DNA from: Fimbriimonadaceae bacterium
Lineage (GTDB): Bacteria; Armatimonadota; UBA10988
Assembly (NCBI GenBank): GCA_020850355.1
Contig: JADZEX010000021.1
Location: 124,001-188,000 of the forward strand
Direction of reading: 5' to 3'
DNA length: 64,000 bases
Part shown: positions 1 through 64,000 of the stretch, piece after piece
How positions within the stretch are numbered: position 1 is the stretch's first letter
Layout: every line of letters starts with the position of its first letter
Program-made: the position numbers and the translations under genes
The notes under the pieces: model-generated
Told to the model about the DNA's origin: nothing
What the model saw: only the letters and a program-made list of their open reading frames with translations
The model's database searches: none

Positions 1-417
1 CATGTGCTGCACCAGCGCCGCGCCCCGATGGTCCAGTCTGCCTTCGCCTGCGCCGACCAAGAAGCCGAGGAAGCCCGACGGGGTGCCGGCCGTGCGGAAC
101 ACCGCCTCCAGCCGGAACGGCAGCGGCGCGTCGCTCAGCTCCCAGGTGGTCAGATGGACGGTCCGACAGGGCGCCGGCTCGCTGGGCGCGGCCTCGTACC
201 AGCCGCCGTTGCTATCGTTCACGACGTGCCAGTCCTGCAGCCGATTGGCCCACAAGGTTGGGACCGCCCAGTGCCGGTCGCTGAGCCCCGTGAAGTCGGC
301 CACCGGCCGTAGCTCCGCGCCGGCCTGCTTCGCAAACGGCGCAATACTGCTGCCATCGCTCCATTCGGCAGCGCTGAGCGGGGTTAGGCAGAACACGACC
401 AGCAGGGCGGGGCGCAT
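1..417 (-). CDS. Secreted protein, N-terminal part, probably PhoD-like phosphatase
   Basis: Partial gene: ATG at 417 and 139 codons open to the window edge, so the C-terminus is missing. The protein begins with a short signal peptide (MRPALLVVFCLTPLSAAE). The next segment has the pattern LWANRLQDWHV, a ...GGWYEA region, TVHLTTWELSD and GFLGFLVGAGEG followed by HRGAALVQH. I associate this pattern with the N-terminal lectin-like region of PhoD-family alkaline phosphatases in Planctomycetes and Verrucomicrobia. No catalytic residue is in view, so the assignment rests on memory of that N-terminal pattern. It lies 89 bp downstream of the GH127 gene on the same strand and could be cotranscribed with it. 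Confidence 0.5.
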   Translation of the reverse strand, partial: MRPALLVVFCLTPLSAAEWSDGSSIAPFAKQAGAELRPVADFTGLSDRHWAVPTLWANRLQDWHVVNDSNGGWYEAAPSEPAPCRTVHLTTWELSDAPLPFRLEAVFRTAGTPSGFLGFLVGAGEGRLDHRGAALVQHM

Positions 418-506
418 GGTGGTCTCCGGGGAGCCGATTGGCTGGCCGGCAGCGGTTCCCTGCCGCCCGCGGTCCGTGGCGGTACCGCCTGGTCGGTGGC
501 TCCAGC

Positions 507-2513
507 TCAGGTTGGACGCCCGTCGGGCCCCACGCCCCAGGCCACCGGCAGCCAGATGCTCATCGCCGCCGGGCCCCGGTTGGCCCAGGCCTGGTACGGG
601 ATCAACCGCGTCGGCAGGGTCGTGAAAGGCCCGCCGGTGGCGTCGCGGTAGAGCTGGCCGCTCCAATCCGCGGCGGGTCGCCAGAGCAGGTGGCCGGCCA
701 GCGCCAGCAGGCCGAACGGCAACCCCTCCAGCGGCACCGGTTGCAGGTCCAGCGGCTGCGGCAGATGAACGTCAGCGACCGCCACCCCGGCGGGCAGGTC
801 GGCCGACTCCAGGCAGTACAGGATCGGACCCCGCGCCACCGCCAACTGGTTGCGGCACTGCTCCACCCGCGGGTGCGCTTCGAGCAGACGAACGGCCATC
901 GGCAGGTGCAGCGTGATCTCGTCGCCCGGCAGCCAGGTGCGCTCCAGGCTGGCGTAGGTGCCGGGCCGCGGGTCCGGCGTGAGGGGCTGGCCGTTGAGCT
1001 GCCAGGTCGCACCGCTGGCCCAGCTCGGAGTGCGCAGGCGCCAGCGCCACGGCCGGTCGGGCGTTTGGCGGACCACCAGCCGCAGGTCGCCGGACCAGGG
1101 GTAACTCGTCTGCTGCTCCACTTCCACGACGGCGCCGCCGGGCAGCACCAGCCGGGCCAGGGACTCGCCGTACTGGTGCAACCAGCAGCCCTCGGGATCG
1201 ACCGTCCAAGCATACGACTGCCACTGCACCGTGGCGCGCAGCACGTTGGTCGGACAACAGATCCGCGCCTCGCCGGGCAGCTCGCGCGCCGGCAGGTCGT
1301 TCAGCCCGCGGTCCTTGCTGCCGGGCGCGTGGCGGCGCAGCGGGTTGCGGTACCAGAAGGTGCACCCGTCCAGACCGATACCCGGCAGGATGCCGTTGTA
1401 GAGCAGCCACTCGGCCTGCTCCGCATACTCGGCCCGCGGCTCGTGGAGCAGCAGCCGCTGGTTCCAGAGCAACATGCCGACTTGCCCGCAGGTCTCGTTG
1501 TAGGCCTCATCGTGCGGCAGATGGTACGCTGCGCCAACCGCCTCGACCACCTTGTCGTGGCGCAGCGAGAGCCCGCGTCCGACTGGGCTGACCCCACCGT
1601 TGACGCTCATCTTGCGACTGCTCAGATCCAACCACAGCCGGTCGAGGGCCGCCTTGAGCGTCGCGTCGCCCGTCTCCAGCAACAAATCGGCAGCGCCCGC
1701 GAAGAGGTAGGTGAAGAAGACGTTGTGCCCAACCACCTCCTGCTCGTCGCGCAGCGGGACGCGGTCTTGGATCTGATCCGTGCCCTCGATGCCTGGCGGC
1801 CGCTGCCACAGGTCGGGCCCGCGCTGCGCCGGCGTTTGGCCGCGGGAATCGACGATCAGCCGGGCGCACTCCAGGTAGCGCTGCTCACCGACCTCGCGGT
1901 ACAGCTCGACCAGTCCCATGATCGCCGACGGATTGTGCGCGAAGCAGGGCGGTACGCTGTGACCGAGGGTCCGGCAGAGGAAATCGGCCGTGCGCTGCGC
2001 CAACCGCAGCAAGGCGTCACTGCCGGTCATGCGCCGGTGGGCCACGGCTGCCGTCAGCAGGTGGCCCATCACGTAGACTTCATGGTGGCGGATGTACTGG
2101 AACCGGGTCATCCCCGGCTTGGCGAGATAGGTCCACAGATAGCCGTCGTCAGCCTGGGCGGCGCCGATCAACTCGATGCCGCGGTCGATCCGCTCGCCTA
2201 ACCAGGCGTCACCTGTCAGCCGCAGCACGCCGGAGGCGGCTTCGATCCACTTGTAGAGCCACTCGTCCTGCCACCAGGTGCCCCGGGGCTCCCCCTGGCG
2301 GCGGTGTGCGGCGATCTCGAAGTTGGCCAGCACATGCCCCGCCGCCGGGTCGGCCAGCCGCTCCCACAGCGAGCGTAGCGTTGGCCCAGCGGCCTGGGCC
2401 AGGCGCTCCTGCCAGTAACCGCCGGTCCAGCGGACCGCCTCCAACGGCACACTCCGCAGCCGGGCCGCCGGGCTGCGGGTGGAGTTGATGACATAGCCTG
2501 CGGGTTGGCTCAT
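507..2513 (-). CDS. GH127 family beta-L-arabinofuranosidase-like enzyme (DUF1680)
   Basis: A 668-residue enzyme without a signal peptide, so probably cytoplasmic. It should release beta-L-arabinofuranose from short oligosaccharides. The start is the ATG at 2513 because GGAGAGG lies 5 nt upstream; an in-frame TTG 12 nt earlier overlaps that ribosome binding site. Family hallmarks: HHEVYVMGHL around residue 145, E324 in VVEAVG, E340 and C342 in YNETCG, and C419-C420 in ICCPTN. The spacings (16 from E324 to E340; 77 from C342 to C419) equal those of the characterised HypBA1 enzyme (E322, E338, C340, C417, C418). Acid/base, zinc ligands and nucleophilic cysteine are therefore all conserved. Function is well supported; the exact substrate is inferred from the family. 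Confidence 0.88.
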   Translation of the reverse strand: MSQPAGYVINSTRSPAARLRSVPLEAVRWTGGYWQERLAQAAGPTLRSLWERLADPAAGHVLANFEIAAHRRQGEPRGTWWQDEWLYKWIEAASGVLRLTGDAWLGERIDRGIELIGAAQADDGYLWTYLAKPGMTRFQYIRHHEVYVMGHLLTAAVAHRRMTGSDALLRLAQRTADFLCRTLGHSVPPCFAHNPSAIMGLVELYREVGEQRYLECARLIVDSRGQTPAQRGPDLWQRPPGIEGTDQIQDRVPLRDEQEVVGHNVFFTYLFAGAADLLLETGDATLKAALDRLWLDLSSRKMSVNGGVSPVGRGLSLRHDKVVEAVGAAYHLPHDEAYNETCGQVGMLLWNQRLLLHEPRAEYAEQAEWLLYNGILPGIGLDGCTFWYRNPLRRHAPGSKDRGLNDLPARELPGEARICCPTNVLRATVQWQSYAWTVDPEGCWLHQYGESLARLVLPGGAVVEVEQQTSYPWSGDLRLVVRQTPDRPWRWRLRTPSWASGATWQLNGQPLTPDPRPGTYASLERTWLPGDEITLHLPMAVRLLEAHPRVEQCRNQLAVARGPILYCLESADLPAGVAVADVHLPQPLDLQPVPLEGLPFGLLALAGHLLWRPAADWSGQLYRDATGGPFTTLPTRLIPYQAWANRGPAAMSIWLPVAWGVGPDGRPT

Positions 2514-2700
2514 GCGCCTCTCCAATCACACCAGGCCGGTCCGCCGTCACCTGGTGCCTTGCCTGGGACGTGGCGCGCTGCTCGGACGTGCCGGTGGCGC
2601 TCGCACGGCTGTTTGGGCCTGGCCAGCGCAGTTCCTCTGTTGCTGCGCCCTGGCGCGGCCGTACCGCAGCCAGGTAGCGCCTGAGGAGCCCAAACCAGAA

Positions 2701-2724
2701 CCCCCCGCCGCAAGCGGCGGGGGG
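2701..2724 (-). terminator. Strong GC hairpin, probable terminator of the barrel-protein gene
   Basis: A perfect 10-11 bp stem (CCCCCCGCCG / CGGCGGGGGG) with a CAAG loop lies 45 bp past the stop of the gene at 2769-3449. On the minus strand it is followed by TTCTGGTTT, a weak T-rich tail. It also separates that gene from the GH127 gene. No other obvious signal is visible in 2514-2768. Confidence 0.6.
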
Positions 2725-2768
2725 TTGGTCCGGGGCCTCTCCGGCCGGAGCCGGAGCCGGGCAACGAC

Positions 2769-3449
2769 TCAGAAGTCGATGTCGACCTGCACCGTGGCGG
2801 TGTCGTTCGGGATCGACTGGTCGTCGAGGAAGAAGCAGTAGCCGCCGATCACGCTGACCTTCGGGGTGAACTTGTAGGCCGCGCCGAGGGCCAGGCAGCC
2901 GTAGGTGTTCTGGCCGCTGGCGTAGTCGAGGGCGACCCACCACTTGTCGGTGACGGCCTTGTCCCAGGTGGCGATCACGCCGACCTTGTCGGGACCGACC
3001 AGCACGCCGGCCTTGCCGCCGCTGTAGTAGGCGCCCACCGACAGCCGGCCGTACTCGCCGAACGACTTGCCGACCAGGCCGTAGAGCATGTCAAGCTGGT
3101 TGGTCTGGTTGGTGCCCAGGCCCTGCACGCCCAGCGCGAACGCGGGCATGTCGCCCTTCTCGGGGAGGGCCCATTTGGCGTTCAGCGTGAACGGGTTCTG
3201 CTGCGGCCCGAAGTAGTCGATCCCGACTTCGAAGCCGTAGGGCAGGCCGTAGGTCAGACCAACGTCCGTCGCGAAGCCGACCGGCTTGGTGTTGTTCTTG
3301 GCAACCGAGAAGTAGTTGTCGATCCCCAGGTGCAGCACGCCTTTGGCCTGGACATCGACGCTCGGGTTCCAGATCGCCGTGGTCGGCGTCGCAGTTGCCA
3401 GGCGGCTGGCCAGGGCCAGGGCCGCGCAAGCCATCGCATACCGTCGCAT
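2769..3449 (-). CDS. Predicted outer-membrane beta-barrel protein
   Basis: A 226-residue protein of unrecognised family. The start is the ATG at 3449, with AGGAGAGG 4 nt upstream; the longer in-frame reading upstream lacks a ribosome binding site. Residues 1-20 form a signal peptide ending near LATATP. The mature part is a run of short alternating amphipathic segments (FEVGIDYFGP, GRLSVGAYYSG, WWVALDYASG, KVSVIGGYCFF), and the chain ends in VDIDF. A terminal Phe after alternating strands is typical of outer-membrane barrels. This suggests a small porin-like or surface barrel, but no substrate can be given. It is monocistronic, with a hairpin terminator downstream. Confidence 0.65.
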   Translation of the reverse strand: MRRYAMACAALALASRLATATPTTAIWNPSVDVQAKGVLHLGIDNYFSVAKNNTKPVGFATDVGLTYGLPYGFEVGIDYFGPQQNPFTLNAKWALPEKGDMPAFALGVQGLGTNQTNQLDMLYGLVGKSFGEYGRLSVGAYYSGGKAGVLVGPDKVGVIATWDKAVTDKWWVALDYASGQNTYGCLALGAAYKFTPKVSVIGGYCFFLDDQSIPNDTATVQVDIDF

Positions 3450-3662
3450 TTGCCTCTCCTGTCTCCACCGTCGCTGCGGCGGAGTTGCTGTGAGGCCCAG
3501 GTCTACTCGCAGAACCCTGGACCACTTGGGCGGGAGGGTAGCCCGCCGTTGTTTCTGACAAGGGTCTGCCCGATGAAGTTTCGGGGCGTTCACCGCTTCC
3601 TAACGAGGGCCACGCCGCCGAATCGCGGCTCCCCGTTGCGTCGCCGTAACGGGCCGGCGCTC

Positions 3663-3691
3663 TCGACAGATCGGCTGGTCTGCCCCACAAT
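3663..3691 (+). promoter_or_regulatory. Sigma-70-type promoter for moaA
   Basis: TCGACA at 3663-3668 and CACAAT at 3686-3691 are separated by 17 nt, and the -10 box ends 19 nt before the moaA ATG. This is a 5/6 match to the -35 and a 4/6 match to the -10 consensus. I saw no Moco-riboswitch-like fold in the 3450-3710 gap. Confidence 0.45.
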
Positions 3692-3710
3692 GCTGGATAG
3701 GAAGGTCCCA

Positions 3711-4763
3711 ATGACGTCCCCCGCGGCGGTCTCGCCGAGGCCCTTGGTCGACAGCTTCGAGCGCCGGATCAGCTACCTGCGGGTGAGCATCACGGATCGC
3801 TGCAACCTGCGTTGCGTCTACTGCATGCCGGCCGCGGGCGTGGAGTGGAAGCCGCGGCCGGACATCCTCACCATCGAGGAGATCCTGGCGGTGGTCGCCG
3901 TGGCGCGCGACCTTGGCGTGCGCAAGGTGCGGGTGACGGGCGGCGAGCCGCTGGTCCGTCGGGGCTGTGTCGACCTGATTGCCGGGCTGCGCGAGCTGGG
4001 CATCGCCGAGATCGGGCTGACCACCAACGGCATCCGGTTCGCCGAGCAGGCAGAGGCCTTGCAGGCGGCCGGCCTGACCAGGGTCAACATCAGCTTGGAC
4101 ACGCTGGATCCCGAGCGCTTCCGGCAGATCACCCGCGGCGGCGACCTGGCGCGGGTCCACGCGGCGATCGACGCGGCGCTGGCGTTCGACCTCGCGCCGC
4201 GGCTGAACGTGGTGGCGATGCGAGGCTTCAACGACGATGAGCTCCCGGCCCTGGCCGACCTGGCCCGCGAGCGGCCGCTGACGGTGCGCTTCATCGAGGT
4301 GATGCCGTTCACCGGCCTGGTCGACCAGCGGCTCCGCCAGGAGGCGCCGGTGGCGGCCGACTGCGACACGCGCAGCGTCGAGGCGCTGTCACTGGAAGAG
4401 GTGCGCGCGCGGCTGGGGATCCCCGAGTCCGCGCTGGCCGCGACGCCACTTGGGCAGTTGCCCCAACTCAGCACCGCCGGGCCGGCGGAGTACGTGCGCC
4501 TGCCCGGCTACCGCGGCGAGATCGGGTTCATCGCCTCGATGCACCAGCACATCTGCGAGCGCTGCAACCGGATCCGGATGACCGCCGACGGCTGGCTGAA
4601 GCCGTGCCTGCTGGGCGATGAGCGCATCGCCGTGCGCGACGCGGTGCGGTCTGGCGATCGGGCGGCGGTGGTGGCGGCGTTCGAGGAGCTGATGCGCCTC
4701 AAACCCGCTCAAGGCCTGCGGGCAGGCAGCCGACCCGAGGCGATGACGCAGGTTGGTGGCTGA
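3711..4763 (+). CDS. moaA: GTP 3',8-cyclase MoaA (molybdenum cofactor biosynthesis)
   Basis: A 350-residue radical-SAM enzyme catalysing the first step of molybdenum cofactor synthesis, GTP to (8S)-3',8-cyclo-7,8-dihydroguanosine 5'-triphosphate. The N-terminal radical-SAM cluster site is C31-x3-C35-x2-C38 (DRCNLRCVYC). The SAM-binding GGEP follows, and the C-terminal cluster site is C282-x2-C285-x13-C299. The chain ends in GG, the dipeptide needed for activity in this family. The ATG at 3711 is chosen because AGGAAGG precedes it and homologues begin near here; the open frame extends further upstream without support. It is the only molybdopterin gene in the window, so the rest of the pathway must lie elsewhere. 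Confidence 0.96.
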   Translation: MTSPAAVSPRPLVDSFERRISYLRVSITDRCNLRCVYCMPAAGVEWKPRPDILTIEEILAVVAVARDLGVRKVRVTGGEPLVRRGCVDLIAGLRELGIAEIGLTTNGIRFAEQAEALQAAGLTRVNISLDTLDPERFRQITRGGDLARVHAAIDAALAFDLAPRLNVVAMRGFNDDELPALADLARERPLTVRFIEVMPFTGLVDQRLRQEAPVAADCDTRSVEALSLEEVRARLGIPESALAATPLGQLPQLSTAGPAEYVRLPGYRGEIGFIASMHQHICERCNRIRMTADGWLKPCLLGDERIAVRDAVRSGDRAAVVAAFEELMRLKPAQGLRAGSRPEAMTQVGG

Positions 4764-4785
4764 CGGCGGCCGCGGCCGGTTCTGC

Positions 4786-4791
4786 TACAAT
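4786..4791 (+). promoter_or_regulatory. Probable -10 element (TACAAT) for the SDR gene
   Basis: TACAAT lies 20 nt before the SDR start. A poor -35 candidate (CTGACG, overlapping the moaA stop codon) sits about 20 nt further up. The gene may also be read through from moaA. Confidence 0.4.
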
Positions 4792-4811
4792 GCTGCCCGG
4801 CGAGGTGGCAC

Positions 4812-5594
4812 ATGAGCGAGACGTTGCGCGATCTGTTCGGGCTGGATGGCCAGGTGGCGGTGGTGACCGGCGGCACCGGCGTGTTGTGCGGCCAGATCGC
4901 GATGGGCCTGGCGGCGGCCGGCGCCGCGGTGGTGGTGGTAGGCCGCGACGCCGAGCGCGGCGCGGAGCGGGTGGCGGCGATTGAGGCGGCCGGCGGACGG
5001 GCGGTCTTTGTCGCGGCCAGCGCCACCGAGCGGGCCGACCTGGAAGCCGTGCTGGCGACCGCGGTGGCGACGTATGGACAGGTCGACATCCTCGTCAACG
5101 GCGCCGGGATGAACCGCGCGACGCCCTTCTTGGACATCACCGACGAGGAGTGGGACCAGATCCTGGCTGTCAACCTGAAGAGCGTCAAGATCGCCTGCCA
5201 GGTCTTCGGGCAGTACTTCCTGGACCACGCGATCGCCGGCTCCATCGTCAATCTCGGGTCGATGTCGGGCCTCACGCCACTCTCGCGGGTCTTCACCTAC
5301 TCGGTCTCGAAGGCGGCGATGCACAACCTCACGCAGAACCTGGCTCGCGAGTGGGCGCCCCGTGGGATCCGCGTCAACGCCCTGGCGCCGGGCTTCTTCC
5401 CGGCCGAACAGAACCGCAAGATCCTGACCGAGGACCGCGTGCGGTCGATCCTGGGACACACCCCGATGGGTCGCTTCGGTGAGGCCGATGAGTTGGTTGG
5501 GGCGACGCTCCTGCTGGCTTCGCGGCGGGCGGGGAGCTTCATCACCGGCATCGTCTTGCCGGTCGACGGCGGTTTTGCGGCGATGACCATCTAG
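4812..5594 (+). CDS. SDR-family oxidoreductase, sugar-acid type
   Basis: A 260-residue classical short-chain dehydrogenase. It has a glycine-rich NAD(P) site at residues 19-27 (TGGTGVLCG), NGAG at 96-99, and the catalytic triad S150, Y163 and K167 (YSVSK). The C-terminal segment GFFPAEQNRKIL and the SFITG.VLPVDGGF end resemble SDRs acting on sugar acids, such as gluconate 5-dehydrogenase or D-mannonate oxidoreductase. That substrate class also fits the sugar-catabolic gene content, but it is inference. A GAGGTGG ribosome binding site lies 4 nt before the ATG. The Rossmann motif carries Cys where GxG is usual, a mild deviation. Confidence 0.85.
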   Translation: MSETLRDLFGLDGQVAVVTGGTGVLCGQIAMGLAAAGAAVVVVGRDAERGAERVAAIEAAGGRAVFVAASATERADLEAVLATAVATYGQVDILVNGAGMNRATPFLDITDEEWDQILAVNLKSVKIACQVFGQYFLDHAIAGSIVNLGSMSGLTPLSRVFTYSVSKAAMHNLTQNLAREWAPRGIRVNALAPGFFPAEQNRKILTEDRVRSILGHTPMGRFGEADELVGATLLLASRRAGSFITGIVLPVDGGFAAMTI

Positions 5595-5615
5595 GCTCGC
5601 TGCACGGAGAACGGC

Positions 5616-6392
5616 TTGCGTCCGCTGCTGCCTCGTGAACACGGGGCCTGGGGCATGTTGTTGTTGCCGGCGCTGGCTGGCCTGCTGCTGGGTGGCGGCG
5701 GCGCCGCCGGCTGGCTGGGGCTGCTGCTGGTGCTGGCCGCCTACCTGCTGCGCGCGCCGCTGGAAGCGATCGCTCGCGGCCGGCACGACGCGGTGGTCTG
5801 GACCTGGCTGACCATCTACCTGGCGGTCGCCGTGCTGAGCACGGCCGGCCTGGCTGCGCTGGGCCGGGTCGCCTGGTGGCCGGTGCCGCTGGTGCTGGGC
5901 CCGGTCCTGGCGCTGACGCTCTGGTTCGCCAGCCGGCGGGCCGGGCGTGAGGTGCTCAACGAGCTGGTCGGCGCCATCGCGCTACCGGCCGCTGGCCTGG
6001 TGACCTACGCCGCCGCGGCGGGGCGGCTCGAGGCGGCGGCGATCCACCTCGGGGCGGCCTGCGCGCTGTACAACGCCGTGACGGTGCCGTACATCCGGAC
6101 CTGGGTGATGGCGCGGCGGGCGTTCAAGAACGAGGCCTGGTTGCCAGTGCTGCGGCGCGTCCGTTGGGCGGCGGCGGCGGCGCTGGTCGGCGCGGTGGTC
6201 CTGGTGGTGGGGCTTTGGGCGGGCGGCGTCTGGCCGCGCTTGCTGGCGATGGCGTTCGTCCCCGGCTGGTGGCGCATCGCCAGCGGGCTGCCCCGCGCCG
6301 GTCAGGTGGATCTGCCGATCCAGACCCTGGGGTGGCTCGAAATGGCGCACGCCAGCCTGTTCACGGTGGTCGTGGCGGTCGCTTTGGTGTAA
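5616..6392 (+). CDS. YwiC-like integral membrane protein
   Basis: A 258-residue protein with about seven hydrophobic helices across its length. The N-terminal PREHGAWGMLLLPALAGLL is the signature of the YwiC-like family (function unknown; in some bacteria near nitrate or heme genes). The start is a TTG at 5616 with GGAGA 6 nt upstream; no ATG fits the conserved PREHGAW start. It begins 21 nt after the SDR gene on the same strand, so the two may be cotranscribed. The family is distantly related to UbiA-type membrane enzymes, but I see no clear DxxxD substrate motifs and assign no reaction. Confidence 0.75.
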   Translation: MRPLLPREHGAWGMLLLPALAGLLLGGGGAAGWLGLLLVLAAYLLRAPLEAIARGRHDAVVWTWLTIYLAVAVLSTAGLAALGRVAWWPVPLVLGPVLALTLWFASRRAGREVLNELVGAIALPAAGLVTYAAAAGRLEAAAIHLGAACALYNAVTVPYIRTWVMARRAFKNEAWLPVLRRVRWAAAAALVGAVVLVVGLWAGGVWPRLLAMAFVPGWWRIASGLPRAGQVDLPIQTLGWLEMAHASLFTVVVAVALV

Positions 6393-6400
6393 CCGGCGGC

Positions 6401-6429
6401 TTGCTTCGCGCCTCCTGAGACGGTACAGT
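6401..6429 (+). promoter_or_regulatory. Sigma-70-type promoter for the receiver-HDOD gene
   Basis: TTGCTT (6401-6406), 17-nt spacer, TACAGT (6424-6429), placed 57 nt upstream of the ATG. Good spacing and position, though each box has mismatches. Confidence 0.5.
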
Positions 6430-6485
6430 GAGGGGCGCGGTGCGCGGTGGCGCCGGTCGGGCCGGGGCTGGGCGAAGGATGGAGC

Positions 6486-7841
6486 ATGGCGGGACGCGCC
6501 AATCGAAGCAAATCGGTGTTGGTCGCGGCCGACGTGCCTTACACCCGGATGCTGCTCAAGCAGGCCTTGGAGCAGCAAGAGTGGGCTGCCACCACCGCCA
6601 AGGATGCGCACGAGGCGCTGGTCAAGCTCCAGACCAGCGCGCCGGACCTCGTGATCATCGACCTCAACAGCTTCGACAACGCCTCGGAGGACCTGCTGAT
6701 GAAGGCCCGCATCGCGGGCCATCGGCTGCCGGTGCTGCTACTCTGCACGTTGCTCGACCGCGACCTGCTCCGGCGCGTCGCCAACGTGGCGCCGGTGGGC
6801 GTGCTGACCAAGCCGCTCAACCTCGACAACGTCAAGGCCCTGCTGCCAGCGGCGTTCGGTCCGCCTGACCAGTTCCTGCGCAAAGGCATCGAGCTGTCGC
6901 GCTACCGGCCGACCACCAGCGACGCCAAGGACACCTACGGCGCGACCCAGACCGTGGAGGAAGCGATTTCCGAGTCCCGGATCGACGAGGACCGGATCCA
7001 GAAGATGTTCGGCGCGATGCCGCTCCTGCCGCACGTCGTGGCGCGCATCTTGCAGCTCTCCGGCAGCGACGAGTCGACCGTCAAGCAGCTCAGCGATGTG
7101 GTCAGCAACGACCCCCGCATGTCGGGCCAGTTGCTGCGGATCGTCAACTCCGCCTATTTTGGATTCGCCCGCCGGATCGCCACGATTCCTGAGGCGATGG
7201 TGATCCTCGGCACGCAGGCCATCCGCAACCTCTGCCTTGGTGCCGCGGTCTCCAGCTTCTTCGGCGGCAAGAGCCGGCTGCTCGACCGGATGCGCCTCTG
7301 GCGGCACTCGCTGGCGGTCGCCACGGCGGCGCGCAAGATCGCCGAGCGAGCCGGCGTCGCTGGGGCCGAGGAGGCCTTCACCGCCGGGCTGTTGCACGAC
7401 TTCGGTCGCCTGGCCCTGGAGCGCCACCTCAGCGACGCCTACTCCAAGGCCATCGAGAAAGCGCGCTCGGAGCAGGTTACTCTGCTGCAGGCCGAAGTCG
7501 AGACGCTCAACATCGAGCACGCCTGGCTGAGCGGCTGGATGGCCGCCAAGTGGAACCTGCCCGGCGTGTTGTGCCAGGCGATGGCCTACCACCACACCCC
7601 AGAACGCGCCAACGAGACCGACCGGGTCGTCGCCGCCGCGGTCCACCTGGGCGACATCCTGGCCCATCTCGGTGGCCTGGCGGGCGTCGAGGACGTGCTC
7701 TACGACGTCGAGCCGAACATCTACGCCAGTGGCCTGCTGCGGTTTGACCTGGACGAAGTCCAGGACATCATCCCGGAAGTCCAGGCCGAGACCGCGGCGT
7801 TGGAGCAGCAGCTCTCGGTCGCGATGGGCAGCGAAGGGTAG
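6486..7841 (+). CDS. Receiver-like domain fused to HDOD domain signalling protein
   Basis: A 451-residue cytoplasmic protein. Residues about 8-125 follow the CheY-like receiver layout: SVLVAADVPYTRMLLKQAL, then PDLVIIDLN with the putative phospho-acceptor Asp, then VGVLTKPLN with the conserved Lys. Residues about 180-390 form an HDOD domain, recognisable from LPLLPHVVARILQL, MSGQLLRIVNSAYFGF, and a degenerate HD motif in GLLHDFGRLALE. HDOD proteins act in second-messenger and stress signalling without a proven catalytic activity. The ATG at 6486 follows GAAGGATGGAGC. It may regulate neighbouring sugar genes, but nothing in the sequence shows this. Confidence 0.85.
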   Translation: MAGRANRSKSVLVAADVPYTRMLLKQALEQQEWAATTAKDAHEALVKLQTSAPDLVIIDLNSFDNASEDLLMKARIAGHRLPVLLLCTLLDRDLLRRVANVAPVGVLTKPLNLDNVKALLPAAFGPPDQFLRKGIELSRYRPTTSDAKDTYGATQTVEEAISESRIDEDRIQKMFGAMPLLPHVVARILQLSGSDESTVKQLSDVVSNDPRMSGQLLRIVNSAYFGFARRIATIPEAMVILGTQAIRNLCLGAAVSSFFGGKSRLLDRMRLWRHSLAVATAARKIAERAGVAGAEEAFTAGLLHDFGRLALERHLSDAYSKAIEKARSEQVTLLQAEVETLNIEHAWLSGWMAAKWNLPGVLCQAMAYHHTPERANETDRVVAAAVHLGDILAHLGGLAGVEDVLYDVEPNIYASGLLRFDLDEVQDIIPEVQAETAALEQQLSVAMGSEG

Positions 7842-7845
7842 CCTG

Positions 7846-8994
7846 CTACCGCCGCCGCAGGTGCGCGTCGAACCAGCCAAAGGCGTCGGCTTGCATCGCA
7901 CGGTCGAACTTGTGGCCGCCGTCGTAGAACTCCGCCCGGAAGCGCTCGGGCCGGCCGGCGGCGGCGAAGACCTCGTGCAGTTGCTCGACCGCCCGTTCCA
8001 TCTCGGGCACGGTGAACAACCCGTCCTGCCAGCAGTTCTGGACCATCGTCGCGGCCGGGGCGCGGAGTCCCAGAATCTCGGGGAAGTCCAACTCGGCGGG
8101 CAGCCGCGGGACGTAAGTCATCCAGGTGTGGGTGAAGCACTTGTCCAGCAGGAAGTCCCGCCAGGTGGTCATGAAGCCGACGCAGACGGCGCAGCGGATG
8201 CGGTCGTCGAGCCCGGCCAGGAAGGTGGTCCGCATCCCGCCGCCGGACAGGCCGCCGCAGCCGACGCGGCGCGGATCAACCTCGGGCCGCGCGCAGAGCA
8301 CGTCGAGCGCGCGCTGGTCTTCGACCAGGTAGACCCCCGGCCAGGTGGTGCCGGCCGAGTAGAGGCTCTTCGCCATCAGATGCTCGTGCGCCGCCGCGAA
8401 GCCGTTGTAGGCGACAATACCCTCTTCATCGGTCGGCTCCGGGTCGCCCGCGCCGCCGCGCAGCGCCGCCGGCAGGTCGGCCGGCCGGACCCGCCGGCTG
8501 GCGAAGGGGAAGGTGTCGTGACAGAGCACGGCGTACCCCCGGCGGGCCAGTTCGGTGGCCCAGCCGACCCCGCCGTAGTAGTCGTCCTGGTGGCGCTGCA
8601 CCACGGGCCATGGGGCGTCGTCGCAGCGGATGATCTTGCGCCAGCCGAGGTACTTCTGCCCCCCGTGGTCGTGCAGCGCCAGAATCGCCGGCAGCTTGCC
8701 CCGCGACTTGACCGGCCGCAGGAAGACCGCCGCAGTGCGCGGACCCATCGGCAACTGCCAACTGAGCTGCTCGATGTGCAGGCCGTCCCAGGTCCAACTG
8801 GCCTCGACCTGCACCTCGGGACAGCCACCCAGGTCGACCGGGCCGAGACGCTCGAGCACGCGCTGCCGCGTGCGGCGCCGCCAGGCGCCGAGGCGGCCCT
8901 GGTAGCCAGCCCGCAACGACAGGCTGGCGGGTCCGTCGCCCAGCACCTGGTCGGCGAACCACGGCCCGTAGGCCCCGATCATCGTCTCAGCCAT
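7846..8994 (-). CDS. Alpha/beta hydrolase, acetyl-xylan esterase or dienelactone hydrolase type
   Basis: A 382-residue hydrolase with no signal peptide. The nucleophile elbow is GLSGGG in RVGCGGLSGGGMR, the oxyanion region is ILALHDHGGQK, and the catalytic His is in YDGGHKFD near the C-terminus. An acidic residue in the final third would complete the triad. The overall layout matches large carbohydrate esterase-like hydrolases common in polysaccharide-degrading bacteria. Deacetylation of sugars is a plausible role, but the substrate is unproven. The start is the ATG at 8994, with GGGAGGG 5 nt upstream. It converges with the HDOD gene, leaving only 4 nt between the stops. Confidence 0.75.
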   Translation of the reverse strand: MAETMIGAYGPWFADQVLGDGPASLSLRAGYQGRLGAWRRRTRQRVLERLGPVDLGGCPEVQVEASWTWDGLHIEQLSWQLPMGPRTAAVFLRPVKSRGKLPAILALHDHGGQKYLGWRKIIRCDDAPWPVVQRHQDDYYGGVGWATELARRGYAVLCHDTFPFASRRVRPADLPAALRGGAGDPEPTDEEGIVAYNGFAAAHEHLMAKSLYSAGTTWPGVYLVEDQRALDVLCARPEVDPRRVGCGGLSGGGMRTTFLAGLDDRIRCAVCVGFMTTWRDFLLDKCFTHTWMTYVPRLPAELDFPEILGLRAPAATMVQNCWQDGLFTVPEMERAVEQLHEVFAAAGRPERFRAEFYDGGHKFDRAMQADAFGWFDAHLRRR

Positions 8995-9053
8995 GCGGCC
9001 CTCCCGCCGGCCCAATCGCCGCCGCGGCGGGAGTTCCTGCTGCGGGCCGAAAG

Positions 9054-9087
9054 CAGTTCGCCGCCGGCAGAGCCGGCGGCGAAACTG
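9054..9087 (-). terminator. Hairpin terminator of the tRNA/SRP RNA transcript
   Basis: A 12-bp perfect stem (TTCGCCGCCGGC / GCCGGCGGCGAA) with a 3-nt loop, extendable by 3 bp with a bulge, lies just past the SRP RNA 3' end. On the minus strand it is followed by CTGCTTTC, so the T-tract is weak. Confidence 0.6.
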
Positions 9088-9129
9088 AAAGTAGATCGTG
9101 CACCCGTCGTCGAAAAGACTCGCCGTGGC

Positions 9130-9362
<233 letters not shown>

Positions 9363-9363
9363 C

Positions 9364-9454
9364 TGGCGGAGGAGGTGGGATTCGAACCCACGGTGGGCTT
9401 TCGCCCACACGCGATTTCCAATCGCGCTCCTTAAGCCAACTCGGTCACTCCTCC
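9364..9454 (-). tRNA. tRNA-Ser (GGA)
   Basis: A cloverleaf with a 7-bp acceptor stem (GGAGGAG/CTCCTCC), a long variable arm and anticodon loop TTGGAAA, giving anticodon GGA for UCC/UCU. Discriminator G is followed by an encoded CCA. It is the only one of the five tRNAs here with CCA in the DNA. Confidence 0.95.
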
Positions 9455-9471
9455 AAGCGCCCGGACGGGCT

Positions 9472-9543
9472 TACCCCCGGCAAGAATCGAACTTGCGCCT
9501 CAGGTTCCGGAGACCTGCGCTCTATCCACTGAGCTACGGGGGC
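9472..9543 (-). tRNA. tRNA-Arg (CCG)
   Basis: A cloverleaf of 72 nt with anticodon stem CAGGT/ACCTG and loop CTCCGGA, anticodon CCG, reading CGG. The T-loop is TTCGATT and the discriminator A. The first acceptor pair is G-U. CCA is not encoded. Confidence 0.93.
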
Positions 9544-9567
9544 TCAAGCTGCCGACGGTCGGCAGCA

Positions 9568-9653
9568 CGGAGAGGGTGGGATTCGAACCCACGGTGCGCA
9601 GAGCGCACACCGCTTTTCGAGAGCGGCACCATGAACCACTCGGACACCTCTCC
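9568..9653 (-). tRNA. tRNA-Ser (CGA)
   Basis: Acceptor stem GGAGAGG/CCTCTCC, long variable arm, anticodon stem CCGCT/AGCGG with loop CTCGAAA, anticodon CGA (UCG). Discriminator G; no encoded CCA. Confidence 0.95.
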
Positions 9654-9677
9654 AACCAGCTACCAAGGTACCAGGCC

Positions 9678-9749
9678 TGCCCCTGTCGGGAATTGAACCT
9701 GAATCTACCGCTTAGGAGGCGGTCGCTCTGTCCGTTGAGCTACAGGGGC
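9678..9749 (-). tRNA. tRNA-Arg (CCT)
   Basis: Acceptor stem GCCCCTG/CAGGGGC, anticodon stem ACCGC/GCGGT with loop CTCCTAA, anticodon CCU, reading AGG. Discriminator A; no encoded CCA. Confidence 0.94.
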
Positions 9750-9807
9750 ACACCTGTTGACCACACCGCGCGCTGGCGCGCTGGGTCGCCACGCCGCGCG
9801 CAGCCGA

Positions 9808-9898
9808 CGGAGAGGGCGGGATTCGAACCCGCGATACCCGTTTTAGCGGGTATAACCGCTTAGCAGGCGGCTGCCTTCAGCCACTCGGCCACCTCTCC
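9808..9898 (-). tRNA. tRNA-Ser (GCT)
   Basis: Acceptor stem GGAGAGG/CCTCTCC, long variable arm (TACCCGC..GCGGGTA), anticodon loop CTGCTAA, anticodon GCU, reading AGC/AGU. First gene of the minus-strand RNA operon; no encoded CCA. Confidence 0.95.
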
Positions 9899-9926
9899 GG
9901 TGTTGCCACCGGCAACAAGCTTAGGA

Positions 9927-9955
9927 ACTATACCATACCCCCGCGGCAGCGGCAA
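9927..9955 (-). promoter_or_regulatory. Promoter of the tRNA/SRP RNA operon
   Basis: On the minus strand TTGCCG (9955-9950), a 17-nt spacer and TATAGT (9932-9927) lie 29 nt before the first tRNA. This is the best-spaced strong promoter in the window. It is the only promoter I can find for all five tRNAs and the SRP RNA. Confidence 0.7.
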
Positions 9956-10061
9956 GATCCGGCGGGCGCCGATCTTGAGTCGGGTCCGCCGGCTGGGCTG
10001 GGCGCCGAGCGCCGGCAGGAACAGGGGCCGGACCGCCGAACGGCGCAGACGAGGTGGCGCA

Positions 10062-11240
10062 ATGATCGAGGCGCTGACCGTGCGGGGCTTCAAGTCCATC
10101 GTCGACCTGACCGTGGAGCTCGGGCAGGTCAACGTCCTGATCGGTGCCAATGGCAGCGGCAAGTCCAACCTGCTGGAGGCACTCGGCGTGCTCGGAGCTG
10201 CCGCCAATGGACGGGTCGACGACCAGGCCCTGCTCGCCCGCGGCGTGCGACCGGGGGTGCCGAGGCTCTACAAGTCGGCCTTCGGGGATCGGCGGACGCG
10301 GCCCCACATCCACTTCGCCGCCAAGACCGGGAGCCAGAGCTATCAGGTCTCGTTGCAGAACCCGATCGACGATCCAGAGCCCGCCTGGCGGTACCACTCC
10401 GAGCGCTGGCAAGGGCAGCCGGAGGAGGTCCCGCGCGGTCCGCGAGCGCCGGGGACAGGTCCCCACGACCAGGGCCTGGCAGCGCTGCGTGCCGCTGAGA
10501 TTCCAGCCGACTCGCCGAGCCTGCTATTCCTGCGCAGCCTGCAGCGCTATGTGATCTACACGCCCGCCACGGCCGTGCTGCGGGGCACGGCGCCGGAGTC
10601 GCAGCCGAGCAGCCCCCTGGGGCTGTCGGGCGGCGGGCTGCCGCAGGGGCTCCGCCGGCTGATGCGGCCGGGCATCCAGTCGGCGGCCGTGGACCACGTG
10701 CTGAAGGAAGCGCTGGGGCTGGTCCCCTGGGCGACGGCGATCACGGCTGCGCCAGCGGCCTGGCTGCCGTTGTCACCGGCGGCCGCCGCCAGCGCGGAGG
10801 TGGTCTGCTTCCGCGACCGCTACATGAAGGGCGGACGCAACGTCTTGTCGGGCTACGACGCCAGTGAGGGAGCGCTCTATGTGCTGTTCCTGGCGATCCT
10901 GGCCTGTCATCCCGCTGCGCCGCCCCTGTACGCGATTGACAACGCCGACCACGGCCTGAACCCACGGCTGGCCCGGCGGCTGTTCTCCCATTTCTGCCAG
11001 TGGGTGCTGGCCGGCGAGCCGGCTCGCCAGGCCCTCATCACGACCCACAACCCGCTGGTCCTGGACGGGCTCCCGTTGACCGACGACCGCGTCCGCCTCT
11101 TTGCCGTCTCGCGCACCGGCAGCGGGCAAACGGCCGTGCAGCGCATCGTGGTGGATGAGCGCCTTTCGGCGATGGCGGACAAGGGCTGGACCCTCTCCCG
11201 GCTGTGGGTCATGGGACACCTCGGGGGCGTGGATGTCTGA
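10062..11240 (+). CDS. AAA family ATPase, AbiL/RloA-like (cassette 1, ATPase)
   Basis: A 392-residue SMC/RecF-type ATPase. It opens with MIEALTVRGFKSI, Walker A at 28-35 (GANGSGKS), a signature-like SGYDASEGAL at 263-272, and a Walker B region LYAIDNADHGLNPRLARRL at 289-307. The switch His is H329 (TTHN). The residue after the Walker B Asp is Asn294 rather than the usual catalytic Glu. Similar DN variants are, to my memory, seen in this ATPase clade. The ATG at 10062 follows GAGGTGG. Its last 8 nt overlap the start of the partner gene, so the two are surely one operon. ATPases of this kind with small Toprim-like partners are known in abortive-infection systems; that role here is inference. 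Confidence 0.82.
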   Translation: MIEALTVRGFKSIVDLTVELGQVNVLIGANGSGKSNLLEALGVLGAAANGRVDDQALLARGVRPGVPRLYKSAFGDRRTRPHIHFAAKTGSQSYQVSLQNPIDDPEPAWRYHSERWQGQPEEVPRGPRAPGTGPHDQGLAALRAAEIPADSPSLLFLRSLQRYVIYTPATAVLRGTAPESQPSSPLGLSGGGLPQGLRRLMRPGIQSAAVDHVLKEALGLVPWATAITAAPAAWLPLSPAAAASAEVVCFRDRYMKGGRNVLSGYDASEGALYVLFLAILACHPAAPPLYAIDNADHGLNPRLARRLFSHFCQWVLAGEPARQALITTHNPLVLDGLPLTDDRVRLFAVSRTGSGQTAVQRIVVDERLSAMADKGWTLSRLWVMGHLGGVDV

Positions 11241-11940
11241 GCCGCTCAAAGTGGCCTTCGTGACCGAGGGGGTCACCGACTACGATCTCCTGGTCGAGAT
11301 CGTGCGCGGGCTGCTGGGCGAGCGCGAGTTCGTCCCGACGGCGGTTCAGCCGGAGCGCGACTTGGTACGACCGGAGCGTGGTGAGGGATGGCCCGCGGTC
11401 CGCCGCTGGTGCTCGCAAACGGTCGAGCAGACTGCGGGACCGGTCAGCGGTAACCCCCTGCTGCTATGGCACGACCTCCTGGTGGTGCAGCTCGACGCCG
11501 ATGTGGCCGAGCAGAGCTACGCCAGCGGTCACCTTGCCGACGCGGGCGACCTGCCCTGCGCTGCGCCGTGCCCACCCGCCAGCGCAACCACCGACGCGCT
11601 GCGGGCGGTGCTGCTGCGGTGGCTGGCCGAGCCCCAGCCGCCGCGCCGGATCGTGCTCTGCACGCCGTCGAAGCAGATCGAAGCGTGGGTTCTGGCGGGC
11701 CTCTACCCCCAGGATCCGGTCGTGCGGCGCGGCGGTCTGGAGTGCCGCGCCGACCCCTCCGCAACGCTGGGAGGCAAGCCTTTGGCTGGCAAACTGGTCG
11801 CAAGCGGCCGGAAGCGAACGGAGGTCTACCGGCAACGTGCTCCCGAGTTGCGCCAGGCCTGGGCGGAAGTCTGCGCCGTATGCACCGAGGCGGTCCGGTT
11901 CGAGCAGGAGTTCCGGGCAGCGCTGGCCAGCATCGGATGA
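11233..11940 (+). CDS. Toprim-like/DUF4276-like partner protein (cassette 1)
   Basis: A 235-residue protein whose ATG lies inside the end of the ATPase gene (ATGTCTGA, 8-nt overlap). An N-terminal strand VAFVTEGVTD carries E12, and later VVQLDAD carries D88 and D90. This is the E...DxD arrangement of Toprim-type metal sites. QIEAWVLAG at 148-156 is shared in pattern with the partner of cassette 2. Toprim-like partners of SMC-type ATPases are nucleases in OLD, PARIS (AriB) and related defence systems. By analogy this could be the effector, but the family call is from motif reading only. Confidence 0.6.
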   Translation: MSEPLKVAFVTEGVTDYDLLVEIVRGLLGEREFVPTAVQPERDLVRPERGEGWPAVRRWCSQTVEQTAGPVSGNPLLLWHDLLVVQLDADVAEQSYASGHLADAGDLPCAAPCPPASATTDALRAVLLRWLAEPQPPRRIVLCTPSKQIEAWVLAGLYPQDPVVRRGGLECRADPSATLGGKPLAGKLVASGRKRTEVYRQRAPELRQAWAEVCAVCTEAVRFEQEFRAALASIG

Positions 11941-11962
11941 CCGCACTAACCGGCCCTGCCCC

Positions 11963-14122
11963 TCACCACGCCCCATCCAGCTCGCGCTCGACCTGTCCCA
12001 GCCGGCGCCAGTCGTCGCAGGCGGCCTGCAGCAGGGCTGTTGGCGGGGGCGGCAGGGCCGGGGCCTGGCCGCTGCCGGCGGGTTGGTTGGCCAGGGCGTA
12101 GGCCCGCAAGGCGGCGGTCGCCGAGAGCTTGAACCTGGTGTTGTAGAAGCAGTTGCCCCACAACAGCAGCTCCACCGGCGCGGTGCCCGTCTGACGCAGC
12201 TCCGGCTCCAGCGGCTCGCAGTAGAACTGGTTGCCAGCGAACACGAACGCGCCGTGGTAGTCGGTCAGCTGAAACAGCGGATTGGCCTGACCGACGTGGG
12301 CCTTGGCGCCGCTGAAGGTGAGGCGGCCGGGCGGGTCGGTCGGGGCGCCGCTGAGGTGGGCGTGGGCGGCGGCTTGTTCGACGTACCAGTCGCTGGCCAC
12401 CAGGCTGTGGCTGTCGCGCAGCCGCAGCGGGGTGGTTACCAGGGTCGACAGGCGGGTCAGGACACCCAGGAAGCCGTCGCGCTCGCGCGCGGTGCCCTGC
12501 ACCGTGATGGTGCCCTCGTAGCTGGTCCGCAGCAGCACCGTGGCGCGCGCGCAGTCGGTCAGGGTGAGGTTGCCCTGCAGGTGGCCAAGGTCGACGCGGC
12601 AGTGCGGGCCGAGACGCTCCAGGCGCAGACCGCGGACATCGGGCTGGCGCTGGTACATCCCGAAGACGTAGACCCCGTCGTAGGCCATCAGCGAGGGTCG
12701 CCCCGAGGAGGTCTGCACGACATCGGCGCTGGCGGTCACGGGACCGAAGTCGTGGTGCCCAATGCTGAGGTGCTCCAGGCGCACCCGCTGAGGGTCGTGA
12801 ACCGCCAGGATCGGCTGATCCGCCGGACCGCGCCAGAGCAGGGTGCAGCGGAAGCCGGTCCCGCCGACGACGTAGTCGCTGCCGCTGACGCGGAGGGTCT
12901 GGCGGATCACGTAGCGGCCCTGGGGCAGGTAGGCGAGGGCGCCCTGACCGTGCTGCCGGGCGGCGTCGATGGCGGCCTGCACCGCGGCGGTGTCGTCGCT
13001 GGTGCCATCGCCACGGGCGCCGCAGTCGGTGCGGGCGTCGAAGACCTTGCTCGGAACGCTGGCGCTGCTCCGGAAGAAGCGCTCGTCGGGCGACCGGACG
13101 ACCGCTGGCAGGCGGCCGGGCGGGAGCTCGGCCAAGCCCGCGGGGCGCTGTCGGACGGTGTCACGACAGCCGGCGGCAGTGACGTTGCTGACGGTCAACG
13201 GGCGGTCGCCGCGATTGGCGATCGGCGGCTCGGCGCTCGGCGGGCTGCTGAAGGTGACATCGATCAGGGTGGCGGTCGGGCCGCTCAGGACGACCGCACC
13301 GGCCGGGTCGGTCCAGCCGGCGACCTGACAGTCTTGGATGGTCACGGGCACCACCGAGCCGACCTGCCGCAGGAACTGCCGCGAGCCGCGCGAGCTGCAC
13401 CGCCGGACGCTGGAGCCGTGCTCGCTGGCGACGTGGCAATCGACCTCGCGGCTGGCCTCGAAGTGGCAGTTGCGGGCGTAGAAGTTGCCGTGGGTGTCGT
13501 GAATCGCCTGCCCGCAGTCGACAAACGCGCAGCGGTCGAAGGTGTTGTCGTAGTAGTTGAAGGCCAGCATCCCCGCCCCGATGCCGCAGCGCGCGAAGAG
13601 GCAGTTCCAGTAGAGGATCTCCGCGCTGGCCTGCTGCTGGCCGCCGCCCAGTTTGAGGCCAAACTCGCGGCAGTCGACGAAGGCCTCGTACTCGTGCCGC
13701 ACCTCGGTCTCGAAGCGCTGCTGAGAACCGTGGTGGAAGCCCACCGCGGCGCTGCCGCGACCATCCCAGGTGAGCCCAACATAGCGCGCGTAGGCCGCGC
13801 CGTTGCTCTGGAAGAGCGTGCCGTTGGCCGGTCCGTCCCAGACCAGCCGCGTGCTGCGGCCGTGGCCGATCAGCGCCGTGCCGTGGCGCGGACCGTCGAG
13901 GTGCAGCGTGGCGGTCAGGCGGTACGTGCCGGGCGGCAGGTAGACGACCTGCCCGTCGACCAGCTTGTCGAGCACCGCTTGCAGCGCGGCGGTGTCGTCG
14001 GCGCGGCCGTCGCCAACGGCGCCCGGGGTGACGCGGCGCACATTGAGCCAGTCGCTGCGCGGGGTCCAGGCCAGCTCCGGCAGCTCCGGCAGCGTGGCCA
14101 GCAGCAAAGTGCAGAGTAGCAT
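11963..14122 (-). CDS. Secreted two-module right-handed beta-helix protein (pectate lyase superfamily, GH55-like)
   Basis: A 719-residue protein with a short N-terminal signal-like segment (MLLCTLLLATLPELPELA); the ATG at 14122 follows AAAGGA. Two copies of the superfamily entry motif appear, GAVGDGRADDTAALQA near residue 37 and GARGDGTSDDTAAVQAAID in the middle. Each is followed by LPPGTY or LPQGRY and a parallel beta-helix. Paired modules of this type occur in GH55 glucanases and in phage-tail or pectin-lyase-like proteins. I see no certain catalytic residues, so a polysaccharide hydrolase or lyase role is likely but unproven. It lies between the cassette 1 operon (convergent, 22 bp) and the GH-A enzyme upstream. 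Confidence 0.7.
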   Translation of the reverse strand: MLLCTLLLATLPELPELAWTPRSDWLNVRRVTPGAVGDGRADDTAALQAVLDKLVDGQVVYLPPGTYRLTATLHLDGPRHGTALIGHGRSTRLVWDGPANGTLFQSNGAAYARYVGLTWDGRGSAAVGFHHGSQQRFETEVRHEYEAFVDCREFGLKLGGGQQQASAEILYWNCLFARCGIGAGMLAFNYYDNTFDRCAFVDCGQAIHDTHGNFYARNCHFEASREVDCHVASEHGSSVRRCSSRGSRQFLRQVGSVVPVTIQDCQVAGWTDPAGAVVLSGPTATLIDVTFSSPPSAEPPIANRGDRPLTVSNVTAAGCRDTVRQRPAGLAELPPGRLPAVVRSPDERFFRSSASVPSKVFDARTDCGARGDGTSDDTAAVQAAIDAARQHGQGALAYLPQGRYVIRQTLRVSGSDYVVGGTGFRCTLLWRGPADQPILAVHDPQRVRLEHLSIGHHDFGPVTASADVVQTSSGRPSLMAYDGVYVFGMYQRQPDVRGLRLERLGPHCRVDLGHLQGNLTLTDCARATVLLRTSYEGTITVQGTARERDGFLGVLTRLSTLVTTPLRLRDSHSLVASDWYVEQAAAHAHLSGAPTDPPGRLTFSGAKAHVGQANPLFQLTDYHGAFVFAGNQFYCEPLEPELRQTGTAPVELLLWGNCFYNTRFKLSATAALRAYALANQPAGSGQAPALPPPPTALLQAACDDWRRLGQVERELDGAW

Positions 14123-14156
14123 CGGCGGCGTCCTTTCAAGGCCCTCCAGGCGGGTG

Positions 14157-16991
14157 CTACGGGGCCCGCAGCTCCAACACGACCGTTTGCCGGGGCGGCA
14201 ACGCGAGGCGGTAGCCGGCCCCCAGCGGTTGCACGCCGCCGGCCGGGAGCAGGCTCTGAACCAGCCAGGTGGCCGGCCGATCGGGCAGCCGCAGCACGGC
14301 TTCCTTGGAGTAGTCGTCACGGTTCAGCAGCAGCAGCGCCTCGCGTTGCGGTCGGGCGCGGCGGCTGACCAGGATGTTGGGCAATGTGGCGCCGGCGGCG
14401 TCACGCAGTTCGACGGTCTGCCAGGTCGCGGGGAGCGCACCGCCGGCGGCGTGGGTCAGCACCGCGCGCAGCAACCGTTCGAGGCGGTAGCCGGCGAGGT
14501 CGGCGCCGATGGCGTAGACCTGCCCGCGGCCCAGCGCGCGGCGGGTGACCAGCGGCCGGCCCTGGTCGTCGGCCAGCACGACCTGGCTCCCGGCACTCGG
14601 CTGCAGGGGGCGCAGCAGGCCGGCCAAGGGCAGCGCCGGGCTGGTCGCCAGCGCCCGGCCGGCAGCGGGCTCGGCGGCACCGAAGGTCGCGCCAGCGAGG
14701 TCGTCGCCTGGCAACGGCCGGTCGTAGAGATCCCGGTCGGCAGGCTCGATCGCCAACAGCAGCGTCGCGCCGGCCGCCACGCGGGCGCGCAGGTGCTCCC
14801 GCCTGGCGGGCTCGAGGTGGCGCAGGCCGGGGCTGAGCAGCACGTCGAAGCCGTCGAGCGGGCGGTCGCTGGGGGCCAGCGCGAAGTTCCAGTGGCCGTA
14901 GGTAAGGGCCTGGTGGTACGGCGCGCTGCGGTCCTGCAGGCCGGCGTCCCAGCTCTGCCGGCGGGCCTGGGCCCAACTGTAGAGCAGACCCAGCCGCGGG
15001 GTCGGGCCCCATGGTTTGGGTAGCAGGCGGTCGGCCAGCGGCTGCACTTGGGCCGCGAAGTCGTGGATCCCGCGCAGCGCCGAGGTCGGACGGGCGTAGG
15101 GGTTGAGCTCCGAGTAGGGGTACTTGTCGGCCTCGGTGAGCACGGCGGCCTGGCCCTGCCACCAAGCCCAGCCACGCTTGCTCCAACTGAACACGGTCAG
15201 CCCGTCGAGGCCGGCGAAGACCTGCAACCAGAGCCGCTCGCAGACGGCGGCGGCGGTGCTGCCGGTGAGGTAGGTCTCGTTGTCGAAGATCATCTTCGGG
15301 CCGGCCAGCACCCGCAGCAGATCGGGTTCCAGCGGTGAGCTGGAGATCGGCTGTTCCCAGGGTTGCGCCGCTGGTCGGGCTGCGCCGCGGCCGGTGGTCC
15401 AACGGCCCCCGCCGGTCGGCGTCAGGACGACCGTCTCGTGGGCCACCAAGTGGTGCTTCCAGATCGCCTCGCGCGGCAGCAGTGCGTAGCCGCCCATCGG
15501 TTGGACGCCCACCAGCGCCGTCGGCAGCGCGTGCTGGACTTCGTCGACCCCGGCGCGGATCAGCTCTTCGAACAGCCCGGCGAGGTACTCGTCGTAATCA
15601 AGCTGCCGCCCAGCGAAGGCATCGCGGGCCTCGTCCTGGACCGCGGCGGCCGTGGCCAGGTCGGGGTACTGACTGCCCCAGGTTTGGTTCAGCGTCGCCA
15701 CGGTCCCGTAGCGTTGCGCCAGCCAGGCCGCGAAGCCCGCGCGATGGTCGGCGCTGACGCCGCGGTAGGCCGGCTCGTTGAGCAGCTCGTACATCAACAC
15801 GGGCACATTGGCGGCGCGGTAGCGCTCGGCGTAGACCCGCCACAGCCGCAGCCAGGTCTCGCGGCCGGTGCCGTCGGGCCGGTACCAGGTCCAGTGGTGC
15901 CGTCCGGTGGTCAGCGCGCTGGCGGGCAGGGACGACTTGCCCGGTTCGTTGCCCGGCGCGCCGAGCGTCCAGGGCCAGGCGACGGTGTCGACGAAGAACG
16001 GCAGCCCGACGCGGCGGGCCGTCGCGGCCAGCAGGCCGGCGTCTTCTCCACGGTCCCGACCGCGGTAGCCGACGGCGTCCCAGAACGGCTGTCCCGGCAT
16101 CGTCACCGAGTAGCTGTTGAAGCCCAACCGTAGCAGCGCCGCCTGGTCGGGCAGTTGCTCATAGATCCAGGCGTGTTGCGGGGCATAGAGGTTCAGCCCG
16201 GGCACCGGCCCGCGACCGGCCTCAGTGGTGCCGAGCAGGTCGAGCCGATGGTCTTCGCGGCAGTAGGGGTTCAGGACGAAGACTCGCCGGCCCGTGGAGT
16301 CGACGAACTGCCTGTTGACGACGGTCGGCGGACGCTGGTCGGCGCGCAGGGCCGCGGGCAGCTCGGCGACGGTCGGCCAGGTGACCTGCGGCTCGCGGGT
16401 CTCGCGGCTGCCGCGGTCGGCGGCGCTCGGCGGCGGTTCGGCATACCGCACGAAGCCGAGCTCGGCCAGGCCGTAGGCCAGGATCGGCCGCTCGATGCAC
16501 TGGATGCTGAGCCCCCGGACCTCCTGCCCGGCTTGCAGGTTGGTCCAGAAGCGCAGCGGCACGAGCACTTCCTGCCAACTGCCGTCGTCCTCGTCGAGGC
16601 CACGCCCGCCAGCCACGAAGCCGCTGGTGAGGTGCTGGTACTCCGCGCCGGCCACCTCCGGCCGCAGTTGCAGCGCAACGCTGCCGTTCGGGCTGCCGTA
16701 CCGATCGACGCTCGCGTTGACCAGGAACCGCACGAACCCGGCGCGCAGCCAGTCGGCGGTGAGCCGCCAACCTTCGCCGGCCTGGCGTCGCACCGCGACC
16801 CCGGCCCAGGGCTCCGCGCGCCAGTCGTCGTTGAGCCACAGATAGCGCTGGGGGTCGGTCCCGGTCCGCTCGACACAGCGCTGCCGCCACGGTGCCAGGA
16901 CGTGTTGCGGCGCCAGTCCAGCGAGGTAGCAGTCGATCCGTTCGACGGGCTCGGCCGGCGCACCGAGCAGCAGCAGCAGACATCCAAGCAT
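14157..16991 (-). CDS. Secreted clan GH-A glycoside hydrolase (GH42/GH5-like)
   Basis: A 944-residue protein with signal peptide MLGCLLLLLGAPAEP; the ATG at 16991 is in frame with it. A jelly-roll-like N-terminal region (about 20-200) precedes a TIM barrel. In the barrel, LMYELLNEPAYRG places E406 as the predicted acid/base, and MIFDNETYLTG places E572 as a candidate nucleophile. A later region (LGLLYSWAQARRQSWDAG, then RPLDGFDVLLSPGLRHL) resembles the trimerisation domain of GH42 beta-galactosidases, and the C-terminus is beta-rich. It probably cleaves a beta-linked galactoside or related glycan outside the cytoplasm. Substrate is not determinable from sequence. Confidence 0.75.
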   Translation of the reverse strand: MLGCLLLLLGAPAEPVERIDCYLAGLAPQHVLAPWRQRCVERTGTDPQRYLWLNDDWRAEPWAGVAVRRQAGEGWRLTADWLRAGFVRFLVNASVDRYGSPNGSVALQLRPEVAGAEYQHLTSGFVAGGRGLDEDDGSWQEVLVPLRFWTNLQAGQEVRGLSIQCIERPILAYGLAELGFVRYAEPPPSAADRGSRETREPQVTWPTVAELPAALRADQRPPTVVNRQFVDSTGRRVFVLNPYCREDHRLDLLGTTEAGRGPVPGLNLYAPQHAWIYEQLPDQAALLRLGFNSYSVTMPGQPFWDAVGYRGRDRGEDAGLLAATARRVGLPFFVDTVAWPWTLGAPGNEPGKSSLPASALTTGRHHWTWYRPDGTGRETWLRLWRVYAERYRAANVPVLMYELLNEPAYRGVSADHRAGFAAWLAQRYGTVATLNQTWGSQYPDLATAAAVQDEARDAFAGRQLDYDEYLAGLFEELIRAGVDEVQHALPTALVGVQPMGGYALLPREAIWKHHLVAHETVVLTPTGGGRWTTGRGAARPAAQPWEQPISSSPLEPDLLRVLAGPKMIFDNETYLTGSTAAAVCERLWLQVFAGLDGLTVFSWSKRGWAWWQGQAAVLTEADKYPYSELNPYARPTSALRGIHDFAAQVQPLADRLLPKPWGPTPRLGLLYSWAQARRQSWDAGLQDRSAPYHQALTYGHWNFALAPSDRPLDGFDVLLSPGLRHLEPARREHLRARVAAGATLLLAIEPADRDLYDRPLPGDDLAGATFGAAEPAAGRALATSPALPLAGLLRPLQPSAGSQVVLADDQGRPLVTRRALGRGQVYAIGADLAGYRLERLLRAVLTHAAGGALPATWQTVELRDAAGATLPNILVSRRARPQREALLLLNRDDYSKEAVLRLPDRPATWLVQSLLPAGGVQPLGAGYRLALPPRQTVVLELRAP

Positions 16992-17116
16992 CGGTCGCTC
17001 CGCCGTCAGCGTACCCGCGACGCCGGGCCAGGGCAAGTTGGCGCCGGCGAGCGCCGGGCCGCCGCGAGCTGATTCACGTCAAACTGGCGCCTGGCTGCAA
17101 CCCTCCGGGTGGCCGG

Positions 17117-17132
17117 TGTTTCACGTGAAACA
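17117..17132. other. parS: parS centromere-like site (ParB binding site)
   Basis: TGTTTCACGTGAAACA is a perfect 16-bp palindrome identical to the broadly conserved chromosomal parS consensus. ParB/Spo0J nucleates on such sites to organise and segregate the origin region with ParA. It sits in the 192-bp divergent gap between 16991 and 17184. No parA or parB gene is in the window, and I found no second copy. Confidence 0.85.
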
Positions 17133-17183
17133 CGCTTGCCGTCGCCGCCGCCTCGTGGTACACCGGCGCTGCGGAGTCCGGCA

Positions 17184-20135
17184 ATGCGTCACGGTTGGTG
17201 GATCGTTGGGACGTACCTGTCGCTGTGCGGCCAGCCGGTGGCTCTGGCCGCGCCGGCGGTGGACGACGGCGAGTTGGCCGATCAGGTCGCCTGCCGTGTG
17301 CTGCTGGGCCTGAAGGACAAAGAGCCGACGGTCTGGGAGGGCAAGGTCAGCGTCAACCCTGGCCGCCTGGTCCGGATCGACGGCTGGGACTTCAGCGGCC
17401 AGGACAGGGCCGCGGCCGACGGGACGTTTCGGTTCAGCACCCATCCTGCCAAGCTCCGGCCGGGCCAACGGCCGGGCGCCGCGGCCGCGGCGCCGGTCGC
17501 CAACGGCCTGATCGTCACGGCTGCCGGCGTCACGGCCGACAGCAAGCTAACCGTCGCCGTGGGCCAGTTCACCGTCGAAGTGCCGCTGGCGACGCTCGCC
17601 ACGGGACGCTTCCAGGCGCAGCAAGGGCAGGTGCAGGTCGAGTCCGGCGCCGCGGCGGCCCACCTGACCGGCGGCCGGAGCGCCTACGAAGACTTCCCCG
17701 CCAGCGCGGTCGGCGCCGATGGCAGCCTCTGGGTGGCCTACACGGCCTTCACCCCCGCCGAGCGCTGGCGCGAGCGGGGCAAGCTGGAGTCTGCGCCGGA
17801 GCGCTTCGGCGATTACCGTGTGCCAGCCCAGGGCGACCAGGTGCTGCTGCTCCGGCGCCAGGGCGGCACCTGGGGCGAGCCGCTGCCAGTCTCGCCGGCC
17901 GGCCTGGACGCCTTCCGGCCCGCCGTGGCGGTCGACGGGCAGGGCGTGGTGTGGGTGGTCTGGTCGCAGAACACCGGCTGCGACGCCAACTTCGAGAACG
18001 GCGACTTCGAGCTGTGGGCCTGTGCGGTGCGGGATGGCCGGGCCGGCGAGCCGCAGCGCCTGACCACCGCGCCCGGCGCCGACACCTTCGTGACCGCGGC
18101 CACCGACGCCGCCGGGCGGGTCTGGCTGGCCTGGATGGGCTTCCGCGAGAACGACGCGCGGATCCTGGTCCGCCGGCAGGAGGGCGCGGGGTTCGGTCCT
18201 GAGGAGACCGTTGGCAACAGCCCCCGCGACGAGTGGCTGCCGGCCCTGGCGACCGCCAGCGACGGCGCCGTGGCGGTGGTCTGGGACAGCTACGCCAAGG
18301 GCGACTACGATGTCTGGGCCCGGATCTGGCGTGACGGGCGGTGGGCCGAAGCGCTGCCGGTGAGTCGTGAGACGACCGGCGAGATGAACGCCAGCGCGGT
18401 CTTCGACCGGGCCGGTCGGCTGTGGGTGAGCTACGAACTGAGCCCGGCCAACTGGGCCAAGGATGACGGCCCGCTCGACCGCACCGGCCGCACCGTGCCG
18501 ATCTTCGCCGGCCGACGCGGTGCCGTGCGGGTGGTCGAGGGCGACACCGTCAAGGAGCCGGTCGAGCCGCTGACCGCGGCGACCCTCAAGCTGGTTCCCG
18601 AGAACGCCGCGCCGCAGGCCAAGAACAGCGTCCAGGCGCTGTCACTGCCCAGGCTGGCGCTCGATGGCCAAGGCCGCGTCTGGTGCGCTTATCGGCTGAA
18701 GTTCCCTGACCAGCGGGCCAACGTCGGCCCGGTCTGGCACACCTACGCCACCTGCTACAGCGGCGGCGCCTGGACGCGACCGCTGTGGGTCACCGGCAGC
18801 GACGCCAATCAGGAGTACCGGCCGCAGTTCGTGCCGACCCGCGCCGGGCAGCTCCTGATGCTCTGCAGCACCGACTACCGGCTGTTCAACAACCGCGTCT
18901 ACCCGAACGCGCCGCCGGTGCAGAACGACCTCTGGCAGGCCTACCTGCGCAGCGCCGCACCGGTGACCGAGCCGCAACTGCAGGCTGTGGCGCCGCCGCC
19001 GCAGGTGACCGCACCCCCGGACCCGGAGCCGGCCGACATCGCCCGGATGCGTGCGGCGCGCTGGACCGTTGGCGGGCAGACCTGGCGGGTCCTGCGCGGC
19101 GAGTTCCACCGCCACACCGAACTGTCGCCCGACGGCGGCGGTGACGGCACCTGGCTCGACATGTGGCGCTACGCGCTCGACGCCGCCGACCTCGACTGGG
19201 TCGGCTTCGGCGACCACGACAACGGCAACGGGCGGGAGTACAGTTGGTGGATCTCCCAGAAGTCCACCCAGATGTTCCTCCACGCCCCGCGCTTTGTGCC
19301 GCTGTTCACCTACGAACGCAGCGCCAACTACCCCGACGGCCACCGCAATGTGGTGTTTGCGCAGCGCGGGGTGCGCACCCTGGCCCGGCTGAACGGTGGC
19401 CTGGGCAAGGATCTCGACGACCAGCCGGACGCCCCGCGGCCGCACACCCCCGACACGCAGATGCTCTACCGCTACCTGAAGGAGTGGAACGGCATCTGCG
19501 CCAGCCACACCTCCGGCACCGACATGGGCACCGACTGGCGCGACAACGACCCGGCGGTCGAGCCGGTGGTCGAGATTTACCAGGGCGACCGCAACAACTA
19601 CGAAGCGCCGGGCGCGCCGCGGTCGGCCAGCGGGCCTGACAACTCCTACGGCGGCTGGCGTCCCAACGGCTTCGTCAGCCTGGCGCTGTTGAAGGGCTAC
19701 CGGCTAGGGTTCCAGGCTTCCAGCGACCATCTCTCAACGCACATCAGCTACTGCAACCTGCTGGTCCGGGAGCCGACCCGCGCCGCCCTACTGGAGGCCT
19801 TCCAGCAGCGTCGCTGCTACGGCTCGACCGACAACATCGTCGGCCACTTCCGGTGCAGCGCAGACGGCCGGGAGTACCTGCTGGGCCAGGAGATCACGAT
19901 TCGCGGCAACCCGCGCCTGCAGTGGCGAATCGCCGCGGGCGCGCCGGTGGCCAAGGTGGTGCTGATCCGCGACAACGAGGTCCTCTACACCGCCACGCCG
20001 AACGAGGCAACGGTGGACCTGCAGTACGAGGACCAGCAGCCGAAGCGCGGGCAGACCGCCTACTACTACGTTCGCGGCGAGCTGGCCAACGGCGAGCTGA
20101 TCTGGCTCAGCCCGATCTGGGTCAAGGCGGGGTAG
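17184..20135 (+). CDS. Secreted beta-propeller protein with C-terminal PHP-like domain (DUF3604-like)
   Basis: A 983-residue protein starting MRHGWWIVGTYLSLCG, a signal peptide ending near ALAAP; GGAG lies upstream of the ATG. Residues about 170-500 hold repeated propeller-type strands (DGSLWVAYTA, GVVWVVWSQ, GRVWLAWMG, GAVAVVWDS). The C-terminal third has a metal-site pattern of PHP phosphoesterases: H642 and H644 (FHRHTELSPDG), D677-H678-D679 (FGDHDNGNG), H775 (ASHTSGTD) and D848-H849 (SSDHLSTH). A hydrolase acting outside the cytoplasm is plausible; the substrate is unknown. The gene is alone on the plus strand among minus-strand glycan genes, with parS upstream. Confidence 0.72.
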   Translation: MRHGWWIVGTYLSLCGQPVALAAPAVDDGELADQVACRVLLGLKDKEPTVWEGKVSVNPGRLVRIDGWDFSGQDRAAADGTFRFSTHPAKLRPGQRPGAAAAAPVANGLIVTAAGVTADSKLTVAVGQFTVEVPLATLATGRFQAQQGQVQVESGAAAAHLTGGRSAYEDFPASAVGADGSLWVAYTAFTPAERWRERGKLESAPERFGDYRVPAQGDQVLLLRRQGGTWGEPLPVSPAGLDAFRPAVAVDGQGVVWVVWSQNTGCDANFENGDFELWACAVRDGRAGEPQRLTTAPGADTFVTAATDAAGRVWLAWMGFRENDARILVRRQEGAGFGPEETVGNSPRDEWLPALATASDGAVAVVWDSYAKGDYDVWARIWRDGRWAEALPVSRETTGEMNASAVFDRAGRLWVSYELSPANWAKDDGPLDRTGRTVPIFAGRRGAVRVVEGDTVKEPVEPLTAATLKLVPENAAPQAKNSVQALSLPRLALDGQGRVWCAYRLKFPDQRANVGPVWHTYATCYSGGAWTRPLWVTGSDANQEYRPQFVPTRAGQLLMLCSTDYRLFNNRVYPNAPPVQNDLWQAYLRSAAPVTEPQLQAVAPPPQVTAPPDPEPADIARMRAARWTVGGQTWRVLRGEFHRHTELSPDGGGDGTWLDMWRYALDAADLDWVGFGDHDNGNGREYSWWISQKSTQMFLHAPRFVPLFTYERSANYPDGHRNVVFAQRGVRTLARLNGGLGKDLDDQPDAPRPHTPDTQMLYRYLKEWNGICASHTSGTDMGTDWRDNDPAVEPVVEIYQGDRNNYEAPGAPRSASGPDNSYGGWRPNGFVSLALLKGYRLGFQASSDHLSTHISYCNLLVREPTRAALLEAFQQRRCYGSTDNIVGHFRCSADGREYLLGQEITIRGNPRLQWRIAAGAPVAKVVLIRDNEVLYTATPNEATVDLQYEDQQPKRGQTAYYYVRGELANGELIWLSPIWVKAG

Positions 20136-20154
20136 GCTCGGGCCGGGTCGGCGG

Positions 20155-23100
20155 TCAGATCCCCGGCGTCGTCGCCGGGCGGCGCAGCAGGCGTTCGGCG
20201 GTGGCCACCGCGGCCGCTTCGGCGGCGGGCTCGCAGATCAGCAGCAGCGCTGTGCGGCGGTCCGCGTCGAGGGTCAGCCGCAGGGCACTGCCCGGCAGCG
20301 TCAGCCGTTCGTAGGTCTGCCAGCGCCCCTCGCGGGCTTCGCCCGCCAACACGCGGAAGGTGCCCGGCCGCGGCGGCAGGGCCACGCTGCCCAGGCTGAA
20401 CGGCGCCAGCAGCAGTTGTCGCGAGCTGCTCAGGCCGCGACCGTCGAGCGTCACTGCGCCCTGCAGTCCGGTGGCGGTCAACTGCGGCTCGCCCCGCCAG
20501 GTGCTGCGGCCGGCCGCCAGCAGCACCTGCACCCCGACCGGCGCGACATGCGCCACGGCCGGCCAGCGCGGCCGCAGGCCCAGGTGCAGCGCCCCGGCCG
20601 GCAGGTCGACCCGCACGCTCGCGGCCGCTCCGCTGGCCCGCCGGTCGAAGGCCATCCAGAGGCGCCCGGCGGCGGTCGGCTGCGACAGCAGGTGCAGCTC
20701 CGCCGGGGCCGGTGCCGGCCGCGTCCAGCGCACCCCGGCGGCGTCCAGGAAGGCGGCGTAGATTCCGCGCAGCGGCGAGCCGGCGGCCAGCTCCAGCGGG
20801 TCGTTGACGAACCAGACCGTGCCCTGCCCGAGCCGGAACCGCGTCAGCAGCGGATTGCCCGCCGCGGCGGCCAGCACCGTGGCGCCAGCCGGTTCCAGCC
20901 GGAGGCTCGGCCGCAAGGTCACCCGGCCGCCCCAGGCGCCCAGGTCGACCGGACAGTCCGGCCCGCTGCGCACCGGCGCCGGGGCCAGCCGGTCGCGCAG
21001 CCGCAGGCCGGCGAGCTGTGTCAGGCGCGCTGCGACCGTCGGCTGGCGGCGTTCGTCGAGCGTCAGGTCGCCCGTCAGCAGCAGTTGCCCGCCACGGCTG
21101 ACCCAGGCCTGCAAGTCCGCGGCCTCGGGGTCCGACAGCGTGTAGAGGCACGGCGCCACGACCGCCCGCACGGCCGGCGGCAGCGCCGCGCAGCCGCCCT
21201 CGTCGAAGCTGGCGAAGGGCACCTGCAGGCCCAGCAGCGTGTCGGCCGCGCGGTCGGCGACGCGCAGCCCAAGCTGGTCGTCCTCGCCAGCGCGCAGCCG
21301 GCCGTTCAGCAGCAGGCCGACCGGCGGGGTCTCGTCGCGCGGGGCCAGGCGGTGCCACAGCAGCGCCAGATTGCGGTGGATCGCGGCGACGTCCTTCGGC
21401 ACGCGTTGCTGCGGGTAGAACAACCCCCACGGAAAGACCCAGCCCGCGCTGTCGCGGAGGCACCAGTTCTGGATCTTGCAGCCACCCATCGCCAGCGTGT
21501 AGGCCGCCACGGTGGCGAAGAGCTGCTCCTGCTGCGCCTCGCTGCGGACGATGTGGTAGCCCTGGCCGCCGTTCTCGACCGCCCAGGCGGGATGCGTCTT
21601 GACGCCGTACTCGCCCAACGCGACGCCCTTGCCGCGGAGTCGCAGGTCGTTCAGCGCCAGCCGCAGCGGCAGCTTGTCGAGGTCATCGCCCGGGACATCG
21701 AAGTAGCCGAAGTTGCTGACATCCTGGTCGGCGATTGTCGCCCGCAGGTCCATCCCGCCGAACGGGCGCTGGTAGTACTCGCTGGTGATCGGCTGCCGCA
21801 GTCCCTGCTGCCGCAACGCTGCGACGTGGGCGGTGTTCCAGCGGCGCAGCAGGTCGTGCTGGAAGGCCAGTTGGTCGAGCTGCACCGGATCGTCGAAGCG
21901 GCCGCTCCGCGGCGGCGGCCAGGGGTAGCGGTCGCCCACGCGTTGGGCCCGGCCGGCGCCCCAGGCGGCCTCCAGGTCGGCGGCTGTCGAATAACGGCGG
22001 TGCAGCCAGGCGGTCCACAGCGCGGCAGTTGCCTCCGGACGCTCGTCGGCCCGCAGTTGGTAGTCGCCGTTGAGGTACCACAGCAGCGCCGGGAAGTCGC
22101 CGAGTCGGCGGCCGAACTCGGCGCACAGCGCGCTCTGCCGGCCCAGCTCGGCGTCGTCGCAGACCACGTCATGGCCGATCAGCAGGCCCGGCATGTAGAT
22201 CAGGTGCTGTTGCTCGCAGAGCGTCGCCAGCGCCCGGAACGAGGCCCATTCGGTCGCGCTGAAGGTGTGGTCGGGGTTGACGTATTGCAGGTTCTCGTAG
22301 AGGTCCAGCCCGATGTCGCGCGCCGCGGTGAGGTCCTGCGACCAGCTCAGCGGGTTTTGCGCGGCGGCGCGAAAGGTCTCCGCGTAGTCGTCGGTGCCAA
22401 ACACGAAGAGCCGGCGCGACCCCAGGCGGAAGCCGTTGTCGGCGAAGCTGAGGGCCGGCAGCCGCGGCTCCTGGGCCGTCACCACGCCGCGGGTCAGGCG
22501 GTCGATCGGCCGGCCCTCCAGCAGCAGCTCGGCGGTCAGGTGCGTCAGCGCCGCGGCAGGCTGCGCCGCCGGCCAGGTCGCGCTGAGGGTCACCGGGCCC
22601 TCGCCGGCGGCCACCGGCTGCTCCGTGCTCCAGAGCGGTGGGCCACTCTCGCCGCGGGCGCTGCAGCGCAGCACCGTGGCCGGCAGCGGACGCAGCCGGT
22701 CCAGGGTGACGCTGACGGTCAGCGGCTCAGCGGGTCGCAGCAGGTCGCGGTCGCAGCGCAGGTGCCGCAGGAACGCGCCGCGGAGCAGCGCGGTGACGAC
22801 TTCCTGCAACGCGGCGCGGGCGGGAGCGTTGCGGGCGGTGAACAGATCGTGGCTGGTGACGCCGCTCCAGGCCCAGGCCGAACCGGCGTAGAAGCCGCCG
22901 TAATGCCACAGCAGCCCGCCCGCGGCGCCGCGCGGACGGCCGTAGAGGTCGGCGGTTTCGAGCCACGGCAGCCAGCGCGCCTGGTCGTGCCCATCGACCC
23001 CGCTGGCGACCCAACCTCGTAGCGGCAGCGCCGCGTCGACCTTGGCCTGCACCAGGTGCTGGTCGGCGGCGGTGCGCAGGCGGGTGACTCGGCGCAGCGG

Positions 23101-24531
23101 GTTGGCCGGGTCGCAGACACCAATCTGGGTCGGCAGCAACTTCAGGCCGTCGCCGGGCTGGCCGTTGCTGCTGTTCAGGGGAGGCGGTGTCAGGCCGCTG
23201 ACGTCGCCCAGCCGCAAGTCATCGAACCAGGCGGTGCCGTGGGCGCGGTAGAGGCCGAGTTTGAGGTGCAGCCGGCTGACGCCCGGCTCCGGCGTGAAGT
23301 CGAAGCTGATCGCCCGCCAGGCGTGCGTGCCGCTGAGCTGCACCAGGTCGCGCCAGGCCAGCAGCTTGCCGGCGGCGTCGTACTGGTAGACCGCCAGGTA
23401 GGCGAAGCCCGCGCCGCCGACGTCGACCGTGCGCAGCCAGCCCTGCAGGCGGTAGTTGCGCCGCTCGGCTGGCAGGTCGCACCAGAACTTGCGCTCGTCG
23501 TCGGTCGGGCCGGGCGTCGCCGTGACCCGCAGACAGCGCTGCCCATCGCGAGCGCCGCTGGCGACCAGCTCGGCCGCGGCGCTGTTGCGGTGCCAGGCCC
23601 CGTCGAGCGTCTGGCCACCCTCGGCGACCTGGCCACGCTCGAACGAGCCGTCGGGCAGCAGCGATCGCTGCGGCGCCAGGGCGGCGGTGATCCGCTCGGC
23701 CAACACCGTCGCTTCGGGTTGCCAGCCGCCGGCGGCTGGCAGCAGCAGGTTCTGGAACGGGTAACCGCCGAGGTTGACGAACATCCCGCCGCGGCGGAGG
23801 TAGCTGACCCAGGCGGTCCGCGCGGTGGCCGGGAAGCTGGCGCCGTAGGGCAGCACCACCAGGGCCAGGCGCTCCGGACGTAGCCAGGTCGCGTCGGCCA
23901 ACTGCGCCGCGCTGACCGCCACCAGCTCGCGACCGGGCGCCGCCAGCAGCGTCGCCAGCGCCGCGGGATCGCTGCCGGCCCCGCTGACCGGCAGGCCCGG
24001 CTCGTTGAGGATGCCGATCCGCAGCGCCCCGGCGGCGGCCGGAGCGAGCTCCTGGTAGTCGGCGGCCTGGCTGCCGGGGACCAGCGTCCAGCCGTCGAAC
24101 CAAGCTTCGCCGGCGGCTTGATAGAGCCCGCAGCGCAGGCTGATGAAGCGCGCTGCGGGGTGCAGTTCGAAGGTGTAGCTGGCGCGTTGCCAGTCACGGC
24201 TGCCGGTGGCCTGCGCGAAATCCTTGAAGGCGACCAGCTCGCCCGCGGTGTCGGTCTGGTAGACCGCCACGTAGGCGTACCCCAGCGGACCGCGCGGGGT
24301 CACCTGGGCGACCTTCAGGTCGACCGCCGCGGTGAAACGGCCGGGCGGCTCGACCGGGATCTCCTGCAGCGCGGTGCCCTCGCGGTCGAAGCGCAGGCAG
24401 CGGCCGTGGCCGGGCAGATCGACGATCTGCCCCGTCCCGAGCGCCCAGCCGCGGAGCGTCTCGTAGCCGCCATTGAGCACCGTTGGCGGCTCGACCGCCA
24501 GCAGCGCCAGGGCCAGCAACCAGCATGCCAT
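20155..24531 (-). CDS. Large secreted GH-A-like protein with two carbohydrate-binding-type modules
   Basis: A 1458-residue protein with signal peptide MACWLLALALLAVEP; GGGAGAAGG precedes the ATG. Two similar jelly-roll modules (about 20-150 and 290-420; both contain a FAYLAVYQ/YAYVAVYQ strand, then WFDDL/WFDGW) flank a THUA-like segment with LVVLPYGASFP. A TIM barrel at about 690-1000 follows. Where a GH-A acid/base NEP is expected the sequence is YLNGDY (N821-G822-D823), while GEYG supplies E974 as the candidate nucleophile. The C-terminal third is beta-rich with another glutamine-amidotransferase-like stretch (AVVAPCLYTL). The acid/base change could mean altered or lost catalysis. Probable role: binding or cleaving a plant-type glycan. 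Confidence 0.65.
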   Translation of the reverse strand: MACWLLALALLAVEPPTVLNGGYETLRGWALGTGQIVDLPGHGRCLRFDREGTALQEIPVEPPGRFTAAVDLKVAQVTPRGPLGYAYVAVYQTDTAGELVAFKDFAQATGSRDWQRASYTFELHPAARFISLRCGLYQAAGEAWFDGWTLVPGSQAADYQELAPAAAGALRIGILNEPGLPVSGAGSDPAALATLLAAPGRELVAVSAAQLADATWLRPERLALVVLPYGASFPATARTAWVSYLRRGGMFVNLGGYPFQNLLLPAAGGWQPEATVLAERITAALAPQRSLLPDGSFERGQVAEGGQTLDGAWHRNSAAAELVASGARDGQRCLRVTATPGPTDDERKFWCDLPAERRNYRLQGWLRTVDVGGAGFAYLAVYQYDAAGKLLAWRDLVQLSGTHAWRAISFDFTPEPGVSRLHLKLGLYRAHGTAWFDDLRLGDVSGLTPPPLNSSNGQPGDGLKLLPTQIGVCDPANPLRRVTRLRTAADQHLVQAKVDAALPLRGWVASGVDGHDQARWLPWLETADLYGRPRGAAGGLLWHYGGFYAGSAWAWSGVTSHDLFTARNAPARAALQEVVTALLRGAFLRHLRCDRDLLRPAEPLTVSVTLDRLRPLPATVLRCSARGESGPPLWSTEQPVAAGEGPVTLSATWPAAQPAAALTHLTAELLLEGRPIDRLTRGVVTAQEPRLPALSFADNGFRLGSRRLFVFGTDDYAETFRAAAQNPLSWSQDLTAARDIGLDLYENLQYVNPDHTFSATEWASFRALATLCEQQHLIYMPGLLIGHDVVCDDAELGRQSALCAEFGRRLGDFPALLWYLNGDYQLRADERPEATAALWTAWLHRRYSTAADLEAAWGAGRAQRVGDRYPWPPPRSGRFDDPVQLDQLAFQHDLLRRWNTAHVAALRQQGLRQPITSEYYQRPFGGMDLRATIADQDVSNFGYFDVPGDDLDKLPLRLALNDLRLRGKGVALGEYGVKTHPAWAVENGGQGYHIVRSEAQQEQLFATVAAYTLAMGGCKIQNWCLRDSAGWVFPWGLFYPQQRVPKDVAAIHRNLALLWHRLAPRDETPPVGLLLNGRLRAGEDDQLGLRVADRAADTLLGLQVPFASFDEGGCAALPPAVRAVVAPCLYTLSDPEAADLQAWVSRGGQLLLTGDLTLDERRQPTVAARLTQLAGLRLRDRLAPAPVRSGPDCPVDLGAWGGRVTLRPSLRLEPAGATVLAAAAGNPLLTRFRLGQGTVWFVNDPLELAAGSPLRGIYAAFLDAAGVRWTRPAPAPAELHLLSQPTAAGRLWMAFDRRASGAAASVRVDLPAGALHLGLRPRWPAVAHVAPVGVQVLLAAGRSTWRGEPQLTATGLQGAVTLDGRGLSSSRQLLLAPFSLGSVALPPRPGTFRVLAGEAREGRWQTYERLTLPGSALRLTLDADRRTALLLICEPAAEAAAVATAERLLRRPATTPGI

Positions 24532-24549
24532 CGCCTTCTCCCGCGCGGC

Positions 24550-25563
24550 CTAACGCACCGTGATCCCGAGTCCGGGGCGGTCCGGCAGGGTGATCCGACC
24601 GTCCGGCGCGGTCATCGCCGCGAAGGGGTCGTCGCTCACCAACAGGGCGCCATCGAGGTCACACCAGTCGACCAGCGGCGCGAGCTGCGCTGCCGCGGCC
24701 AGCGAGACCGACGAGGCCCCGAAGCAGCCCAGCATCACCCGCATCCCGCAGGCTCGGGCAACGTGGATCGTCCGGAGCGCGGCGCTGAGGCCGCCGACCT
24801 TGTCGAGCTTCACGTTGACTCCGGCGATGCTGCCACGCAGGCGCAGCACATCGTCCGGTCCGTGGCAGCTCTCATCGGCCACAATCGGCAACGGCGAGAC
24901 CGCCTGCACCGCGGCCAGGCCGTCGTAGTCGTCGCGGCCGACCGGCTGCTCGATCAGCTCGACGCCAAGGGCGGCCAGTTGCCCCGCCAGGTCGGCCGCC
25001 GCGGCGACGTCCCAGCCGCCGTTGGCGTCGACCCACAAGCGCTTGCCGGTCGCCTCGCGCAGCGCCCGCACTTTCGCCAGGTCGTCGCTGCCGCCGCACT
25101 TCACTTTGAGGATCGGATACTGCGCCGCCTCGGCCGCCTTCGCCAGCATCTCATCCAAGTCGGCGAGGCCGATGGTGAAGGCGGTCAGTCCGGTCTGTGC
25201 CGGGTCGAGGCCCAGCATCCGGTAGACCGGCTGCCCGGCGAGCTGGCCGGCGAGGTCCCAGAGCGCCCCGTCGAGCGCGCAGAGGGCACTGCGCTGGGCG
25301 GGCTGCGCAGCCGCCCAGGCGATCATCAGCGCGTCGGCGCAGCGCGGGTCGGCCGCCTCGACGGCTGGCTGCAGCGCCGCCAGGGTGGCCTCCATGCTGT
25401 CCAGGGTCCAGCCGTAGAAGCGGACCGGCACCCCTTCACCGCGGCCGATCAGGCCGTGGTGGCGCAGCTCCACCAGCAGCGACGAGGTCGTGTCGGACCC
25501 GCCGCGACTGATCCGGAAGGTGTGATGGTAGTGCAGCGCCAGGCGCCGCCAGGTCAGGCGCAT
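24550..25563 (-). CDS. Dipeptide epimerase-like enolase-superfamily enzyme
   Basis: A 337-residue member of the muconate-lactonising subgroup of the enolase superfamily. It has the KxK pair K153/K155 (LKVKCG), metal ligands D179 (WVDANGGW), E205 (LIEQP) and D230 (IVADES), and a C-terminal Lys in VKLDKVGG (252-255). This residue set and spacing are those of L-Ala-D/L-Glu epimerases, which recycle or modify cell-wall dipeptides, but related sequences accept other dipeptides. The ATG at 25563 has GGAG 6 nt upstream. It lies 18 nt upstream of the large secreted GH-A-like gene on the same strand and may be read with it. Confidence 0.82.
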   Translation of the reverse strand: MRLTWRRLALHYHHTFRISRGGSDTTSSLLVELRHHGLIGRGEGVPVRFYGWTLDSMEATLAALQPAVEAADPRCADALMIAWAAAQPAQRSALCALDGALWDLAGQLAGQPVYRMLGLDPAQTGLTAFTIGLADLDEMLAKAAEAAQYPILKVKCGGSDDLAKVRALREATGKRLWVDANGGWDVAAAADLAGQLAALGVELIEQPVGRDDYDGLAAVQAVSPLPIVADESCHGPDDVLRLRGSIAGVNVKLDKVGGLSAALRTIHVARACGMRVMLGCFGASSVSLAAAAQLAPLVDWCDLDGALLVSDDPFAAMTAPDGRITLPDRPGLGITVR

Positions 25564-25668
25564 CGGTTGCTCCGCGGCGGGCCATTGCGCGGAGGTTGCC
25601 GAGTTCCTGCCCGATCACCTGACAGGCCGCCCCAAGCTGCGGCAAGATCAGCCCATCGGAGCAACACC

Positions 25669-26502
25669 ATGCGTCTCTGCGCCCCGAGCCGTTGGCTCGG
25701 CCTGATCACCCTCTGCGCGACCCTCGCCGCCGCGCAGACCCCCAGCGTCCTGATCCTCGACGACTCCCAGAAGCTCGGCTCGCTCAGCCTCGGCGGCGAC
25801 AACACCTTGGTCGTCGAGCAGGGCGATGTGCAGGTCAACAGCAGCCACACCGCTGCGCTGAGTGCCTTCAACTCCAGCCTGGAGGTGAAGCAGGGCAAGA
25901 TCGGTGTGGTCGGCGGCGTGCAGACCCTCGGCAAGGTCAGCCTGACTCCCAAACCAGTCAGCAACGCCAAGGTCGCCGACCCCTACGCTGCGCTGAAGCT
26001 GCCGACCGAGGTGCCAATCAAGTCGCGCCAGAAGCTGTTCGTGCACGCCGGCAAAGAGATGACCCTCTCGCCGGGCGTCTACTTCGGCGGGCTCTCCTTC
26101 GGCAGCGGCTGCCAGATCACCTTCGAGCCGGGCGTCTACTATGTCGGCAACGGCGATATCTACTTCGCGGACGGCACCTACCGCGGCGCTGGGGTGACGA
26201 TCTGCCTCTACGGCAACGCCGCCGGGAAGTTCGTGCTCGGCAACAAGTGCGACATCAACCTCACCGCGCCGACCGAGGGCGACTTCAAGGGCTTGTCGTT
26301 CATCTCCTACGCCAGCGGGCTGGCGATCACCCTGCAAGAGGCCAACCTGACGCTCAGCGGGGCGATCTACGGGCCCAAGGTGCAGGTCGGCATGTTCATG
26401 AAGTCGCAGGTCAAGGTGCCGCAACTGGTGGCGCTGAACCTGACGATGGGCACCGGCGCGCAGATGACCGTCACCGGCTCGCCAGCGGCGGGCGGCGAGT
26501 AG
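25669..26502 (+). CDS. Secreted beta-rich protein resembling TadG-type C-terminal regions
   Basis: A 277-residue protein, ATG at 25669 with GGAG upstream. The signal peptide is MRLCAPSRWLGLITLCATLAAA. The rest is short beta repeats (LSLGGDNTLVVEQGDV, GVYFGGLSFGSGCQITFEPGVYYVG, GAGVTICLYGNAAGKF) and a stretch INLTAPTEGDFKGLSFISY. This last pattern I associate with the extracellular part of TadG-like pilus-assembly proteins in Planctomycetes-type genomes. No catalytic motif is seen. The longer open frame upstream lacks a ribosome binding site and runs antisense to the epimerase gene. Function unknown. Confidence 0.6.
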   Translation: MRLCAPSRWLGLITLCATLAAAQTPSVLILDDSQKLGSLSLGGDNTLVVEQGDVQVNSSHTAALSAFNSSLEVKQGKIGVVGGVQTLGKVSLTPKPVSNAKVADPYAALKLPTEVPIKSRQKLFVHAGKEMTLSPGVYFGGLSFGSGCQITFEPGVYYVGNGDIYFADGTYRGAGVTICLYGNAAGKFVLGNKCDINLTAPTEGDFKGLSFISYASGLAITLQEANLTLSGAIYGPKVQVGMFMKSQVKVPQLVALNLTMGTGAQMTVTGSPAAGGE

Positions 26503-26509
26503 CCGGGGG

Positions 26510-26764
26510 CTAAGTCACTTCGTAGCCGCCGTCGCCGTTCTTGCGCAGGATCTTGAACCCCGCCCGCTTGGCGCGCTGTTCGTTGAGTTGTTTGCCGATC
26601 CGCGGGGTGGCCGTGTAGAACGACCCGATCCGCCGGCTGACCGACGCGCCGCAGCGCGGGCAGAACGGGATCGGTGGCTCGTTGACGTGCTGCCGCGCCG
26701 TGAAGCCCTGCTGGCAGTGCTCACAGCCGAAGTCGTCGTCGGCCTTGTAGTCGTACAGTGGCAT
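26510..26764 (-). CDS. FmdB-family zinc ribbon protein
   Basis: An 84-residue protein starting MPLYDYKADDDFGCEHC. C14-x2-C17 and C35-x2-C38 form the zinc ribbon typical of FmdB-like putative regulators. The tail is basic (QLNEQRAKRAGFKILRK). A role in transcription regulation is proposed for the family but not established. It follows the second GH127-like gene on the minus strand, 8 nt before it ends, so the two are separated by too little space for a second promoter and may be cotranscribed. Confidence 0.85.
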   Translation of the reverse strand: MPLYDYKADDDFGCEHCQQGFTARQHVNEPPIPFCPRCGASVSRRIGSFYTATPRIGKQLNEQRAKRAGFKILRKNGDGGYEVT

Positions 26765-26772
26765 CGTCGTCC

Positions 26773-29208
26773 CTACGGTTCCAACCGCCAGGACAGCATA
26801 CCACCGGAGCAGCCCTCGCGCAGGTCGACCTCGATCCGCAGGGCGCTGGTGGTGACCGCCTCGCAAGTGACGCGGTTGTACTGGTCGGGCGCCACGCCGT
26901 AGACGCCGGCCGGCCGCACCGCCTGCCAGGTCTCGCCATCGCGCCAGAGCAGTCGCCAGGCGGCCGGCACGCGGCACTGCCCCTGACCGGTGTCGTCGAA
27001 CCAGTAGACGCGCACCCCGGTCACCGGGCGCGCCGGTTCGAGCGCCAGCTCGATCCACTCCCGGCCGCCGCGGTGGTCCCACCAGGTGAAGCGCCGGCGC
27101 GTCTGGTCATTGCTGCTGGCGGGATCGCCGGGATCCAAGACTGCGCTGACCGTGTCGCCGGACCAGCAGTGCGAGGCCCGGACCGGGCTCGGCTGTGGCC
27201 GCGGCCAGACTCGCGTGGCGGCCGGGTCGACCAGCGGGAAGGCGCTGATCCGCAGCCGCGCGCAGCCCATCGGGATCAGCCGCAGCGGCTCGCGGGGGCC
27301 CTCGGCCGCGAACGGTCCGGGCTCGACCTCGCCGACCAGGCCGTTCTCCTGGAGCTGCCAGTTGGCGATCCGGCGCCCGGTGGCGCGCAGCTCCAGCGGT
27401 ACCTCGGGCACCCACGGCTGCGCCGGCAGTTCGCCGGTCCGGCGGAACTCTAGGTCGGCCACGGGATCCGCGCCGGTCAGCTCCAGGCCGTAGTTCCAGG
27501 GCCCCGTCGGCCACAACTCCTCGCCGTGCCACGGATCCTCGGCGGCGCCGTAGCGGCGGGTCTCGCTGGGGATCGCCAGCGCCCAGGTCAGCGGCCCGCG
27601 GTCGATGCTGACCGTCCCGCGGTTGCCTTCCCAACGCCGTAGCCGCAGCGGCATCGGCAGCTTCAGGTGGACCTCGTCGCCGTCGCTCCAGGTGCGCTCG
27701 ATCTGCACCCAGGATCCTGCCGCGGGGCTGGCGTCCTGGCCAGCCACCGACACGGTGGCGTTCGGACACCAGGCCGGAATCCGCAGCGTCAGCGGGAAGG
27801 CGACGTCGCGCGGGGTCTGCAGGTGCAGGTGGACGACATCGTCGAAGGGGTACGCGGTGTCTTCGCTGAGCCGCACCGTGGTGCTGCCGTCGCCGACCCG
27901 TGCGGTCACTTGCGACGGCGCGTAGAGCGCGGCGGCCAGCCCGCCGCCGGGCGTCGCCAACCAGAGCTGCTCGGTGTAGGTCGGCCAGCCAAAGGCGACG
28001 TTGTGCTGGCAACAGCGGAAGGCGCGGGGGTTGTAGCTGAACATGTCCCCGCCGTTCTCGATGTCCGGCGCCTTGCTGCCGCGGTCGAGCTGCACCTGGT
28101 TCGGGCAGGTCAGGTAGTGCAACGCCCGCAGGTCGGCGGTCTGCGCGGCGGGCAAGCTGTTGAAGGCAACATCCTCGGTGCGCGCCGCCCAGAGCGGGTC
28201 GCCGGTCAGCCGCAGCAGCAGGCCAGCGCTGTAGATGAACTCGGTCATCGTGCAGGTCTCGGCGCCCTGCCGCGGACCACGGTAACCCGGCCGGGCGTTT
28301 TCGTCGGCGCCAAACAGCCCGCCAGGGACCTCGCCGTACTCGCCCCAGACCTGCGCGTAGACCTGCCGCGTGGCCGCCAGGTGCGCCGGATCACCGCTCT
28401 GCGCCCACCACTGCGCTGGCCCGCGGAAGGCCTCGGCCGCGTTCACGCCGTGGTGGCTCGGCACGCTGCTGCTCCACGGCGCGGTGTGCTCGTGATTGCG
28501 CTGCGCCAGCGCCAGCAGCCACGCCTCGCCAGTCTGGTTGTACAGCCAGTGCAGCCAATCGAGCTGGTCGGCGCCGCGGATCCAGCCCCACCAGCGGCGG
28601 GAGTCGGGGTGAGCCAGGAACTGCTCGTCGGGAATCGCTGCCAGGAACTGCGCGTAGCGCAGCATCAGCGGCAGCACGCGGGCGTCCGCGGTGGCCTCCC
28701 AGTGGCTGCGCAGCGCGAACAGCATCACCATGTTCGGCCACAGGTCGAGCAGCCGCTTGTTCTCGCGCGGGCCGAACCAGCCGTCGGGCTCCTGGCTGCG
28801 GAGCACAGCCTCGATCCAGCGCTCTGCCTCGGCCAGCAGGCGCGGATCGCCGGTCAGGTGGGCCAGTTGCAGGTAGCCGCGCAGCCAGTAGGGCAGCTCC
28901 TCCCAGGGCGAGTGCCCCTGCCCGTCGGCCGCCGCCCAGGCGTTGCCCTCGAAGCGGCAGAAGCTGGCGATCTCCGGCAAGTGACCGGTCAAGCCGTGAG
29001 CCATCAGCCGCAACTGCTCGGCCACCCAACCCTCGGCGGTGACGGCGCCCAGCGGCAGCTTCACCAGCGGGCTTGGCCGCAACGGCGGGCGGTGACCCTG
29101 GTACAGCGCCGGCCCCGCCGGCAGCACGCGCAGCTCGCGGATCATACCTGCCTCCTGCGCCCCGCCGCACGTCGCGGCCAGCAGCCCGGCGCCCAGCCAG
29201 CGCCACAT
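26773..29208 (-). CDS. Secreted GH127-like enzyme (DUF1680) with C-terminal discoidin-like module
   Basis: An 811-residue protein with signal peptide MWRWLGAGLLAATCGGAQ; GAGGAGAC precedes the ATG. The alpha/alpha barrel carries E317 and C319 (GAETCT) and C399-C400 (FRCCQHN). These parallel the zinc ligands and nucleophilic Cys of GH127, with spacing 80 instead of 77. The acid/base equivalent is probably E303 in GADENARPGY, a shifted position typical of a different subfamily. Residues about 690-811 (WWDHRGGREWIELAL, VTGVRVYWFDD) look like an F5/8-type carbohydrate-binding module. It should act outside the cytoplasm on arabinofuranose-type linkages or related sugars; exact specificity is unknown. 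Confidence 0.8.
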   Translation of the reverse strand: MWRWLGAGLLAATCGGAQEAGMIRELRVLPAGPALYQGHRPPLRPSPLVKLPLGAVTAEGWVAEQLRLMAHGLTGHLPEIASFCRFEGNAWAAADGQGHSPWEELPYWLRGYLQLAHLTGDPRLLAEAERWIEAVLRSQEPDGWFGPRENKRLLDLWPNMVMLFALRSHWEATADARVLPLMLRYAQFLAAIPDEQFLAHPDSRRWWGWIRGADQLDWLHWLYNQTGEAWLLALAQRNHEHTAPWSSSVPSHHGVNAAEAFRGPAQWWAQSGDPAHLAATRQVYAQVWGEYGEVPGGLFGADENARPGYRGPRQGAETCTMTEFIYSAGLLLRLTGDPLWAARTEDVAFNSLPAAQTADLRALHYLTCPNQVQLDRGSKAPDIENGGDMFSYNPRAFRCCQHNVAFGWPTYTEQLWLATPGGGLAAALYAPSQVTARVGDGSTTVRLSEDTAYPFDDVVHLHLQTPRDVAFPLTLRIPAWCPNATVSVAGQDASPAAGSWVQIERTWSDGDEVHLKLPMPLRLRRWEGNRGTVSIDRGPLTWALAIPSETRRYGAAEDPWHGEELWPTGPWNYGLELTGADPVADLEFRRTGELPAQPWVPEVPLELRATGRRIANWQLQENGLVGEVEPGPFAAEGPREPLRLIPMGCARLRISAFPLVDPAATRVWPRPQPSPVRASHCWSGDTVSAVLDPGDPASSNDQTRRRFTWWDHRGGREWIELALEPARPVTGVRVYWFDDTGQGQCRVPAAWRLLWRDGETWQAVRPAGVYGVAPDQYNRVTCEAVTTSALRIEVDLREGCSGGMLSWRLEP

Positions 29209-29239
29209 CGCAGTCTCCTCGCCGCCGGCTGGCGCGGCC

Positions 29240-32200
29240 TCAGTGCCCGGCGGCGGGGGCCCGCCAGTCGCGCTTCGTCACGGGCGTCGTGCTGACCGGC
29301 CAACTGGCGCGGTAACGGTCCTGGTAGAGCCCAATCTGCTCGGCCGGGATCGGCCGGAAGCCGACCTGGCTGAGCAGCGGCGCATCGGGCCGCAGCCGGT
29401 AGTCGCCGGCGGCCGCGTCGACAAAGCCGGGGTCGGTCTCGGCGAACTCGCCGTTCTCGACCAGGTTCAGCACAGCCTGGTTGCCGGTGGTCAGGCGGCC
29501 ACAGCGGTAGAACACGTTGCGCCAGAGGTGGTTGATCCCCGGCTCCTGCATCATCGTGGCGATCCGCGGGTAGCGCTGCAGGTAGAGCGCGCTGGTGAAG
29601 AACTCGGCCGGGCTCTTCCGGTCGGCGATCATCCGCCAGACGCTGTTGCCGCTGTTCCAGCCGCCGGAGACGCCCTGTTTGCAGTCGATGAACAGGTTGT
29701 TGTCCATCACATTGTCGCGTCCGCTGTTCATCTGCACGGCGCCAAAGTTGCCGTTGGCGCTGCGGATGAAGATGTTGCCGTAGACCACCATGTCACTGAT
29801 GGCGTCGTCGAAGCGAATCGCCGCCTGCCCGTGGACCGCGGCGCCCTCGCCCGGCTTGCCGCAGTTGGTGAAGCGGTTGTACCGGAAGATCACCCCGCGG
29901 TAGGTCGGGTTCATGAACAGCTCCATGGCGCCCTGGTCGTCGGACTCCAGCACGGCGCTATGGACCTCGTTGAACTCAATCAGGTGGTCGTTGCCCTCGA
30001 TTCGCATCACGCTGCTGGGGCAGTTGTACATCAGGTTGTGAGCCACCCGGTTGCCGACGCCTTCGAGCTGCACCGCCGGGGTGTAGGTCCGGTCGATTCG
30101 CCCGAAGTCCCAGATCCGGCAGTTCTCGACGACGTGCCGCCCCGGCGTCAGCGTGGCGCGGTCGCCGCCGATCACCTCGCTGGCGCGGCGGCCGATGGTG
30201 TGGATGTCGCAGCCCAGCAGCGTGTTGGCCTCGCCGCCCAGGATGCTGATGCCGTTGCCGGCGAAGCGACTGATGCTGCAGCCAGCCACCAGGCAGTTGC
30301 GGCAGTCGGTCAGCAGCAGCCCGTGGTGACGCGCCAGATCGAAGTTCAGACCCTCCAGCCGGACGTGGTTGACCTGTGCCATGGTGACCATCGGTGTGGG
30401 TGTCAGGCCGAGTTCGACGGTCGCCTGGGCCAGGTCACTGGGCGGATAGAGGTAGAGCCGGCCGCTGCGCCGGTCGAGGTAGTACTCGCCCGGCAGGTCC
30501 AACTCTTCGAGCAGGTTGAAGGCGTAGTACTGAATGCCCTGCCCCGGGTGCATCCCGGGCGGGCCGTAGAGGTAGGCCTGCCCACAGCTCAGCGTCTTGG
30601 TGGCCGGATCGATCTTGCTGACCTTGATGGTGGCGTCGGCCCAGAGGTACCGGAAGTAGCCGAACAGCCAGGGCTCTTCGGCCTGCGTCCAGCGCGCGTG
30701 CCGGTCGTCGAGATACTCCACCACCGACGGCTTGTTGGTGCCGCGATCGCCAGGTTCGACCAGCCGCTTGATGCCGACGAAGCCCTGATTTGGCCAGCGC
30801 GCCAGGGTCTGCGCGCGGCCGTTGACGTACAGCTCCAGAGTCGGCGGCGCGGGCGGCTGGGCGAACCCGCGCACCGCCAGTTGGCCGTAGTCGCTAATGC
30901 CCTGCGCCTTGAGGTCAAACTCGACGACCTTGCCACGCGCCTCCTGCGGCAACCGCGCCAGGATCGCCGGGTCGGCCACCAGGCGGCTCTCGCGCAGGCG
31001 CTGGCCGCCGTAGAAGGTGGCCTTGCCCGGCTCGGTGGCACGCCAAACGGTCGGGCCGGCGGCGCTGCCGGAGTCGGCGGCCGTCAGCTCCAGCGGTCCG
31101 GCCACGGGGTACTCGCCGGGCAGCACCTGCACGGCGATGGCGCCCTTCTCACCGCGCGCTCGCAGAGCCCTGACCAGGTCGCGGGCGCGGGTCAGGCTGG
31201 CCACCGGCGCGGCCTGGGTGCCGGCGTTGGCGTCGACGCCTTGCGGGCTGAGCCAGACCTGCGCGGCGTAGGTCGGCACCGCCGGCACCAGCGCCCGGCT
31301 GGCCGCCACCTCGCGCGCGGGCAGGCCCTTGGCGACCCGATCCAACTCGGCGACTTTCTCGGCCGCCTCGAAGCGGTGCGGCTCGGGGTAGTCGCCGACC
31401 GCAGCGATCTTGGTGTACTCCGTCCGCGCCGCCGCGGTCTGGCCCTCGGCCTCGTAGCTCTGGGCGATCCGCAAGTGGGCGTAGCTGCGCAGCCCGAGTG
31501 GCGTGTCCGGCGAGGTTACCAACGCCTGGCAGGCCGTGCGGACCGCGGCGTACTGCTTGTTGGCCCACTGGCCGTGGGTCGCGCGAAAGCCCTCCATCAG
31601 CACCTCCCGCCGCTCGGCGGCCGCGGCCTCCGGCGACTCCGTGACGCCGAAGGTCGCCTTCAGGCGGTTGAACTCGGCCTTCACCACCGCCTTCGGCCAG
31701 GCGGCGCGGGCGACCTTGACCTCGTCCAGCAAGCCCCAGTAGTTGTGCCAGCCATTGCCCAGCGAGAACTCGCTGCCCAGCGAGAAGTCCCCGTCCCAGG
31801 GGTTCGGCAGCGCTGTGCTGCCCTGCTGGAAACCGTTGACGTAGGACGTCACCGACCCGGCCGTGCGGTCGACCACCAGCGCGACGTGGGCCCATTGCTG
31901 CAAAGCCAGCTTGAGGGCCGCGCTGCCGCCGGTCGAGACGGTCTTGCCGTCGGCGGCTTTGTAGCAGAAGTACCACATCAACTGCCCGTTGCCGGACAGG
32001 TCGATCACCAGGTAGGCGTCGGGGTAGGTCCCGCTGGCGAAGATCCGCCGCTGGTTCTGGGGGTCGTTGATGGTGAACTGCTGCGGTCGCAGCCAGGCAC
32101 TGAAGGTCCAGGAGCCCTTCCCGAAGCGCTGTGCGGCCGGCAGGTTGACCGTGACGACGCCGGCCGGCTGCCCGTCGAAGGCCGCCGCGTGCCCCGCCGG

Positions 32201-32377
32201 CGAGGTCGCCCAGGCGGTCGTGACCTTGCCCGGCAGGTTGTTACCCGACCGGTCGGCGGCTGCGGCGCCGGTGCCTTCGTCGAAGGTGTAGTGCAGCAAC
32301 AAGCCCTCCTGCGCGGTGGCGCAGGCGACGGTCAGCAGACTGCATAGCAGCAGCAGGCGATAGCGTGGCGGCAACAT
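29240..32377 (-). CDS. Secreted LamG plus right-handed beta-helix protein
   Basis: A 1045-residue protein. Signal peptide is residues 1-22. A LamG/concanavalin-type domain spans about 25-225 (LLLHYTFDEGTGAAAADRSG, WAHVALVVDR, LLDEVKVARAAW). A helical TPR-like stretch (AHLRIAQSYEAEGQTAAARTEY) covers about 255-350. A long parallel beta-helix follows from AAQVWLSPQGVDANAGT to about 990 (LEGLNFDLARHHGLLL, NCLVAGCSISRFAGNGISI, NVMDNNLFIDC). This architecture is common among secreted polysaccharide lyases and GH141-like enzymes. I could not pick out a sure catalytic pair. It lies 31 nt upstream of the GH127-like gene, same strand. Confidence 0.72.
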   Translation of the reverse strand: MLPPRYRLLLLCSLLTVACATAQEGLLLHYTFDEGTGAAAADRSGNNLPGKVTTAWATSPAGHAAAFDGQPAGVVTVNLPAAQRFGKGSWTFSAWLRPQQFTINDPQNQRRIFASGTYPDAYLVIDLSGNGQLMWYFCYKAADGKTVSTGGSAALKLALQQWAHVALVVDRTAGSVTSYVNGFQQGSTALPNPWDGDFSLGSEFSLGNGWHNYWGLLDEVKVARAAWPKAVVKAEFNRLKATFGVTESPEAAAAERREVLMEGFRATHGQWANKQYAAVRTACQALVTSPDTPLGLRSYAHLRIAQSYEAEGQTAAARTEYTKIAAVGDYPEPHRFEAAEKVAELDRVAKGLPAREVAASRALVPAVPTYAAQVWLSPQGVDANAGTQAAPVASLTRARDLVRALRARGEKGAIAVQVLPGEYPVAGPLELTAADSGSAAGPTVWRATEPGKATFYGGQRLRESRLVADPAILARLPQEARGKVVEFDLKAQGISDYGQLAVRGFAQPPAPPTLELYVNGRAQTLARWPNQGFVGIKRLVEPGDRGTNKPSVVEYLDDRHARWTQAEEPWLFGYFRYLWADATIKVSKIDPATKTLSCGQAYLYGPPGMHPGQGIQYYAFNLLEELDLPGEYYLDRRSGRLYLYPPSDLAQATVELGLTPTPMVTMAQVNHVRLEGLNFDLARHHGLLLTDCRNCLVAGCSISRFAGNGISILGGEANTLLGCDIHTIGRRASEVIGGDRATLTPGRHVVENCRIWDFGRIDRTYTPAVQLEGVGNRVAHNLMYNCPSSVMRIEGNDHLIEFNEVHSAVLESDDQGAMELFMNPTYRGVIFRYNRFTNCGKPGEGAAVHGQAAIRFDDAISDMVVYGNIFIRSANGNFGAVQMNSGRDNVMDNNLFIDCKQGVSGGWNSGNSVWRMIADRKSPAEFFTSALYLQRYPRIATMMQEPGINHLWRNVFYRCGRLTTGNQAVLNLVENGEFAETDPGFVDAAAGDYRLRPDAPLLSQVGFRPIPAEQIGLYQDRYRASWPVSTTPVTKRDWRAPAAGH

Positions 32378-32471
32378 CGGATCGCTCTCCCAGGCCAGGC
32401 GGCTGGTGGTTCGACGGCGTGGGTCGGAATCCTGTTCGCGACCGTCGACGAGGGGCCGGCCGTGGAGGCGC

Positions 32472-32477
32472 TATAAT
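32472..32477 (+). promoter_or_regulatory. Consensus -10 element (TATAAT) for cassette 2
   Basis: A perfect TATAAT lies 20 nt before the ATPase ATG. No -35 with good spacing is visible; TCGACG is 21 nt further up. It gives cassette 2 its own promoter, divergent from the LamG/beta-helix gene. Confidence 0.55.
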
Positions 32478-32497
32478 GCGGGCTGGGGTAACGACCG

Positions 32498-33739
32498 ATG
32501 CTCAATCGGCTGCACGTCACGGGCTTCAAGTCGCTGCGCGACGCGACGGTCGAGTTCGCGCCGCTAACCGTCGTGTTCGGCCCCAACGCCGCCGGCAAGA
32601 GCAACCTGCTGGACGCGGTGCAGGTGCTCTCGTTGCTGGGCACCGCGCGTACCGTGGCCGCGGCGCTGGAGGATCCGGCCGTGCGCGGTCGCCCGGCCGA
32701 GGCTTTCGCGCTGCCCGCCGGCGGCCTGGCGGCCTGGCACCAGCTCGCCGAAGCGCGGCTGGAGCTGGCGGCTGACCTCGCCCTGGCCAGCGGCGACTAC
32801 CGCTATCGCGTCGAAGTGGGCGTGGAGCCAGCGGCGGGGCAGCTCCGCGTCACCGATGAGCGGCTCACCAGCCTGACAGCCCGCGGCGAGTCCAAGCGGT
32901 TGGCGCCTCGGATCGGCCGCGACGGCGACCATCTCCGGGTCCGCCAGCGGGGCAGCGGCGGGCATCCCTACCAGGAGCAACTCGGGCTCGGACACACGCT
33001 GCTCTCCGATGGCCGGTTCGCTGGGGACCAGTACCCTGAGATTGTCGAGACCCGGGCCGAGCTGGCCGCCTGGCGGGTCTACTACCTCGACCCGCGGACC
33101 GCGATGCGCCAACCAGCACCGCCGCGGGAAGCCGACGACATCGGTCCGCTCGGCGCAGACCTTGCCCCGTTCCTGAATCGTCTGCAGGCAGCGCCGGAGC
33201 ACGGCCGCTGCTACCAGCGGCTGCAAGAACTGGTGCGGTACCTGATCCCGGCCGTCAGCGCGGTGCAGGTCGAACTCGACCAGCGCCGCGGGGTGCTCGA
33301 CCTGACGGTGGTGGAGGGCGGGGTGGAGTACTCCAGCCGGGTGGTTTCCGAGGGCACCTTGCGCGTGCTGGCGCTCTGCGCCCTCGCCGTCAACCCGTGG
33401 CGCGCTCAGCTGGTGGGGTACGAGGAGCCCGAGAACGGCGTCCATCCGCGGCGCCTGGAGCAGATCGCCAACCTGCTGCTGGACGTCGCCGAGAGCGGCA
33501 CCCAGGTGATCCTGACGACCCATTCGCCGCTGCTGGTGCGGCACTTCGCCGAGGCCCGGCGCCAGGATCCGGACCAGATTCGCCTGCTGGCGGTGCACCG
33601 CGACCGGCAGGGCACCTCCTTCGAGCCCTTCGACGATCGCGACCTGTTCCTGGATGCAGACATCGACGACAGTCTCAGCGAGCCGCTGGCAGCGCCCCGC
33701 CTGGAGACGGCCCTGGCGCGTGGGTGGTTCGATGCCTGA
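32498..33739 (+). CDS. AAA family ATPase, OLD/RecF-like (cassette 2, ATPase)
   Basis: A 413-residue ATPase. It starts MLNRLHVTGFKSLRDATVEF, has Walker A at 28-35 (GPNAAGKS), a signature-like VSEGTLRVLAL at 283-293, and a canonical Walker B with catalytic Glu, VGYEEPENGVHP (306-317). The switch motif is TTHSPLL (H342). The N-terminal layout matches cassette 1 position for position (GFKS at 9-12, Walker A at 28-35). The final 8 nt overlap the partner ATG, as in cassette 1. Proteins of this kind power DNA- or phage-sensing defence complexes with Toprim partners. Function here is inferred from that association. Confidence 0.85.
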   Translation: MLNRLHVTGFKSLRDATVEFAPLTVVFGPNAAGKSNLLDAVQVLSLLGTARTVAAALEDPAVRGRPAEAFALPAGGLAAWHQLAEARLELAADLALASGDYRYRVEVGVEPAAGQLRVTDERLTSLTARGESKRLAPRIGRDGDHLRVRQRGSGGHPYQEQLGLGHTLLSDGRFAGDQYPEIVETRAELAAWRVYYLDPRTAMRQPAPPREADDIGPLGADLAPFLNRLQAAPEHGRCYQRLQELVRYLIPAVSAVQVELDQRRGVLDLTVVEGGVEYSSRVVSEGTLRVLALCALAVNPWRAQLVGYEEPENGVHPRRLEQIANLLLDVAESGTQVILTTHSPLLVRHFAEARRQDPDQIRLLAVHRDRQGTSFEPFDDRDLFLDADIDDSLSEPLAAPRLETALARGWFDA

Positions 33740-34337
33740 CCCGCGTCGCGTCGTGGTCTTCGCCGAAGACACCGCCACCGACCAGTACGGCCAGGCTCTC
33801 CTGGAGCGCCTCGGCGGCGAGGGCGGAGTCAGCTTGGAGGTGGTCTCGGCTGTCCGGGAGGGCGGCGCCGCACGGGCGGTCAACGAGCTGGTTGCCTACC
33901 AGCGCCGGTGCCAGCGCCGCGGGGTGGCCCGCGGCCCGGTCGACCTCGGCGTGGTGATCCTCGACGCCGACCGCAAGGGTTGGGCGGACAGCCGGAAGCG
34001 CCTGCTCCAAGCCATCGACCCCGCGACCTTCCCGCTGGTCGCCGTCGGGTGCCCCGACCCGCATGTTGAGCGCTGGTACCTGGCCGACCGCAGTGCGTTT
34101 CGGCAGACCTACGGCGCCGAGCCCGCGACGCCGTCGCCAGGACGCCCTGGCACGGACTGCAAGCGGCTGATCCTCGAGGCCTTGCGAGCGGCCGGCGATC
34201 CGTTGCCGCGACTGTATCCCAGCGCCGCCGGGCGACTGGTGCAGGCGCAGGACCTCGAGCGCGCCGGGCGTGAAGTCGCCGAGCTGGACCACTTCATCAA
34301 GGAGTTGCGAGCGGCGCTACAGCGCCTCGCCGGCTGA
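33732..34337 (+). CDS. Toprim-like/DUF4276-like partner protein (cassette 2)
   Basis: A 201-residue protein whose ATG is in the overlap ATGCCTGA. VVVFAEDTATD carries E12, and GVVILDADRKGW carries D78 and D80, a Toprim-like E...DxD set. PHVERWYLAD at 110-119 matches the pattern of the partner in cassette 1 and of DUF4276 proteins. It probably forms a complex with the upstream ATPase and may be a nuclease. The last 21 nt overlap the convergent acetamidase gene, so the two coding regions share 34317-34337. Confidence 0.62.
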   Translation: MPDPRRVVVFAEDTATDQYGQALLERLGGEGGVSLEVVSAVREGGAARAVNELVAYQRRCQRRGVARGPVDLGVVILDADRKGWADSRKRLLQAIDPATFPLVAVGCPDPHVERWYLADRSAFRQTYGAEPATPSPGRPGTDCKRLILEALRAAGDPLPRLYPSAAGRLVQAQDLERAGREVAELDHFIKELRAALQRLAG

Positions 34338-35312
34338 CGCCTGGCCGGCCTTGGGCAGCAGCCGCCGAGGGAACTTCGCGACGACCGTGTACTGCGGGTC
34401 GACGATGTTGCCGATCCGCATCCGGCCGGCCTGGCTGTTGACCTGCCAGGCCTCCTGGCGGTCGTAACCGTGCTCTTCACACAGCCAGTGCAGCAGCTCG
34501 ACCTGGGCGATTTGCAGCGCCTCCAGCAGCGGTCGCCCGCTGCCGGCGGTCATGATCCAGTCGGCGTCGCGCAGTCGCGGCCACTGCGGGGTCGGGCCGC
34601 GCAGGACCTCCAGTCGCAAGGTCACTTCGGCGCTGGTCTCCAGGGCGCTGCGGCACAGCTCGCCATCGCCCTGGGCGGCGTGGATGTCGCCGAAGCAGAG
34701 CAGCGCCCCGGGGACCCAGACCGGCAGGTACAGCGTCGCGCCGACGCGGGTCTCGCAGCAGTCCAGGTTGCCGCCATACTCGCCCGGTGCCAGCGTCGTC
34801 TCGACGCGACCATAGCGCGGGGCGACGCCGATGCTGCCGACGAACGGCTCGAGTGGGATCTCTACCGCGCCGATTTGGCTGTCCGGGAGTTCCAGCCGGC
34901 CGACCTCCCGCGTCAGGTCGAGCTGCCATTCGAACATCCGGTTCGGCAGCGGGTCGTTCAGCAGCAGCTTGCGCCCGGGCACCTCGCCAGTCAGGCTGCC
35001 CATGCCAGCGCCCTGCGAGCTCCAGGCGGTGTCACGGGTCAGGGTGATCGCCTCGATGTGGACCGCCAGCACATCGTGGACCGCGGCGCCGTCGACATGG
35101 ATCGGGCCGACACAGGGGTTGCTGGTGAGGTAATGGAAGCCCCGGTCCTCGGGCTGCATCGTCGTCGGCAGCGGCTGCCGGCGGTCGTCCCAGCCGCGGG
35201 CGTCGCGGGTCGCCACCGTGATCGTATCGCCGTCGCCGACGTGGAACGCCGGCGGCACGCCGCCAAAGGTGTAGACGTAGCGCCGTGGTTCGAGGTGGTG
35301 GTGCTGCGGCAT
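34317..35312 (-). CDS. Acetamidase/formamidase family protein
   Basis: A 331-residue member of the FmdA/AmdA family, which hydrolyses short amides to ammonia and the acid. It has the family motifs HVDGAAVHDVLAVHIEAI near the N-terminus, GGNLDCCETRVGATLYLPV, and the conserved HAAQGDGE near residue 228. It starts 6 nt after the oligogalacturonate lyase stop codon, so the pair is an operon. The context suggests a sugar-derived amide or an unrelated nitrogen source, but the substrate is not evident. Its 3' end overlaps the cassette 2 partner gene by 21 nt. Confidence 0.87.
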   Translation of the reverse strand: MPQHHHLEPRRYVYTFGGVPPAFHVGDGDTITVATRDARGWDDRRQPLPTTMQPEDRGFHYLTSNPCVGPIHVDGAAVHDVLAVHIEAITLTRDTAWSSQGAGMGSLTGEVPGRKLLLNDPLPNRMFEWQLDLTREVGRLELPDSQIGAVEIPLEPFVGSIGVAPRYGRVETTLAPGEYGGNLDCCETRVGATLYLPVWVPGALLCFGDIHAAQGDGELCRSALETSAEVTLRLEVLRGPTPQWPRLRDADWIMTAGSGRPLLEALQIAQVELLHWLCEEHGYDRQEAWQVNSQAGRMRIGNIVDPQYTVVAKFPRRLLPKAGQASAGEAL

Positions 35313-35318
35313 CGCCGG

Positions 35319-36455
35319 TTACTCCGGGACGTCGACGCGGTAGACCCCGACGCTGCCGCCACGGTCGCTGTTGAACAGGATCTGCCGGTCGTCGAGCGTG
35401 AACACCGGGTGCGGGTGCGAGGGCTGGTCCTGCCACGAGGTGTCGTGCCGACAGAGTGGCGTGAGGTGGCACATTTCGTCGTCGCCGTGGTCGATCACCG
35501 CCAGCACGCCCTGGCCCTGCGGCACGTCGGGCAGGCGACAGCAGTCGCCGACAAAGCGCGTGCCGACGTGATTGGCCTGAATGTGCGAGGGCATCCCGCC
35601 CGGGAAGCGGTAGAACCGCGCCTCGTGCTCCAGCACATCGGTGACCACGTTGTAGTGGACCCAATCCTTGGCGGTGGGGGTCATCCGCTGGCTGAACTGC
35701 ACCAGCAGCCGGCCGTCATCGAGGAAGGTCTCGTGGCCGGACCGGCTGACGTAGCGGCCGCGGTCGAGGATCGGCGTGGCCTGATGCGTCGCCGCGTTGA
35801 GGGTCCAGAGGCGCTGCACCTGTTCCCAGGGGCCCTCGTGGCAGAAGACCACCCAGTTCGGTTCGGTCGGGCTGACGTTGACGTGGCTGATCCACTCCCG
35901 CTCGCCCCACAGGCAGCTCGACTTGGCGCTGTCCACCTCCACCCGAAAGATCAGGCAACTCGGCCGGCGGAACAGCCGCTCGTAGAAGTCGCTGTATTGG
36001 AAGCCGGTGAAGGTGTTGGTCTGCAACACCTCGGCGACCGCGAAGGTGACCGTCTGACCATCGAAGCTGGGGCTCAGGATCGAGGCGCGGTAGCCCTCGT
36101 TGACGGTGTGGATCACCTCGGCCTGGAACGTCGCCAGGTCGATCCGGTAGACCTGCTGCCCGCTGCAGACGCAGACCACCTCGCGGCCGGGGAGCCAGGT
36201 CGAGTTGTGCCCGGCGACGCCGTTCGGCAGGTCGCTGATCTGCACCAGTTGGCCGCTGGTCAGGTCCAACAGATGGGCCTGCACCCGCCCGGCGACCTCT
36301 CGGCTGACCAACAGCCGCTGGCCGTGCAGCACCGGCTGCGTGAAGTAGGGGTACCAGCTCCGCACGCCGTCGTCGGTCAGCTTGGTGACCGGTCGGCCGG
36401 TCAGCGGGTCGGCGGCGGTGACGGGCGTCAGGTGGGTGACGGTGCCGAGCGACAT
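35319..36455 (-). CDS. ogl: Oligogalacturonate lyase-like (PL22 family)
   Basis: A 378-residue cytoplasmic seven-bladed propeller, close in length to Erwinia Ogl (388). Recognisable are RLLVSREVAGRVQAHLLDL, ISHVNVSPTEPNWVVFCHEGPWEQVQ and PGGMPSHIQANHVGTRFVGD. The His residues in the latter two belong to the metal-binding and catalytic set of PL22. The enzyme splits unsaturated digalacturonate in the final steps of pectin breakdown. AGGAGACAGCC precedes the ATG. It is followed by an acetamidase-type gene in the same operon. No KdgF or KduI gene is adjacent, so the downstream pathway is elsewhere. A weaker possibility is a non-catalytic WD40-like TolB-type protein. Confidence 0.8.
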   Translation of the reverse strand: MSLGTVTHLTPVTAADPLTGRPVTKLTDDGVRSWYPYFTQPVLHGQRLLVSREVAGRVQAHLLDLTSGQLVQISDLPNGVAGHNSTWLPGREVVCVCSGQQVYRIDLATFQAEVIHTVNEGYRASILSPSFDGQTVTFAVAEVLQTNTFTGFQYSDFYERLFRRPSCLIFRVEVDSAKSSCLWGEREWISHVNVSPTEPNWVVFCHEGPWEQVQRLWTLNAATHQATPILDRGRYVSRSGHETFLDDGRLLVQFSQRMTPTAKDWVHYNVVTDVLEHEARFYRFPGGMPSHIQANHVGTRFVGDCCRLPDVPQGQGVLAVIDHGDDEMCHLTPLCRHDTSWQDQPSHPHPVFTLDDRQILFNSDRGGSVGVYRVDVPE

Positions 36456-36483
36456 GGCTGTCTCCTGGGTCCAGCGCGGTCGC

Positions 36484-36517
36484 GGCCCCCGCTCGACAGG
36501 TGCGCCGAGAGGGGGCC
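36484..36517 (-). terminator. Imperfect hairpin, possible terminator of the 44.5-36.5 kb operon
   Basis: GGCCCCC (36484-36490) pairs with GGGGGCC (36511-36517), extended inward by CTCG/CGAG with one mismatch. It lies just past the stop of the Gfo/Idh/MocA gene. No T-tract follows, so Rho-independent function is uncertain. Confidence 0.4.
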
Positions 36518-36532
36518 GGGCAGCGCAGCAGG

Positions 36533-37522
36533 CTACAGTTCAACCGCCTGTCCGGTGGCGATCGAGTGATAGGCGGCTTCGACCACCGCGACGGTGCGGC
36601 GCGCCTCGCGGAACGGCACGGCCGTCGCGGTGTCGTCGCGGATCGCCGTCACGAAGGCCCGCATCTCGCCCAGCACCGGGGTCTCCACTTTGTCGGGCTT
36701 GAGCGTCTGCGTCTCGGCACCGGGCTCCCACAGCTTGTAGGTGATCTCGCCGCCGAAGAACGAGGCCGCGGTGGCCGAACCATGCTCGCAATCGAGGCGC
36801 GCGGCGTACGACGGCAGGGTGGTCACGCCGGTCGACTGCAGCACGCCGACGGCGCCGCTCTCAAAGGCCAGGCTGACCCAGGTGCAGTCGGGGTAGTCGC
36901 TGCGCAGGTCGACCATCTGCCCGCCGACCGCCATCACGCGCTTCACCGGGCCGGCCACCCAGAGCATGAAGTCGAGCTCGTGGGCATTGACTTCCAGCAG
37001 CGTGCCGCCGCTCAGCTCGCGGCTATAGCGCCACGGCGCGGAGTTGGCGCCCCATCCGCTGCCGAGCCGCTCAACATAGATGGAGCGCACGGCGCCGAGT
37101 GGCCAGCCCTGGACCATCTTGTGCAACATGCGGTGCGTCGGGTGCCAGCGACAGACCTGGCCGACCATCGACTTGACCCCGGCCGCCTCGACCGCCGCGA
37201 TCATCGCGTCGCAGTCGGCCACGGTCGCCGCCAGGGGCTTCTCGCTGAAGACGTGCTTCCCGGCGGCCGCGGCGGCCTCCACCGGCGGGCGATGCAAGCC
37301 GCCCGGGGTGGCCACGACCACCGCATCGACGTCGCCACGGGTCACCAGGTCGGCGTAGTCGGCCACTGCCGTGGCGCTGTACTTGCCGGCTGCCTCGGCG
37401 CAGCGCTCGGCATCGACATCACTGACGGCCGTCACGCAGACGCCCGGCAGGGTCACCGCCTGATCGCACAACGCCTTGCCCATCCCACCACAACCGATCA
37501 GGCCTAGACGGACCTGCTGCAT
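36533..37522 (-). CDS. Gfo/Idh/MocA family oxidoreductase (operon gene 5)
   Basis: A 329-residue NAD(P)-dependent sugar or inositol-type dehydrogenase. The Rossmann motif is LGLIGCGGMGKA at 6-17. The family EKP motif is in HVFSEKPLAA, with the catalytic-domain VNAHELDFMLWVAGP following the usual GG-x-L-x-D/E-x-x-x-H pattern. The ATG at 37522 has GGAG 7 nt upstream and lies 1 nt after the stop of the arrestin-like gene. It is therefore the last gene of a packed minus-strand operon. Substrate unknown. Confidence 0.88.
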   Translation of the reverse strand: MQQVRLGLIGCGGMGKALCDQAVTLPGVCVTAVSDVDAERCAEAAGKYSATAVADYADLVTRGDVDAVVVATPGGLHRPPVEAAAAAGKHVFSEKPLAATVADCDAMIAAVEAAGVKSMVGQVCRWHPTHRMLHKMVQGWPLGAVRSIYVERLGSGWGANSAPWRYSRELSGGTLLEVNAHELDFMLWVAGPVKRVMAVGGQMVDLRSDYPDCTWVSLAFESGAVGVLQSTGVTTLPSYAARLDCEHGSATAASFFGGEITYKLWEPGAETQTLKPDKVETPVLGEMRAFVTAIRDDTATAVPFREARRTVAVVEAAYHSIATGQAVEL

Positions 37523-37523
37523 C

Positions 37524-38471
37524 TCACCGCTCCTCGCTCTGGCTGGCTGCTTCGGCCTCGCTGGCTGGATCCTCCCTGCCACCCGAATCCCAGAGTCGCA
37601 GCGGCAGACTCAGCCGGGGGCCGAGCTGCCAGGGCACCAGCACCGTCGCGTCGAGGCGCCATTCGAGCCACCAGCGCGGGCTGCGCAGGCTGGGCGCCAG
37701 GCGGCGCGGCAAGTGCCAGGCAAAGGGCTCGCGGATCCGCTCCTGGGCCGGCAGCGGCAGGACGCGATCGGCCACCACCCACTCGTTGACGTCGGTCGCC
37801 GCGCGGAAGCGGCTGGTCTCGGCGGCCACCAGCTCCAGCAGCAGGCGCCGCCCCGGGCGGGCGCCGCGGTTGACCACCTCGTACCAGCCCTCCAGCGGCT
37901 CATGCAACTCGAGGTGCCCTTGGGGCAGCCCCAGACGCAGGTCGACCGCCGCCAGCCAGGGCGCGCCAGCCAGCCAGCCTGGCCGGTTGGCCGCCTCGAC
38001 GGCGGAGTCGCTGACGGGCGCGTCCTGCGGGGCGCTCCAGAGGTGCAAGGGCTGCCAGGCCTGCAGCGGTTCGCCGCCCAGGCGCAGGCTTGCCAGCACC
38101 TCGTGTTCGACCACCACCTCGGCGCCGCCGTAGGTCGGCAGGGCCTCGGCCGGCACGGTCAGCCGAAACGGCAGGGCGTGGCGCCCGGCGGCGAGGCGGA
38201 CCGGGGAGAGCGTGGTGGTCAGGTGGAAGTCCTCGCGCAGGTGACCGGTGCGGCTGCGTCCGAACCAGCGCGGCACCGGCTGGCTGTAGATCGGCGGCGG
38301 ATAGCGGGTCGCCGCGGCGAGCAGTTCGCGGCCGGCGACCGTGACCCGGATCGCGGCGACGTCGCGGCTCGCGGGCAGAGTCACGATCAGTTGCCCGCTG
38401 ACGGTCTCGCCGGCGCGCACAGCGACGCGATCGAGGACGATCTCCAGACCGGTGGGCAGAGTATCCAGCAT
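37524..38471 (-). CDS. Arrestin-like (Spo0M-type) beta-sandwich protein (operon gene 4)
   Basis: A 315-residue protein without a signal peptide; GGAGGAGGGAC precedes the ATG at 38471. The beginning, GLEIVLDRVAVRAGETVSGQL, with DVAAIRVTVAGRE, and later VRLAAGRHALPFRLTVP, is the arrestin N-terminal fold pattern seen in bacterial SpoOM-type proteins. In eukaryotes arrestins bind receptors; in bacteria Spo0M affects sporulation and cell shape, but roles are mostly unknown. Its place between an unknown helical protein and a sugar dehydrogenase, with no sporulation genes near, suggests a different scaffold or binding job. Confidence 0.65.
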   Translation of the reverse strand: MLDTLPTGLEIVLDRVAVRAGETVSGQLIVTLPASRDVAAIRVTVAGRELLAAATRYPPPIYSQPVPRWFGRSRTGHLREDFHLTTTLSPVRLAAGRHALPFRLTVPAEALPTYGGAEVVVEHEVLASLRLGGEPLQAWQPLHLWSAPQDAPVSDSAVEAANRPGWLAGAPWLAAVDLRLGLPQGHLELHEPLEGWYEVVNRGARPGRRLLLELVAAETSRFRAATDVNEWVVADRVLPLPAQERIREPFAWHLPRRLAPSLRSPRWWLEWRLDATVLVPWQLGPRLSLPLRLWDSGGREDPASEAEAASQSEER

Positions 38472-38485
38472 GTCCCTCCTCCGCT

Positions 38486-39601
38486 TCAGCTTCGCGCCGT
38501 CGGCCGGGGTACCTCCCGGTCGAGCAGCGCCTCGCGCCAGCGCCAGCCCAGCTCTTGCCGCACGGCGGCGGCGCGTTCGTGCAGCCAGCCCAGCAGCCCG
38601 CTGAGCAGTGCCTGCCAGCCATCTTCGGGACAACCCCGCCCGGCTCGCGCGCGTTCCCAGGCCACCACCCAGCGCTGCGCCTCGGGGGCCGGCGGCCACG
38701 GCTCCACCGGCGGCTGGAGCAGGCTCCAGGGCCAGGTCGGGAGCGGCCCGTCCGGCGCCGGAGCGCTGGTTACCCGCGGCGTCCAGCACTGGGCCTCGTG
38801 CCGCGGCAGCTCCGCCAGCGCCGCGCTCACCGGCGCCTGGGCCGCGGACGCGCCGTGCGCCTGCAGGTCGCCGGCGGCCCACCAGGCCACCAGCGCCAGC
38901 AACGCGCCGCGCCGCCAGCGGTCGCCGTCGGACTCGCGCCACTGCTGGCGGGCCGCCCGCAGCGCGGCCTGGCGCACCGCTGCCAGCCGGGCGTTGCTGT
39001 CGAGCAGCAGGGCCACCTGTCGCTGGGCCTCCAGCGCCGCCGCCACCCAGGTCGGCTGGCGGTGCCCCAGGGCCATGCCGAGATCGGCTTCGAGGGCGCT
39101 CAGCAACGCTCGCCAGGAGTGCTCCAACCGCGCCCCCAGGGCCTCGCGCAGCACGCTCGGCAGGCACTCGGCGGGTGCCAGCCGGGGCAGCTCTTCGCAG
39201 CCGCGATGCCAGGCCTCGAGGTCGCCAGTCGCCGCACTGACGGCCAGCGCCAAGGCCCGCCGGTCGCCCTCCTGCAGCCCTGCCGGGAGGTCGTCCAGGC
39301 AGCCGCCGCGCTGGTCCAACGGCCCGCGCAACGCGCCCTCGAGCGGCGCCGGAAGGGGCCGGGCCGACGCCGCCGGGAGGGTGCCGCCGAGCGCCGCCAG
39401 GGCGATGGCGGCCGACCAGCGCGGCCGGTCGGCGTCCAGCTCGGCCAGCCGCTGCCAGGATTCGCGGTCGGCCGGAGCGGCCAGCAGGCGGAGCCGCAGC
39501 GCCTCGGCCGTGGCGGCCAGCGGTGCCGCGGCCGAACTCGGCCAGACCAGCGGCTGCGCCGCGGCCTGCAGCGCCGCCAGCCAGGCCCGGCGAGTGGTCA
39601 C
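38486..39601 (-). CDS. Unrecognised helical protein (operon gene 3)
   Basis: A 371-residue protein I cannot place in a family. It has no signal peptide or clear membrane helix and is rich in Ala, Leu, Trp and Arg. Long amphipathic helices dominate (EAQRQVALLLDSNARLAAVRQ is one example region near 190-210), suggesting a repeat-type or all-alpha scaffold. The start is a GTG at 39601, part of a GTGA overlap with the stop of the 1170-residue gene. No Shine-Dalgarno is visible, so it is probably translated by coupling. The next gene starts 14 nt after its stop. Confidence 0.6.
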   Translation of the reverse strand: MTTRRAWLAALQAAAQPLVWPSSAAAPLAATAEALRLRLLAAPADRESWQRLAELDADRPRWSAAIALAALGGTLPAASARPLPAPLEGALRGPLDQRGGCLDDLPAGLQEGDRRALALAVSAATGDLEAWHRGCEELPRLAPAECLPSVLREALGARLEHSWRALLSALEADLGMALGHRQPTWVAAALEAQRQVALLLDSNARLAAVRQAALRAARQQWRESDGDRWRRGALLALVAWWAAGDLQAHGASAAQAPVSAALAELPRHEAQCWTPRVTSAPAPDGPLPTWPWSLLQPPVEPWPPAPEAQRWVVAWERARAGRGCPEDGWQALLSGLLGWLHERAAAVRQELGWRWREALLDREVPRPTARS

Positions 39602-42600
39602 GGCGCCAGCCGCCGGGCGACCTGACTGCGCGGCGGCGGCGGCTCAACCCCCAACAGGGCCGGTCGCGCGGTCAGCTCCGCCAGCTCCAGTCGCCCGGCC
39701 CCGGCCGTCAGCAGTTGCCAGTCGCCCGCCGGCAGGTCGACGTCCCAGCGCCACCAGGCCGGCGGTGGCTCGATCCAGTGGACCGCGTCCCCCGCGCGCA
39801 GGCCGAGGCGCAGCGGCAGGGCAGCGGAGCGCGCCCGCGCCCAGACGGTGACGCTCCAACGGCGCGCGGTGGCCGGCAGCCGGCTGCTCAGAATCGGGCG
39901 CGGCTCCGCGCCACAGCGGGTCAGGTCGACCGCCAGGCCGTGCTCGCCGCGGACGAAGTCGGGCGTCGCACAGCGTCCGACGACCGCCTCGCCCCACTCC
40001 CCAGGCAACAGCCGGTAGGGCTCCGCGGAGGACTCGAAACCAAGACTCACCGGCGGCGGCGGCAGCGTCTCGGGCGCCGGACCAGCCGGTGGCGTTGCCG
40101 GCAGGCGCGTCGCGGGGCACCAAAGCTGGCCGAGCCGCTGGCGACTGCCCGCCTCGCCGTCGCCGCAGGCCGCCAACTGCACCTCCCGCCCGGCCCCGTC
40201 GTCGTCGTGCAGCAGCAGGTCGAAGCCGCAGACGTCCTGCTCGCGAAGCCGGGCGAGCGCCCAGGGGCTGAGGTCCAGCCGCGCCTCGGCCTGCCAGCCG
40301 CCGGGGACCTGGCGCGCGCGGACGCGGGTCGCCGTCAGCAGGGCCGGGGCGCGGGGCGGCACGACGGTCTTGCAGCGCGCCGTGAACTGGCCCTCGGTGC
40401 CCGGCGCCAGGAACAGCCGCAGCACCGCGTCGGTCGGCCCGAGTTGCGGCTCCCCGGCCGGGTCGAAGTCGAGGCACAACTCGACCGCATCGCCGCCGGT
40501 GGCCGGGTCTGGCGCGGTCATCTGCAACTGGTTGTCGCGCACCTCGACCCCCAGCACAAAGCCCTCGGCGGTTGGGCAGAGCCGCCACTGGGCGGAGGCG
40601 TCGTCAGGACCCAGCCAGTCGACCTCGGACCGCAGCAGGTGCGCCGTGCCGCCCAGCGGGATCGGCGCCAGGCGCTCCGGCCAGTCCTCCAACAGCGCGT
40701 CGACCGCCGGCGGCGGCGCGCCGTCGCGCGGCAGGTAGAGCAGGCCGCGGGAGAGGTCCTGGACCGTCCGGCCGGTCTCGGCGGTAACCCGCCAGCGCCC
40801 TGGCCGGCCGGGTTGCCAGGAGCTGACCGGCACCCACCACTCCTGGCCCGGCCAGTCGACCTCGTCGCCGCTGGCGGCCGCGGTCCAGGCCGGCTGGCAG
40901 CCCGGGCTGCCGGCCAGCCGCACGGCGCCCTCGCCAGCGCCGCGGGCCAGGTGGCGCAGGCTGACTTGGAGGCCCGGCCGACCGTCGCGGATGCTCAGAT
41001 GACTGCGCGCGGCAACCTCGCGGACACCGTGCAGCGTCGCCGCCTCCAGCCAGCCTTCCAGCAGATCGCGGCGCGGCGCTTCCAGCAGGGTCGGCTCGAA
41101 GCTCAGCGGCAGGTCCAGCCAGGCGCCGCGGTAGCACTCCCGGCGTTCGCGGCCGTAGAGGCTGAAGGCCCTAAGCAGCACGCCGCTCATGGTGCGAATC
41201 CGCAGGCGCGGCGCGCGGCCATCCAGCCGCGGCGCGGTGCTCCGCAGGCGATCGTCGGTGGGGTCCCAGACCAGTGCCACGGCGCGCCCGTCGGGCAACT
41301 CGGCGGCGCACCAGCGCCAGCCGGCCTCGGCGCGGTGCGGGCTGCGCAGCCGACCGACGACGCCCCAGCGGGCCCGCCAGGCTTCCCAGACCGCTTCGCG
41401 CGGGCCGTAGCCGCCGGTCCAGCCGGTGGGGAAGCCGACCAGCGGTTGGCTCTGCCAGAACTCGAGCAGTTGCCGCGCCGCCAGTTGGAACGGGCTGACC
41501 TCGTCGGCCAGCCGCTCCGGCGTCACCAGCCGCGGGCCCGCTTCCAGCGGTGCCACCGGCCGTAGCGCGCGGGGGGCCAGTTGCAGCGCGGGTCGCTCGG
41601 CGCCGGGCGGACTGCCCTCTTCGAGCAGCCCGAGGTCTTCCCACCACGGCTGCCGGTCGGGATCGTCACCCAGCCGGCCGGCCGCCAGGAACAGGGTCCG
41701 GCGCTCCAGCAGCTCGGCGGCGTCGACCTCCAGAACCGCCCGCCGCAGCGCGGCGTACTGCGCCGGATCGGCCGGCGGCCGGCTGCGATCGGTGCCCGCC
41801 CCGGCCAGCGTGGCCGCCGGATCGGCGGCCAGCACGGTCTCCCGGAAACGCCGCAGATACTCGACGTAGTCGGCGCCGGCCCAGTACCGCGCCGGCTCTT
41901 CGTCGAGTTCCCAGACCACCGGCTCGGCGGCAAGGTGGTCAACCAGGGCCCGCGTCCAGGCCAGGAAGCGCTCCAAATCGGGCAGCGCCAGGCTGCCGCC
42001 GAGACCGTGACTGCTGCTGCGGCGACTGCTCAGCACCTGCGCCGGCAGCCGCTCCTGCGGACTCAGCGCCAGCACCAGGTTGAGCCGCAGCCGCATCGCC
42101 CGCAGCGGCGCCAGCCGGGCGTCGAGCGCCTCGAACTGCGGACGGCCGGCGGCGTCGGCGGCGTCCCGCCACGGCACCACCAGCCGAGCTTGCCGACAGC
42201 CCCAGGCCCGCGCCTCGGCGGCCAGCTCCAGGGCCGGGTCGGTGAGCACCCAGGGTGGCTCGGGGCCCTCGTCCAGCGTGCGGTCCGGCGCCACCGCCAG
42301 CCAGCGTTGCACGGCGGTCTCGCCGGCCGCGGCGGTAACCTCCCAGAGCCCCGCCGGCAGGTCCGGCAGCGGCACCTCCCAGAGCTGCGGCGCCAGCGGC
42401 GCCAGGCGCTGCTGCTGTTGTACCCAGCCGTCGGCCGCGCGGACGGTCAGCGCGACCGTCTGGCCCTCCAGCCCGCGGCCTGCCAGGCGCAACGTCAACG
42501 TCCCCGGCAGCACGCTGCCGGCCGGCCCGTTGGCGCGCCAACTCAAGTCCAGGCAGGGACTCCGCGGTGCCACTGGCGCGGCCACGGTGCCGTGGACCAG

Positions 42601-43110
42601 CCGCAGATCGTCGATCCAGACCTCGCCCCGGCCGACGGTCTCGCCGCTCAGGCTGAGCCGCGCGGTGGGCGTCGTCTCGCCCGGCACGACGCGGCGCTGC
42701 GCCCAGTCCAGCCCAGCCTCGCGGGCAGCGGCCGGGCTGACCGGCGGCGGCAGGGCCGCCACCGTCCAGTGCCCGGGCTGCCAGGTCGGCCCGGGCCGCA
42801 GGGTGGTCTGCCACTGTTGCCCGGCGGAGTCCCGCAGCGTCAGGCGCAGCGCCACCGCGCCGCTGCCGCGCAGCCGCCAGGCCAGGGTCACCGGCTCGCC
42901 GGGCGGCAGCGCCAGGCTGGCCGGCAGCTCGAGCCGGCTGCCCGGCGCGGGCAGCCACAGCGCGCCCTCCCGCCAGGCCGGCGCCAAGAGCGCCCCCGGC
43001 GCCGCGGCGAGTTGCCACGGTCCCGGCCCGAGGTCGCCCGAGCTGTCGCCCGGCAGCAGATTGGGCACTGCCGCGAGCAGCCCGGCGAGCAGCCAGCAGA
43101 CGGTGATCAC
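39598..43110 (-). CDS. Large secreted TIM-barrel-like protein with CBM9-like domain (operon gene 2)
   Basis: A 1170-residue protein starting with a GTG inside a GTGA overlap with the upstream M23-like gene. Residues 1-15 form a signal peptide (ITVCWLLAGLLAAVP). Jelly-roll segments occupy about 20-270. Residues about 280-620 read as a TIM barrel in which VVWELDEEPARYW (D403-E404-E405-P406) stands where a GH-A acid/base NEP would be. Residues about 803-980 (AVDALLEDWPE..., GFVLGVEVRDNQLQ, GGDAVELCLDFD) match a CBM9/DOMON-like sugar-binding domain. A further jelly roll ends the chain. It may bind or cleave a glycan at the cell surface. Confidence 0.62.
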   Translation of the reverse strand: MITVCWLLAGLLAAVPNLLPGDSSGDLGPGPWQLAAAPGALLAPAWREGALWLPAPGSRLELPASLALPPGEPVTLAWRLRGSGAVALRLTLRDSAGQQWQTTLRPGPTWQPGHWTVAALPPPVSPAAAREAGLDWAQRRVVPGETTPTARLSLSGETVGRGEVWIDDLRLVHGTVAAPVAPRSPCLDLSWRANGPAGSVLPGTLTLRLAGRGLEGQTVALTVRAADGWVQQQQRLAPLAPQLWEVPLPDLPAGLWEVTAAAGETAVQRWLAVAPDRTLDEGPEPPWVLTDPALELAAEARAWGCRQARLVVPWRDAADAAGRPQFEALDARLAPLRAMRLRLNLVLALSPQERLPAQVLSSRRSSSHGLGGSLALPDLERFLAWTRALVDHLAAEPVVWELDEEPARYWAGADYVEYLRRFRETVLAADPAATLAGAGTDRSRPPADPAQYAALRRAVLEVDAAELLERRTLFLAAGRLGDDPDRQPWWEDLGLLEEGSPPGAERPALQLAPRALRPVAPLEAGPRLVTPERLADEVSPFQLAARQLLEFWQSQPLVGFPTGWTGGYGPREAVWEAWRARWGVVGRLRSPHRAEAGWRWCAAELPDGRAVALVWDPTDDRLRSTAPRLDGRAPRLRIRTMSGVLLRAFSLYGRERRECYRGAWLDLPLSFEPTLLEAPRRDLLEGWLEAATLHGVREVAARSHLSIRDGRPGLQVSLRHLARGAGEGAVRLAGSPGCQPAWTAAASGDEVDWPGQEWWVPVSSWQPGRPGRWRVTAETGRTVQDLSRGLLYLPRDGAPPPAVDALLEDWPERLAPIPLGGTAHLLRSEVDWLGPDDASAQWRLCPTAEGFVLGVEVRDNQLQMTAPDPATGGDAVELCLDFDPAGEPQLGPTDAVLRLFLAPGTEGQFTARCKTVVPPRAPALLTATRVRARQVPGGWQAEARLDLSPWALARLREQDVCGFDLLLHDDDGAGREVQLAACGDGEAGSRQRLGQLWCPATRLPATPPAGPAPETLPPPPVSLGFESSAEPYRLLPGEWGEAVVGRCATPDFVRGEHGLAVDLTRCGAEPRPILSSRLPATARRWSVTVWARARSAALPLRLGLRAGDAVHWIEPPPAWWRWDVDLPAGDWQLLTAGAGRLELAELTARPALLGVEPPPPRSQVARRLAP

Positions 43111-44489
43111 GGGATGCGCACCTGGTCGCCGGTCTCGGGGCCGGCCGGCAACGTCAGGCTGGCCGCTGGGGCCAGCAGTTGCCAGCCGCCGAAGCGCGCC
43201 GCCAGGCTGGGGCGACCCGGCGTCAGGCGCAGCAGACGGTAGAGCAGCGCCGGTCGCCCGGCGGTCACCCCCACCGCGCCGAGCGGGTCACCGACCGCGA
43301 CCGGCTGGCCCTGCCGCGGCGCCAACGAGAACTGCTGCAGCCCGGCCAGGTAGCTGGCTTCGCCGTTGCCGTGGTCGATCAGCACGTAGTTCTCACCACT
43401 GCCGCCGCCGAAGCGCCCGCCCTGCTGTGGATTGACCGGATCGGCGTGCGAGTCATCCGCCTCCAGCAGGACGCCGCTGGCCGGGGCGTAGACCGGCTGC
43501 CCGTAGGCGTAATGGTCGCGCAGCCGGCCGCCCTCGCCGCTGAACGGCTGGCCGGCCCGGTCGACCCGGTCGAACAACCAGGAGTAGGCCGCGGCGCCGC
43601 TGTGGGGGCCGCTCCCCGGCCCGACCGCAACCCGCCAGACGCCGCGCAGCGGCAAGCGCAGGCTGGTCTTGGCGGTCCGCCCGCTGGGCGGCTGCAAACT
43701 AAAGCGACCCAACGCCGTGCAGGACCCGCCGCCGGCCGCGGTGCCCTGCACGGTCACCAGCAGCTCGCCAGCGGCCGCCGCGTTGGGCGGCAGGTCCAGC
43801 GACGGGATGGACAGCACGCCATCCGGCCCGCAGTCGTGCGAGCCGGCCAGTGCGTCGAGGTCGGCGGCGCTCAAGCTGCCCTGGGCCAGCACCTCGCCGC
43901 CGGCGGCGCGGGCCACCCAAGACAGGCCCTGCACGCTGACGCCGACACCGTTGGTTTCCTGCAGCCAGAGGCCCACCGGCCAGGCCATCCGAGCGCTGCG
44001 CCCAAGCTGCACCGCCTCCAGGGCGTCGGGCACACTGAACACCTCAAAGCGCGGCCGCGGACCAACCGGCGCGGGTTCGGACAGGCCGCCCTCAGGGCCT
44101 AGCCAGAAGGCCTGCTCCAGGCGCAGTTCGTGGCCGCCGGAGGTCTGCGCGCGCAGTACGTAGACCGTCCGCGCGGCGTCGCTGCCGGCTGGCCAGACCT
44201 GCCGGCCGGTGATCACCAGCCGCTGCCCCGGCCCCAGGTTGACCCGGCCGCCGGCCCAGGTCTGCAACTCGCCAGCGGTCAGCAGCCGACTGCTGAACAG
44301 CCGGCCCAGCCGGTTGAAGGTCTGCACCCGCACGTCGGCCAGGCGCATGCCTTCACCGGCCGGGGCCTCGACCACCAGGACGCAGCGGTAGCACAGCGAG
44401 CCGTCGTTGGTCCGCTCGCCGGTGACAGTCTCCGCGGCGGGGAGGCGTCCCAGCGCCAGCCCGGTCAGCAACCACAACCACGGCCGCAT
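43107..44489 (-). CDS. Secreted M23-type peptidase-like protein, active site apparently lost (operon gene 1)
   Basis: A 460-residue protein with signal peptide MRPWLWLLTGLALGRLPA; GGAGGACACC precedes the ATG at 44489. The C-terminal 180 residues follow the LytM/M23 layout: AYSWLFDRVD with Asp, YGQPVYAPASGVLLEADD, NYVLIDHGNGEASYLAGL, PVAVGDPLGAVG. The usual Y-x-HL becomes YLAGL, and the zinc-binding HxH at PHLHF becomes ALLYR. Two metal ligands are therefore missing, and catalytic activity is unlikely. The N-terminal 270 residues are beta-rich and unrecognised. It is the first gene of the coupled operon and overlaps the next gene by 4 nt. Confidence 0.7.
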   Translation of the reverse strand: MRPWLWLLTGLALGRLPAAETVTGERTNDGSLCYRCVLVVEAPAGEGMRLADVRVQTFNRLGRLFSSRLLTAGELQTWAGGRVNLGPGQRLVITGRQVWPAGSDAARTVYVLRAQTSGGHELRLEQAFWLGPEGGLSEPAPVGPRPRFEVFSVPDALEAVQLGRSARMAWPVGLWLQETNGVGVSVQGLSWVARAAGGEVLAQGSLSAADLDALAGSHDCGPDGVLSIPSLDLPPNAAAAGELLVTVQGTAAGGGSCTALGRFSLQPPSGRTAKTSLRLPLRGVWRVAVGPGSGPHSGAAAYSWLFDRVDRAGQPFSGEGGRLRDHYAYGQPVYAPASGVLLEADDSHADPVNPQQGGRFGGGSGENYVLIDHGNGEASYLAGLQQFSLAPRQGQPVAVGDPLGAVGVTAGRPALLYRLLRLTPGRPSLAARFGGWQLLAPAASLTLPAGPETGDQVRIP

Positions 44490-44604
44490 GGTGTCCTCCG
44501 CGCGCAGTATACCCAACGCTCCGCAGCGCCGTCAAAGCACGAGTCCGGCCCCGGCGGCGCAACCAGCCGGCCGCGCGGTGGTCTATCGGCGCGGGAGAGA
44601 ACCG

Positions 44605-44799
44605 ATGGAGGTCCTGGCGCTGCAGGCCGCGATGGTGCTGCTGGCCGTGGTGGCTGGCGGTCGCTGGGCCCGCCGGCGCCGCGGGCGGACCCACGCCTAC
44701 CTGACCTTCCCGACGCTCCTGGCCGGCCCGCCCTGCGGCCGGCTGCGCCGCCGCAACCCGCCGGTCGTCCAGTTCGGCCCTCCGCCCCTGCTGCGCTGA
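44605..44799 (+). CDS. Small membrane-anchored basic protein, hypothetical
   Basis: A 64-residue open frame with GGGAGAGA before the ATG. Residues 1-18 (MEVLALQAAMVLLAVVAG) form one hydrophobic helix, followed by a strongly basic WARRRRGRTH and a short basic tail. It lies in the gap between the divergent 44489 gene and the convergent 44827 gene. The good ribosome binding site and helix-then-Arg pattern support a real gene, but I know no family. Confidence 0.4.
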   Translation: MEVLALQAAMVLLAVVAGGRWARRRRGRTHAYLTFPTLLAGPPCGRLRRRNPPVVQFGPPPLLR

Positions 44800-44826
44800 G
44801 CGCGGGGTTGTTGAGTCGTGCCGCCG

Positions 44827-45852
44827 TCAGCTCACACTGAGCGGACCGAACTCGCCGAACTGCTCGCGCAGGTCGACCACGCGCTCCTCGGCGATGCTGA
44901 TCTCGACGGCTTCCATCGTCGCCTGCACCCAGCGGGCCTGCCGCATCGAAGCTTCGGGCTCGCGACCTGCGCGGATCGCCGCCAGGAACTCGCCGCACTC
45001 GCCGGCGAAGCCGGCGGTCGGGTCCAAGGGATGCTCGTGGACTTCCCGCTCACCGTCGAAGGGCTGCCACTCGAAGCGGTCGGCGCTGATCTTGAGGCAG
45101 CCCTGCTGGGCCATGATCACTTCGTCCCAGCCGCCGTCGAGGGTGTTCAGGGACTGGCGCATGTTGGCGATGCTGCCGTCGGCCAGGTGGAAGATCGCCG
45201 AGACCTCGTCGACCGTGTCCCAGATCGGGTTGTTGGCGCGCCCGGCGGCGTAGAGCTTCTGGCAGGGCGCCGACTGCAACCACATCAGGATGTCGTACTC
45301 GTGCGCCCCGAGACCGTGGATCGTCAGGCTGCCCTCGCGCCGGCTGTAGATCCAGGGGTTGACGTCCAAGGTCCGCGAGATCCCGCCGCGGCGGCGCCAG
45401 GTCTGGTGGATGGTGCCCAGGCGACCGCTGCGGATGAACTCGCGGGCGGCCCCGAAGACGCTCCGGAAGCGCAGCACCTGGGCGCTCATGCCGACCACGC
45501 CGGCCGCGGCGCAGGCGGCGATCATACGGTCCAGGCTGGCCACCGACAACGCGCAGGGCTTCTCGCAGAGGATGTGCTTGCCGGCCGCCGCCGCCGCCAC
45601 GACGTATTGCTCGTGCAGGCTGTGCGGCAGGCACAGGCTGACCGCGTCGATGTCGTCGCGCTGCAGCACGGCCTCGGCCGAGGTGGCGGCCTCGGGCACA
45701 CCAAACTCGGCGGCACGGGCGGCGGCGCGCGATTCGTCCAGGTCGACCACCACCTGGACCTGCCCGGCGGTCGGGTGCGCGGCGTAACCTTTGAGGTGCG
45801 AGGCGGCGATCACGCCAGCTCCCAGCACGGCGACGCGAGTCGGTTCAGCCAT
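44827..45852 (-). CDS. Gfo/Idh/MocA family oxidoreductase
   Basis: A 341-residue NAD(P)-dependent dehydrogenase of the sugar/inositol class. It has Rossmann motif VAVLGAGVIAASH at 7-19, the EKP motif in HILCEKPCAL, and HGLGAHEYDILMWLQ in the catalytic domain, where the conserved Asp/His pair lies. The start is the ATG at 45852, with GGAG upstream. It follows the phosphodiesterase gene by 13 nt and ends the yjbQ operon. Substrate unknown. Confidence 0.88.
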   Translation of the reverse strand: MAEPTRVAVLGAGVIAASHLKGYAAHPTAGQVQVVVDLDESRAAARAAEFGVPEAATSAEAVLQRDDIDAVSLCLPHSLHEQYVVAAAAAGKHILCEKPCALSVASLDRMIAACAAAGVVGMSAQVLRFRSVFGAAREFIRSGRLGTIHQTWRRRGGISRTLDVNPWIYSRREGSLTIHGLGAHEYDILMWLQSAPCQKLYAAGRANNPIWDTVDEVSAIFHLADGSIANMRQSLNTLDGGWDEVIMAQQGCLKISADRFEWQPFDGEREVHEHPLDPTAGFAGECGEFLAAIRAGREPEASMRQARWVQATMEAVEISIAEERVVDLREQFGEFGPLSVS

Positions 45853-45865
45853 TCTGACAGCTCCT

Positions 45866-46360
45866 TCAGGGCAGCTCCACCAGCTCCGGTTGGCCGGTGG
45901 TGGTATCGAACAGCACCAGCGTGCGGCGGCCGGTCAGCCAGCCGCAGAGTTCGCCCGGGTTGATGATCCAGCAGCCGTTGGCGTGTTGCCGCAGGTCGAC
46001 GGCGTGGGTGTGGCCGTAGACCACCAACTGGTAGAGACCGCTGGCCGCCAGCGCCGCCACGGGCTCGTCCTCGTGGTGCAGCGCAATGGCGCAGTCGTCG
46101 AACACCGGGAAGGCGAACTTCGGGGTCAGGCTCCAGCCGTAGGCATCGCAGCGCGACTTCAGGAACAGCCGCTCGCCGTCGTTGTTGCCGAAGACCGCGG
46201 TGACCGGCACGCCGACGGTCTGCAGCGGCGGCAGCGCGAAGGGCGCCACGAAGTCGCCAGCGTGCAGAATCTGCTCGACGCCGGCCTGCCGCAGCACCTC
46301 GGCCGCCGCGCTGAGGGCCGTCAGATGGTCGTGACTGTCGCTAACCAGGCCCAGCTTCAT
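45866..46360 (-). CDS. YfcE/MJ0936-type metallophosphodiesterase
   Basis: A 164-residue calcineurin-like phosphoesterase. The metal-binding set is visible in order: D8-x-H10 (VSDSHDH), AGD, GNNDG, HHEDE and GHTH. YfcE-type proteins hydrolyse phosphodiesters such as 2',3'-cAMP or bis-pNPP with Mn2+; the physiological substrate is usually unknown. It shares an ATGA overlap (4 nt) with the end of yjbQ, so translation is coupled. Confidence 0.92.
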   Translation of the reverse strand: MKLGLVSDSHDHLTALSAAAEVLRQAGVEQILHAGDFVAPFALPPLQTVGVPVTAVFGNNDGERLFLKSRCDAYGWSLTPKFAFPVFDDCAIALHHEDEPVAALAASGLYQLVVYGHTHAVDLRQHANGCWIINPGELCGWLTGRRTLVLFDTTTGQPELVELP

Positions 46361-46761
46361 GCCGTGGTCTCCACCAAGGTCACCTGCACCTCGCGCTGCC
46401 GGGGACCGTCGAACTCGTAGAACTGCACCGCCTGCCAGGCGCCCACCACCAGCCGGCCGTCGACGATCGCCAGGGTCTGCGAGGCACCGCAGAAGATCGC
46501 CTTGAGGTGAGCCGCGGTGTTGCCTTCGGCGTGCCGGTAGCTGGCCTGCCAGGGGATCAGCCGGTTCAGCACGTCGGTCACGTCGCGCGTCACAGCCGGG
46601 TCGTAGCCCTCGTTGACCACCACGGCTGCGGTGGTGTGCGGGCAGTAGACCAGGCAGAGCCCCTGCCGGATGCCGCTCGCGGCGACCACCTCACGCAGCT
46701 CGGCCGTGAGATCGTGGACTTCGTCCCGGGCGTGGGTGCGGAGCGTCAGCTTGGCGACCAC
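46357..46761 (-). CDS. yjbQ: YjbQ/UPF0047 family protein, secondary thiamine-phosphate synthase-like
   Basis: A 134-residue protein of the YjbQ family, with the hallmarks CPHTTAAVVVNEGYDP, RHAEGNTAAHLKAIFCG and AWQAVQFYEFDGP. The family has a thiamine-phosphate synthase side activity in vitro; its real role is unclear. The start is a GTG at 46761, with CCGGAG upstream. First gene of an operon with the phosphodiesterase and an oxidoreductase. Confidence 0.92.
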   Translation of the reverse strand: MVAKLTLRTHARDEVHDLTAELREVVAASGIRQGLCLVYCPHTTAAVVVNEGYDPAVTRDVTDVLNRLIPWQASYRHAEGNTAAHLKAIFCGASQTLAIVDGRLVVGAWQAVQFYEFDGPRQREVQVTLVETTA

Positions 46762-46810
46762 GGCGAAACTCCGGCCGGATGGTTCGGCGGCCGGGCGGGG
46801 GTTCCTTTCC

Positions 46811-46841
46811 TTGACTCGCCGACCGGGCCCGGCATTAGAAT
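46811..46841 (+). promoter_or_regulatory. Promoter for the 46.9 kb membrane-propeller gene, mutM and ppc
   Basis: TTGACT (46811-46816), 19-nt spacer, TAGAAT (46836-46841). Both boxes are near consensus though the spacer is long. It is divergent from yjbQ and is followed by a 5' leader of about 85 nt. Confidence 0.55.
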
Positions 46842-46930
46842 GAGCCTGACCGGCGGAACGGGCGGCGACACCGCGGGGTTAAGCTACCGACAGGGCGCTG
46901 CTGCGGCGCGTTGGAGGGCGGAGAAGCAGT

Positions 46931-48667
46931 ATGGGTAGACGACTTGGCTGGCGGGATCTGGGGTTGCTGGCGCTGGCCTGGGTGCCGGCGCTGTACGCCG
47001 CCGCGGTGTTCCCGGCGGGACTGGCGCGCGACCTGCCGACCCTCGCGGTGGCGCTGTACGCTGCCTGGCGGCTGGGCGTGGCGTTGACCGTGCCGCCGCG
47101 CGCTGCCTTCGCCGCGTCGGGCCTGCTGGTCGGCGGGCTGTGGGCGGCCGCGCTGAAGTGCTGCCCGGCCGCCATGACGCCGCTGCTGGCCCTGGCCGCC
47201 GCGTTGCTGCTGGCGAGTCTGCTGGCGGTCGGCAACCGCCGCCACCGCACTGGCCAGCAAGCGGCCGCCGCCGGGCTGCGGACCGCTGTGGTTGGCGGCT
47301 GCCTGGTGCTGGCGCTGGCGGTGCTCTGGTGCCAGCCCGCCGGGCGCCCGGCGGGCCATCTCGCGGCCTCGCCCGAGCCCGCCGCCACGCGGCCGGCGAT
47401 GTTCATTCCGCTGGAGGTCGACCCCCGCGGCGAGCGGCTGGCGCTGTTCTCGCTGCGCGACCTCGATCCCCCCGATCCCGACACCTTCGCGCTCTGGTCG
47501 CTGAACCTGCAGACCGGCCAGCCGACCTGCAGCTACCGCGGCTTCCCGTTCCTGATGACCTCCTGGTGCCCGGCCGGGCAGTCGTTGGCGCTGATGGCCA
47601 GCCGCACCACCTGGGCCGAGGACGAGGCCGTGCCGTTTGGTCTGGTGACCGCCGCGGCCGCCGGGGGGGCGTCCAAGGAGCTGCTGCCGCCGCCGGTCGA
47701 CGGCACCTCCTGGCTGTACCCGGCCTGGTCCCCGAAGGGCAACCAGATCGCCGCCTGGAAGATGGCCGCGCCGCAGCTCGGGAGCCTCGCCCCGACCGAC
47801 GATCTGCCCCGCTCGTACGCCGTCTCGGCGAGCGGCGGACAGCCCCGCGAACTGAAGATCCCGGGCTGCCGGCTGGCGCTCTTCGGGGGCTGGATGGCCG
47901 ACCAGCCCGGGGCCTTCATGATCACCGAGAAGGGCCTCTTCGCGCTGCCGCCCGAGGGCAAGCCGCGGCGGCTGGTGCCGGCCGGCGAGGCGCCGCTGGA
48001 TCCCTTCCCGTTCGTGATCGACCGCGGCGTCAGCCCGTCGGGCAAGCACCTCGCGTACCTCGAGCTGACCTTCGGCAAGGGTGATCTGGAGCGCGTCGAC
48101 CTGGGCCTGACCGACCTTCGCGGCAAGCGCCGGGTGGTCCTGCGCGACCTCTACCCGGTGGCTTTCGACTGGAGCCGCAACGGCCGCTGGCTGGCCGCGG
48201 CCCAAGTGGTCCGCGGCGACGCGCTGGTGCTGCACCTCTGGGACACCGAGTCCGGGCAGCATCGCGTCGTCAAGACGCCGCTGAAGCTGGCGCAGCGGGA
48301 GTACCCGGTGCGGCTGCAGTTCTCGCCCGACCAGCGCTGGCTGGCGCTCGATGGGCAGTTCCGCAATGCAGAGAGCTGGGACATCGCGTTGTGCGACCTG
48401 CAGAGCGGGCAGACCAAGCTGGTCGAGAGTGTTCGCGAGCACCTCGCCGCCGGCTGGCGGCGCGACAACATGCTGGTCATCAGCACCCTCAGCAGCGTCG
48501 CGCTGCTGGGCACCGACGGCCGGGTGCAGCCGATCTACGGCGACCGCGCCGCGGCGACCGACTGGCGCGAGCTGGTCGGCTGTGGGGTGCTGGAGCAGCA
48601 GCGCGAGCGCGACCGCCAGATCGCCCTGGTGCGGGACCTGGTGACCGGTCTGCGCGCGGCGCGCTGA
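46931..48667 (+). CDS. Membrane protein with C-terminal beta-propeller, unknown
   Basis: A 578-residue protein. Residues about 10-140 contain four or so hydrophobic helices (LGLLALAWVPALYAAAVF, LAVALYAAWRLGVAL, LLALAAALLLASLLAV, AVVGGCLVLALAVLW). The rest, from about 165, is a WD40/TolB-like propeller built of strand pairs such as LALFSLRDL, FALWSLNLQTGQ, LLMTSW and VFDWSRNGRWLAAAQ. It may be a membrane-anchored binding or sensor protein. GGAGAAGC precedes the ATG. It starts an operon that continues with mutM 9 nt later. No recognised family. Confidence 0.6.
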   Translation: MGRRLGWRDLGLLALAWVPALYAAAVFPAGLARDLPTLAVALYAAWRLGVALTVPPRAAFAASGLLVGGLWAAALKCCPAAMTPLLALAAALLLASLLAVGNRRHRTGQQAAAAGLRTAVVGGCLVLALAVLWCQPAGRPAGHLAASPEPAATRPAMFIPLEVDPRGERLALFSLRDLDPPDPDTFALWSLNLQTGQPTCSYRGFPFLMTSWCPAGQSLALMASRTTWAEDEAVPFGLVTAAAAGGASKELLPPPVDGTSWLYPAWSPKGNQIAAWKMAAPQLGSLAPTDDLPRSYAVSASGGQPRELKIPGCRLALFGGWMADQPGAFMITEKGLFALPPEGKPRRLVPAGEAPLDPFPFVIDRGVSPSGKHLAYLELTFGKGDLERVDLGLTDLRGKRRVVLRDLYPVAFDWSRNGRWLAAAQVVRGDALVLHLWDTESGQHRVVKTPLKLAQREYPVRLQFSPDQRWLALDGQFRNAESWDIALCDLQSGQTKLVESVREHLAAGWRRDNMLVISTLSSVALLGTDGRVQPIYGDRAAATDWRELVGCGVLEQQRERDRQIALVRDLVTGLRAAR

Positions 48668-48676
48668 GCGGCGGCG

Positions 48677-49537
48677 GTGCCTGAACTGCCAGAAGTCGAG
48701 ACGGTCCGCCGCGGCCTGCAGGCCGCGGCGGTCGGCCGCACCATCGTCGGCCTGCGCTGGCACCATGCCAAGCCGCTGCGCCCCTCACCGGCGGCGTTCG
48801 AGCGCCTGGTGGGGCGCACGGCGGTGGCCACCAGTCGGGTCGGGAAGCACCTCTTCCTGCATTTCGACGGTGACCTGAGCCTGGCGATGCACCTGCGGAT
48901 GACCGGCCAACTGCGCCTGCAGGGCGCCGCCGAGCCGCTGTTGCCGCACACCCACCTGGAGCTGCCGCTCGACGATGGCCGGATCCTGCGCTGGCGCGAT
49001 GTCCGGCGGTTCGGCTGGCTGGAGGTGCTGCCGACGGCGGCGGTGCCGGCGATGCCCTGTCTGCAGGCCCTCGGTCCCGATGCCCTGCAGATCGACGCGG
49101 CGACCTTCGTGGCTGGCCTGCGGGCGCGGCGGCAGATGCTCAAAGCCCTGCTGCTGAGCCAGGACCTGCTCTGCGGGCTGGGCAACATCGACGCCGACGA
49201 GGCGCGCTGGGGGGCGCGCCTGCATCCGCAGCAGCGCGGCGACCAGCTCGGGCCGCGCCAGGCGCGGCGCCTCTACGAGGCGATCCAGGCCGTCCTGGCG
49301 GCGGCCATCGCGGCGCAGGGGTCGAGCATCGATGGCGAGTACGTCGCCCTCGACGGCAACCGCGGCAGCTTCCAGCAGCAGCATGCGGTCTACGGCCGCT
49401 GGCGGCAGCCGGCGCCGTGCTGTGGCGGACCGGTCGCGCGGCTGACCGTGGCGAGTCGCAGCACGCACTTCTGCCCGCGCTGCCAACGTCGGCGGGGCGG
49501 CGGGGGGCGACAGACCGGCCCGGCCGGGGTAGACTGA
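48677..49537 (+). CDS. mutM: Formamidopyrimidine-DNA glycosylase MutM (Fpg)
   Basis: A 286-residue base-excision repair enzyme that removes 8-oxoguanine and formamidopyrimidines. The N-terminus PELPEVE provides the catalytic Pro and Glu; the start is a GTG at 48677. GKHLFLHF carries the conserved Lys. LLCGLGNIDADEARW and RGSFQQQHAVYG are helix-two-turn-helix and loop motifs. The C-terminal zinc finger is irregular: the usual C-x2-C is APCC, so the first Cys is shifted two residues, while FCPRCQ is intact. The tail of basic Arg/Gly residues is short. Same operon as ppc. Confidence 0.93.
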   Translation: MPELPEVETVRRGLQAAAVGRTIVGLRWHHAKPLRPSPAAFERLVGRTAVATSRVGKHLFLHFDGDLSLAMHLRMTGQLRLQGAAEPLLPHTHLELPLDDGRILRWRDVRRFGWLEVLPTAAVPAMPCLQALGPDALQIDAATFVAGLRARRQMLKALLLSQDLLCGLGNIDADEARWGARLHPQQRGDQLGPRQARRLYEAIQAVLAAAIAAQGSSIDGEYVALDGNRGSFQQQHAVYGRWRQPAPCCGGPVARLTVASRSTHFCPRCQRRRGGGGRQTGPAGVD

Positions 49538-49553
49538 CCGGGGAGCCGGGCCG

Positions 49554-52289
49554 ATGGCCGAGGTCGATCCGCTGGCCGCCGAAATCGAAGACCTGCGCGC
49601 CCTGCTGAGCGACGTGATTCGCGAGCAGGACAGCCCCGCTGCGGCCGGTCTGATCGACCGGCTGCACACCCTGGCAGCGGCCCGCCGCCGCGGCGACGAG
49701 ACGGCGGGCGCGGCCCTGCAGGCGGCGGTCGCCACCTGCGACCAGCACGACGCCACGGTGGCGACGCGGGCGATTGGGATCCTCTTCGAGCTGATCAACC
49801 TGGCCGAGGACCGCCAGCGCGTCCGCGTGCTGCGGGCCCGCGAGCGCAGCCGCGAACCGTTGCCGCGCACGGAGTCCCTGGACGACGCGATCGGTCGGCT
49901 GAAGGCCGCCGGCTGGAGCGCGCCCCAGGTGCAGCAGTTGCTGCAGCGCCTTTGGATCGAGCCGGTCTTCACCGCGCATCCGACCGAGGCGAAGCGTCGC
50001 ACCAGCCGTGCCAAGGTGCGCCGAATCCGAGACGACCTGGCGGCCCTCGAACGCCGCGACCTGCTGGCCCGCGAACGCGACCGGCTGCGGGAGCGGCTGC
50101 TGGCCGACCTGACCAGCTTCTGGCAGACCGACCTGCTGCGCGAGCAGCGGCCGACGGTGCTGGAAGAGGTCGACCGCGGCCTGTTCTTCGCCCACACGTT
50201 CTTGCAGGTGGTACCGGAGCTGTACCGCGATCTGCAGCGGGCTCTGGCGACGCACTACCCCGAGCAACTGACCGCCGTGCCGGGCTTCCTGCGGCTCGGC
50301 AGTTGGATCGGCGGCGACCGCGACGGCCACCCGCAGGTCACCGCCGCGGTCACCGCCGAGGCCTTGCTGCTGCATCGGCGCGCCGCGCTGACCGCGCATC
50401 TGGAGCGGTGCCAGGAGTTGCTCGTCAGCCTCAGCCCGTCGGAGCGCCAGGTCGCTGTCGACCCGCGGCTGAAGCAGGCCGTGGAGGAAGCCCTGGAGCG
50501 CTGGCCGGGGGCGCGGGAGGCGGTCGCGGCGCTGGCGCTGCGGATCTCGACCCGCGAGGTCTACCGGCACTGGCTGCGGGTGATCCAGTGGCGGCTGGAG
50601 CAGTCGCTGCGCGCCGAATCGCTGGAGGACTTCCCGGCCGGCTGTTACCGCCGCGGCAGCGAGCTGGAGGCCGACCTGCAGTTGCTGGCCGCCAGCCTCA
50701 GCGCGCATCGCGGCGCACGGCTGGCGCGGGCCGACCTGCAGGAGTGGCTGTGGCAGGTCCAACTGCTGGGGCTGCACCTGGCGCGGCTCGACGTGCGGCA
50801 GGACGCTCGCGTGCTGGTCGCCGCGGTCGGCGAGTTGCTGCAAGCCACCGGGCGCGTCGCCGAGTTTGCGGCCTTGGACGAGCCGCAGCGGTGCGCCCTG
50901 CTGACTGCCACGATGCCCTGGCGTGAGCCGCTGCTGCTGGAGCGGTTGTCGCCCGAAGCGCGCGAGGCGCTGGCGCTCTGCCGGCTGCTGGCCCGGGTCA
51001 GCCAGCAGTATGATAGCGCGCCGTTGGGCGGCTTCGTGATCAGCCTGACCCACCAGCTTAGCGACGTCCTGGCGGTGCTCTGGCTGCTGCAGTGGGCCAG
51101 CGCCCCCGACGCGCCGCTGGCGCTGCCGATTGTGCCGCTCTTTGAGACCATCACCGCCCTGCGTGAAGCCGCCCCGGTCTTCGCGGCGATGTTGCAGCAG
51201 CCCGGCTACCGGGCCCATCTGGCCGCCACCGGCAACGTCCAGATGGTGATGATCGGGTACAGCGACTCGACCAAGGACGGCGGCTACCTGGCGGCCAACT
51301 GGCACCTCCACGAGGCGCTCCGCGCGCTGCACGCCACCGCCCGCGCCCACGGCGTGCGGCTGCTCTTCTTCCACGGCCGCGGCGGCTCCCTCGGCCGCGG
51401 CGGCGGGCCGGCGGCGCGGGCCATCCAGTCGCTGCCGCCCGCCAGCATCGACGCCGGGCTGCGGGTCACGGAGCAGGGCGAGGTGCTCGCCGAACGGTAC
51501 GACGACCCGGCAGTGGCCTATCGCCACCTCGAACAGATCACCGCCGCCACCCTGTTGACGACCGCGCTGCCCCCGGCCCCGCCCCCGGCCGAGTTCTACC
51601 CCCGCATGGCCGACCTCGCCGAGCGCGCCTACCGGGCGTACCGGGAGCTGGTGGAGGCCCCTGGCTTCGTGGAGTATTTCCAGCAGGCGACGCCGATTGA
51701 CGAGATCATCGGCCTGCCGATCGGCTCCCGGCCGGCGCGGCGGCGGGGTCAGATGACTTTGGCCGACCTTCGCGCGATCCCCTGGGTCTTCGCCTGGACC
51801 CAGAGCCGGCACCTGCTGCCCGCCTGGTACGGCCTCGGCACGGCCCTCGAGAGCTGGGCCAGCGAGCAGGGCTGGGCGCCCCTGCAGGCGATGTATCGCG
51901 ACTGGCCGTTCTTCGCCGCGACCCTCGACAACGCCGCCCTGGCGCTCAGTATGGCCGACCTCAGCATCGCCCGCGAGTACGCCGCGCTGGTCGGCGACAG
52001 CGCGCTGCGGGAGCGGATCTGGCAGCGTCTGACGGCCGACCATGCCGCCGGCCTGGTGGCGCTGGCCGCGGTGCGCGAGCAGCCGACTCTGGTCGGCGAG
52101 ACCCCCTGGCTGGCCGCCAGCATCGCGCTGCGCAGTCCCTACGTCGACGTCCTCAACCTGCTGCAAATCGAGCTGTTCCGCCGCGCGCGCGCGCTGCACG
52201 ACCCCGTGCCAGCCGACGAAGAGGCCATTCGACACCTCACCCGCCTGACCATCCAGGGCATCGCCTCCGGCATGCGCAACACCGGGTGA
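49554..52289 (+). CDS. ppc: Phosphoenolpyruvate carboxylase
   Basis: A 911-residue enzyme that carboxylates phosphoenolpyruvate with bicarbonate to give oxaloacetate and so refills the TCA cycle. Hallmarks: FTAHPTEAKRRT with catalytic H142, GDRDGHPQVT, GYSDSTKDGGYLAANW, FFHGRGGSLGRGGGP, TEQGEV, and the C-terminal GMRNTG. Length equals that of typical bacterial enzymes. GGGAG lies upstream of the ATG at 49554, and the gene follows mutM by 16 nt, so they are cotranscribed. Allosteric regulation is likely but not visible. Confidence 0.97.
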   Translation: MAEVDPLAAEIEDLRALLSDVIREQDSPAAAGLIDRLHTLAAARRRGDETAGAALQAAVATCDQHDATVATRAIGILFELINLAEDRQRVRVLRARERSREPLPRTESLDDAIGRLKAAGWSAPQVQQLLQRLWIEPVFTAHPTEAKRRTSRAKVRRIRDDLAALERRDLLARERDRLRERLLADLTSFWQTDLLREQRPTVLEEVDRGLFFAHTFLQVVPELYRDLQRALATHYPEQLTAVPGFLRLGSWIGGDRDGHPQVTAAVTAEALLLHRRAALTAHLERCQELLVSLSPSERQVAVDPRLKQAVEEALERWPGAREAVAALALRISTREVYRHWLRVIQWRLEQSLRAESLEDFPAGCYRRGSELEADLQLLAASLSAHRGARLARADLQEWLWQVQLLGLHLARLDVRQDARVLVAAVGELLQATGRVAEFAALDEPQRCALLTATMPWREPLLLERLSPEAREALALCRLLARVSQQYDSAPLGGFVISLTHQLSDVLAVLWLLQWASAPDAPLALPIVPLFETITALREAAPVFAAMLQQPGYRAHLAATGNVQMVMIGYSDSTKDGGYLAANWHLHEALRALHATARAHGVRLLFFHGRGGSLGRGGGPAARAIQSLPPASIDAGLRVTEQGEVLAERYDDPAVAYRHLEQITAATLLTTALPPAPPPAEFYPRMADLAERAYRAYRELVEAPGFVEYFQQATPIDEIIGLPIGSRPARRRGQMTLADLRAIPWVFAWTQSRHLLPAWYGLGTALESWASEQGWAPLQAMYRDWPFFAATLDNAALALSMADLSIAREYAALVGDSALRERIWQRLTADHAAGLVALAAVREQPTLVGETPWLAASIALRSPYVDVLNLLQIELFRRARALHDPVPADEEAIRHLTRLTIQGIASGMRNTG

Positions 52290-52305
52290 GCCGTCCGGCT
52301 CGCGA

Positions 52306-52374
52306 GCTTGTCGCTCATGTTCGGCCGAATCTGAGCTACAATAGAGTTTGTGGTGCAGCGGTGAGCCGCAACGG
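52306..52374 (+). repeat. 69-bp imperfect repeat, copy 1 (upstream of fic)
   Basis: Shared with 53561-53629 in the same orientation: an identical 17-mer TCGGCCGAATCTGAGCT, 12 mostly different bases, a second identical 17-mer GTGGTGCAGCGGTGAGC, then CAACGG after 2 nt. The spacings are equal in both copies. It contains TACAAT (52337-52342), which could be a -10 for fic. Confidence 0.85.
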
Positions 52375-52420
52375 GAGTCGGACCGCGCGGGCTGGCCGGC
52401 ATCGCGGGGAGACGCAGGCG

Positions 52421-53539
52421 ATGCCGGCGGTGTGTTACCACGGCGGAGGATTTCCGCCCACCCAGATCGACTGGTCGCGCCTGATTCCCTTGCTCGGTCC
52501 CGCCGCCGCGGCCGTCGCGCGGTACGAGGGCGTGCTCGCGGCGATGCCCAACACGCCGGTGCTGCTATCCCCTCTGACGACCCAGGAGGCGGTGCTGTCG
52601 AGCCGGATCGAGGGGACCCAAGCCACCTTCGGGGAGGTCTTGCGGTACGAGGCGGGCGACCCGACGGCAGCTTCGTCCGAAGCGCAGGTTGCTGAGATCC
52701 GCGAAGTCCTCAACTACCGCGCAGCGCTGCGCGAGGCGGTGGCGCTGCTGGACGATCTGCCGTTGTCGCAGCGGGTCGTGCGGGCGGCCCACCGCCGGCT
52801 GATGGCCGGCGTGCGGGGTCAGCACAAGGACCCCGGCGAGTATCGCCGGATCCAGAACTGGATCGGCCCGGCGGGGTCGGGCCTGGAAGATGCCCGCTAC
52901 GTGCCGATCTCCAGCGAGCAGCTCCCGGCAGCGATGGCGACCTGGGAGCGGTACCTGCATCAGGACGAGCCGGACCGCCTGGTGCAGTTGGCCATCGCCC
53001 ACGCCGAGTTCGAGGCGCTCCACCCGTTCCTCGACGGCAATGGGCGTCTTGGTCGGCTGCTGGTGCCGCTCTTCCTGTTCACGACGGGTCTGCTCAGCAG
53101 CCCGAGCTTCTTCCTGAGCGCCGAACTGGAGGCCCGCCGCGACGAGTATTACGAGCGGCTGCTGGCGGTCTCGCGCGATGGTGACTGGACGGGCTGGTGT
53201 GCCTTCTTCCTGGACGCCCTGACGCGGCAGGCCGAGGCGAATCAACAGCGGGTGCTGGCGATTCTGGCGCTGTATCAGGAGAAGAAGAGCTGGATCATCG
53301 CGCAGACGCGCTTGACCCACGCCGTGGCAGCCCTGGACGCGTTGTTCGAGCGGCCCGTCTTCCGCTCAAGCGACTTCGCGACAGCGGCCGGGATTCCGCG
53401 GCCCACCGCGGGCCGGATCCTGCAAGCGGTCCGTGCCGCGGGACTGCTCTGCGAGCTGCTGCCCGCCAGTGGCCGCCGGCCCGCCACGCTGGCTTTCCCG
53501 GAACTGCTGAACATCGCTGAAGGCCGCCCGGTGTTCTAA
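52421..53539 (+). CDS. fic: Fic family AMP-transferase-like protein, class II, with C-terminal winged helix
   Basis: A 372-residue protein with GGGGAGA upstream of the ATG. An N-terminal Fic_N region contains the self-inhibitory helix S60-x3-E64-G65 (SSRIEGTQ). The Fic core follows, with the active-site loop H201-PFLDGNGRLGR. The C-terminal part (about 300-365: SSDFATAAGIPRPTAGRILQ) is a winged helix-turn-helix. Fic enzymes move AMP (or related groups) from nucleotides onto Ser/Thr/Tyr of target proteins. The inhibitory Glu predicts an autoinhibited enzyme. The flanking 69-bp repeats may be DNA sites for the winged helix or marks of transfer. Target unknown. Confidence 0.92.
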   Translation: MPAVCYHGGGFPPTQIDWSRLIPLLGPAAAAVARYEGVLAAMPNTPVLLSPLTTQEAVLSSRIEGTQATFGEVLRYEAGDPTAASSEAQVAEIREVLNYRAALREAVALLDDLPLSQRVVRAAHRRLMAGVRGQHKDPGEYRRIQNWIGPAGSGLEDARYVPISSEQLPAAMATWERYLHQDEPDRLVQLAIAHAEFEALHPFLDGNGRLGRLLVPLFLFTTGLLSSPSFFLSAELEARRDEYYERLLAVSRDGDWTGWCAFFLDALTRQAEANQQRVLAILALYQEKKSWIIAQTRLTHAVAALDALFERPVFRSSDFATAAGIPRPTAGRILQAVRAAGLLCELLPASGRRPATLAFPELLNIAEGRPVF

Positions 53540-53560
53540 GCGCACCGCCCGACCGTGCAG

Positions 53561-53629
53561 CGTTGTGGCTCGCTATCGGCCGAATCTGAGCTGCAACGTC
53601 GCTAGTGGTGCAGCGGTGAGCGACAACGG
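53561..53629 (+). repeat. 69-bp imperfect repeat, copy 2 (downstream of fic, upstream of RNase H-like gene)
   Basis: Same layout as copy 1: TCGGCCGAATCTGAGCT at 53576-53592, GTGGTGCAGCGGTGAGC at 53605-53621, CAACGG at 53624-53629. The putative -10 in copy 1 (TACAAT) is TGCAAC here, so promoter function is less likely for this copy. Confidence 0.85.
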
Positions 53630-53681
53630 ACGCCGGCGGGGGGCGCTTGCCAGGGAGACGGCGGTCGGGCACACTGGTGGC

Positions 53682-54623
53682 ATGGACGAGTTGCGGGACC
53701 TGCGGCGGAAGCTCCGGCAGCGGCTGCACCCGACGCCACCGGCCGGCTTCCTGCCGCCAGCGCCAGGGGCGGCCGAGCCCGCCGACCAGCCGCCGTCGAT
53801 GTTCGACCTGCCAGCGCCGGTGATGCCCGCGGGTGACCCCGCCACGCAGCCCGCGGCACCCGTCAGTGACAGCTTCCTGCCCCCAGCCCCGGCCGCCGCG
53901 CGGCAGCAGCAGGCGGCCGATGCGTTTCTGCCAGCGGCCGCGGCGGCGCCCGTCACTGCGGCCAGCAGCCGCGACTGGCCAGCCGCCTGGCAGGCCCAGG
54001 TGGTCAGCACCTCGTGGGGCGATTGCCTGCGGCTGCAGCCGCCGCCCGACGCGTACGGACCGGACCCTGCGACGTTGGCGACGGCGGTCACCGCGCGCAG
54101 CAGCACCGCGCCGGTGGTGGCGCTGGACCTGGAAACCTGTGGCCTGCGCGACGCGCCGTTGTTTCTGATTGGCCTGGCGCAGGTCACCACGACGAGTGTC
54201 GAGCTCGAGCTCTGGCTGGCGCGGCAGTTGGCCGAAGAGCCGGCGGCCTTGGCGGCGGCGCTGCCGCGGCTGCGCGCTGCGCGGCAGTTGCTGACCTTCA
54301 ACGGCCTGACCTTCGACTGGCCCTTCCTACGGCAGCGAGCGCAGCACTTCCGGACCAAGCTGCCGCGCCCGCCACACGTCGACGTGCTGCCCGCCTGCCG
54401 CCAGACCTGGGGGCAGGGCCGCCGGGGCTGTCGGCTGGTGGAGTTGGAGTGCCGCATCTTGGACCGCCGCCGGCCCGGCGACGATGTGCCAGGCGCCGAG
54501 ATTCCAGCGACCTACGAGCAGTTCGTCGCCAGCGGCGACGTGAACCTGTTGCGGCCGGTGTTGGAACACAACGCCCGCGACCTGCTGACGACCCTGGAGC
54601 TGTTCAGTCGCCTGCCGGCCTGA
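53682..54623 (+). CDS. RNase H-like (DEDD) exonuclease-domain protein with proline-rich N-terminus
   Basis: A 313-residue protein. The first 95 residues are disordered and Pro/Ala-rich, with three copies of an FLPPAP-AA type motif (FLPPAPGAA, FLPPAPAAA, FLPAAAAAP). From about 145 it has the YprB/RNase_H_2 layout: VVALDLETCGLRDAPLFLIGLA with the first DxE, LLTFNGLTFDWPFLRQRA with Asn and Asp, and HNARDLLTTLELF near the end with the final Asp. These residues form the two-metal DEDD site of 3'-5' exonucleases. The substrate (RNA or DNA) is unknown. It is preceded by repeat copy 2 and converges with the dehydrogenase gene, 5 nt apart. Confidence 0.8.
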   Translation: MDELRDLRRKLRQRLHPTPPAGFLPPAPGAAEPADQPPSMFDLPAPVMPAGDPATQPAAPVSDSFLPPAPAAARQQQAADAFLPAAAAAPVTAASSRDWPAAWQAQVVSTSWGDCLRLQPPPDAYGPDPATLATAVTARSSTAPVVALDLETCGLRDAPLFLIGLAQVTTTSVELELWLARQLAEEPAALAAALPRLRAARQLLTFNGLTFDWPFLRQRAQHFRTKLPRPPHVDVLPACRQTWGQGRRGCRLVELECRILDRRRPGDDVPGAEIPATYEQFVASGDVNLLRPVLEHNARDLLTTLELFSRLPA

Positions 54624-54628
54624 GCCAC

Positions 54629-55684
54629 TCAGTCGGGCAGCAGCACCACGCCGATCGCTTCGTTGGGGCTGTCAACCAGGACGTTGCAGAGCGCCGGCGC
54701 CTCGCGAATCGAGCCGCGGTGCGTGATCAGCGGGGGCACCCGCAGGCGTCCCTGGGCCATGAAGCGGAGGCACTCCTCGAGATTGCGGCGGGTGGTCCAC
54801 TCGACAAAGACGTCGGGGTAGTGGGCCCCGTGTTCCCAGGCATCGTCATGGTAACCGGCCCCCGGGCGGGCGCTGCTGCGAAGATCCACGTTGCCAAAGC
54901 CGGCGGCCAGCTTGACCTCGGCAGTGACCCCGCCGACCGCCACAATGACGCCCCAACGGTGCGTGTCGGGCGCCAGCTTGAGCAACTCGTAGGCCTGCTG
55001 CACGGCGGCGGTGCCATTGCCGCCAAAGGCCAGAATGGCGGCATCGAAGCCGTAGCCGCGGCTGAACTCGCGGCCGGCCGCGGGCAGGTCGGCGGTGGTT
55101 GGATTGACGGTCGCCAGTGCCCCCGCGGCGCGAGCGGCGGCGAGGCGGTTGTCGAGCCGGTCGATGCCCAGACCGTGGGCCCCGGCGACCTGTCCGAGTT
55201 GCAGCGCCAGTTGCCCCACGGGGCCCAGGCCGAACACCGCGAGGTGCTGCCCCAACGTGACCTCGGCCCGCCGCACGGCGTGCAGCGCGGTGGCGGCGAG
55301 GCAGGTGAAGGCGCCGCTCTCGAAATCGACTTCCGGCGGCAGGGGCACGACCATGTTCTGCGGCACGCAGCACCAGGTGGCGTGCTCGGCGTACCCGCCG
55401 CCCATCGCGGCGACGCGTTGGCCGACACTCAGCCGCGGCTCGACACCTTCGCCCAGCGCGGCAATCACGCCGGCGTTGCCGTACCCGAACACCCGCGGCG
55501 GCGCCTCCGAGGGCTTCTCACGCCGGGCCTTGACGCCACCCAGCTCGGTGCCGGGCGAGATCGCGCTGGCCCGCATCTCCAGCAGCACCTGGCCCGCCGC
55601 CGGGCGCGGCACGGGCTGTTCCAGGACGTGGATCCGCCCCGCGCCGTCGAGGCCTACCGCCAGTCGCGTCGAAGGAATGCTCAT
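54629..55684 (-). CDS. MDR-family alcohol/sugar dehydrogenase
   Basis: A 351-residue medium-chain dehydrogenase. It has the N-terminal GroES-like domain (AISPGTELGGVKA, VFGYGNAGVIAALGEGV) and a Rossmann motif VFGLGPVGQLALQL. The catalytic-zinc Cys expected in the ASAIS-GTE region is replaced (ISPGTE, as in bacteriochlorophyllide- and L-threonine-like non-canonical members), so it may be zinc-independent or a polyol-type relative. It overlaps the GH43-like gene by 4 nt (ATGA) and so belongs to that operon. Substrate is probably a sugar or polyol, by context. Confidence 0.8.
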   Translation of the reverse strand: MSIPSTRLAVGLDGAGRIHVLEQPVPRPAAGQVLLEMRASAISPGTELGGVKARREKPSEAPPRVFGYGNAGVIAALGEGVEPRLSVGQRVAAMGGGYAEHATWCCVPQNMVVPLPPEVDFESGAFTCLAATALHAVRRAEVTLGQHLAVFGLGPVGQLALQLGQVAGAHGLGIDRLDNRLAAARAAGALATVNPTTADLPAAGREFSRGYGFDAAILAFGGNGTAAVQQAYELLKLAPDTHRWGVIVAVGGVTAEVKLAAGFGNVDLRSSARPGAGYHDDAWEHGAHYPDVFVEWTTRRNLEECLRFMAQGRLRVPPLITHRGSIREAPALCNVLVDSPNEAIGVVLLPD

Positions 55685-56619
55685 GGTTCACCTGCTGCCC
55701 GGAGCTTCGCGCCGCCGGCGTTGAGTCCTTGGTCTGAGGCGAGCTGCGGCCGGCCGTCGCGCCAGACCAGCTCCACCCGCGAGAGGTACCAGTCGCGGCC
55801 CTTGGTGCAGTTGCCCTGGAAGTAGAGCCAGGTGCGGCCGGTGTCCTCGGTCATCACGAAGGGATGCCCCGACTCCGACTCGTTCCAGCTCCCCGCCGGA
55901 CCGTTGGCCAGCAACGGCTGGTCGCTCAGCCGCGTGAAGCTCAGCCCGTCGTCGCTGACGGCGCAGCCAATCTGCTGCGGCTCGTTGTTGTAGGCGCCGG
56001 CGTAGAACAGGAACAGGCGGTCGTCGTGGACGCAGAGCGCCGGGGCCTCGATGCAGCGGCGCTCCCAGGGCAGCTCGGGCCGCAGCGTCGGGGCGTCCTT
56101 GGCCTGGGTCCAACAGTCGCGCGAGAAGTCGGCGGCCAGCGGCGCGCTGGCGACGCCACCGAGTTGGATCTGCCCGCTCGGGTCGCGGCTCGAGAAGTGC
56201 AGCCACCAGCGGTCGCGCCAGGCAATCACATCGGCGTCGATGGCCCGGCCGTTGTTCCAGGCGCCGGTCGGCCGGAAGATCGGGTTGCTGGCATCCCGCT
56301 CGAAACGCAACCCATCGGCCGAGACGGCGTGACAGATCGCGTCGCGGGGGCCGTTGCCGTAGGTCTGGTAGAACAGGTGGACTCGCCCCTCGCGCACCAC
56401 GGCGCCCGGCGCGCAGAGCCCATTGGCCTCGTGCTCGGCGGCCGGCAGCAGCTCGCCGACCTGCTCCCACTGGTCACCATCAGTTCCCCTCGCGATGCCC
56501 ATCACGAGCCGGCCGTTGGGCAAGCGGGTCGAGTAGTAGAGCCACCAGACTCCGCCGAACTGCACCACCGCAGGGTCTTTGGCGAAGGGGACACCGGACC
56601 GGGAGTCGGTGAAGCGCAT
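55681..56619 (-). CDS. GH43/GH32-type five-bladed beta-propeller glycosidase-like
   Basis: A 312-residue protein without a signal peptide; AGGAGAGTC precedes the ATG. The propeller hallmarks are PFAKDPAVV with D15 (general base position), APGAVVREGRVHLFYQ, RAIDADVIAWRDRWWLHF (D128/D130), and CIEAPALC with E191 (acid position). The D...D...E triad spacing fits clan GH-F/J, and the short length fits a stand-alone catalytic domain. It probably acts in the cytoplasm on arabinosides or xylosides. It shares an ATGA overlap with the dehydrogenase. Confidence 0.75.
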   Translation of the reverse strand: MRFTDSRSGVPFAKDPAVVQFGGVWWLYYSTRLPNGRLVMGIARGTDGDQWEQVGELLPAAEHEANGLCAPGAVVREGRVHLFYQTYGNGPRDAICHAVSADGLRFERDASNPIFRPTGAWNNGRAIDADVIAWRDRWWLHFSSRDPSGQIQLGGVASAPLAADFSRDCWTQAKDAPTLRPELPWERRCIEAPALCVHDDRLFLFYAGAYNNEPQQIGCAVSDDGLSFTRLSDQPLLANGPAGSWNESESGHPFVMTEDTGRTWLYFQGNCTKGRDWYLSRVELVWRDGRPQLASDQGLNAGGAKLRAAGEP

Positions 56620-56786
56620 GGTGAGACTCTCCTGCCAGGCGGCTGGCGGCCCATCGTATGGCGCACCACAGCGACCAGTCGGCCGCCGGCCGGGCGCCGT
56701 GGCGGCAAGTCACTCACGCCGCCAGCGTTTCGCGACCAGGACGGCGAACGCTGCCGCTAGCGGTGCCTCCCAGCGGCGTCCTTGCT

Positions 56787-56818
56787 CGGGGCGGCCGCTC
56801 CGCGGACCGGCCGCCCCG
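56787..56818 (-). terminator. GC hairpin after the sugar isomerase gene
   Basis: An 11-bp perfect stem (CGGGGCGGCCG / CGGCCGCCCCG) with a 10-nt loop lies 8 bp past the isomerase stop codon on the minus strand. No T-tract follows. Confidence 0.45.
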
Positions 56819-56826
56819 GGGAAGAC

Positions 56827-57603
56827 CTAGACGTTGCAGATCTGGTAGGCCCGGCGCAGCGCCTCGATGCAGTCGCCCTTCGGGATGAACTCGTGGGCCA
56901 CGTACAGATCGTACCCTGTTTCGAGAATCGCGCGCATCACCGCCGGGTAGTAGATCTCCTGGCTCTCGTCGATGTCGTTGCGGCCAGGCACGCCACCGGT
57001 GTGGTAGTGCCCGATGTGGCGGTGGAACTCGCGGATGTTGCGAAGCAGGTCGCCCTCATCGATCTGCATGTGGTAGATGTCGTAGAGCAGCTTGACCCGC
57101 GGGGAGCCGACCAGCTCGCAGAGCACCGCGCCCCAGATGGTGCGGTCGCACTGGTAGTCCTTGTGGTCCTGCTTGCTGTTGAGCAGCTCCATGTTGAGGT
57201 TGATGCCCTTGGCCTCGGCGTACTCGACGACCGGCTTCAGGCCCTCGGCGCAGTTCAGCAGGCCGCGGTAATCGTCGAGGCCGTTGCGGTTGCCCGAGAA
57301 GGTGATCACGCCGGGGATCCCGAGGTCGGCGGCCTGGTCGATGCTGGCCCGCAGCTCGGCCTGAATCCGCTCGTGGTTGGCCGGCTTGTTGAGCCCGTCG
57401 GTGAGTGTCGTGTGGCCGCCGCAGGTGGCGATCTTGAGACCGTACCTGGCGGTCAGCGCGGCCAGCTCCGGGACGGGCGGGCCACCGAGCGCGTCGACGG
57501 CTTCATAGCCGATCTCGGCGGCGGCTTCGAGAACCTGTTCGAGGGTCACGCCCTCACCGCGTACGTTGGACCAGATGCTGAAGGACTGGTGGATCCGGCT
57601 CAC
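56827..57603 (-). CDS. Sugar phosphate isomerase/epimerase (hydroxypyruvate isomerase-like)
   Basis: A 258-residue TIM-barrel enzyme of the AP-endonuclease-2 fold. The metal and catalytic residues are E139 (NMELLN), D175 (LYDIYHMQ), H201 (HTGG) and E238 (AHEFIP). The start is a GTG at 57603, with AGGAGAG 6 nt upstream; upstream frame has no start with a ribosome binding site. It likely interconverts a ketose or hydroxypyruvate-type compound in sugar catabolism. It lies upstream of the GH43/dehydrogenase operon, same strand, but with a 207-bp gap containing a hairpin, so it is probably a separate transcript. Confidence 0.87.
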   Translation of the reverse strand: MSRIHQSFSIWSNVRGEGVTLEQVLEAAAEIGYEAVDALGGPPVPELAALTARYGLKIATCGGHTTLTDGLNKPANHERIQAELRASIDQAADLGIPGVITFSGNRNGLDDYRGLLNCAEGLKPVVEYAEAKGINLNMELLNSKQDHKDYQCDRTIWGAVLCELVGSPRVKLLYDIYHMQIDEGDLLRNIREFHRHIGHYHTGGVPGRNDIDESQEIYYPAVMRAILETGYDLYVAHEFIPKGDCIEALRRAYQICNV

Positions 57604-57677
57604 TGCAACTCTCCTCGCACGGACCGGCGACGCCTGGCCCGGCCGAGGATTCGCCAGCGCCGTCGGCGCCCCTTCCC

Positions 57678-58619
57678 TCAGCCGCCGCCGGTCGGCTCGA
57701 CGATCTCCGCGGTCGGCGGCAGTTCGCCCCAGCCAGCCGGGTTCCGGACGACGGCGTCGGTGGCTTTGGAGAGTGCGATGTTGGCCTCGTATTGCCGCTC
57801 GAACTCCAGCTCGCGGCCGGCCCGGATCATCTGCTCGCGGACCGTCTCGTGCCACTGGTGCAGCATCGCGGCGCGGTGGCGGATGCTGATCGGCTGCAGC
57901 CCGTCGCGACGCGCGCGGCGCAGCAGGTCGTCGTCTTCGTAGCCCCACAGCAGCAACCGCTCGTCGTAGCCGTGGCAGCGTTCCCACCAGGCGCGGGTGG
58001 TCGACTGGCAGGCCCCCGAGCCGAGGCACCAGCGCGGGCGGCCCATCCGCTCCAGCCGGGCAAACTCCTCGGGCCAGTGGTCCTCTTCACCGATCACGGC
58101 TTCGGGGGGCAGGTCCAGCGCATCGCTGATCACAATCCCGCGGTCCCGCACGGCCAGATGCGTGGCGATCACGGTCTCGAGAAAGTGCGGGGCGAACACC
58201 ATGTCGACATCGGTTGGGAAGACGTAGCGCGCCGCGGGCGCGGAGCAGCGCACCGCGGCGTTGACCGCGCGGGCGCGGCACCACAGTGGCTCGGGCTCGT
58301 GGAGTGCCACCAGCCGGGCCTGGTGGCGGCGGCAGCGTTCGCGAATGTCAGCCAGGGGTTCGGGCCCGCTACCGAGGTCACAGACCGTGAGGTCGATGCA
58401 CTCAGGCGGCAGCGTCTGTTGGCGCAGCGACCGCAGCAGGCCCTCCAGGCGCAGGCCGCCCCGATTGAGCACGCCGATGCAGACCGCGATCCGCTCGGCC
58501 CGGACCCGCCGCGGCGCGACGCAGGCAGCCAGGCCGCCGGGCCACCAGGCGTAGCGCGCCGTCCGCCAGACTTGCCGCGCGGCATGGCCCAGCCCGAGTC
58601 GCCGCCCCCCGTCTGGCAC
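57678..58619 (-). CDS. Family 2-type glycosyltransferase
   Basis: A 313-residue cytoplasmic glycosyltransferase. It starts with a basic, weakly hydrophobic segment. The GT-A core reads IAVCIGVLNRGGLRLEGLLRSL, then the DxD motif in FPTDVDMVF that holds the metal and sugar nucleotide. GYDERLLLWGYEDDDLLRRARRDG matches the galactosyltransferase C-terminal acceptor region. The start is a GTG at 58619 with GAGGAGGTC upstream. It lies 12 nt after murA and is likely cotranscribed. The sugar and acceptor are unknown. Confidence 0.82.
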   Translation of the reverse strand: MPDGGRRLGLGHAARQVWRTARYAWWPGGLAACVAPRRVRAERIAVCIGVLNRGGLRLEGLLRSLRQQTLPPECIDLTVCDLGSGPEPLADIRERCRRHQARLVALHEPEPLWCRARAVNAAVRCSAPAARYVFPTDVDMVFAPHFLETVIATHLAVRDRGIVISDALDLPPEAVIGEEDHWPEEFARLERMGRPRWCLGSGACQSTTRAWWERCHGYDERLLLWGYEDDDLLRRARRDGLQPISIRHRAAMLHQWHETVREQMIRAGRELEFERQYEANIALSKATDAVVRNPAGWGELPPTAEIVEPTGGG

Positions 58620-58631
58620 CGCGACCTCCTC

Positions 58632-59918
58632 TCAGGCCTCGACCCGCGCCAACTGCGCCCCCAGGCTGCGCAGCCGCGCGTCGATCCGTTCGTAGCCGCG
58701 GTCGATCTGCTGGACGTTGAAGATTCGCGACTCCCCCTGGGCGGCCAGCGCCGCAATCAGCAACGCCATGCCCGCGCGGATGTCGGGCGAGCTGATCTGC
58801 GCGCCGTGCAACCGGCTGGGACCGGCCACCACGGCGCGATGTGGATCGCACAGCACGATCTTGGCGCCCATGTCGATCAGTCGGTCGACGAAGAAGAGCC
58901 GACTCTCGTACATCTTCTCGTGGACCATCACCATCCCCTGGCACTGCGTGGCAACAACCAGCGCGATGCTGATCAGGTCCGCCGGGAAGCCGGGCCAGGG
59001 GGCGTCATCGATCTTCGGGATCGCGCCGTCGAACTCCTCTCGGATCTGCAGCTCCTGGTGTCCCGGCACCAGCACGTCGTCGCCGTGGATCACGAACTCG
59101 ACGCCGAGTCGCCGCAGGGCGATCCGGACCATCGCCAGGTCGGCGGTGCCGGCGGCGGTGATCCGCAGCTCGCTGCGCGTCGCCGCGGCGAGGCCGATGA
59201 AGCTCCCGACCTCCAGCAGGTCGGGCCCGATCCGGTGGGTCGTGCCGCGCAGCTCGCCGACGCCGTCGATGCTCAGGATGTTGCTGCCAACACCGCTGAT
59301 CTGGGCGCCCATCGCGCAGAGCATCTGGCACAGCCCGCGCACATGCGGCTCACTGGCGGCGTTCAGGATCACCGTCCGACCGGGCGCCAGCACCGCCGCC
59401 ATGATCGCCTGCTCGGTGCCGGTGACGCTGGCCTCGTCGAGAAACAGCTCGGTGCCGCGCAGGCCATTGGGCGCAGTGATCTGCAGCGGATCGCCGTCGC
59501 CGAGTTCGGCGCCCAGTCCCGCCAGGGCCAGCAGATGCGTGTCGACGCGGCGGCGGCCGATGCGATCGCCGCCGGGTCGCGGCAGCGCCACTTCACCACG
59601 CCGCGCCAGCAGCGGGGCCGCGAACAGGAACGAGCCGCGGATCCGCGACGACAGCTCCCGGTCGAGCGCGGTGCTGGTCAGGTCGGCGGCGCGGATCACC
59701 ACGGTGTGCGGGTCTGGTCGCTGGACCTCGGCCCCGAGCAGCTCCGCGAGCGCCAGCATCGTGCGGACATCGAGGATGTCGGGCACGTTTTGCAGCACCA
59801 CCTCAGCGCTGGTCAAGAGCGCCGCGGCGAGGCACGGCAGGGCTTCGTTCTTGTTGCCGCTCGGGGCGATGCTACCGCTCAGGCGCTGGCCGCCGGTCAC
59901 CAGAAACGCTTCGGCCAC
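58632..59918 (-). CDS. murA: UDP-N-acetylglucosamine 1-carboxyvinyltransferase (MurA), Cys-to-Asp variant
   Basis: A 428-residue enzyme that transfers enolpyruvate from PEP to UDP-GlcNAc in the first committed step of peptidoglycan synthesis. The start is a GTG at 59918 behind a near-perfect AAGGAGGT. Conserved: SGNKNEALP (K23, N24), [21 protein letters not shown], and an [10 protein letters not shown] region near 310. The catalytic Cys of E. coli (C115, PGGCxIG) is Asp here (D118). That substitution is known in Mycobacterium and others, where it gives resistance to fosfomycin. A divergent paralogue using another acceptor cannot be excluded. It is cotranscribed with the glycosyltransferase. 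Confidence 0.88.
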
Positions 59919-59977
59919 CCGGACCTCCTTCAGATCCGCCCCGCGCCGTGTCAGACTGGACGGTTCAGGATTCCGCG

Positions 59978-60694
59978 ATGCAGGCTGTCATCCTCTGCGG
60001 CGGTAAGGGCACTCGCCTCCGCGAAAAGACCGAACTGCTGCCCAAACCGCTGGTCGAGATCGGCGGCCAGCCGATCGTCTGGCACGTGATCCGCTGGTAC
60101 GCCCACTACGGGGTTCGACACTTCCTGCTGGCCTGCGGGTACAAGGCCGACCAGATGGCCACCTGGGTGACCCGCGCCAGCGCCGCGGGCCTGCTGCCGG
60201 GACTCACCGTCGAGGCCCTCGACACCGGGCTTGAGACGCCCACCGGCGGACGCCTCGACGCCCTCCACGAGCGGCTCCACGAGCGCTTTCTGTGTACCTA
60301 CGCCGACGGCCTCAGCGACCTCCGTCTGCCCGACCTGCTGGCGACCCATGAGCGCGCCGGGGCGGTCGTGACGCTGACGGCAATCCGGCCGCGGAACCCG
60401 TTTGGCGTGCTGCAGATCGAGCAGGGCCGGGTGCGCGCGTTTCTGGAGAAGCCGCTGATGCCCGACTGGATCAACGGCGGCTTCTTCGTCTGCGAGCCAG
60501 CGCTGCTGGACCACCTGACCGCCGAGTCGACGCTCGAACGGCAGCCGTTGGAAGCGCTCGCGGCGGCCGGCCAGTTGGCGGCGCACCAGCATCAGGGTTT
60601 CTGGGCCTGCATGGACACCTACAAAGACCACGAGGCGTTGGACGCCCACTGGTCCAGCGGCGCGGCGCCGTGGCGGGTCTGGGAGCCGGCCTAA
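59978..60694 (+). CDS. Sugar-phosphate nucleotidyltransferase (glucose-1-phosphate cytidylyltransferase-like)
   Basis: A 238-residue nucleotidyltransferase. The opening [31 protein letters not shown] is the full nucleotide-binding signature, and [24 protein letters not shown] is close to RfbF (CDP-glucose synthesis). TYADGLSDL supplies the metal-binding Asp, and [17 protein letters not shown] matches the sugar-phosphate site. It should make a nucleotide-activated sugar for cell-surface polysaccharide. It is divergent from murA. Its stop overlaps that of the convergent small gene by 4 nt. An upstream in-frame start gives only 10 more residues with no better ribosome binding site. Confidence 0.85.
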
Positions 60695-60948
60695 GCGGCG
60701 CGGGCGGGGACCAGGAGCACCTTGACGTGGTGGCGCTCGGCGATCTGTTCCTCGATCTCCCGCAGTTGGTCGAAGAACGGGAAGGAGCGCGTCGGATAGG
60801 GCGGCTTGCGGGTGAGGGTGACGTAGAACCAGTCACCCTCCTGGCGCAGCCGCACCTGGTCCAGGTCCACCACCGGGAAGGACGGATCCGCGCGACCGTA
60901 GTTGGCCACTTCCTGGACGACCACCTGGTACACCTGATCCGCGTCCAT
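60691..60948 (-). CDS. Small protein cotranscribed with HEPN gene, unknown
   Basis: An 85-residue protein; the ATG at 60948 has GAGGAG 5 nt upstream, better than the GTG two codons earlier that overlaps the HEPN stop. Predicted fold is alpha-beta: ADQVYQVVVQEVANY, VDLDQVRLRQEGDWFYVTLTR, QLREIEEQIAERHHVKVLLVPA. This resembles small partner proteins of HEPN genes, but it lacks the MNT nucleotidyltransferase motif GSxAxG. It starts 2 nt after the HEPN stop codon. Possible antitoxin or adaptor; function unknown. Confidence 0.6.
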   Translation of the reverse strand: MDADQVYQVVVQEVANYGRADPSFPVVDLDQVRLRQEGDWFYVTLTRKPPYPTRSFPFFDQLREIEEQIAERHHVKVLLVPARAA

Positions 60949-60950
60949 CG

Positions 60951-61400
60951 TCACTCCTCACCGCCGTCGACCGGCCTGCCGAGCAACTCCAGGATGTAGG
61001 CAGCACAGCGCAGCGCCGCCGTGACGTCGGCCGCCGGCACCGCCTCCTGGGGGCGGTAGTCGGCGACCACTCGCAGGTCCCGCAGCGAGCCCAGTCGCTT
61101 GGTCAGCTCCCGCACCTCATCGGGCTGCAGCCGCGGCGGCTCACCGAAACCACCTGCTGCCGACAGCCCCAGGCTGTCGCGCAGCGCGCCGTGCGAGTAC
61201 CACTCATCCTGATTGGCGGCGGCCTGTTTGGCCACCTCTGGCCCGGCCTCCAGCCACCCGCAGCACGCGGCGTAGGCCGCGTAGTAGAACCGACTCACCG
61301 CACTGCGCGGGTGTTGCGCCAGCAGCGTCACGGCGGCGGCGAAGTTGTCCGCCGCCACCGCCCGCCACGCTGTCGCCAAATCGTCTCGCGACGCAGCCAT
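60951..61400 (-). CDS. HEPN-domain protein
   Basis: A 149-residue all-helical protein. AQHPRSAVSRFYYAAYAACCGWL is the conserved first HEPN helix pair, and RDLRVVADYRPQEAVPAADVTAALRCAAYI the C-terminal helix with the ADY element. The RX4-6H nuclease motif seen in active HEPN toxins is not clear here (no His follows the Arg at the right spacing), so it may be a non-catalytic binder. It starts 3 nt after the stop of the leuB-like gene and is followed by a small partner gene. HEPN proteins act in toxin-antitoxin and antiphage systems and in RNA binding. Confidence 0.72.
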   Translation of the reverse strand: MAASRDDLATAWRAVAADNFAAAVTLLAQHPRSAVSRFYYAAYAACCGWLEAGPEVAKQAAANQDEWYSHGALRDSLGLSAAGGFGEPPRLQPDEVRELTKRLGSLRDLRVVADYRPQEAVPAADVTAALRCAAYILELLGRPVDGGEE

Positions 61401-61403
61401 CGC

Positions 61404-62486
61404 TCACACGCGCTCGGCCACCAGGTCGCCCACCTGGCTGGTGCTGTACCCCATCCGCCCCGCCGCCAGGCTCTGCAGCTTGCTGGCAGTGACCTCGCGC
61501 ACGGCGTTCTCGATGCGCGTGGCGATGGCGTCCTCGCCGAGCGTCTGCAGCATCATCGCCGCGGCGCAGATCGCCGCCAGCGGGTTGATCACGCCCTGCC
61601 CGGTGTACTTCGGCGCCGAGCCACCGATCGGCTCGAACATGCTGACGCCGCCGGGGTTGATGTTGCCGCCCGCCGCGATGCCCATGCCGCCCTGGGTGAT
61701 TGCGCCGAGGTCGGTGATGATGTCGCCGAACATATTGGCCGTGACCAGCACGTCAAACCACTCGGGGCTCTTGACCATCCACATGCAGGTCGCGTCGACG
61801 TGGTAGTAGTCGCGCTTGATGTCGGGGTACTCGGCCTCGCCGAGCTCGTGGAAGGCGCGCTCCCAGAGGTCGAACACGAAGGTCAGGACGTTGGTCTTGC
61901 CGACCAGCCCGAGGGTGTTGGCCGGCCCCACCCCGCGGGCCAGCTTGCCGTACTTGCGGGCGTATTCGAACGCGTAGCGCAAGCAGCGGTCGACCTGGAA
62001 GCGGGTGTAGACCATCTCCTGCGTGGCCACTTCGTGCGGCGTGCCCTTCATCATGTTGCCGCCGCAACCGCTGTAGACATCGCCGGTGTTCTCGCGCACC
62101 ACGACATAGTCGATGTCGGCCGGGCCCTTGTCTTTCAGCGGGCACTCCACGCCAGGATAGAGCCGCACCGGCCGCAGGTTGATGTACTGGTCGAGGGCGA
62201 AGCGCAGGCTGAGCAGGATGCCCTTCTCAAGGATTCCTGGTGCCACCCCGGGGTGGCCGATGGCGCCCAACAGAATCGCATCGAAGCCCCGCAGTTCGTC
62301 CGCGGCGGTGGCCGGCAGCACCTCGCCGGTGCGCAGGTAGCGGTCGCCGCCGAAGTCGAACTCGGTCAGGTCGACCCCGAACCCGCCCAACCCGGCGGCG
62401 TGGCGCAGGACCTTGACCGCCTCGGCGGTCACTTCCGGCCCGGTGCCGTCGCCCGGGATCACGGCGATGCGATACGTGGTTGCCAT
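61404..62486 (-). CDS. leuB: 3-isopropylmalate dehydrogenase-like (isocitrate/isopropylmalate dehydrogenase family)
   Basis: A 360-residue beta-decarboxylating dehydrogenase. IPGDGTGPEVT opens the NAD site, R105 is in LRPVRLYPG, and the substrate-binding loop VVVRENTGDVYSG is at 128-140. The metal Asp cluster is VTANMFGDIITDLG, and GGSAPKYTGQGVINP is the nucleotide loop. The family also contains tartrate and homoisocitrate dehydrogenases; the REN-TGDVYSG loop is not the strict LeuB RELTGG, so the substrate could differ. It has its own promoter -10 (TATAAT at 62556-62551). HEPN and a small gene follow in the same operon. Confidence 0.82.
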   Translation of the reverse strand: MATTYRIAVIPGDGTGPEVTAEAVKVLRHAAGLGGFGVDLTEFDFGGDRYLRTGEVLPATAADELRGFDAILLGAIGHPGVAPGILEKGILLSLRFALDQYINLRPVRLYPGVECPLKDKGPADIDYVVVRENTGDVYSGCGGNMMKGTPHEVATQEMVYTRFQVDRCLRYAFEYARKYGKLARGVGPANTLGLVGKTNVLTFVFDLWERAFHELGEAEYPDIKRDYYHVDATCMWMVKSPEWFDVLVTANMFGDIITDLGAITQGGMGIAAGGNINPGGVSMFEPIGGSAPKYTGQGVINPLAAICAAAMMLQTLGEDAIATRIENAVREVTASKLQSLAAGRMGYSTSQVGDLVAERV

Positions 62487-62550
62487 GCAAACTGCCCTTT
62501 CCGCGTCGACCGCCCGTAGCGGCCAGGAGTCGCCACAGCGGCGCTACCCC

Positions 62551-62556
62551 ATTATA
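62551..62556 (-). promoter_or_regulatory. Consensus -10 element (TATAAT) for the leuB-HEPN operon
   Basis: On the minus strand TATAAT lies about 65 nt before the leuB ATG. TGTGAC, about 17 nt upstream, is a poor -35. It is divergent from the cassette 3 promoter 46 bp away. Confidence 0.5.
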
Positions 62557-62601
62557 CCGCCCCCGCCGGCTGCGTCACAGGGCGGGCTGCAGCCGATGAT
62601 G

Positions 62602-62607
62602 TACAAT
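62602..62607 (+). promoter_or_regulatory. Probable -10 element (TACAAT) for cassette 3
   Basis: TACAAT lies 34 nt before the ATPase ATG. No good -35 is seen. Confidence 0.4.
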
Positions 62608-62641
62608 GGGCGGTGCAGCCGACTGCGGCACGAGGCTGGCC

Positions 62642-63763
62642 ATGCAGATCGTCGAGGCGCGCATCCAAGACTTCCGAGGGATCGAGCAGCTCGACCTCGA
62701 CTTCACCGATTCGCTCGGCCGGATCCGGCCGCTGGCGCTGATCGCGGGACCGAACGCCAGCGGCAAGACCTCCATTCTCGATGCGCTGTCGATCTGCTGC
62801 GGCGCCCACACGGGCACCTTGGCCCTGCGGCCGGACTGGGAGCTGCGGCCAGCGACGGTGGTCCGGCACGGCCGGCTGAGGGCGACCGTCGAGTGCGTCG
62901 TCCGTTTCGATCCGGCTGAACGGCAAGCGATCGCGGCGTTGCAGAAGCTAGCCGGGGACAACCACAGTCTGCCCACTGGCCCGGACGTGACGGTGCGCTG
63001 GGAGTATCCCGACCCGCAACGCCAGTCCAGCCTGGGCCGGCACAGCTACGCACCGAGACTCGGCCGGTACCTCTTCCCCGGCCGCCGGTTGTTGGCCACC
63101 CTGATCGTCGCCCGGCTCGCCACCGTGGCGCGCTTCGCCGAGGTGGGTGGGGTGTTCATGTTCGATCAGCGGCGGCAGGCCAGCGGGGCCGTGGTACCAC
63201 AGGACGTTTGGAACATTCTGCAGGACCTGCCGCTGGACTTCCGCTGCGAGGCCGACGAGCGGCGGACGGGCGACTTGGGGATGCTGCTAAGGGCGATGGC
63301 CGTGGACGCGGCGGTCAGCGCCAACGGCGCCCCCGACGAGCACCACTTCGCGATGGTGCAGGAGGCCTTCGGGCGACTTTGTTCGCCGCACCGCTGGCTC
63401 GGCGTCCGGCGTGACGACCAGCAACGGATCGCCTTGCGCTTCGCCTGTGGCGATCTGGAGTACGACTACGATGGTCTGAGCAGCGGTCAGCAGGCCTTGC
63501 TGCTGTTCATCGCCCGGCTGGTCCGGGAGCGAGTGCACCGCTCGGTCGTGCTGATCGACGAGCTGGAACTGCACCAGCACCCGCGCTGGCAGCAGCAACT
63601 GGCCTATGCGCTGCCCCGGATCGGCCAGGCCAACCAGTTCATTGCGACCACCCACTCGCCGCAACTGCGCGATGTCTTCCCGGAGGCGACGGTACTCGGC
63701 GATCTGGGCGAGGCCCACGTCCAACCAGCGGAGGTGCCCGATGGCCATTCGGCTGGTCTGTGA
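62642..63763 (+). CDS. AAA family ATPase (cassette 3, ATPase)
   Basis: A 373-residue SMC/RecF-type ATPase of a different subfamily from cassettes 1 and 2. MQIVEARIQDFRGIEQLDLDF opens it, Walker A is GPNASGKT (36-43), the signature-like LSSGQQALLLFIARL precedes a canonical Walker B VVLIDELELHQHP (D306-E307), and the switch motif is TTHSPQL (H338). The start ATG at 62642 fits the family N-terminus. Its last 23 nt overlap the partner gene. The ATPase could belong to a PARIS-like or other antiphage pair; only the association with a Toprim-like protein supports this. Confidence 0.85.
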   Translation: MQIVEARIQDFRGIEQLDLDFTDSLGRIRPLALIAGPNASGKTSILDALSICCGAHTGTLALRPDWELRPATVVRHGRLRATVECVVRFDPAERQAIAALQKLAGDNHSLPTGPDVTVRWEYPDPQRQSSLGRHSYAPRLGRYLFPGRRLLATLIVARLATVARFAEVGGVFMFDQRRQASGAVVPQDVWNILQDLPLDFRCEADERRTGDLGMLLRAMAVDAAVSANGAPDEHHFAMVQEAFGRLCSPHRWLGVRRDDQQRIALRFACGDLEYDYDGLSSGQQALLLFIARLVRERVHRSVVLIDELELHQHPRWQQQLAYALPRIGQANQFIATTHSPQLRDVFPEATVLGDLGEAHVQPAEVPDGHSAGL

Positions 63764-64000
63764 GGGACGGCCGAGCAGCCTGGACCAACGGCTCCTCGCC
63801 CCACTGCTGACTGACCTGGGCGGGCTGCCGGTCGACTTCGTGCCAGCGGGTGGCAAGCAGCAAGTGCGGCAGGTGCACGCCTACCTGCGAACCACCGCCG
63901 GCCCGCCGGCCCTGGCGGTGCTGGATCGCGACGACGACGACCTGACCAGCGCCGAGCAGAGCTGGGCGGGAGACGGCAGTCAGCCGTTCGTGTGGACGCG
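63741..64000 (+). CDS. Toprim-like partner protein (cassette 3), C-terminus cut by window edge
   Basis: Partial: 86 complete codons from an ATG with GGAGGTG 5 nt upstream. MAIRLVCEGRPSSLD gives E8, VDFVPAGGKQQV resembles the Gly-rich step of Toprim folds, and ALAVLDRDDDD gives D62 and D64. This E...GGK...DxD order is close to DUF4435-type Toprim proteins such as AriB of PARIS, more than to the partners in cassettes 1 and 2. It begins 23 nt before the ATPase stop. The missing C-terminus prevents a firm family call. Confidence 0.6.
   Translation, partial: MAIRLVCEGRPSSLDQRLLAPLLTDLGGLPVDFVPAGGKQQVRQVHAYLRTTAGPPALAVLDRDDDDLTSAEQSWAGDGSQPFVWT

Follow-up and report, generated by a model that had tools for sequence, protein, structure and literature searches.

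Pairs in which an ATPase and a Toprim protein are encoded by separate genes are widespread, and one of them, PARIS, has a worked-out mechanism. AbiL / RloAB combine an AAA ATPase with an RloB-type OLD_TOPRIM protein, and the OLD nucleases (P2 Old, TsOLD, GajA and retron Eco8, for example) carry ATPase and Toprim in a single chain. The sequence family of the PARIS nuclease AriB is DUF4435. PARIS itself, made of the ABC ATPase AriA and the Toprim tRNase AriB, is proposed as a Class 4 OLD system in PMC10568477, and PMC12409363 describes it as a split pair that is activated by a trigger. Related AAA:TOPRIM_OLD pairs were tested in E. coli as toxin plus neutraliser, according to PMC10440598.

We analysed a 64,000-nt stretch of a Fimbriimonadaceae genome (the window), which contains two cassettes of this two-gene design (Table 1). 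The sequence-only reading had reported two ATPase and partner cassettes, and the translations confirmed them: both ATPases carry GFKS at residues 9-12 and a P-loop (Walker A) at residues 28-35, and the partners carry E12, an LDAD motif (D88/D90 in partner 1, D78/D80 in partner 2) and the segments QIEAW and HVERW, respectively. The gene order is the same, and the overlap of exactly 8 nt in both cassettes, also claimed earlier, was read directly as ATGTCTGA and ATGCCTGA.

Table 1. Features of the two cassettes and of the RNA cluster beside cassette 1, in window coordinates.
Feature	Position	Strand	Basis
Conserved RNA cluster (large SRP RNA + five tRNAs)	9096..9899	-	context, outside the system
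ATPase 1, PDC-M31A, RecF/OLD-type ABC ATPase, 392 aa	10062..11240	+	translation, PADLOC, Pfam
Partner 1, PDC-M31B, 235 aa, predicted Toprim-type nuclease	11233..11940	+	PADLOC, AF2 model, conservation
8-nt overlap ATGTCTGA, cassette 1	11233..11240	+	read from sequence
ATPase 2, HEC-01A-like ABC ATPase, 413 aa	32498..33739	+	PADLOC, Pfam, alignment
Partner 2, 201 aa, DUF4276-like clade, predicted divergent Toprim-type nuclease	33732..34337	+	DUF4276 matches, profile homology, alignment
8-nt overlap ATGCCTGA, cassette 2	33732..33739	+	read from sequence

Judged by profile matches, both cassettes are in or near candidate families already in the defence-gene catalogue PADLOC, and the earlier suggestion of a possibly undescribed family was not supported. 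Cassette 1 strongly matches PDC-M31: ATPase 1 aligned with PDC-M31A at 481.5 bits (E 5.5e-145) over residues 1-390 of 392 and profile positions 1-392 of 395, and partner 1, whose gene lies directly downstream and overlaps, aligned with PDC-M31B at 218.4 bits over residues 1-231. Fitting both models almost end to end, in identical gene order, cassette 1 shows no feature that would remove it from the family. A literature search with preprints outside its scope returned no paper naming PDC-M31, and the PADLOC model set gives no mechanism. HEC-01 (Hma-embedded candidate 1) is like cassette 2 in its two-gene layout and in the ATPase match (HEC-01A, PDLC04184; 210.5 bits in two stretches, the best covering 130-364), but differs in its partner: partner 2 is placed in a divergent clade, DUF4276-like, whose members show HVERW and the 8-nt coupling. 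The MADS MAD3 ATPase model (NCBIfam NF047739) gave ATPase 2 128 bits, far under its curated cut-off of 420 bits.

As in PARIS, ATPase and predicted Toprim-type partner lie on two adjacent genes; cassette 1 differs from PARIS in that M31A has no catalytic Walker B Glu. The AriB family was not matched, partner 1 having no Pfam family and partner 2 only DUF4276 at E <= 1, and no AriB-named PADLOC model was among the partner matches at E <= 1, which were only PDC-M31B and HEC-01B. AbiL / RloAB embody the same two-gene idea, and M31 pairs can adjoin type I restriction genes, as PMC10440598 reports for RloB proteins. The AbiLi model matched ATPases 1 and 2 (E 4.5e-13 and 4e-21), covering at most positions 49-262 of 326. 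Pfam RloB matched neither partner 1 nor partner 2, and gave weak matches (E ~0.02) to 2 of 25 M31B members and 1 of 5 relatives of partner 2. The OLD nucleases share the ATPase superfamily with both cassettes and the order of metal-binding residues with M31B, but are one chain instead of two separate genes. As to the retron-type members, an Rfam search found no retron RNA in the window, and neither a helicase nor a reverse transcriptase was among the seven flanking genes scanned.

Both ATPases matched Pfam AAA_21 (79.1 bits for ATPase 1, 95.4 bits for ATPase 2). Besides Walker A, ATPase 1 has a Walker B D293, N300 at the D-loop position and an H-loop H329, with N294 where a Glu is expected after D293. 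The non-canonical Walker B noticed before (AIDNADHGLNP) is real, and it is common to the family: among the M31A ATPases whose Walker B could be read, 50/50 had no catalytic Glu, whereas it was retained in 64/64 related ATPases. This family-wide loss relative to the related ATPases is new here. Since ATPase 1 lacks the residue, we infer that ATP binding is the main determinant of its state and that it hydrolyses little ATP or none. In the alignment, ATPase 2 has the Walker B EEPEN (309-313) with the catalytic Glu present, and it probably cycles. The unusual change in cassette 1, common to its relatives, makes the switching mechanism worth testing, and this natural contrast within one genome, an ATPase with and one without the catalytic Glu, makes the need for ATP hydrolysis in such sensors testable.

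The idea of an ATPase with a Toprim/DUF4276-type partner of the AbiL/RloB/PARIS kind found support in the AF2 model of partner 1 (pLDDT 90.9), whose best structural matches were Toprim chains with modest Z. The top five VIA rows, at Z 6.5-7.2, represent three proteins, and all are Toprim chains belonging to defence ATPases; values below 8 may mirror a common arrangement. They were Xanthomonas OLD (6njv, 6njw and 6njx, Z 7.2, 7.1 and 6.9; for 6njv rmsd 4.2 over 159 aligned), Thermus OLD (6p74, Z 6.6; rmsd 5.0 over 145 aligned) and chain A of the PARIS entry 8ux9 (Z 6.5; rmsd 4.5 over 172 aligned), the last being AriB in our reading of its length and fold. The next, unrelated row had Z 5.5, a margin of only 1.0, and retron Eco2 had Z 5.3. 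Foldseek alone gave no PDB match at E <= 0.001 (best E 0.097), and the M31B sequence profile found no relative among solved structures. DUF4276 (PF14103) did not match partner 1 itself at E <= 1, but did match 4/25 M31B sequences at E <= 0.1, the best of them with 9e-6. A Toprim fold is likely for partner 1 on the model, if not settled.

The putative active-site residues of partner 1 are E12, D16, D88, D90, E150 and K194. Across 25 M31B sequences from several phyla, D16, D88, W152 and K194 were invariant (25/25 each), and E12 (24/25), D90 (23/25) and E150 (19/25) varied: E12 is K in one sequence, D90 is lost in two, and E150 is altered in six; an Enterobacter plasmid copy has no counterpart of E150. 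For TsOLD, the metal residues given in PMC7049728 are E377/D381, D431/D433 and S478/E480, and the acidic residues of M31B follow this order, matched by position along the chain and not by superposition. Active-site residues are now testable for M31B, a family without a Pfam name.

In partner 2, the alignment pointed to E12, D78, D80, E113 and W115. DUF4276 matched it at 14.1 bits (E 0.056), below the Pfam gathering score of 30.2 bits, and matched all five aligned members of its family at E <= 0.1 (best 2.6e-12); the best HEC-01B match had E 0.002 and 15.8 bits. Its model was poor (pLDDT 59.4), and a structure search with it retrieved other Rossmann-like folds (PIWI proteins and lumazine synthases), with no Toprim among the 50 matches listed.

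Profile alignment related the ATPase families of the two cassettes with a probability of 99.7% and the partner families with 94.9% (E 4.2e-8, nearly full length), a resemblance that, by this comparison, exceeds chance. PDC-M31 and the HEC-01/DUF4276-like clade, both PADLOC candidates, are thereby tied into one homologous superfamily. Identity between the window proteins is low, at 28% for the ATPases and 32% for the partners, so the cassettes are old relatives and not a recent duplication. The genome holds at least six ATPase + Toprim/DUF4276-type pairs, which agrees with the expansion proposed earlier.

A variable placement, rather than that of a core gene, had also been anticipated, and the pairs are indeed patchy and missing at related sites. 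PDC-M31B was present in 11/291 genomes of the phylum, its own included; both partners are confined to a minority of the phylum and were missing from 3/3 same-family relatives, although G002 encodes a protein distantly related to ATPase 2 (32% identity). The conserved SRP RNA/tRNA cluster lies 163 nt from cassette 1, and its tRNA cluster occurs without the cassette in G001, G002 and G003. Neighbouring genes vary between the M31 loci inspected, CBASS-type genes and an integrase adjoin the M31 pair of one conjugative plasmid, and 14 of 19 loci on predicted viral contigs carry M31 ATPase and partner. This distribution argues against the pairs being host DNA-repair or chromosome-maintenance factors (a RecF/Rad50/OLD-like ATPase with a nuclease) outside immunity, an explanation we consider quite unlikely, although both ATPases fall within the RecF/SMC/Rad50/OLD group and an archaeal OLD-family ATPase is presented in PMC12796447 as a cell-cycle factor apparently outside defence. 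The surroundings in the window would also suit such a role: a Pfam scan of seven flanking genes found metabolic and no defence genes (esterase-, pectate-lyase- and beta-helix-like genes, an arabinofuranosidase, an amidase, an oligogalacturonate lyase and one without a family), and the GC content of the cassettes (70.8% and 72.1%) matches that of the window (71.8%).

The plasmid and viral carriage, the tight translational coupling and the toxin/neutraliser tests in E. coli mentioned above speak for a toxin-antitoxin role, in which the pairs would chiefly serve to stabilise mobile elements and the ATPase would neutralise the nuclease with no phage-specific sensing. We regard this as rather unlikely: in three loci (L068, L071 and L072; one spirochaete and two Pseudomonadota) the M31 pair has type I restriction enzyme genes in its vicinity, which points to immunity, the well-studied split pair PARIS is trigger-activated, and no mobile-element gene was among the seven flanking genes scanned. 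Annotated mobile carriage of M31 is rare, with 1 of 72,556 plasmid records and, for the ATPase query only, 1 of 50,697 phage records. Of nine large M31 neighbours selected for closer inspection, 4 matched no PADLOC model at E <= 1e-30. The partner might instead have ceased to be a nuclease and act as a DUF4276-type regulatory or binding protein with a degenerate Toprim site, as the changes at E150 and D90, locus L021 without the motif-3 Glu and the unproven fold of partner 2 could suggest. Against it, the invariant D16, D88, W152 and K194 and the nearly invariant E12 of M31B are what a working metal site should show, and we consider this reading quite unlikely.

Both pairs are most likely PARIS/AbiL-like abortive-infection systems, a defence role that we infer. 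It is fairly probable that each is a horizontally spread two-gene unit, a split ABC-ATPase and Toprim nuclease in which the ATPase restrains the nuclease until a trigger. The ATPase would assemble, bind its small, potentially toxic partner and keep it inactive; on sensing an invading phage (or plasmid) it would change state, and the partner, freed or activated, would cut nucleic acid through its E...DxD metal site, either tRNA, as PARIS AriB does, or DNA, as OLD does. Growth arrest would then precede phage release and confer phage resistance. Gating of the nuclease by the ATPase is not a given, since TsOLD ATPase mutants kept unchanged nuclease activity in vitro, according to PMC7049728. In cassette 1, ATP binding would mainly set the ATPase state, and in cassette 2 the ATPase would probably cycle. 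More tentatively, and in our view a possibility with the odds against it, M31 may be a distinct ATPase-Toprim switch that has lost hydrolysis family-wide and locks the nuclease by ATP binding, releasing it without an ATPase cycle when a phage alters nucleotide levels or displaces the partner; the M31A pattern behind this reading is a Walker B D-N/S-x-D with a D-loop Asn replacing His.

The 8-nt overlap, which would keep ATPase and partner synthesis coupled, characterises two distinct clades. For cassette 1, 21 rows scored at least 300 bits against ATPase 1; two were left out, L060 because its contig breaks off within the partner and L062 because it shares a contig with L005. Of the 19 pairs left, 16 offer an ATG or GTG at 8 nt (exceptions: L010, L064 and L066), and some have further possible starts. 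Below 300 bits, such a start occurred in 2/19 rows (L011 and L013, both with fragmentary ATPase frames). For cassette 2, the overlap was found in 6/6 relatives above 250 bits (the window, L051, L052, L053, L054 and L158, the last with a broken partner frame), and weaker relatives were without it: L033 has 14 nt, and the junctions of L055 and L056 show no partner frame. In the four other pairs of the same genome the overlap is mostly 4 nt.

Both cassettes put forward in the sequence-only reading were present as it described them, and their open reading frames and overlaps could be read in the sequence. The overlap is ATGTCTGA in cassette 1 and ATGCCTGA in cassette 2. The window lies on contig 22 of a 6.67 Mb genome in 117 contigs.

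Features of the window and further ATPase and partner pairs of the same genome
Feature	Position	Strand	Remark
Large bacterial SRP RNA, then five tRNA genes	9096-9899		on the - strand; tRNA order Ser, Arg, Ser, Arg, Ser
ATPase 1	10062-11240	+	392 aa
Partner 1	11233-11940	+	235 aa
Plant-polysaccharide-type genes around the cassettes	11963-36455	-	pectate-lyase-like, GH127 arabinofuranosidase, oligogalacturonate lyase
ATPase 2	32498-33739	+	413 aa
Partner 2	33732-34337	+	201 aa
Further pairs L057, L022, L213 and L214	contigs 15, 15, 11 and 35		overlaps mostly 4 nt

Comparison with the PADLOC models identified ATPase 1 as PDC-M31A, matched end to end with 481.5 bits; partner 1 is PDC-M31B (218.4 bits). 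The nearest model of ATPase 2 was HEC-01A (210.5 bits), and HEC-01B matched partner 2 weakly (E 0.002). Pfam placed both ATPases in AAA_21/AAA_15, found no family for partner 1 and gave a sub-threshold DUF4276 match for partner 2. Among relatives, DUF4276 was detected at E <= 0.1 in 5/5 members of the partner 2 clade (best 2.6e-12); in the partner 1 family it was matched by 4/25 members and RloB by 2/25. Both pairs belong to an already known kind of system. The suggestion that they might be undescribed was wrong for cassette 1, both genes of which match PDC-M31 models, and partly wrong for cassette 2, whose ATPase matches HEC-01A. The proposed kinship with AbiL/RloAB-related ATPase-nuclease families was largely right. 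In passages of PMC12988326, PDCs are putative candidates that came out of 'guilt-by-embedding', and HEC stands for Hma-embedded candidate; activity was demonstrated for some HECs, and most PDCs of that paper's core set await validation. PDC systems are also termed unpublished candidates in a passage of PMC11811056. Our search of the literature other than preprints returned no paper naming 'PDC-M31' and none naming 'DUF4276'.

We then looked at the fold of the partners. An AlphaFold2 model of partner 1, built from 25 sequences, reached a pLDDT of 90.9. The Foldseek search with this model was indecisive by itself (best E 0.097), and an M31B sequence profile found no relative among solved structures. 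With VIA-align, the top five rows were all Toprim chains: the C-terminal region of Xanthomonas OLD in three entries (Z 7.2, 7.1 and 6.9), Thermus OLD (6.6) and PARIS 8ux9 chain A (6.5), which we read as AriB, a DUF4435 protein. These were followed by an unrelated row (5.5) and retron Eco2 (5.3). With all Z values below 8, we regard a Toprim fold in partner 1 as likely. Conserved M31B residues (E12 in 24/25 sequences, D16 in 25/25, D88 in 25/25, D90 in 23/25, E150 in 19/25 and K194 in 25/25) run in the same order as the metal A and B residues of TsOLD (E377, D381, D431, D433, S478 and E480), with a basic residue in addition, comparable to K562 of Bp OLD (PMC7049728). This order supports the predicted Toprim-type assignment, and the QIEAW/HVERW segment pointed out earlier would be the third Toprim motif. 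In one M31B copy (L013, G062:C461) a long stretch is inserted at the DxD motif, and this copy is possibly broken or altered.

The model of partner 2 was poor (pLDDT 59, only two relatives added), and a structure search with it gave no Toprim among the rows listed; we left this search out of the nuclease claim. Of the Toprim-like folds suspected in both partners, that of partner 1 is likely, its best structural matches being OLD and PARIS chains (Z 6.5-7.2). For partner 2, the prediction of a nuclease draws on its homology with partner 1 and on the DUF4276 evidence. The two partner families align over almost their full length in a profile comparison (94.9%, E 4.2e-8), which pairs E12 with E12, DAD with DAD and IEAW with VERW, and alignment of the ATPase families reaches 99.7%. 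We reject the idea that one cassette arose by a recent duplication, given the low identities (28% and 32%) and the closer relatives that each ATPase has in other genomes. At least four more ATPase and partner pairs were found in this genome, bringing it to at least six, so that the expansion of the family announced in the sequence-only reading holds. The cassette-2 partner profile matched the partners of three of these four pairs; the fourth (L022, 158-aa part scanned) gave a sub-threshold DUF4276 match (E 2.4e-5). The 8-nt overlap could have been a hallmark of the whole superfamily. We reject this, since below 300 bits it was seen in only two (L011 and L013) of 19 rows, and the mostly 4-nt overlaps of the four other own-genome pairs also speak against it. 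Overlaps of 4 nt are frequent between bacterial genes.

The residue that follows the Walker B Asp is the catalytic Glu in ABC ATPases. In 26 aligned M31A sequences the Asp was invariant, and the next residue was Asn (22) or Ser (4). At the D-loop position, where TsOLD has His, 24 of them carry Asn. We extended the comparison to ORFs of at least 250 aa, leaving out loci L002-L020 and L188-L212, deduplicating identical last 200 residues and assigning classes by our own profile scores. Glu was missing in 50/50 M31A with a readable motif (43 Asn, 5 Ser, 1 Asp, 1 Thr), whereas it was present in 12/12 cassette-2-like and 52/52 other related ATPases; the 13 sequences in which the regular expression found no motif (1 M31A, 2 cassette-2-like, 10 others) were uncounted. 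The non-canonical Walker B noted in ATPase 1 is thus real and family-wide, and it is the single point that may surprise specialists. In TsOLD, mutation of Walker A, Walker B (E276), the Q-loop or the H-loop abolished hydrolysis and a D-loop mutant lowered it about fourfold, while nuclease activity in vitro was unchanged in every such mutant (PMC7049728). Taken together with the missing Glu, the loss of hydrolysis in these mutants suggests that M31A is probably a poor ATP hydrolyser.

On balance, we consider it probable that the cassettes are two-gene abortive-infection defence units made of an ATPase and a Toprim-type nuclease; our confidence is slightly tempered because mobile carriage is rare in annotated records and neighbour evidence is thin. 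In PARIS, a hexamer of AriA holds AriB until release is triggered by a phage protein; AriB then cuts tRNA (PMC12409363). For AAA:TOPRIM_OLD pairs of the AbiL/RloB type, toxin and neutraliser roles were tested in E. coli (PMC10440598). By analogy, both cassettes may share a PARIS-like layout in which the ATPase holds the predicted nuclease, the translation of the two being possibly coupled through the 8-nt overlap. A phage trigger would release the partner, which may then cut nucleic acid, either tRNA as AriB does or DNA as OLD does.

PDC-M31B was present in 11/291 genomes of the phylum, own included, and in none of the three same-family relatives (for two of them, genome completeness is just 72% and 80%). 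The ATPase of cassette 2 (E <= 1e-20) occurred in 14/291, own included, most being distant relatives and one lying in same-family G002; the partner 2 clade profile matched in 20/291, own included, and in 0/3 same-family relatives. Among 80 loci kept from named genomes, at least 22 had M31A above 200 bits, with record titles of proteobacteria, acidobacteria, cyanobacteria, spirochaetes, clostridia, Fermentibacteria and myxococci. L062, also among the 22, is titled Actinomycetota, yet it is the contig of G037, a genome that the genome search assigns to the same phylum as the window.

The sole plasmid record found was a conjugative Enterobacter plasmid (L021/L187, NZ_CP042572.1), on which traD, traI and a DsbA-family gene precede an M31 pair with the 8-nt overlap, followed by SAVED, ThiF and Mov34 genes, CBASS-type as we interpret the annotation, and by an integrase. 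A tellurium-resistance (Ter) cluster lies farther along. No copy of this pair was found in E. coli by megablast or blastn. On contigs predicted to be viral, 14/19 loci held ATPase and partner. Partner 1 (P0002) had no match in the phage records searched, ATPase 1 (P0001) a single one there (unannotated MT837299.1, 38%), and partner 2 (P0004) none in plasmids or viral contigs. In viral-contig loci L154, L155 and L156, the ATPase gene overlaps by 4 nt a downstream gene of another partner type, with CxxC and HNH-like motifs (Septu-like by eye). On predicted viral contig L158 (7229 onwards), a relative of ATPase 2, 48% identical, keeps the 8-nt overlap start; the partner frame leaves the family after about 10 codons, and an NPPY methylase-like motif is seen by eye downstream in another frame.

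The stretch with the SRP RNA and five tRNA genes was kept, in the same tRNA order and without cassette 1, in 3/3 same-family relatives. The left neighbour of cassette 2 has a relative in G001 and the right one in G002, and no cassette 2 follows within the next 4-6 kb in either genome. Since rearrangement has affected the flanking genes too, these sites in G001-G003 are not clean empty sites. We found no support for integration into the end of a tRNA gene: cassette 1 starts 163 nt from the outermost tRNA gene, on its 5' side and on the opposite strand; no integrase was found among the seven flanking genes scanned in the window, and no foreign composition of the cassettes was seen.

Neighbours were scanned around 20 M31A loci scoring more than 200 bits, all 22 such loci except L060 and L062. 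The 125 ORFs, picked by length so that some may be spurious, were reduced to 123 by leaving out two very long ones. We claim occurrence of defence-type neighbours rather than enrichment, since the family lists cover 25 of 166 Pfam and 25 of 131 PADLOC families. Nine large neighbours were classified singly, four of which had no match. Among the matches listed, at least three of the 123 ORFs matched type I restriction enzymes, in Spirochaetaceae (L068), Aeromonas (L071) and Pseudomonadota (L072) loci. A MAD3-like protein lies near the M31 pair of L061, and a PD-T4-6/kinase-like protein near that of L073.

Follow-up and report, generated by a model that had tools for sequence, protein, structure and literature searches.

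In most bacteria, the published number of parS sites ranges from one to about 20 (PMC8743542, PMC7333895, PMC10197239), and streptomycetes carry 11 to 65 sites as counted by consensus matrix, a range that the authors call remarkable (PMC8743542). Why some bacteria carry 1 site and others tens, and why sites cluster around the origin, has been stated as an open question (PMC7333895). With ~160 parS sites, the system described here is of a familiar type, but its scale is unprecedented. Our search of the literature accessible without subscription returned no higher published parS number. The genome is a single draft assembly of 6.67 Mb in 117 contigs, with 95% completeness and 2% contamination. 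The stretch of DNA that was analyzed, referred to as the window, is 64,000 nucleotides long (C22:124001-188000), and gene annotation covered the part between positions of ~10 and 29 kb.

The window contains a perfect 16-bp parS site, TGTTTCACGTGAAACA, at positions 17117..17132 (C22:141117-141132; no strand assigned). The original prediction of a full match to the consensus at this position is borne out, with 0 mismatches over 16 bases. A partner with 3 mismatches, TGATTCACGTCAAACT, lies 47 bp away at 17070..17085 (no strand assigned), a separation typical for this genome. Allowing ≤3 mismatches, these are the 2 parS matches in the window, compared with 0.03 expected from shuffled sequences. 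Both 3-mismatch sites found in the 1.05 Mb of contigs selected for detailed analysis sit 47 to 55 bp from a perfect site; therefore, the copy at 17070-17085 is most likely a decayed partner of its perfect neighbor. By our own codon-model gene call, the pair occupies an intergenic gap (16992..17183, unstranded) between divergent genes. The left neighbor (14157..16991, minus strand) encodes a GH42-like protein with a beta-galactosidase fold (Pfam PF08532/PF02449), and the right neighbor (17184..20135, plus strand) encodes a large secreted protein, part of which may be a beta-propeller, based on one weak propeller match just below the cut-off. Both are context for the site, and the left neighbor stands outside the segregation system. 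The surrounding genes were also predicted to degrade glycans and to include no parA, parB, dnaA, or gid; the annotated part agrees on both points, with GH42-like, pectate-lyase-like-fold, and GH127 proteins as the glycan-active neighbors. In the same part, a gene for an AAA_21 ATPase precedes a small gene (10062-11940), and the pair matches the PADLOC candidate defense system PDC-M31 (A, 5.5e-145; B, 2.5e-65).

The exact 14-bp parS core, GTTTCACGTGAAAC, occurs 156 times in the assembly, whereas the reversed-pattern control occurs 0 times, so the motif is not spread at random. The count is 159 with ≤1 mismatch and 168 with ≤2 mismatches (reversed control, 0). Detailed site analysis was carried out on 1.05 Mb of contigs holding 161 of the 168 sites with ≤2 mismatches. 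There, 109 sites match the full 16-bp sequence, and 45, 7, and 2 sites carry 1, 2, and 3 mismatches, respectively; single mismatches fall mostly on the outermost bases, and the exact 14-bp core is kept in 149/163 sites. The second most frequent 14-bp palindrome in these contigs has 8 copies, compared with 149 for the parS core, and none of 200 palindromes obtained by scrambling at constant composition has a perfect copy there.

A draft in 117 contigs with 2% contamination could owe part of such a count to assembly or binning, through sites drawn from several organisms or through repeated contigs. For example, an identical 127-bp stretch with a four-site parS array at 25-bp spacing is common to the ends of two contigs (C46:91839-91965 and C59:38256-38382). 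This identity stems from recent copying to a distant location or from a junction in the assembly, and the site total is thus possibly 4 too high. However, the tetranucleotide signatures of the site-bearing contigs agree (r of 0.91 to 0.98, compared with 0.55 to 0.78 for other bacteria), the densest contigs share the signature of the window (r of 0.93 to 0.98), the site flanks are mostly unique, and there is one dnaA above the cut-off and one parB. An artifact is therefore extremely unlikely as the source of the sites.

In a comparison of 291 genomes of the phylum, the other 290 carry 0 to 16 sites with ≤1 mismatch, compared with 159 here; a single site is present in each of the three remaining members of the family, and 2 sites in the one of the order. 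More moderate expansions occur in other families of the phylum, with 16, 14, 13, and 10 sites in genomes G290, G052, G273, and G275, respectively, and most of their close relatives carry few sites. The occurrence of moderate expansions beside few-site relatives makes parS number seem labile. In G216, from a sister genus in the same family, variant parS sites TGTTGCACGTGCAACA and TGTTGCACGTGAAACA flank parAB (L134, 4004-4019 and 5989-6004), and these are its only sites. We looked for an expanded array of this variant among the relatives and found 0 to 2 copies.

A close known parallel is the chromosomal ParABS of Streptomyces, which shares the identical 16-bp parS, a large number of sites, and their clustering near oriC. 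Under the same strict count, the maximum among 394 Streptomyces genomes is 65, followed by 54 and 53, so the number here is ~2.5 times that of the richest Streptomyces. These three genomes (G570, G479, and G314, respectively) themselves exceed the 10 to 25 sites typical of Streptomyces. In contrast to Streptomyces, the sites here show strong tandem clustering in the gaps between convergent genes and belong to another phylum, whose other members have 0 to 16 sites.

The original prediction hinged on the presence of a parB homologue, and one ParB-family protein scored above the cut-off in the genome, with ParB_N, HTH_ParB, and ParB_C domains. Its nearest structures are Spo0J/ParB, and in an alignment to 6t1f, it has the counterparts of Caulobacter R173, N178, T179, G201, and R204, with a lysine at the position of residue 184. 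R173 and G201 are parS-specificity residues (PMC7383237). ParA is encoded directly upstream of ParB, an SMC protein is present with a score far above the cut-off, and a scan of named genomes with ParB recovered relatives in many phyla at 34 to 54% identity. Nucleoid occlusion by Noc, a ParB paralogue, at NBS sites also involves numerous dispersed palindromic sites recognized by a ParB-family protein. It was rejected here, as the sites are parS rather than NBS and both switch positions of the ParB keep the parS-type residues, R and G, in place of the Noc residues Q173 and R201. Unlike in Noc/NBS systems, the sites peak at oriC, and no second ParB-family match was found.

Customarily, rpmH-rnpA-yidC-jag-parAB and dnaA-dnaN-recF flank oriC. 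One contig of the assembly, C96, begins with rpmH, rnpA, yidD, yidC, jag, an AIM24-like gene, parS sites, parA, and parB, and another, C46, begins with dnaA, dnaN, and recF (names other than dnaA and parB were taken from translations). From this known gene order, we infer that C96 and C46 are the two sides of oriC. GC skew was not strong enough to locate the origin on its own, and the order of genes at contig ends served in its place. The sites are densest on these two contigs, with 60 sites in 178 kb of C96 and 42 in 92 kb of C46. C22 holds 26 in 206 kb, and its density declines from 6 per 20 kb at the left end to 0 to 2. The remaining sites are thinly spread over other contigs, and ~15 to 20 are single or paired on contigs unplaced relative to oriC. 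In Bacillus, Caulobacter, and Pseudomonas, parA-parB likewise adjoins rnpA-yidC-jag and oriC, and parS-specific ParB residues and SMC are shared. However, those systems have few sites in a small region, whereas ~100 sites extend over 270 kb around oriC here.

The window site was originally read as the mark of a ParABS-segregated, origin-proximal region or of a large plasmid or chromid. A chromosomal ParABS, with one parB and an adjoining parA, and a position on the origin side, as suggested by the C22 density gradient, both stand. Of the two refuting conditions set out with the prediction, a missing parB homologue and a randomly spread motif, neither applies. The scale of the expansion, some 160 sites, is beyond what the window alone can reveal. 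The plasmid or chromid is unsupported, because the densest contigs bear dnaA-dnaN-recF and rpmH-rnpA-yidC-jag-parAB and share the signature of the window, and the genome has one parB. Mapping the copies over the whole assembly, a check proposed with the prediction, found their peak on the parAB and dnaA contigs, and its other half, the GC-skew origin, gave no usable position. Depending on which origin contig precedes C22, the window site would lie ~230 to 360 kb from oriC, and it is best read as belonging to the thin outer flank of an expanded centromere. On its own, a perfect parS is no proof that a contig adjoins oriC; with sites apparently extending hundreds of kilobases from oriC, one site is a loose marker of origin proximity.

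Sites are arranged in clusters of 1 to 6, mostly spaced 45 to 60 bp apart with weak helical phasing. Clusters occur every 4 to 12 kb, with median distances of ~4.4 kb on C46, ~5.8 kb on C96, and 12 kb on C22. By our own codon-model gene caller, 139/148 sites (94%) are intergenic, although intergenic DNA makes up ~7%. On the three main contigs, sites occur in 17/29 convergent, 20/127 tandem, and 10/52 divergent gaps (convergent versus divergent, P = 0.0005), and in tandem gaps they lean toward the 3' end. Site-bearing gaps are longer, perhaps in part because of the sites themselves. The window site lies in a promoter gap between divergent genes, 52 bp before the probable start codon of the gene on the right. 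This position would suit an operator through which ParB or another palindrome-binding regulator controls many genes, including the glycan degradation genes of the window, and ParB spreading does affect neighboring genes in other bacteria. The genome-wide pattern points the other way, as divergent gaps are avoided relative to convergent ones, sites in tandem gaps favor 3' ends, and the sites concentrate on contigs near oriC and form long tandem arrays. We consider operators a very unlikely explanation, and the preference for convergent ends is consistent with a structural role that keeps clear of promoters.

The core is invariant within otherwise random flanks; for most cluster pairs, at most ~9/25 flanking bases are alike (null, 7.3). 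Flanks do resemble one another in tandem duplications inside clusters and in a few dispersed copies (C46:76729 and 89387; the C46 end, the C59 end, and C22:16800). Dispersal on a MITE- or REP-like element, mobile or repetitive, that carries parS would account for duplications that include flanks and for the few dispersed pairs with similar flanks. However, with mostly unrelated flanks, the parS set is not a transposon, and no shared element ends were seen among the sites, making this origin highly improbable.

These data are by far best read as a genuine, strongly expanded array of chromosomal parS sites, and from sequence we predict that the sites are occupied by ParB. The window site is very probably one of the ~160 chromosomal parS that make up a distributed ParABS centromere, greatly enlarged, around oriC. 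At each site, ParB dimers would bind CTP, close as clamps, and slide away. Spreading of ParB from parS extends about 10 kb in Caulobacter (PMC5815017), and a second source puts it at about 15 kb (PMC9242446). As this exceeds the distance between clusters near oriC (~4.4 and 5.8 kb), the sliding zones should overlap, which would produce one almost continuous ParB-coated domain of hundreds of kilobases. ParA would then move this domain, and SMC would be loaded there at many points. We tentatively propose a regional, near-continuous centromere: ParB may load at some 60 clusters over several hundred kilobases so that the whole origin domain is moved and organized as a unit, with loading points at convergent gene ends avoiding promoters and transcription.

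The cause of the expansion is a separate matter. Extra parS sites could be costless in a permissive zone near the origin, and their number could have drifted upward without new function; this neutral account differs from our preferred explanation solely in the cause, and the sites remain real parS. In Caulobacter, an additional parS cluster is tolerated up to about 500 kb from the native cluster, with a gradual fall-off (PMC5815017). The density gradient here resembles that permissive zone, and parS numbers vary inside groups of the phylum. However, drift would be expected to leave a decaying tail. The exact core persists in 149/163 sites, and half-decayed sites distant from good sites are almost absent from the 1.05 Mb, which is at odds with drift unless the expansion is very recent. 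Intact cores and the absence of decaying sites favor selection or a recent burst, and we regard purely neutral accumulation as rather unlikely. Under the expanded-centromere explanation, new sites probably arise through local tandem duplication and occasional copying into other gaps, and the core would subsequently be maintained by selection.

A lineage with ~160 sites and sister genera with 1 to 2 sites provides a natural experiment on how far a ParABS centromere can grow. The array suggests how new sites arise, by tandem duplication and copying from one gap to another, and which positions tolerate them, gene ends more than promoters. On the dnaA contig, at C46:8848-9145, six parS sites form a tandem array with a unit of ~59 to 60 bp, in which two repeat types partly alternate.
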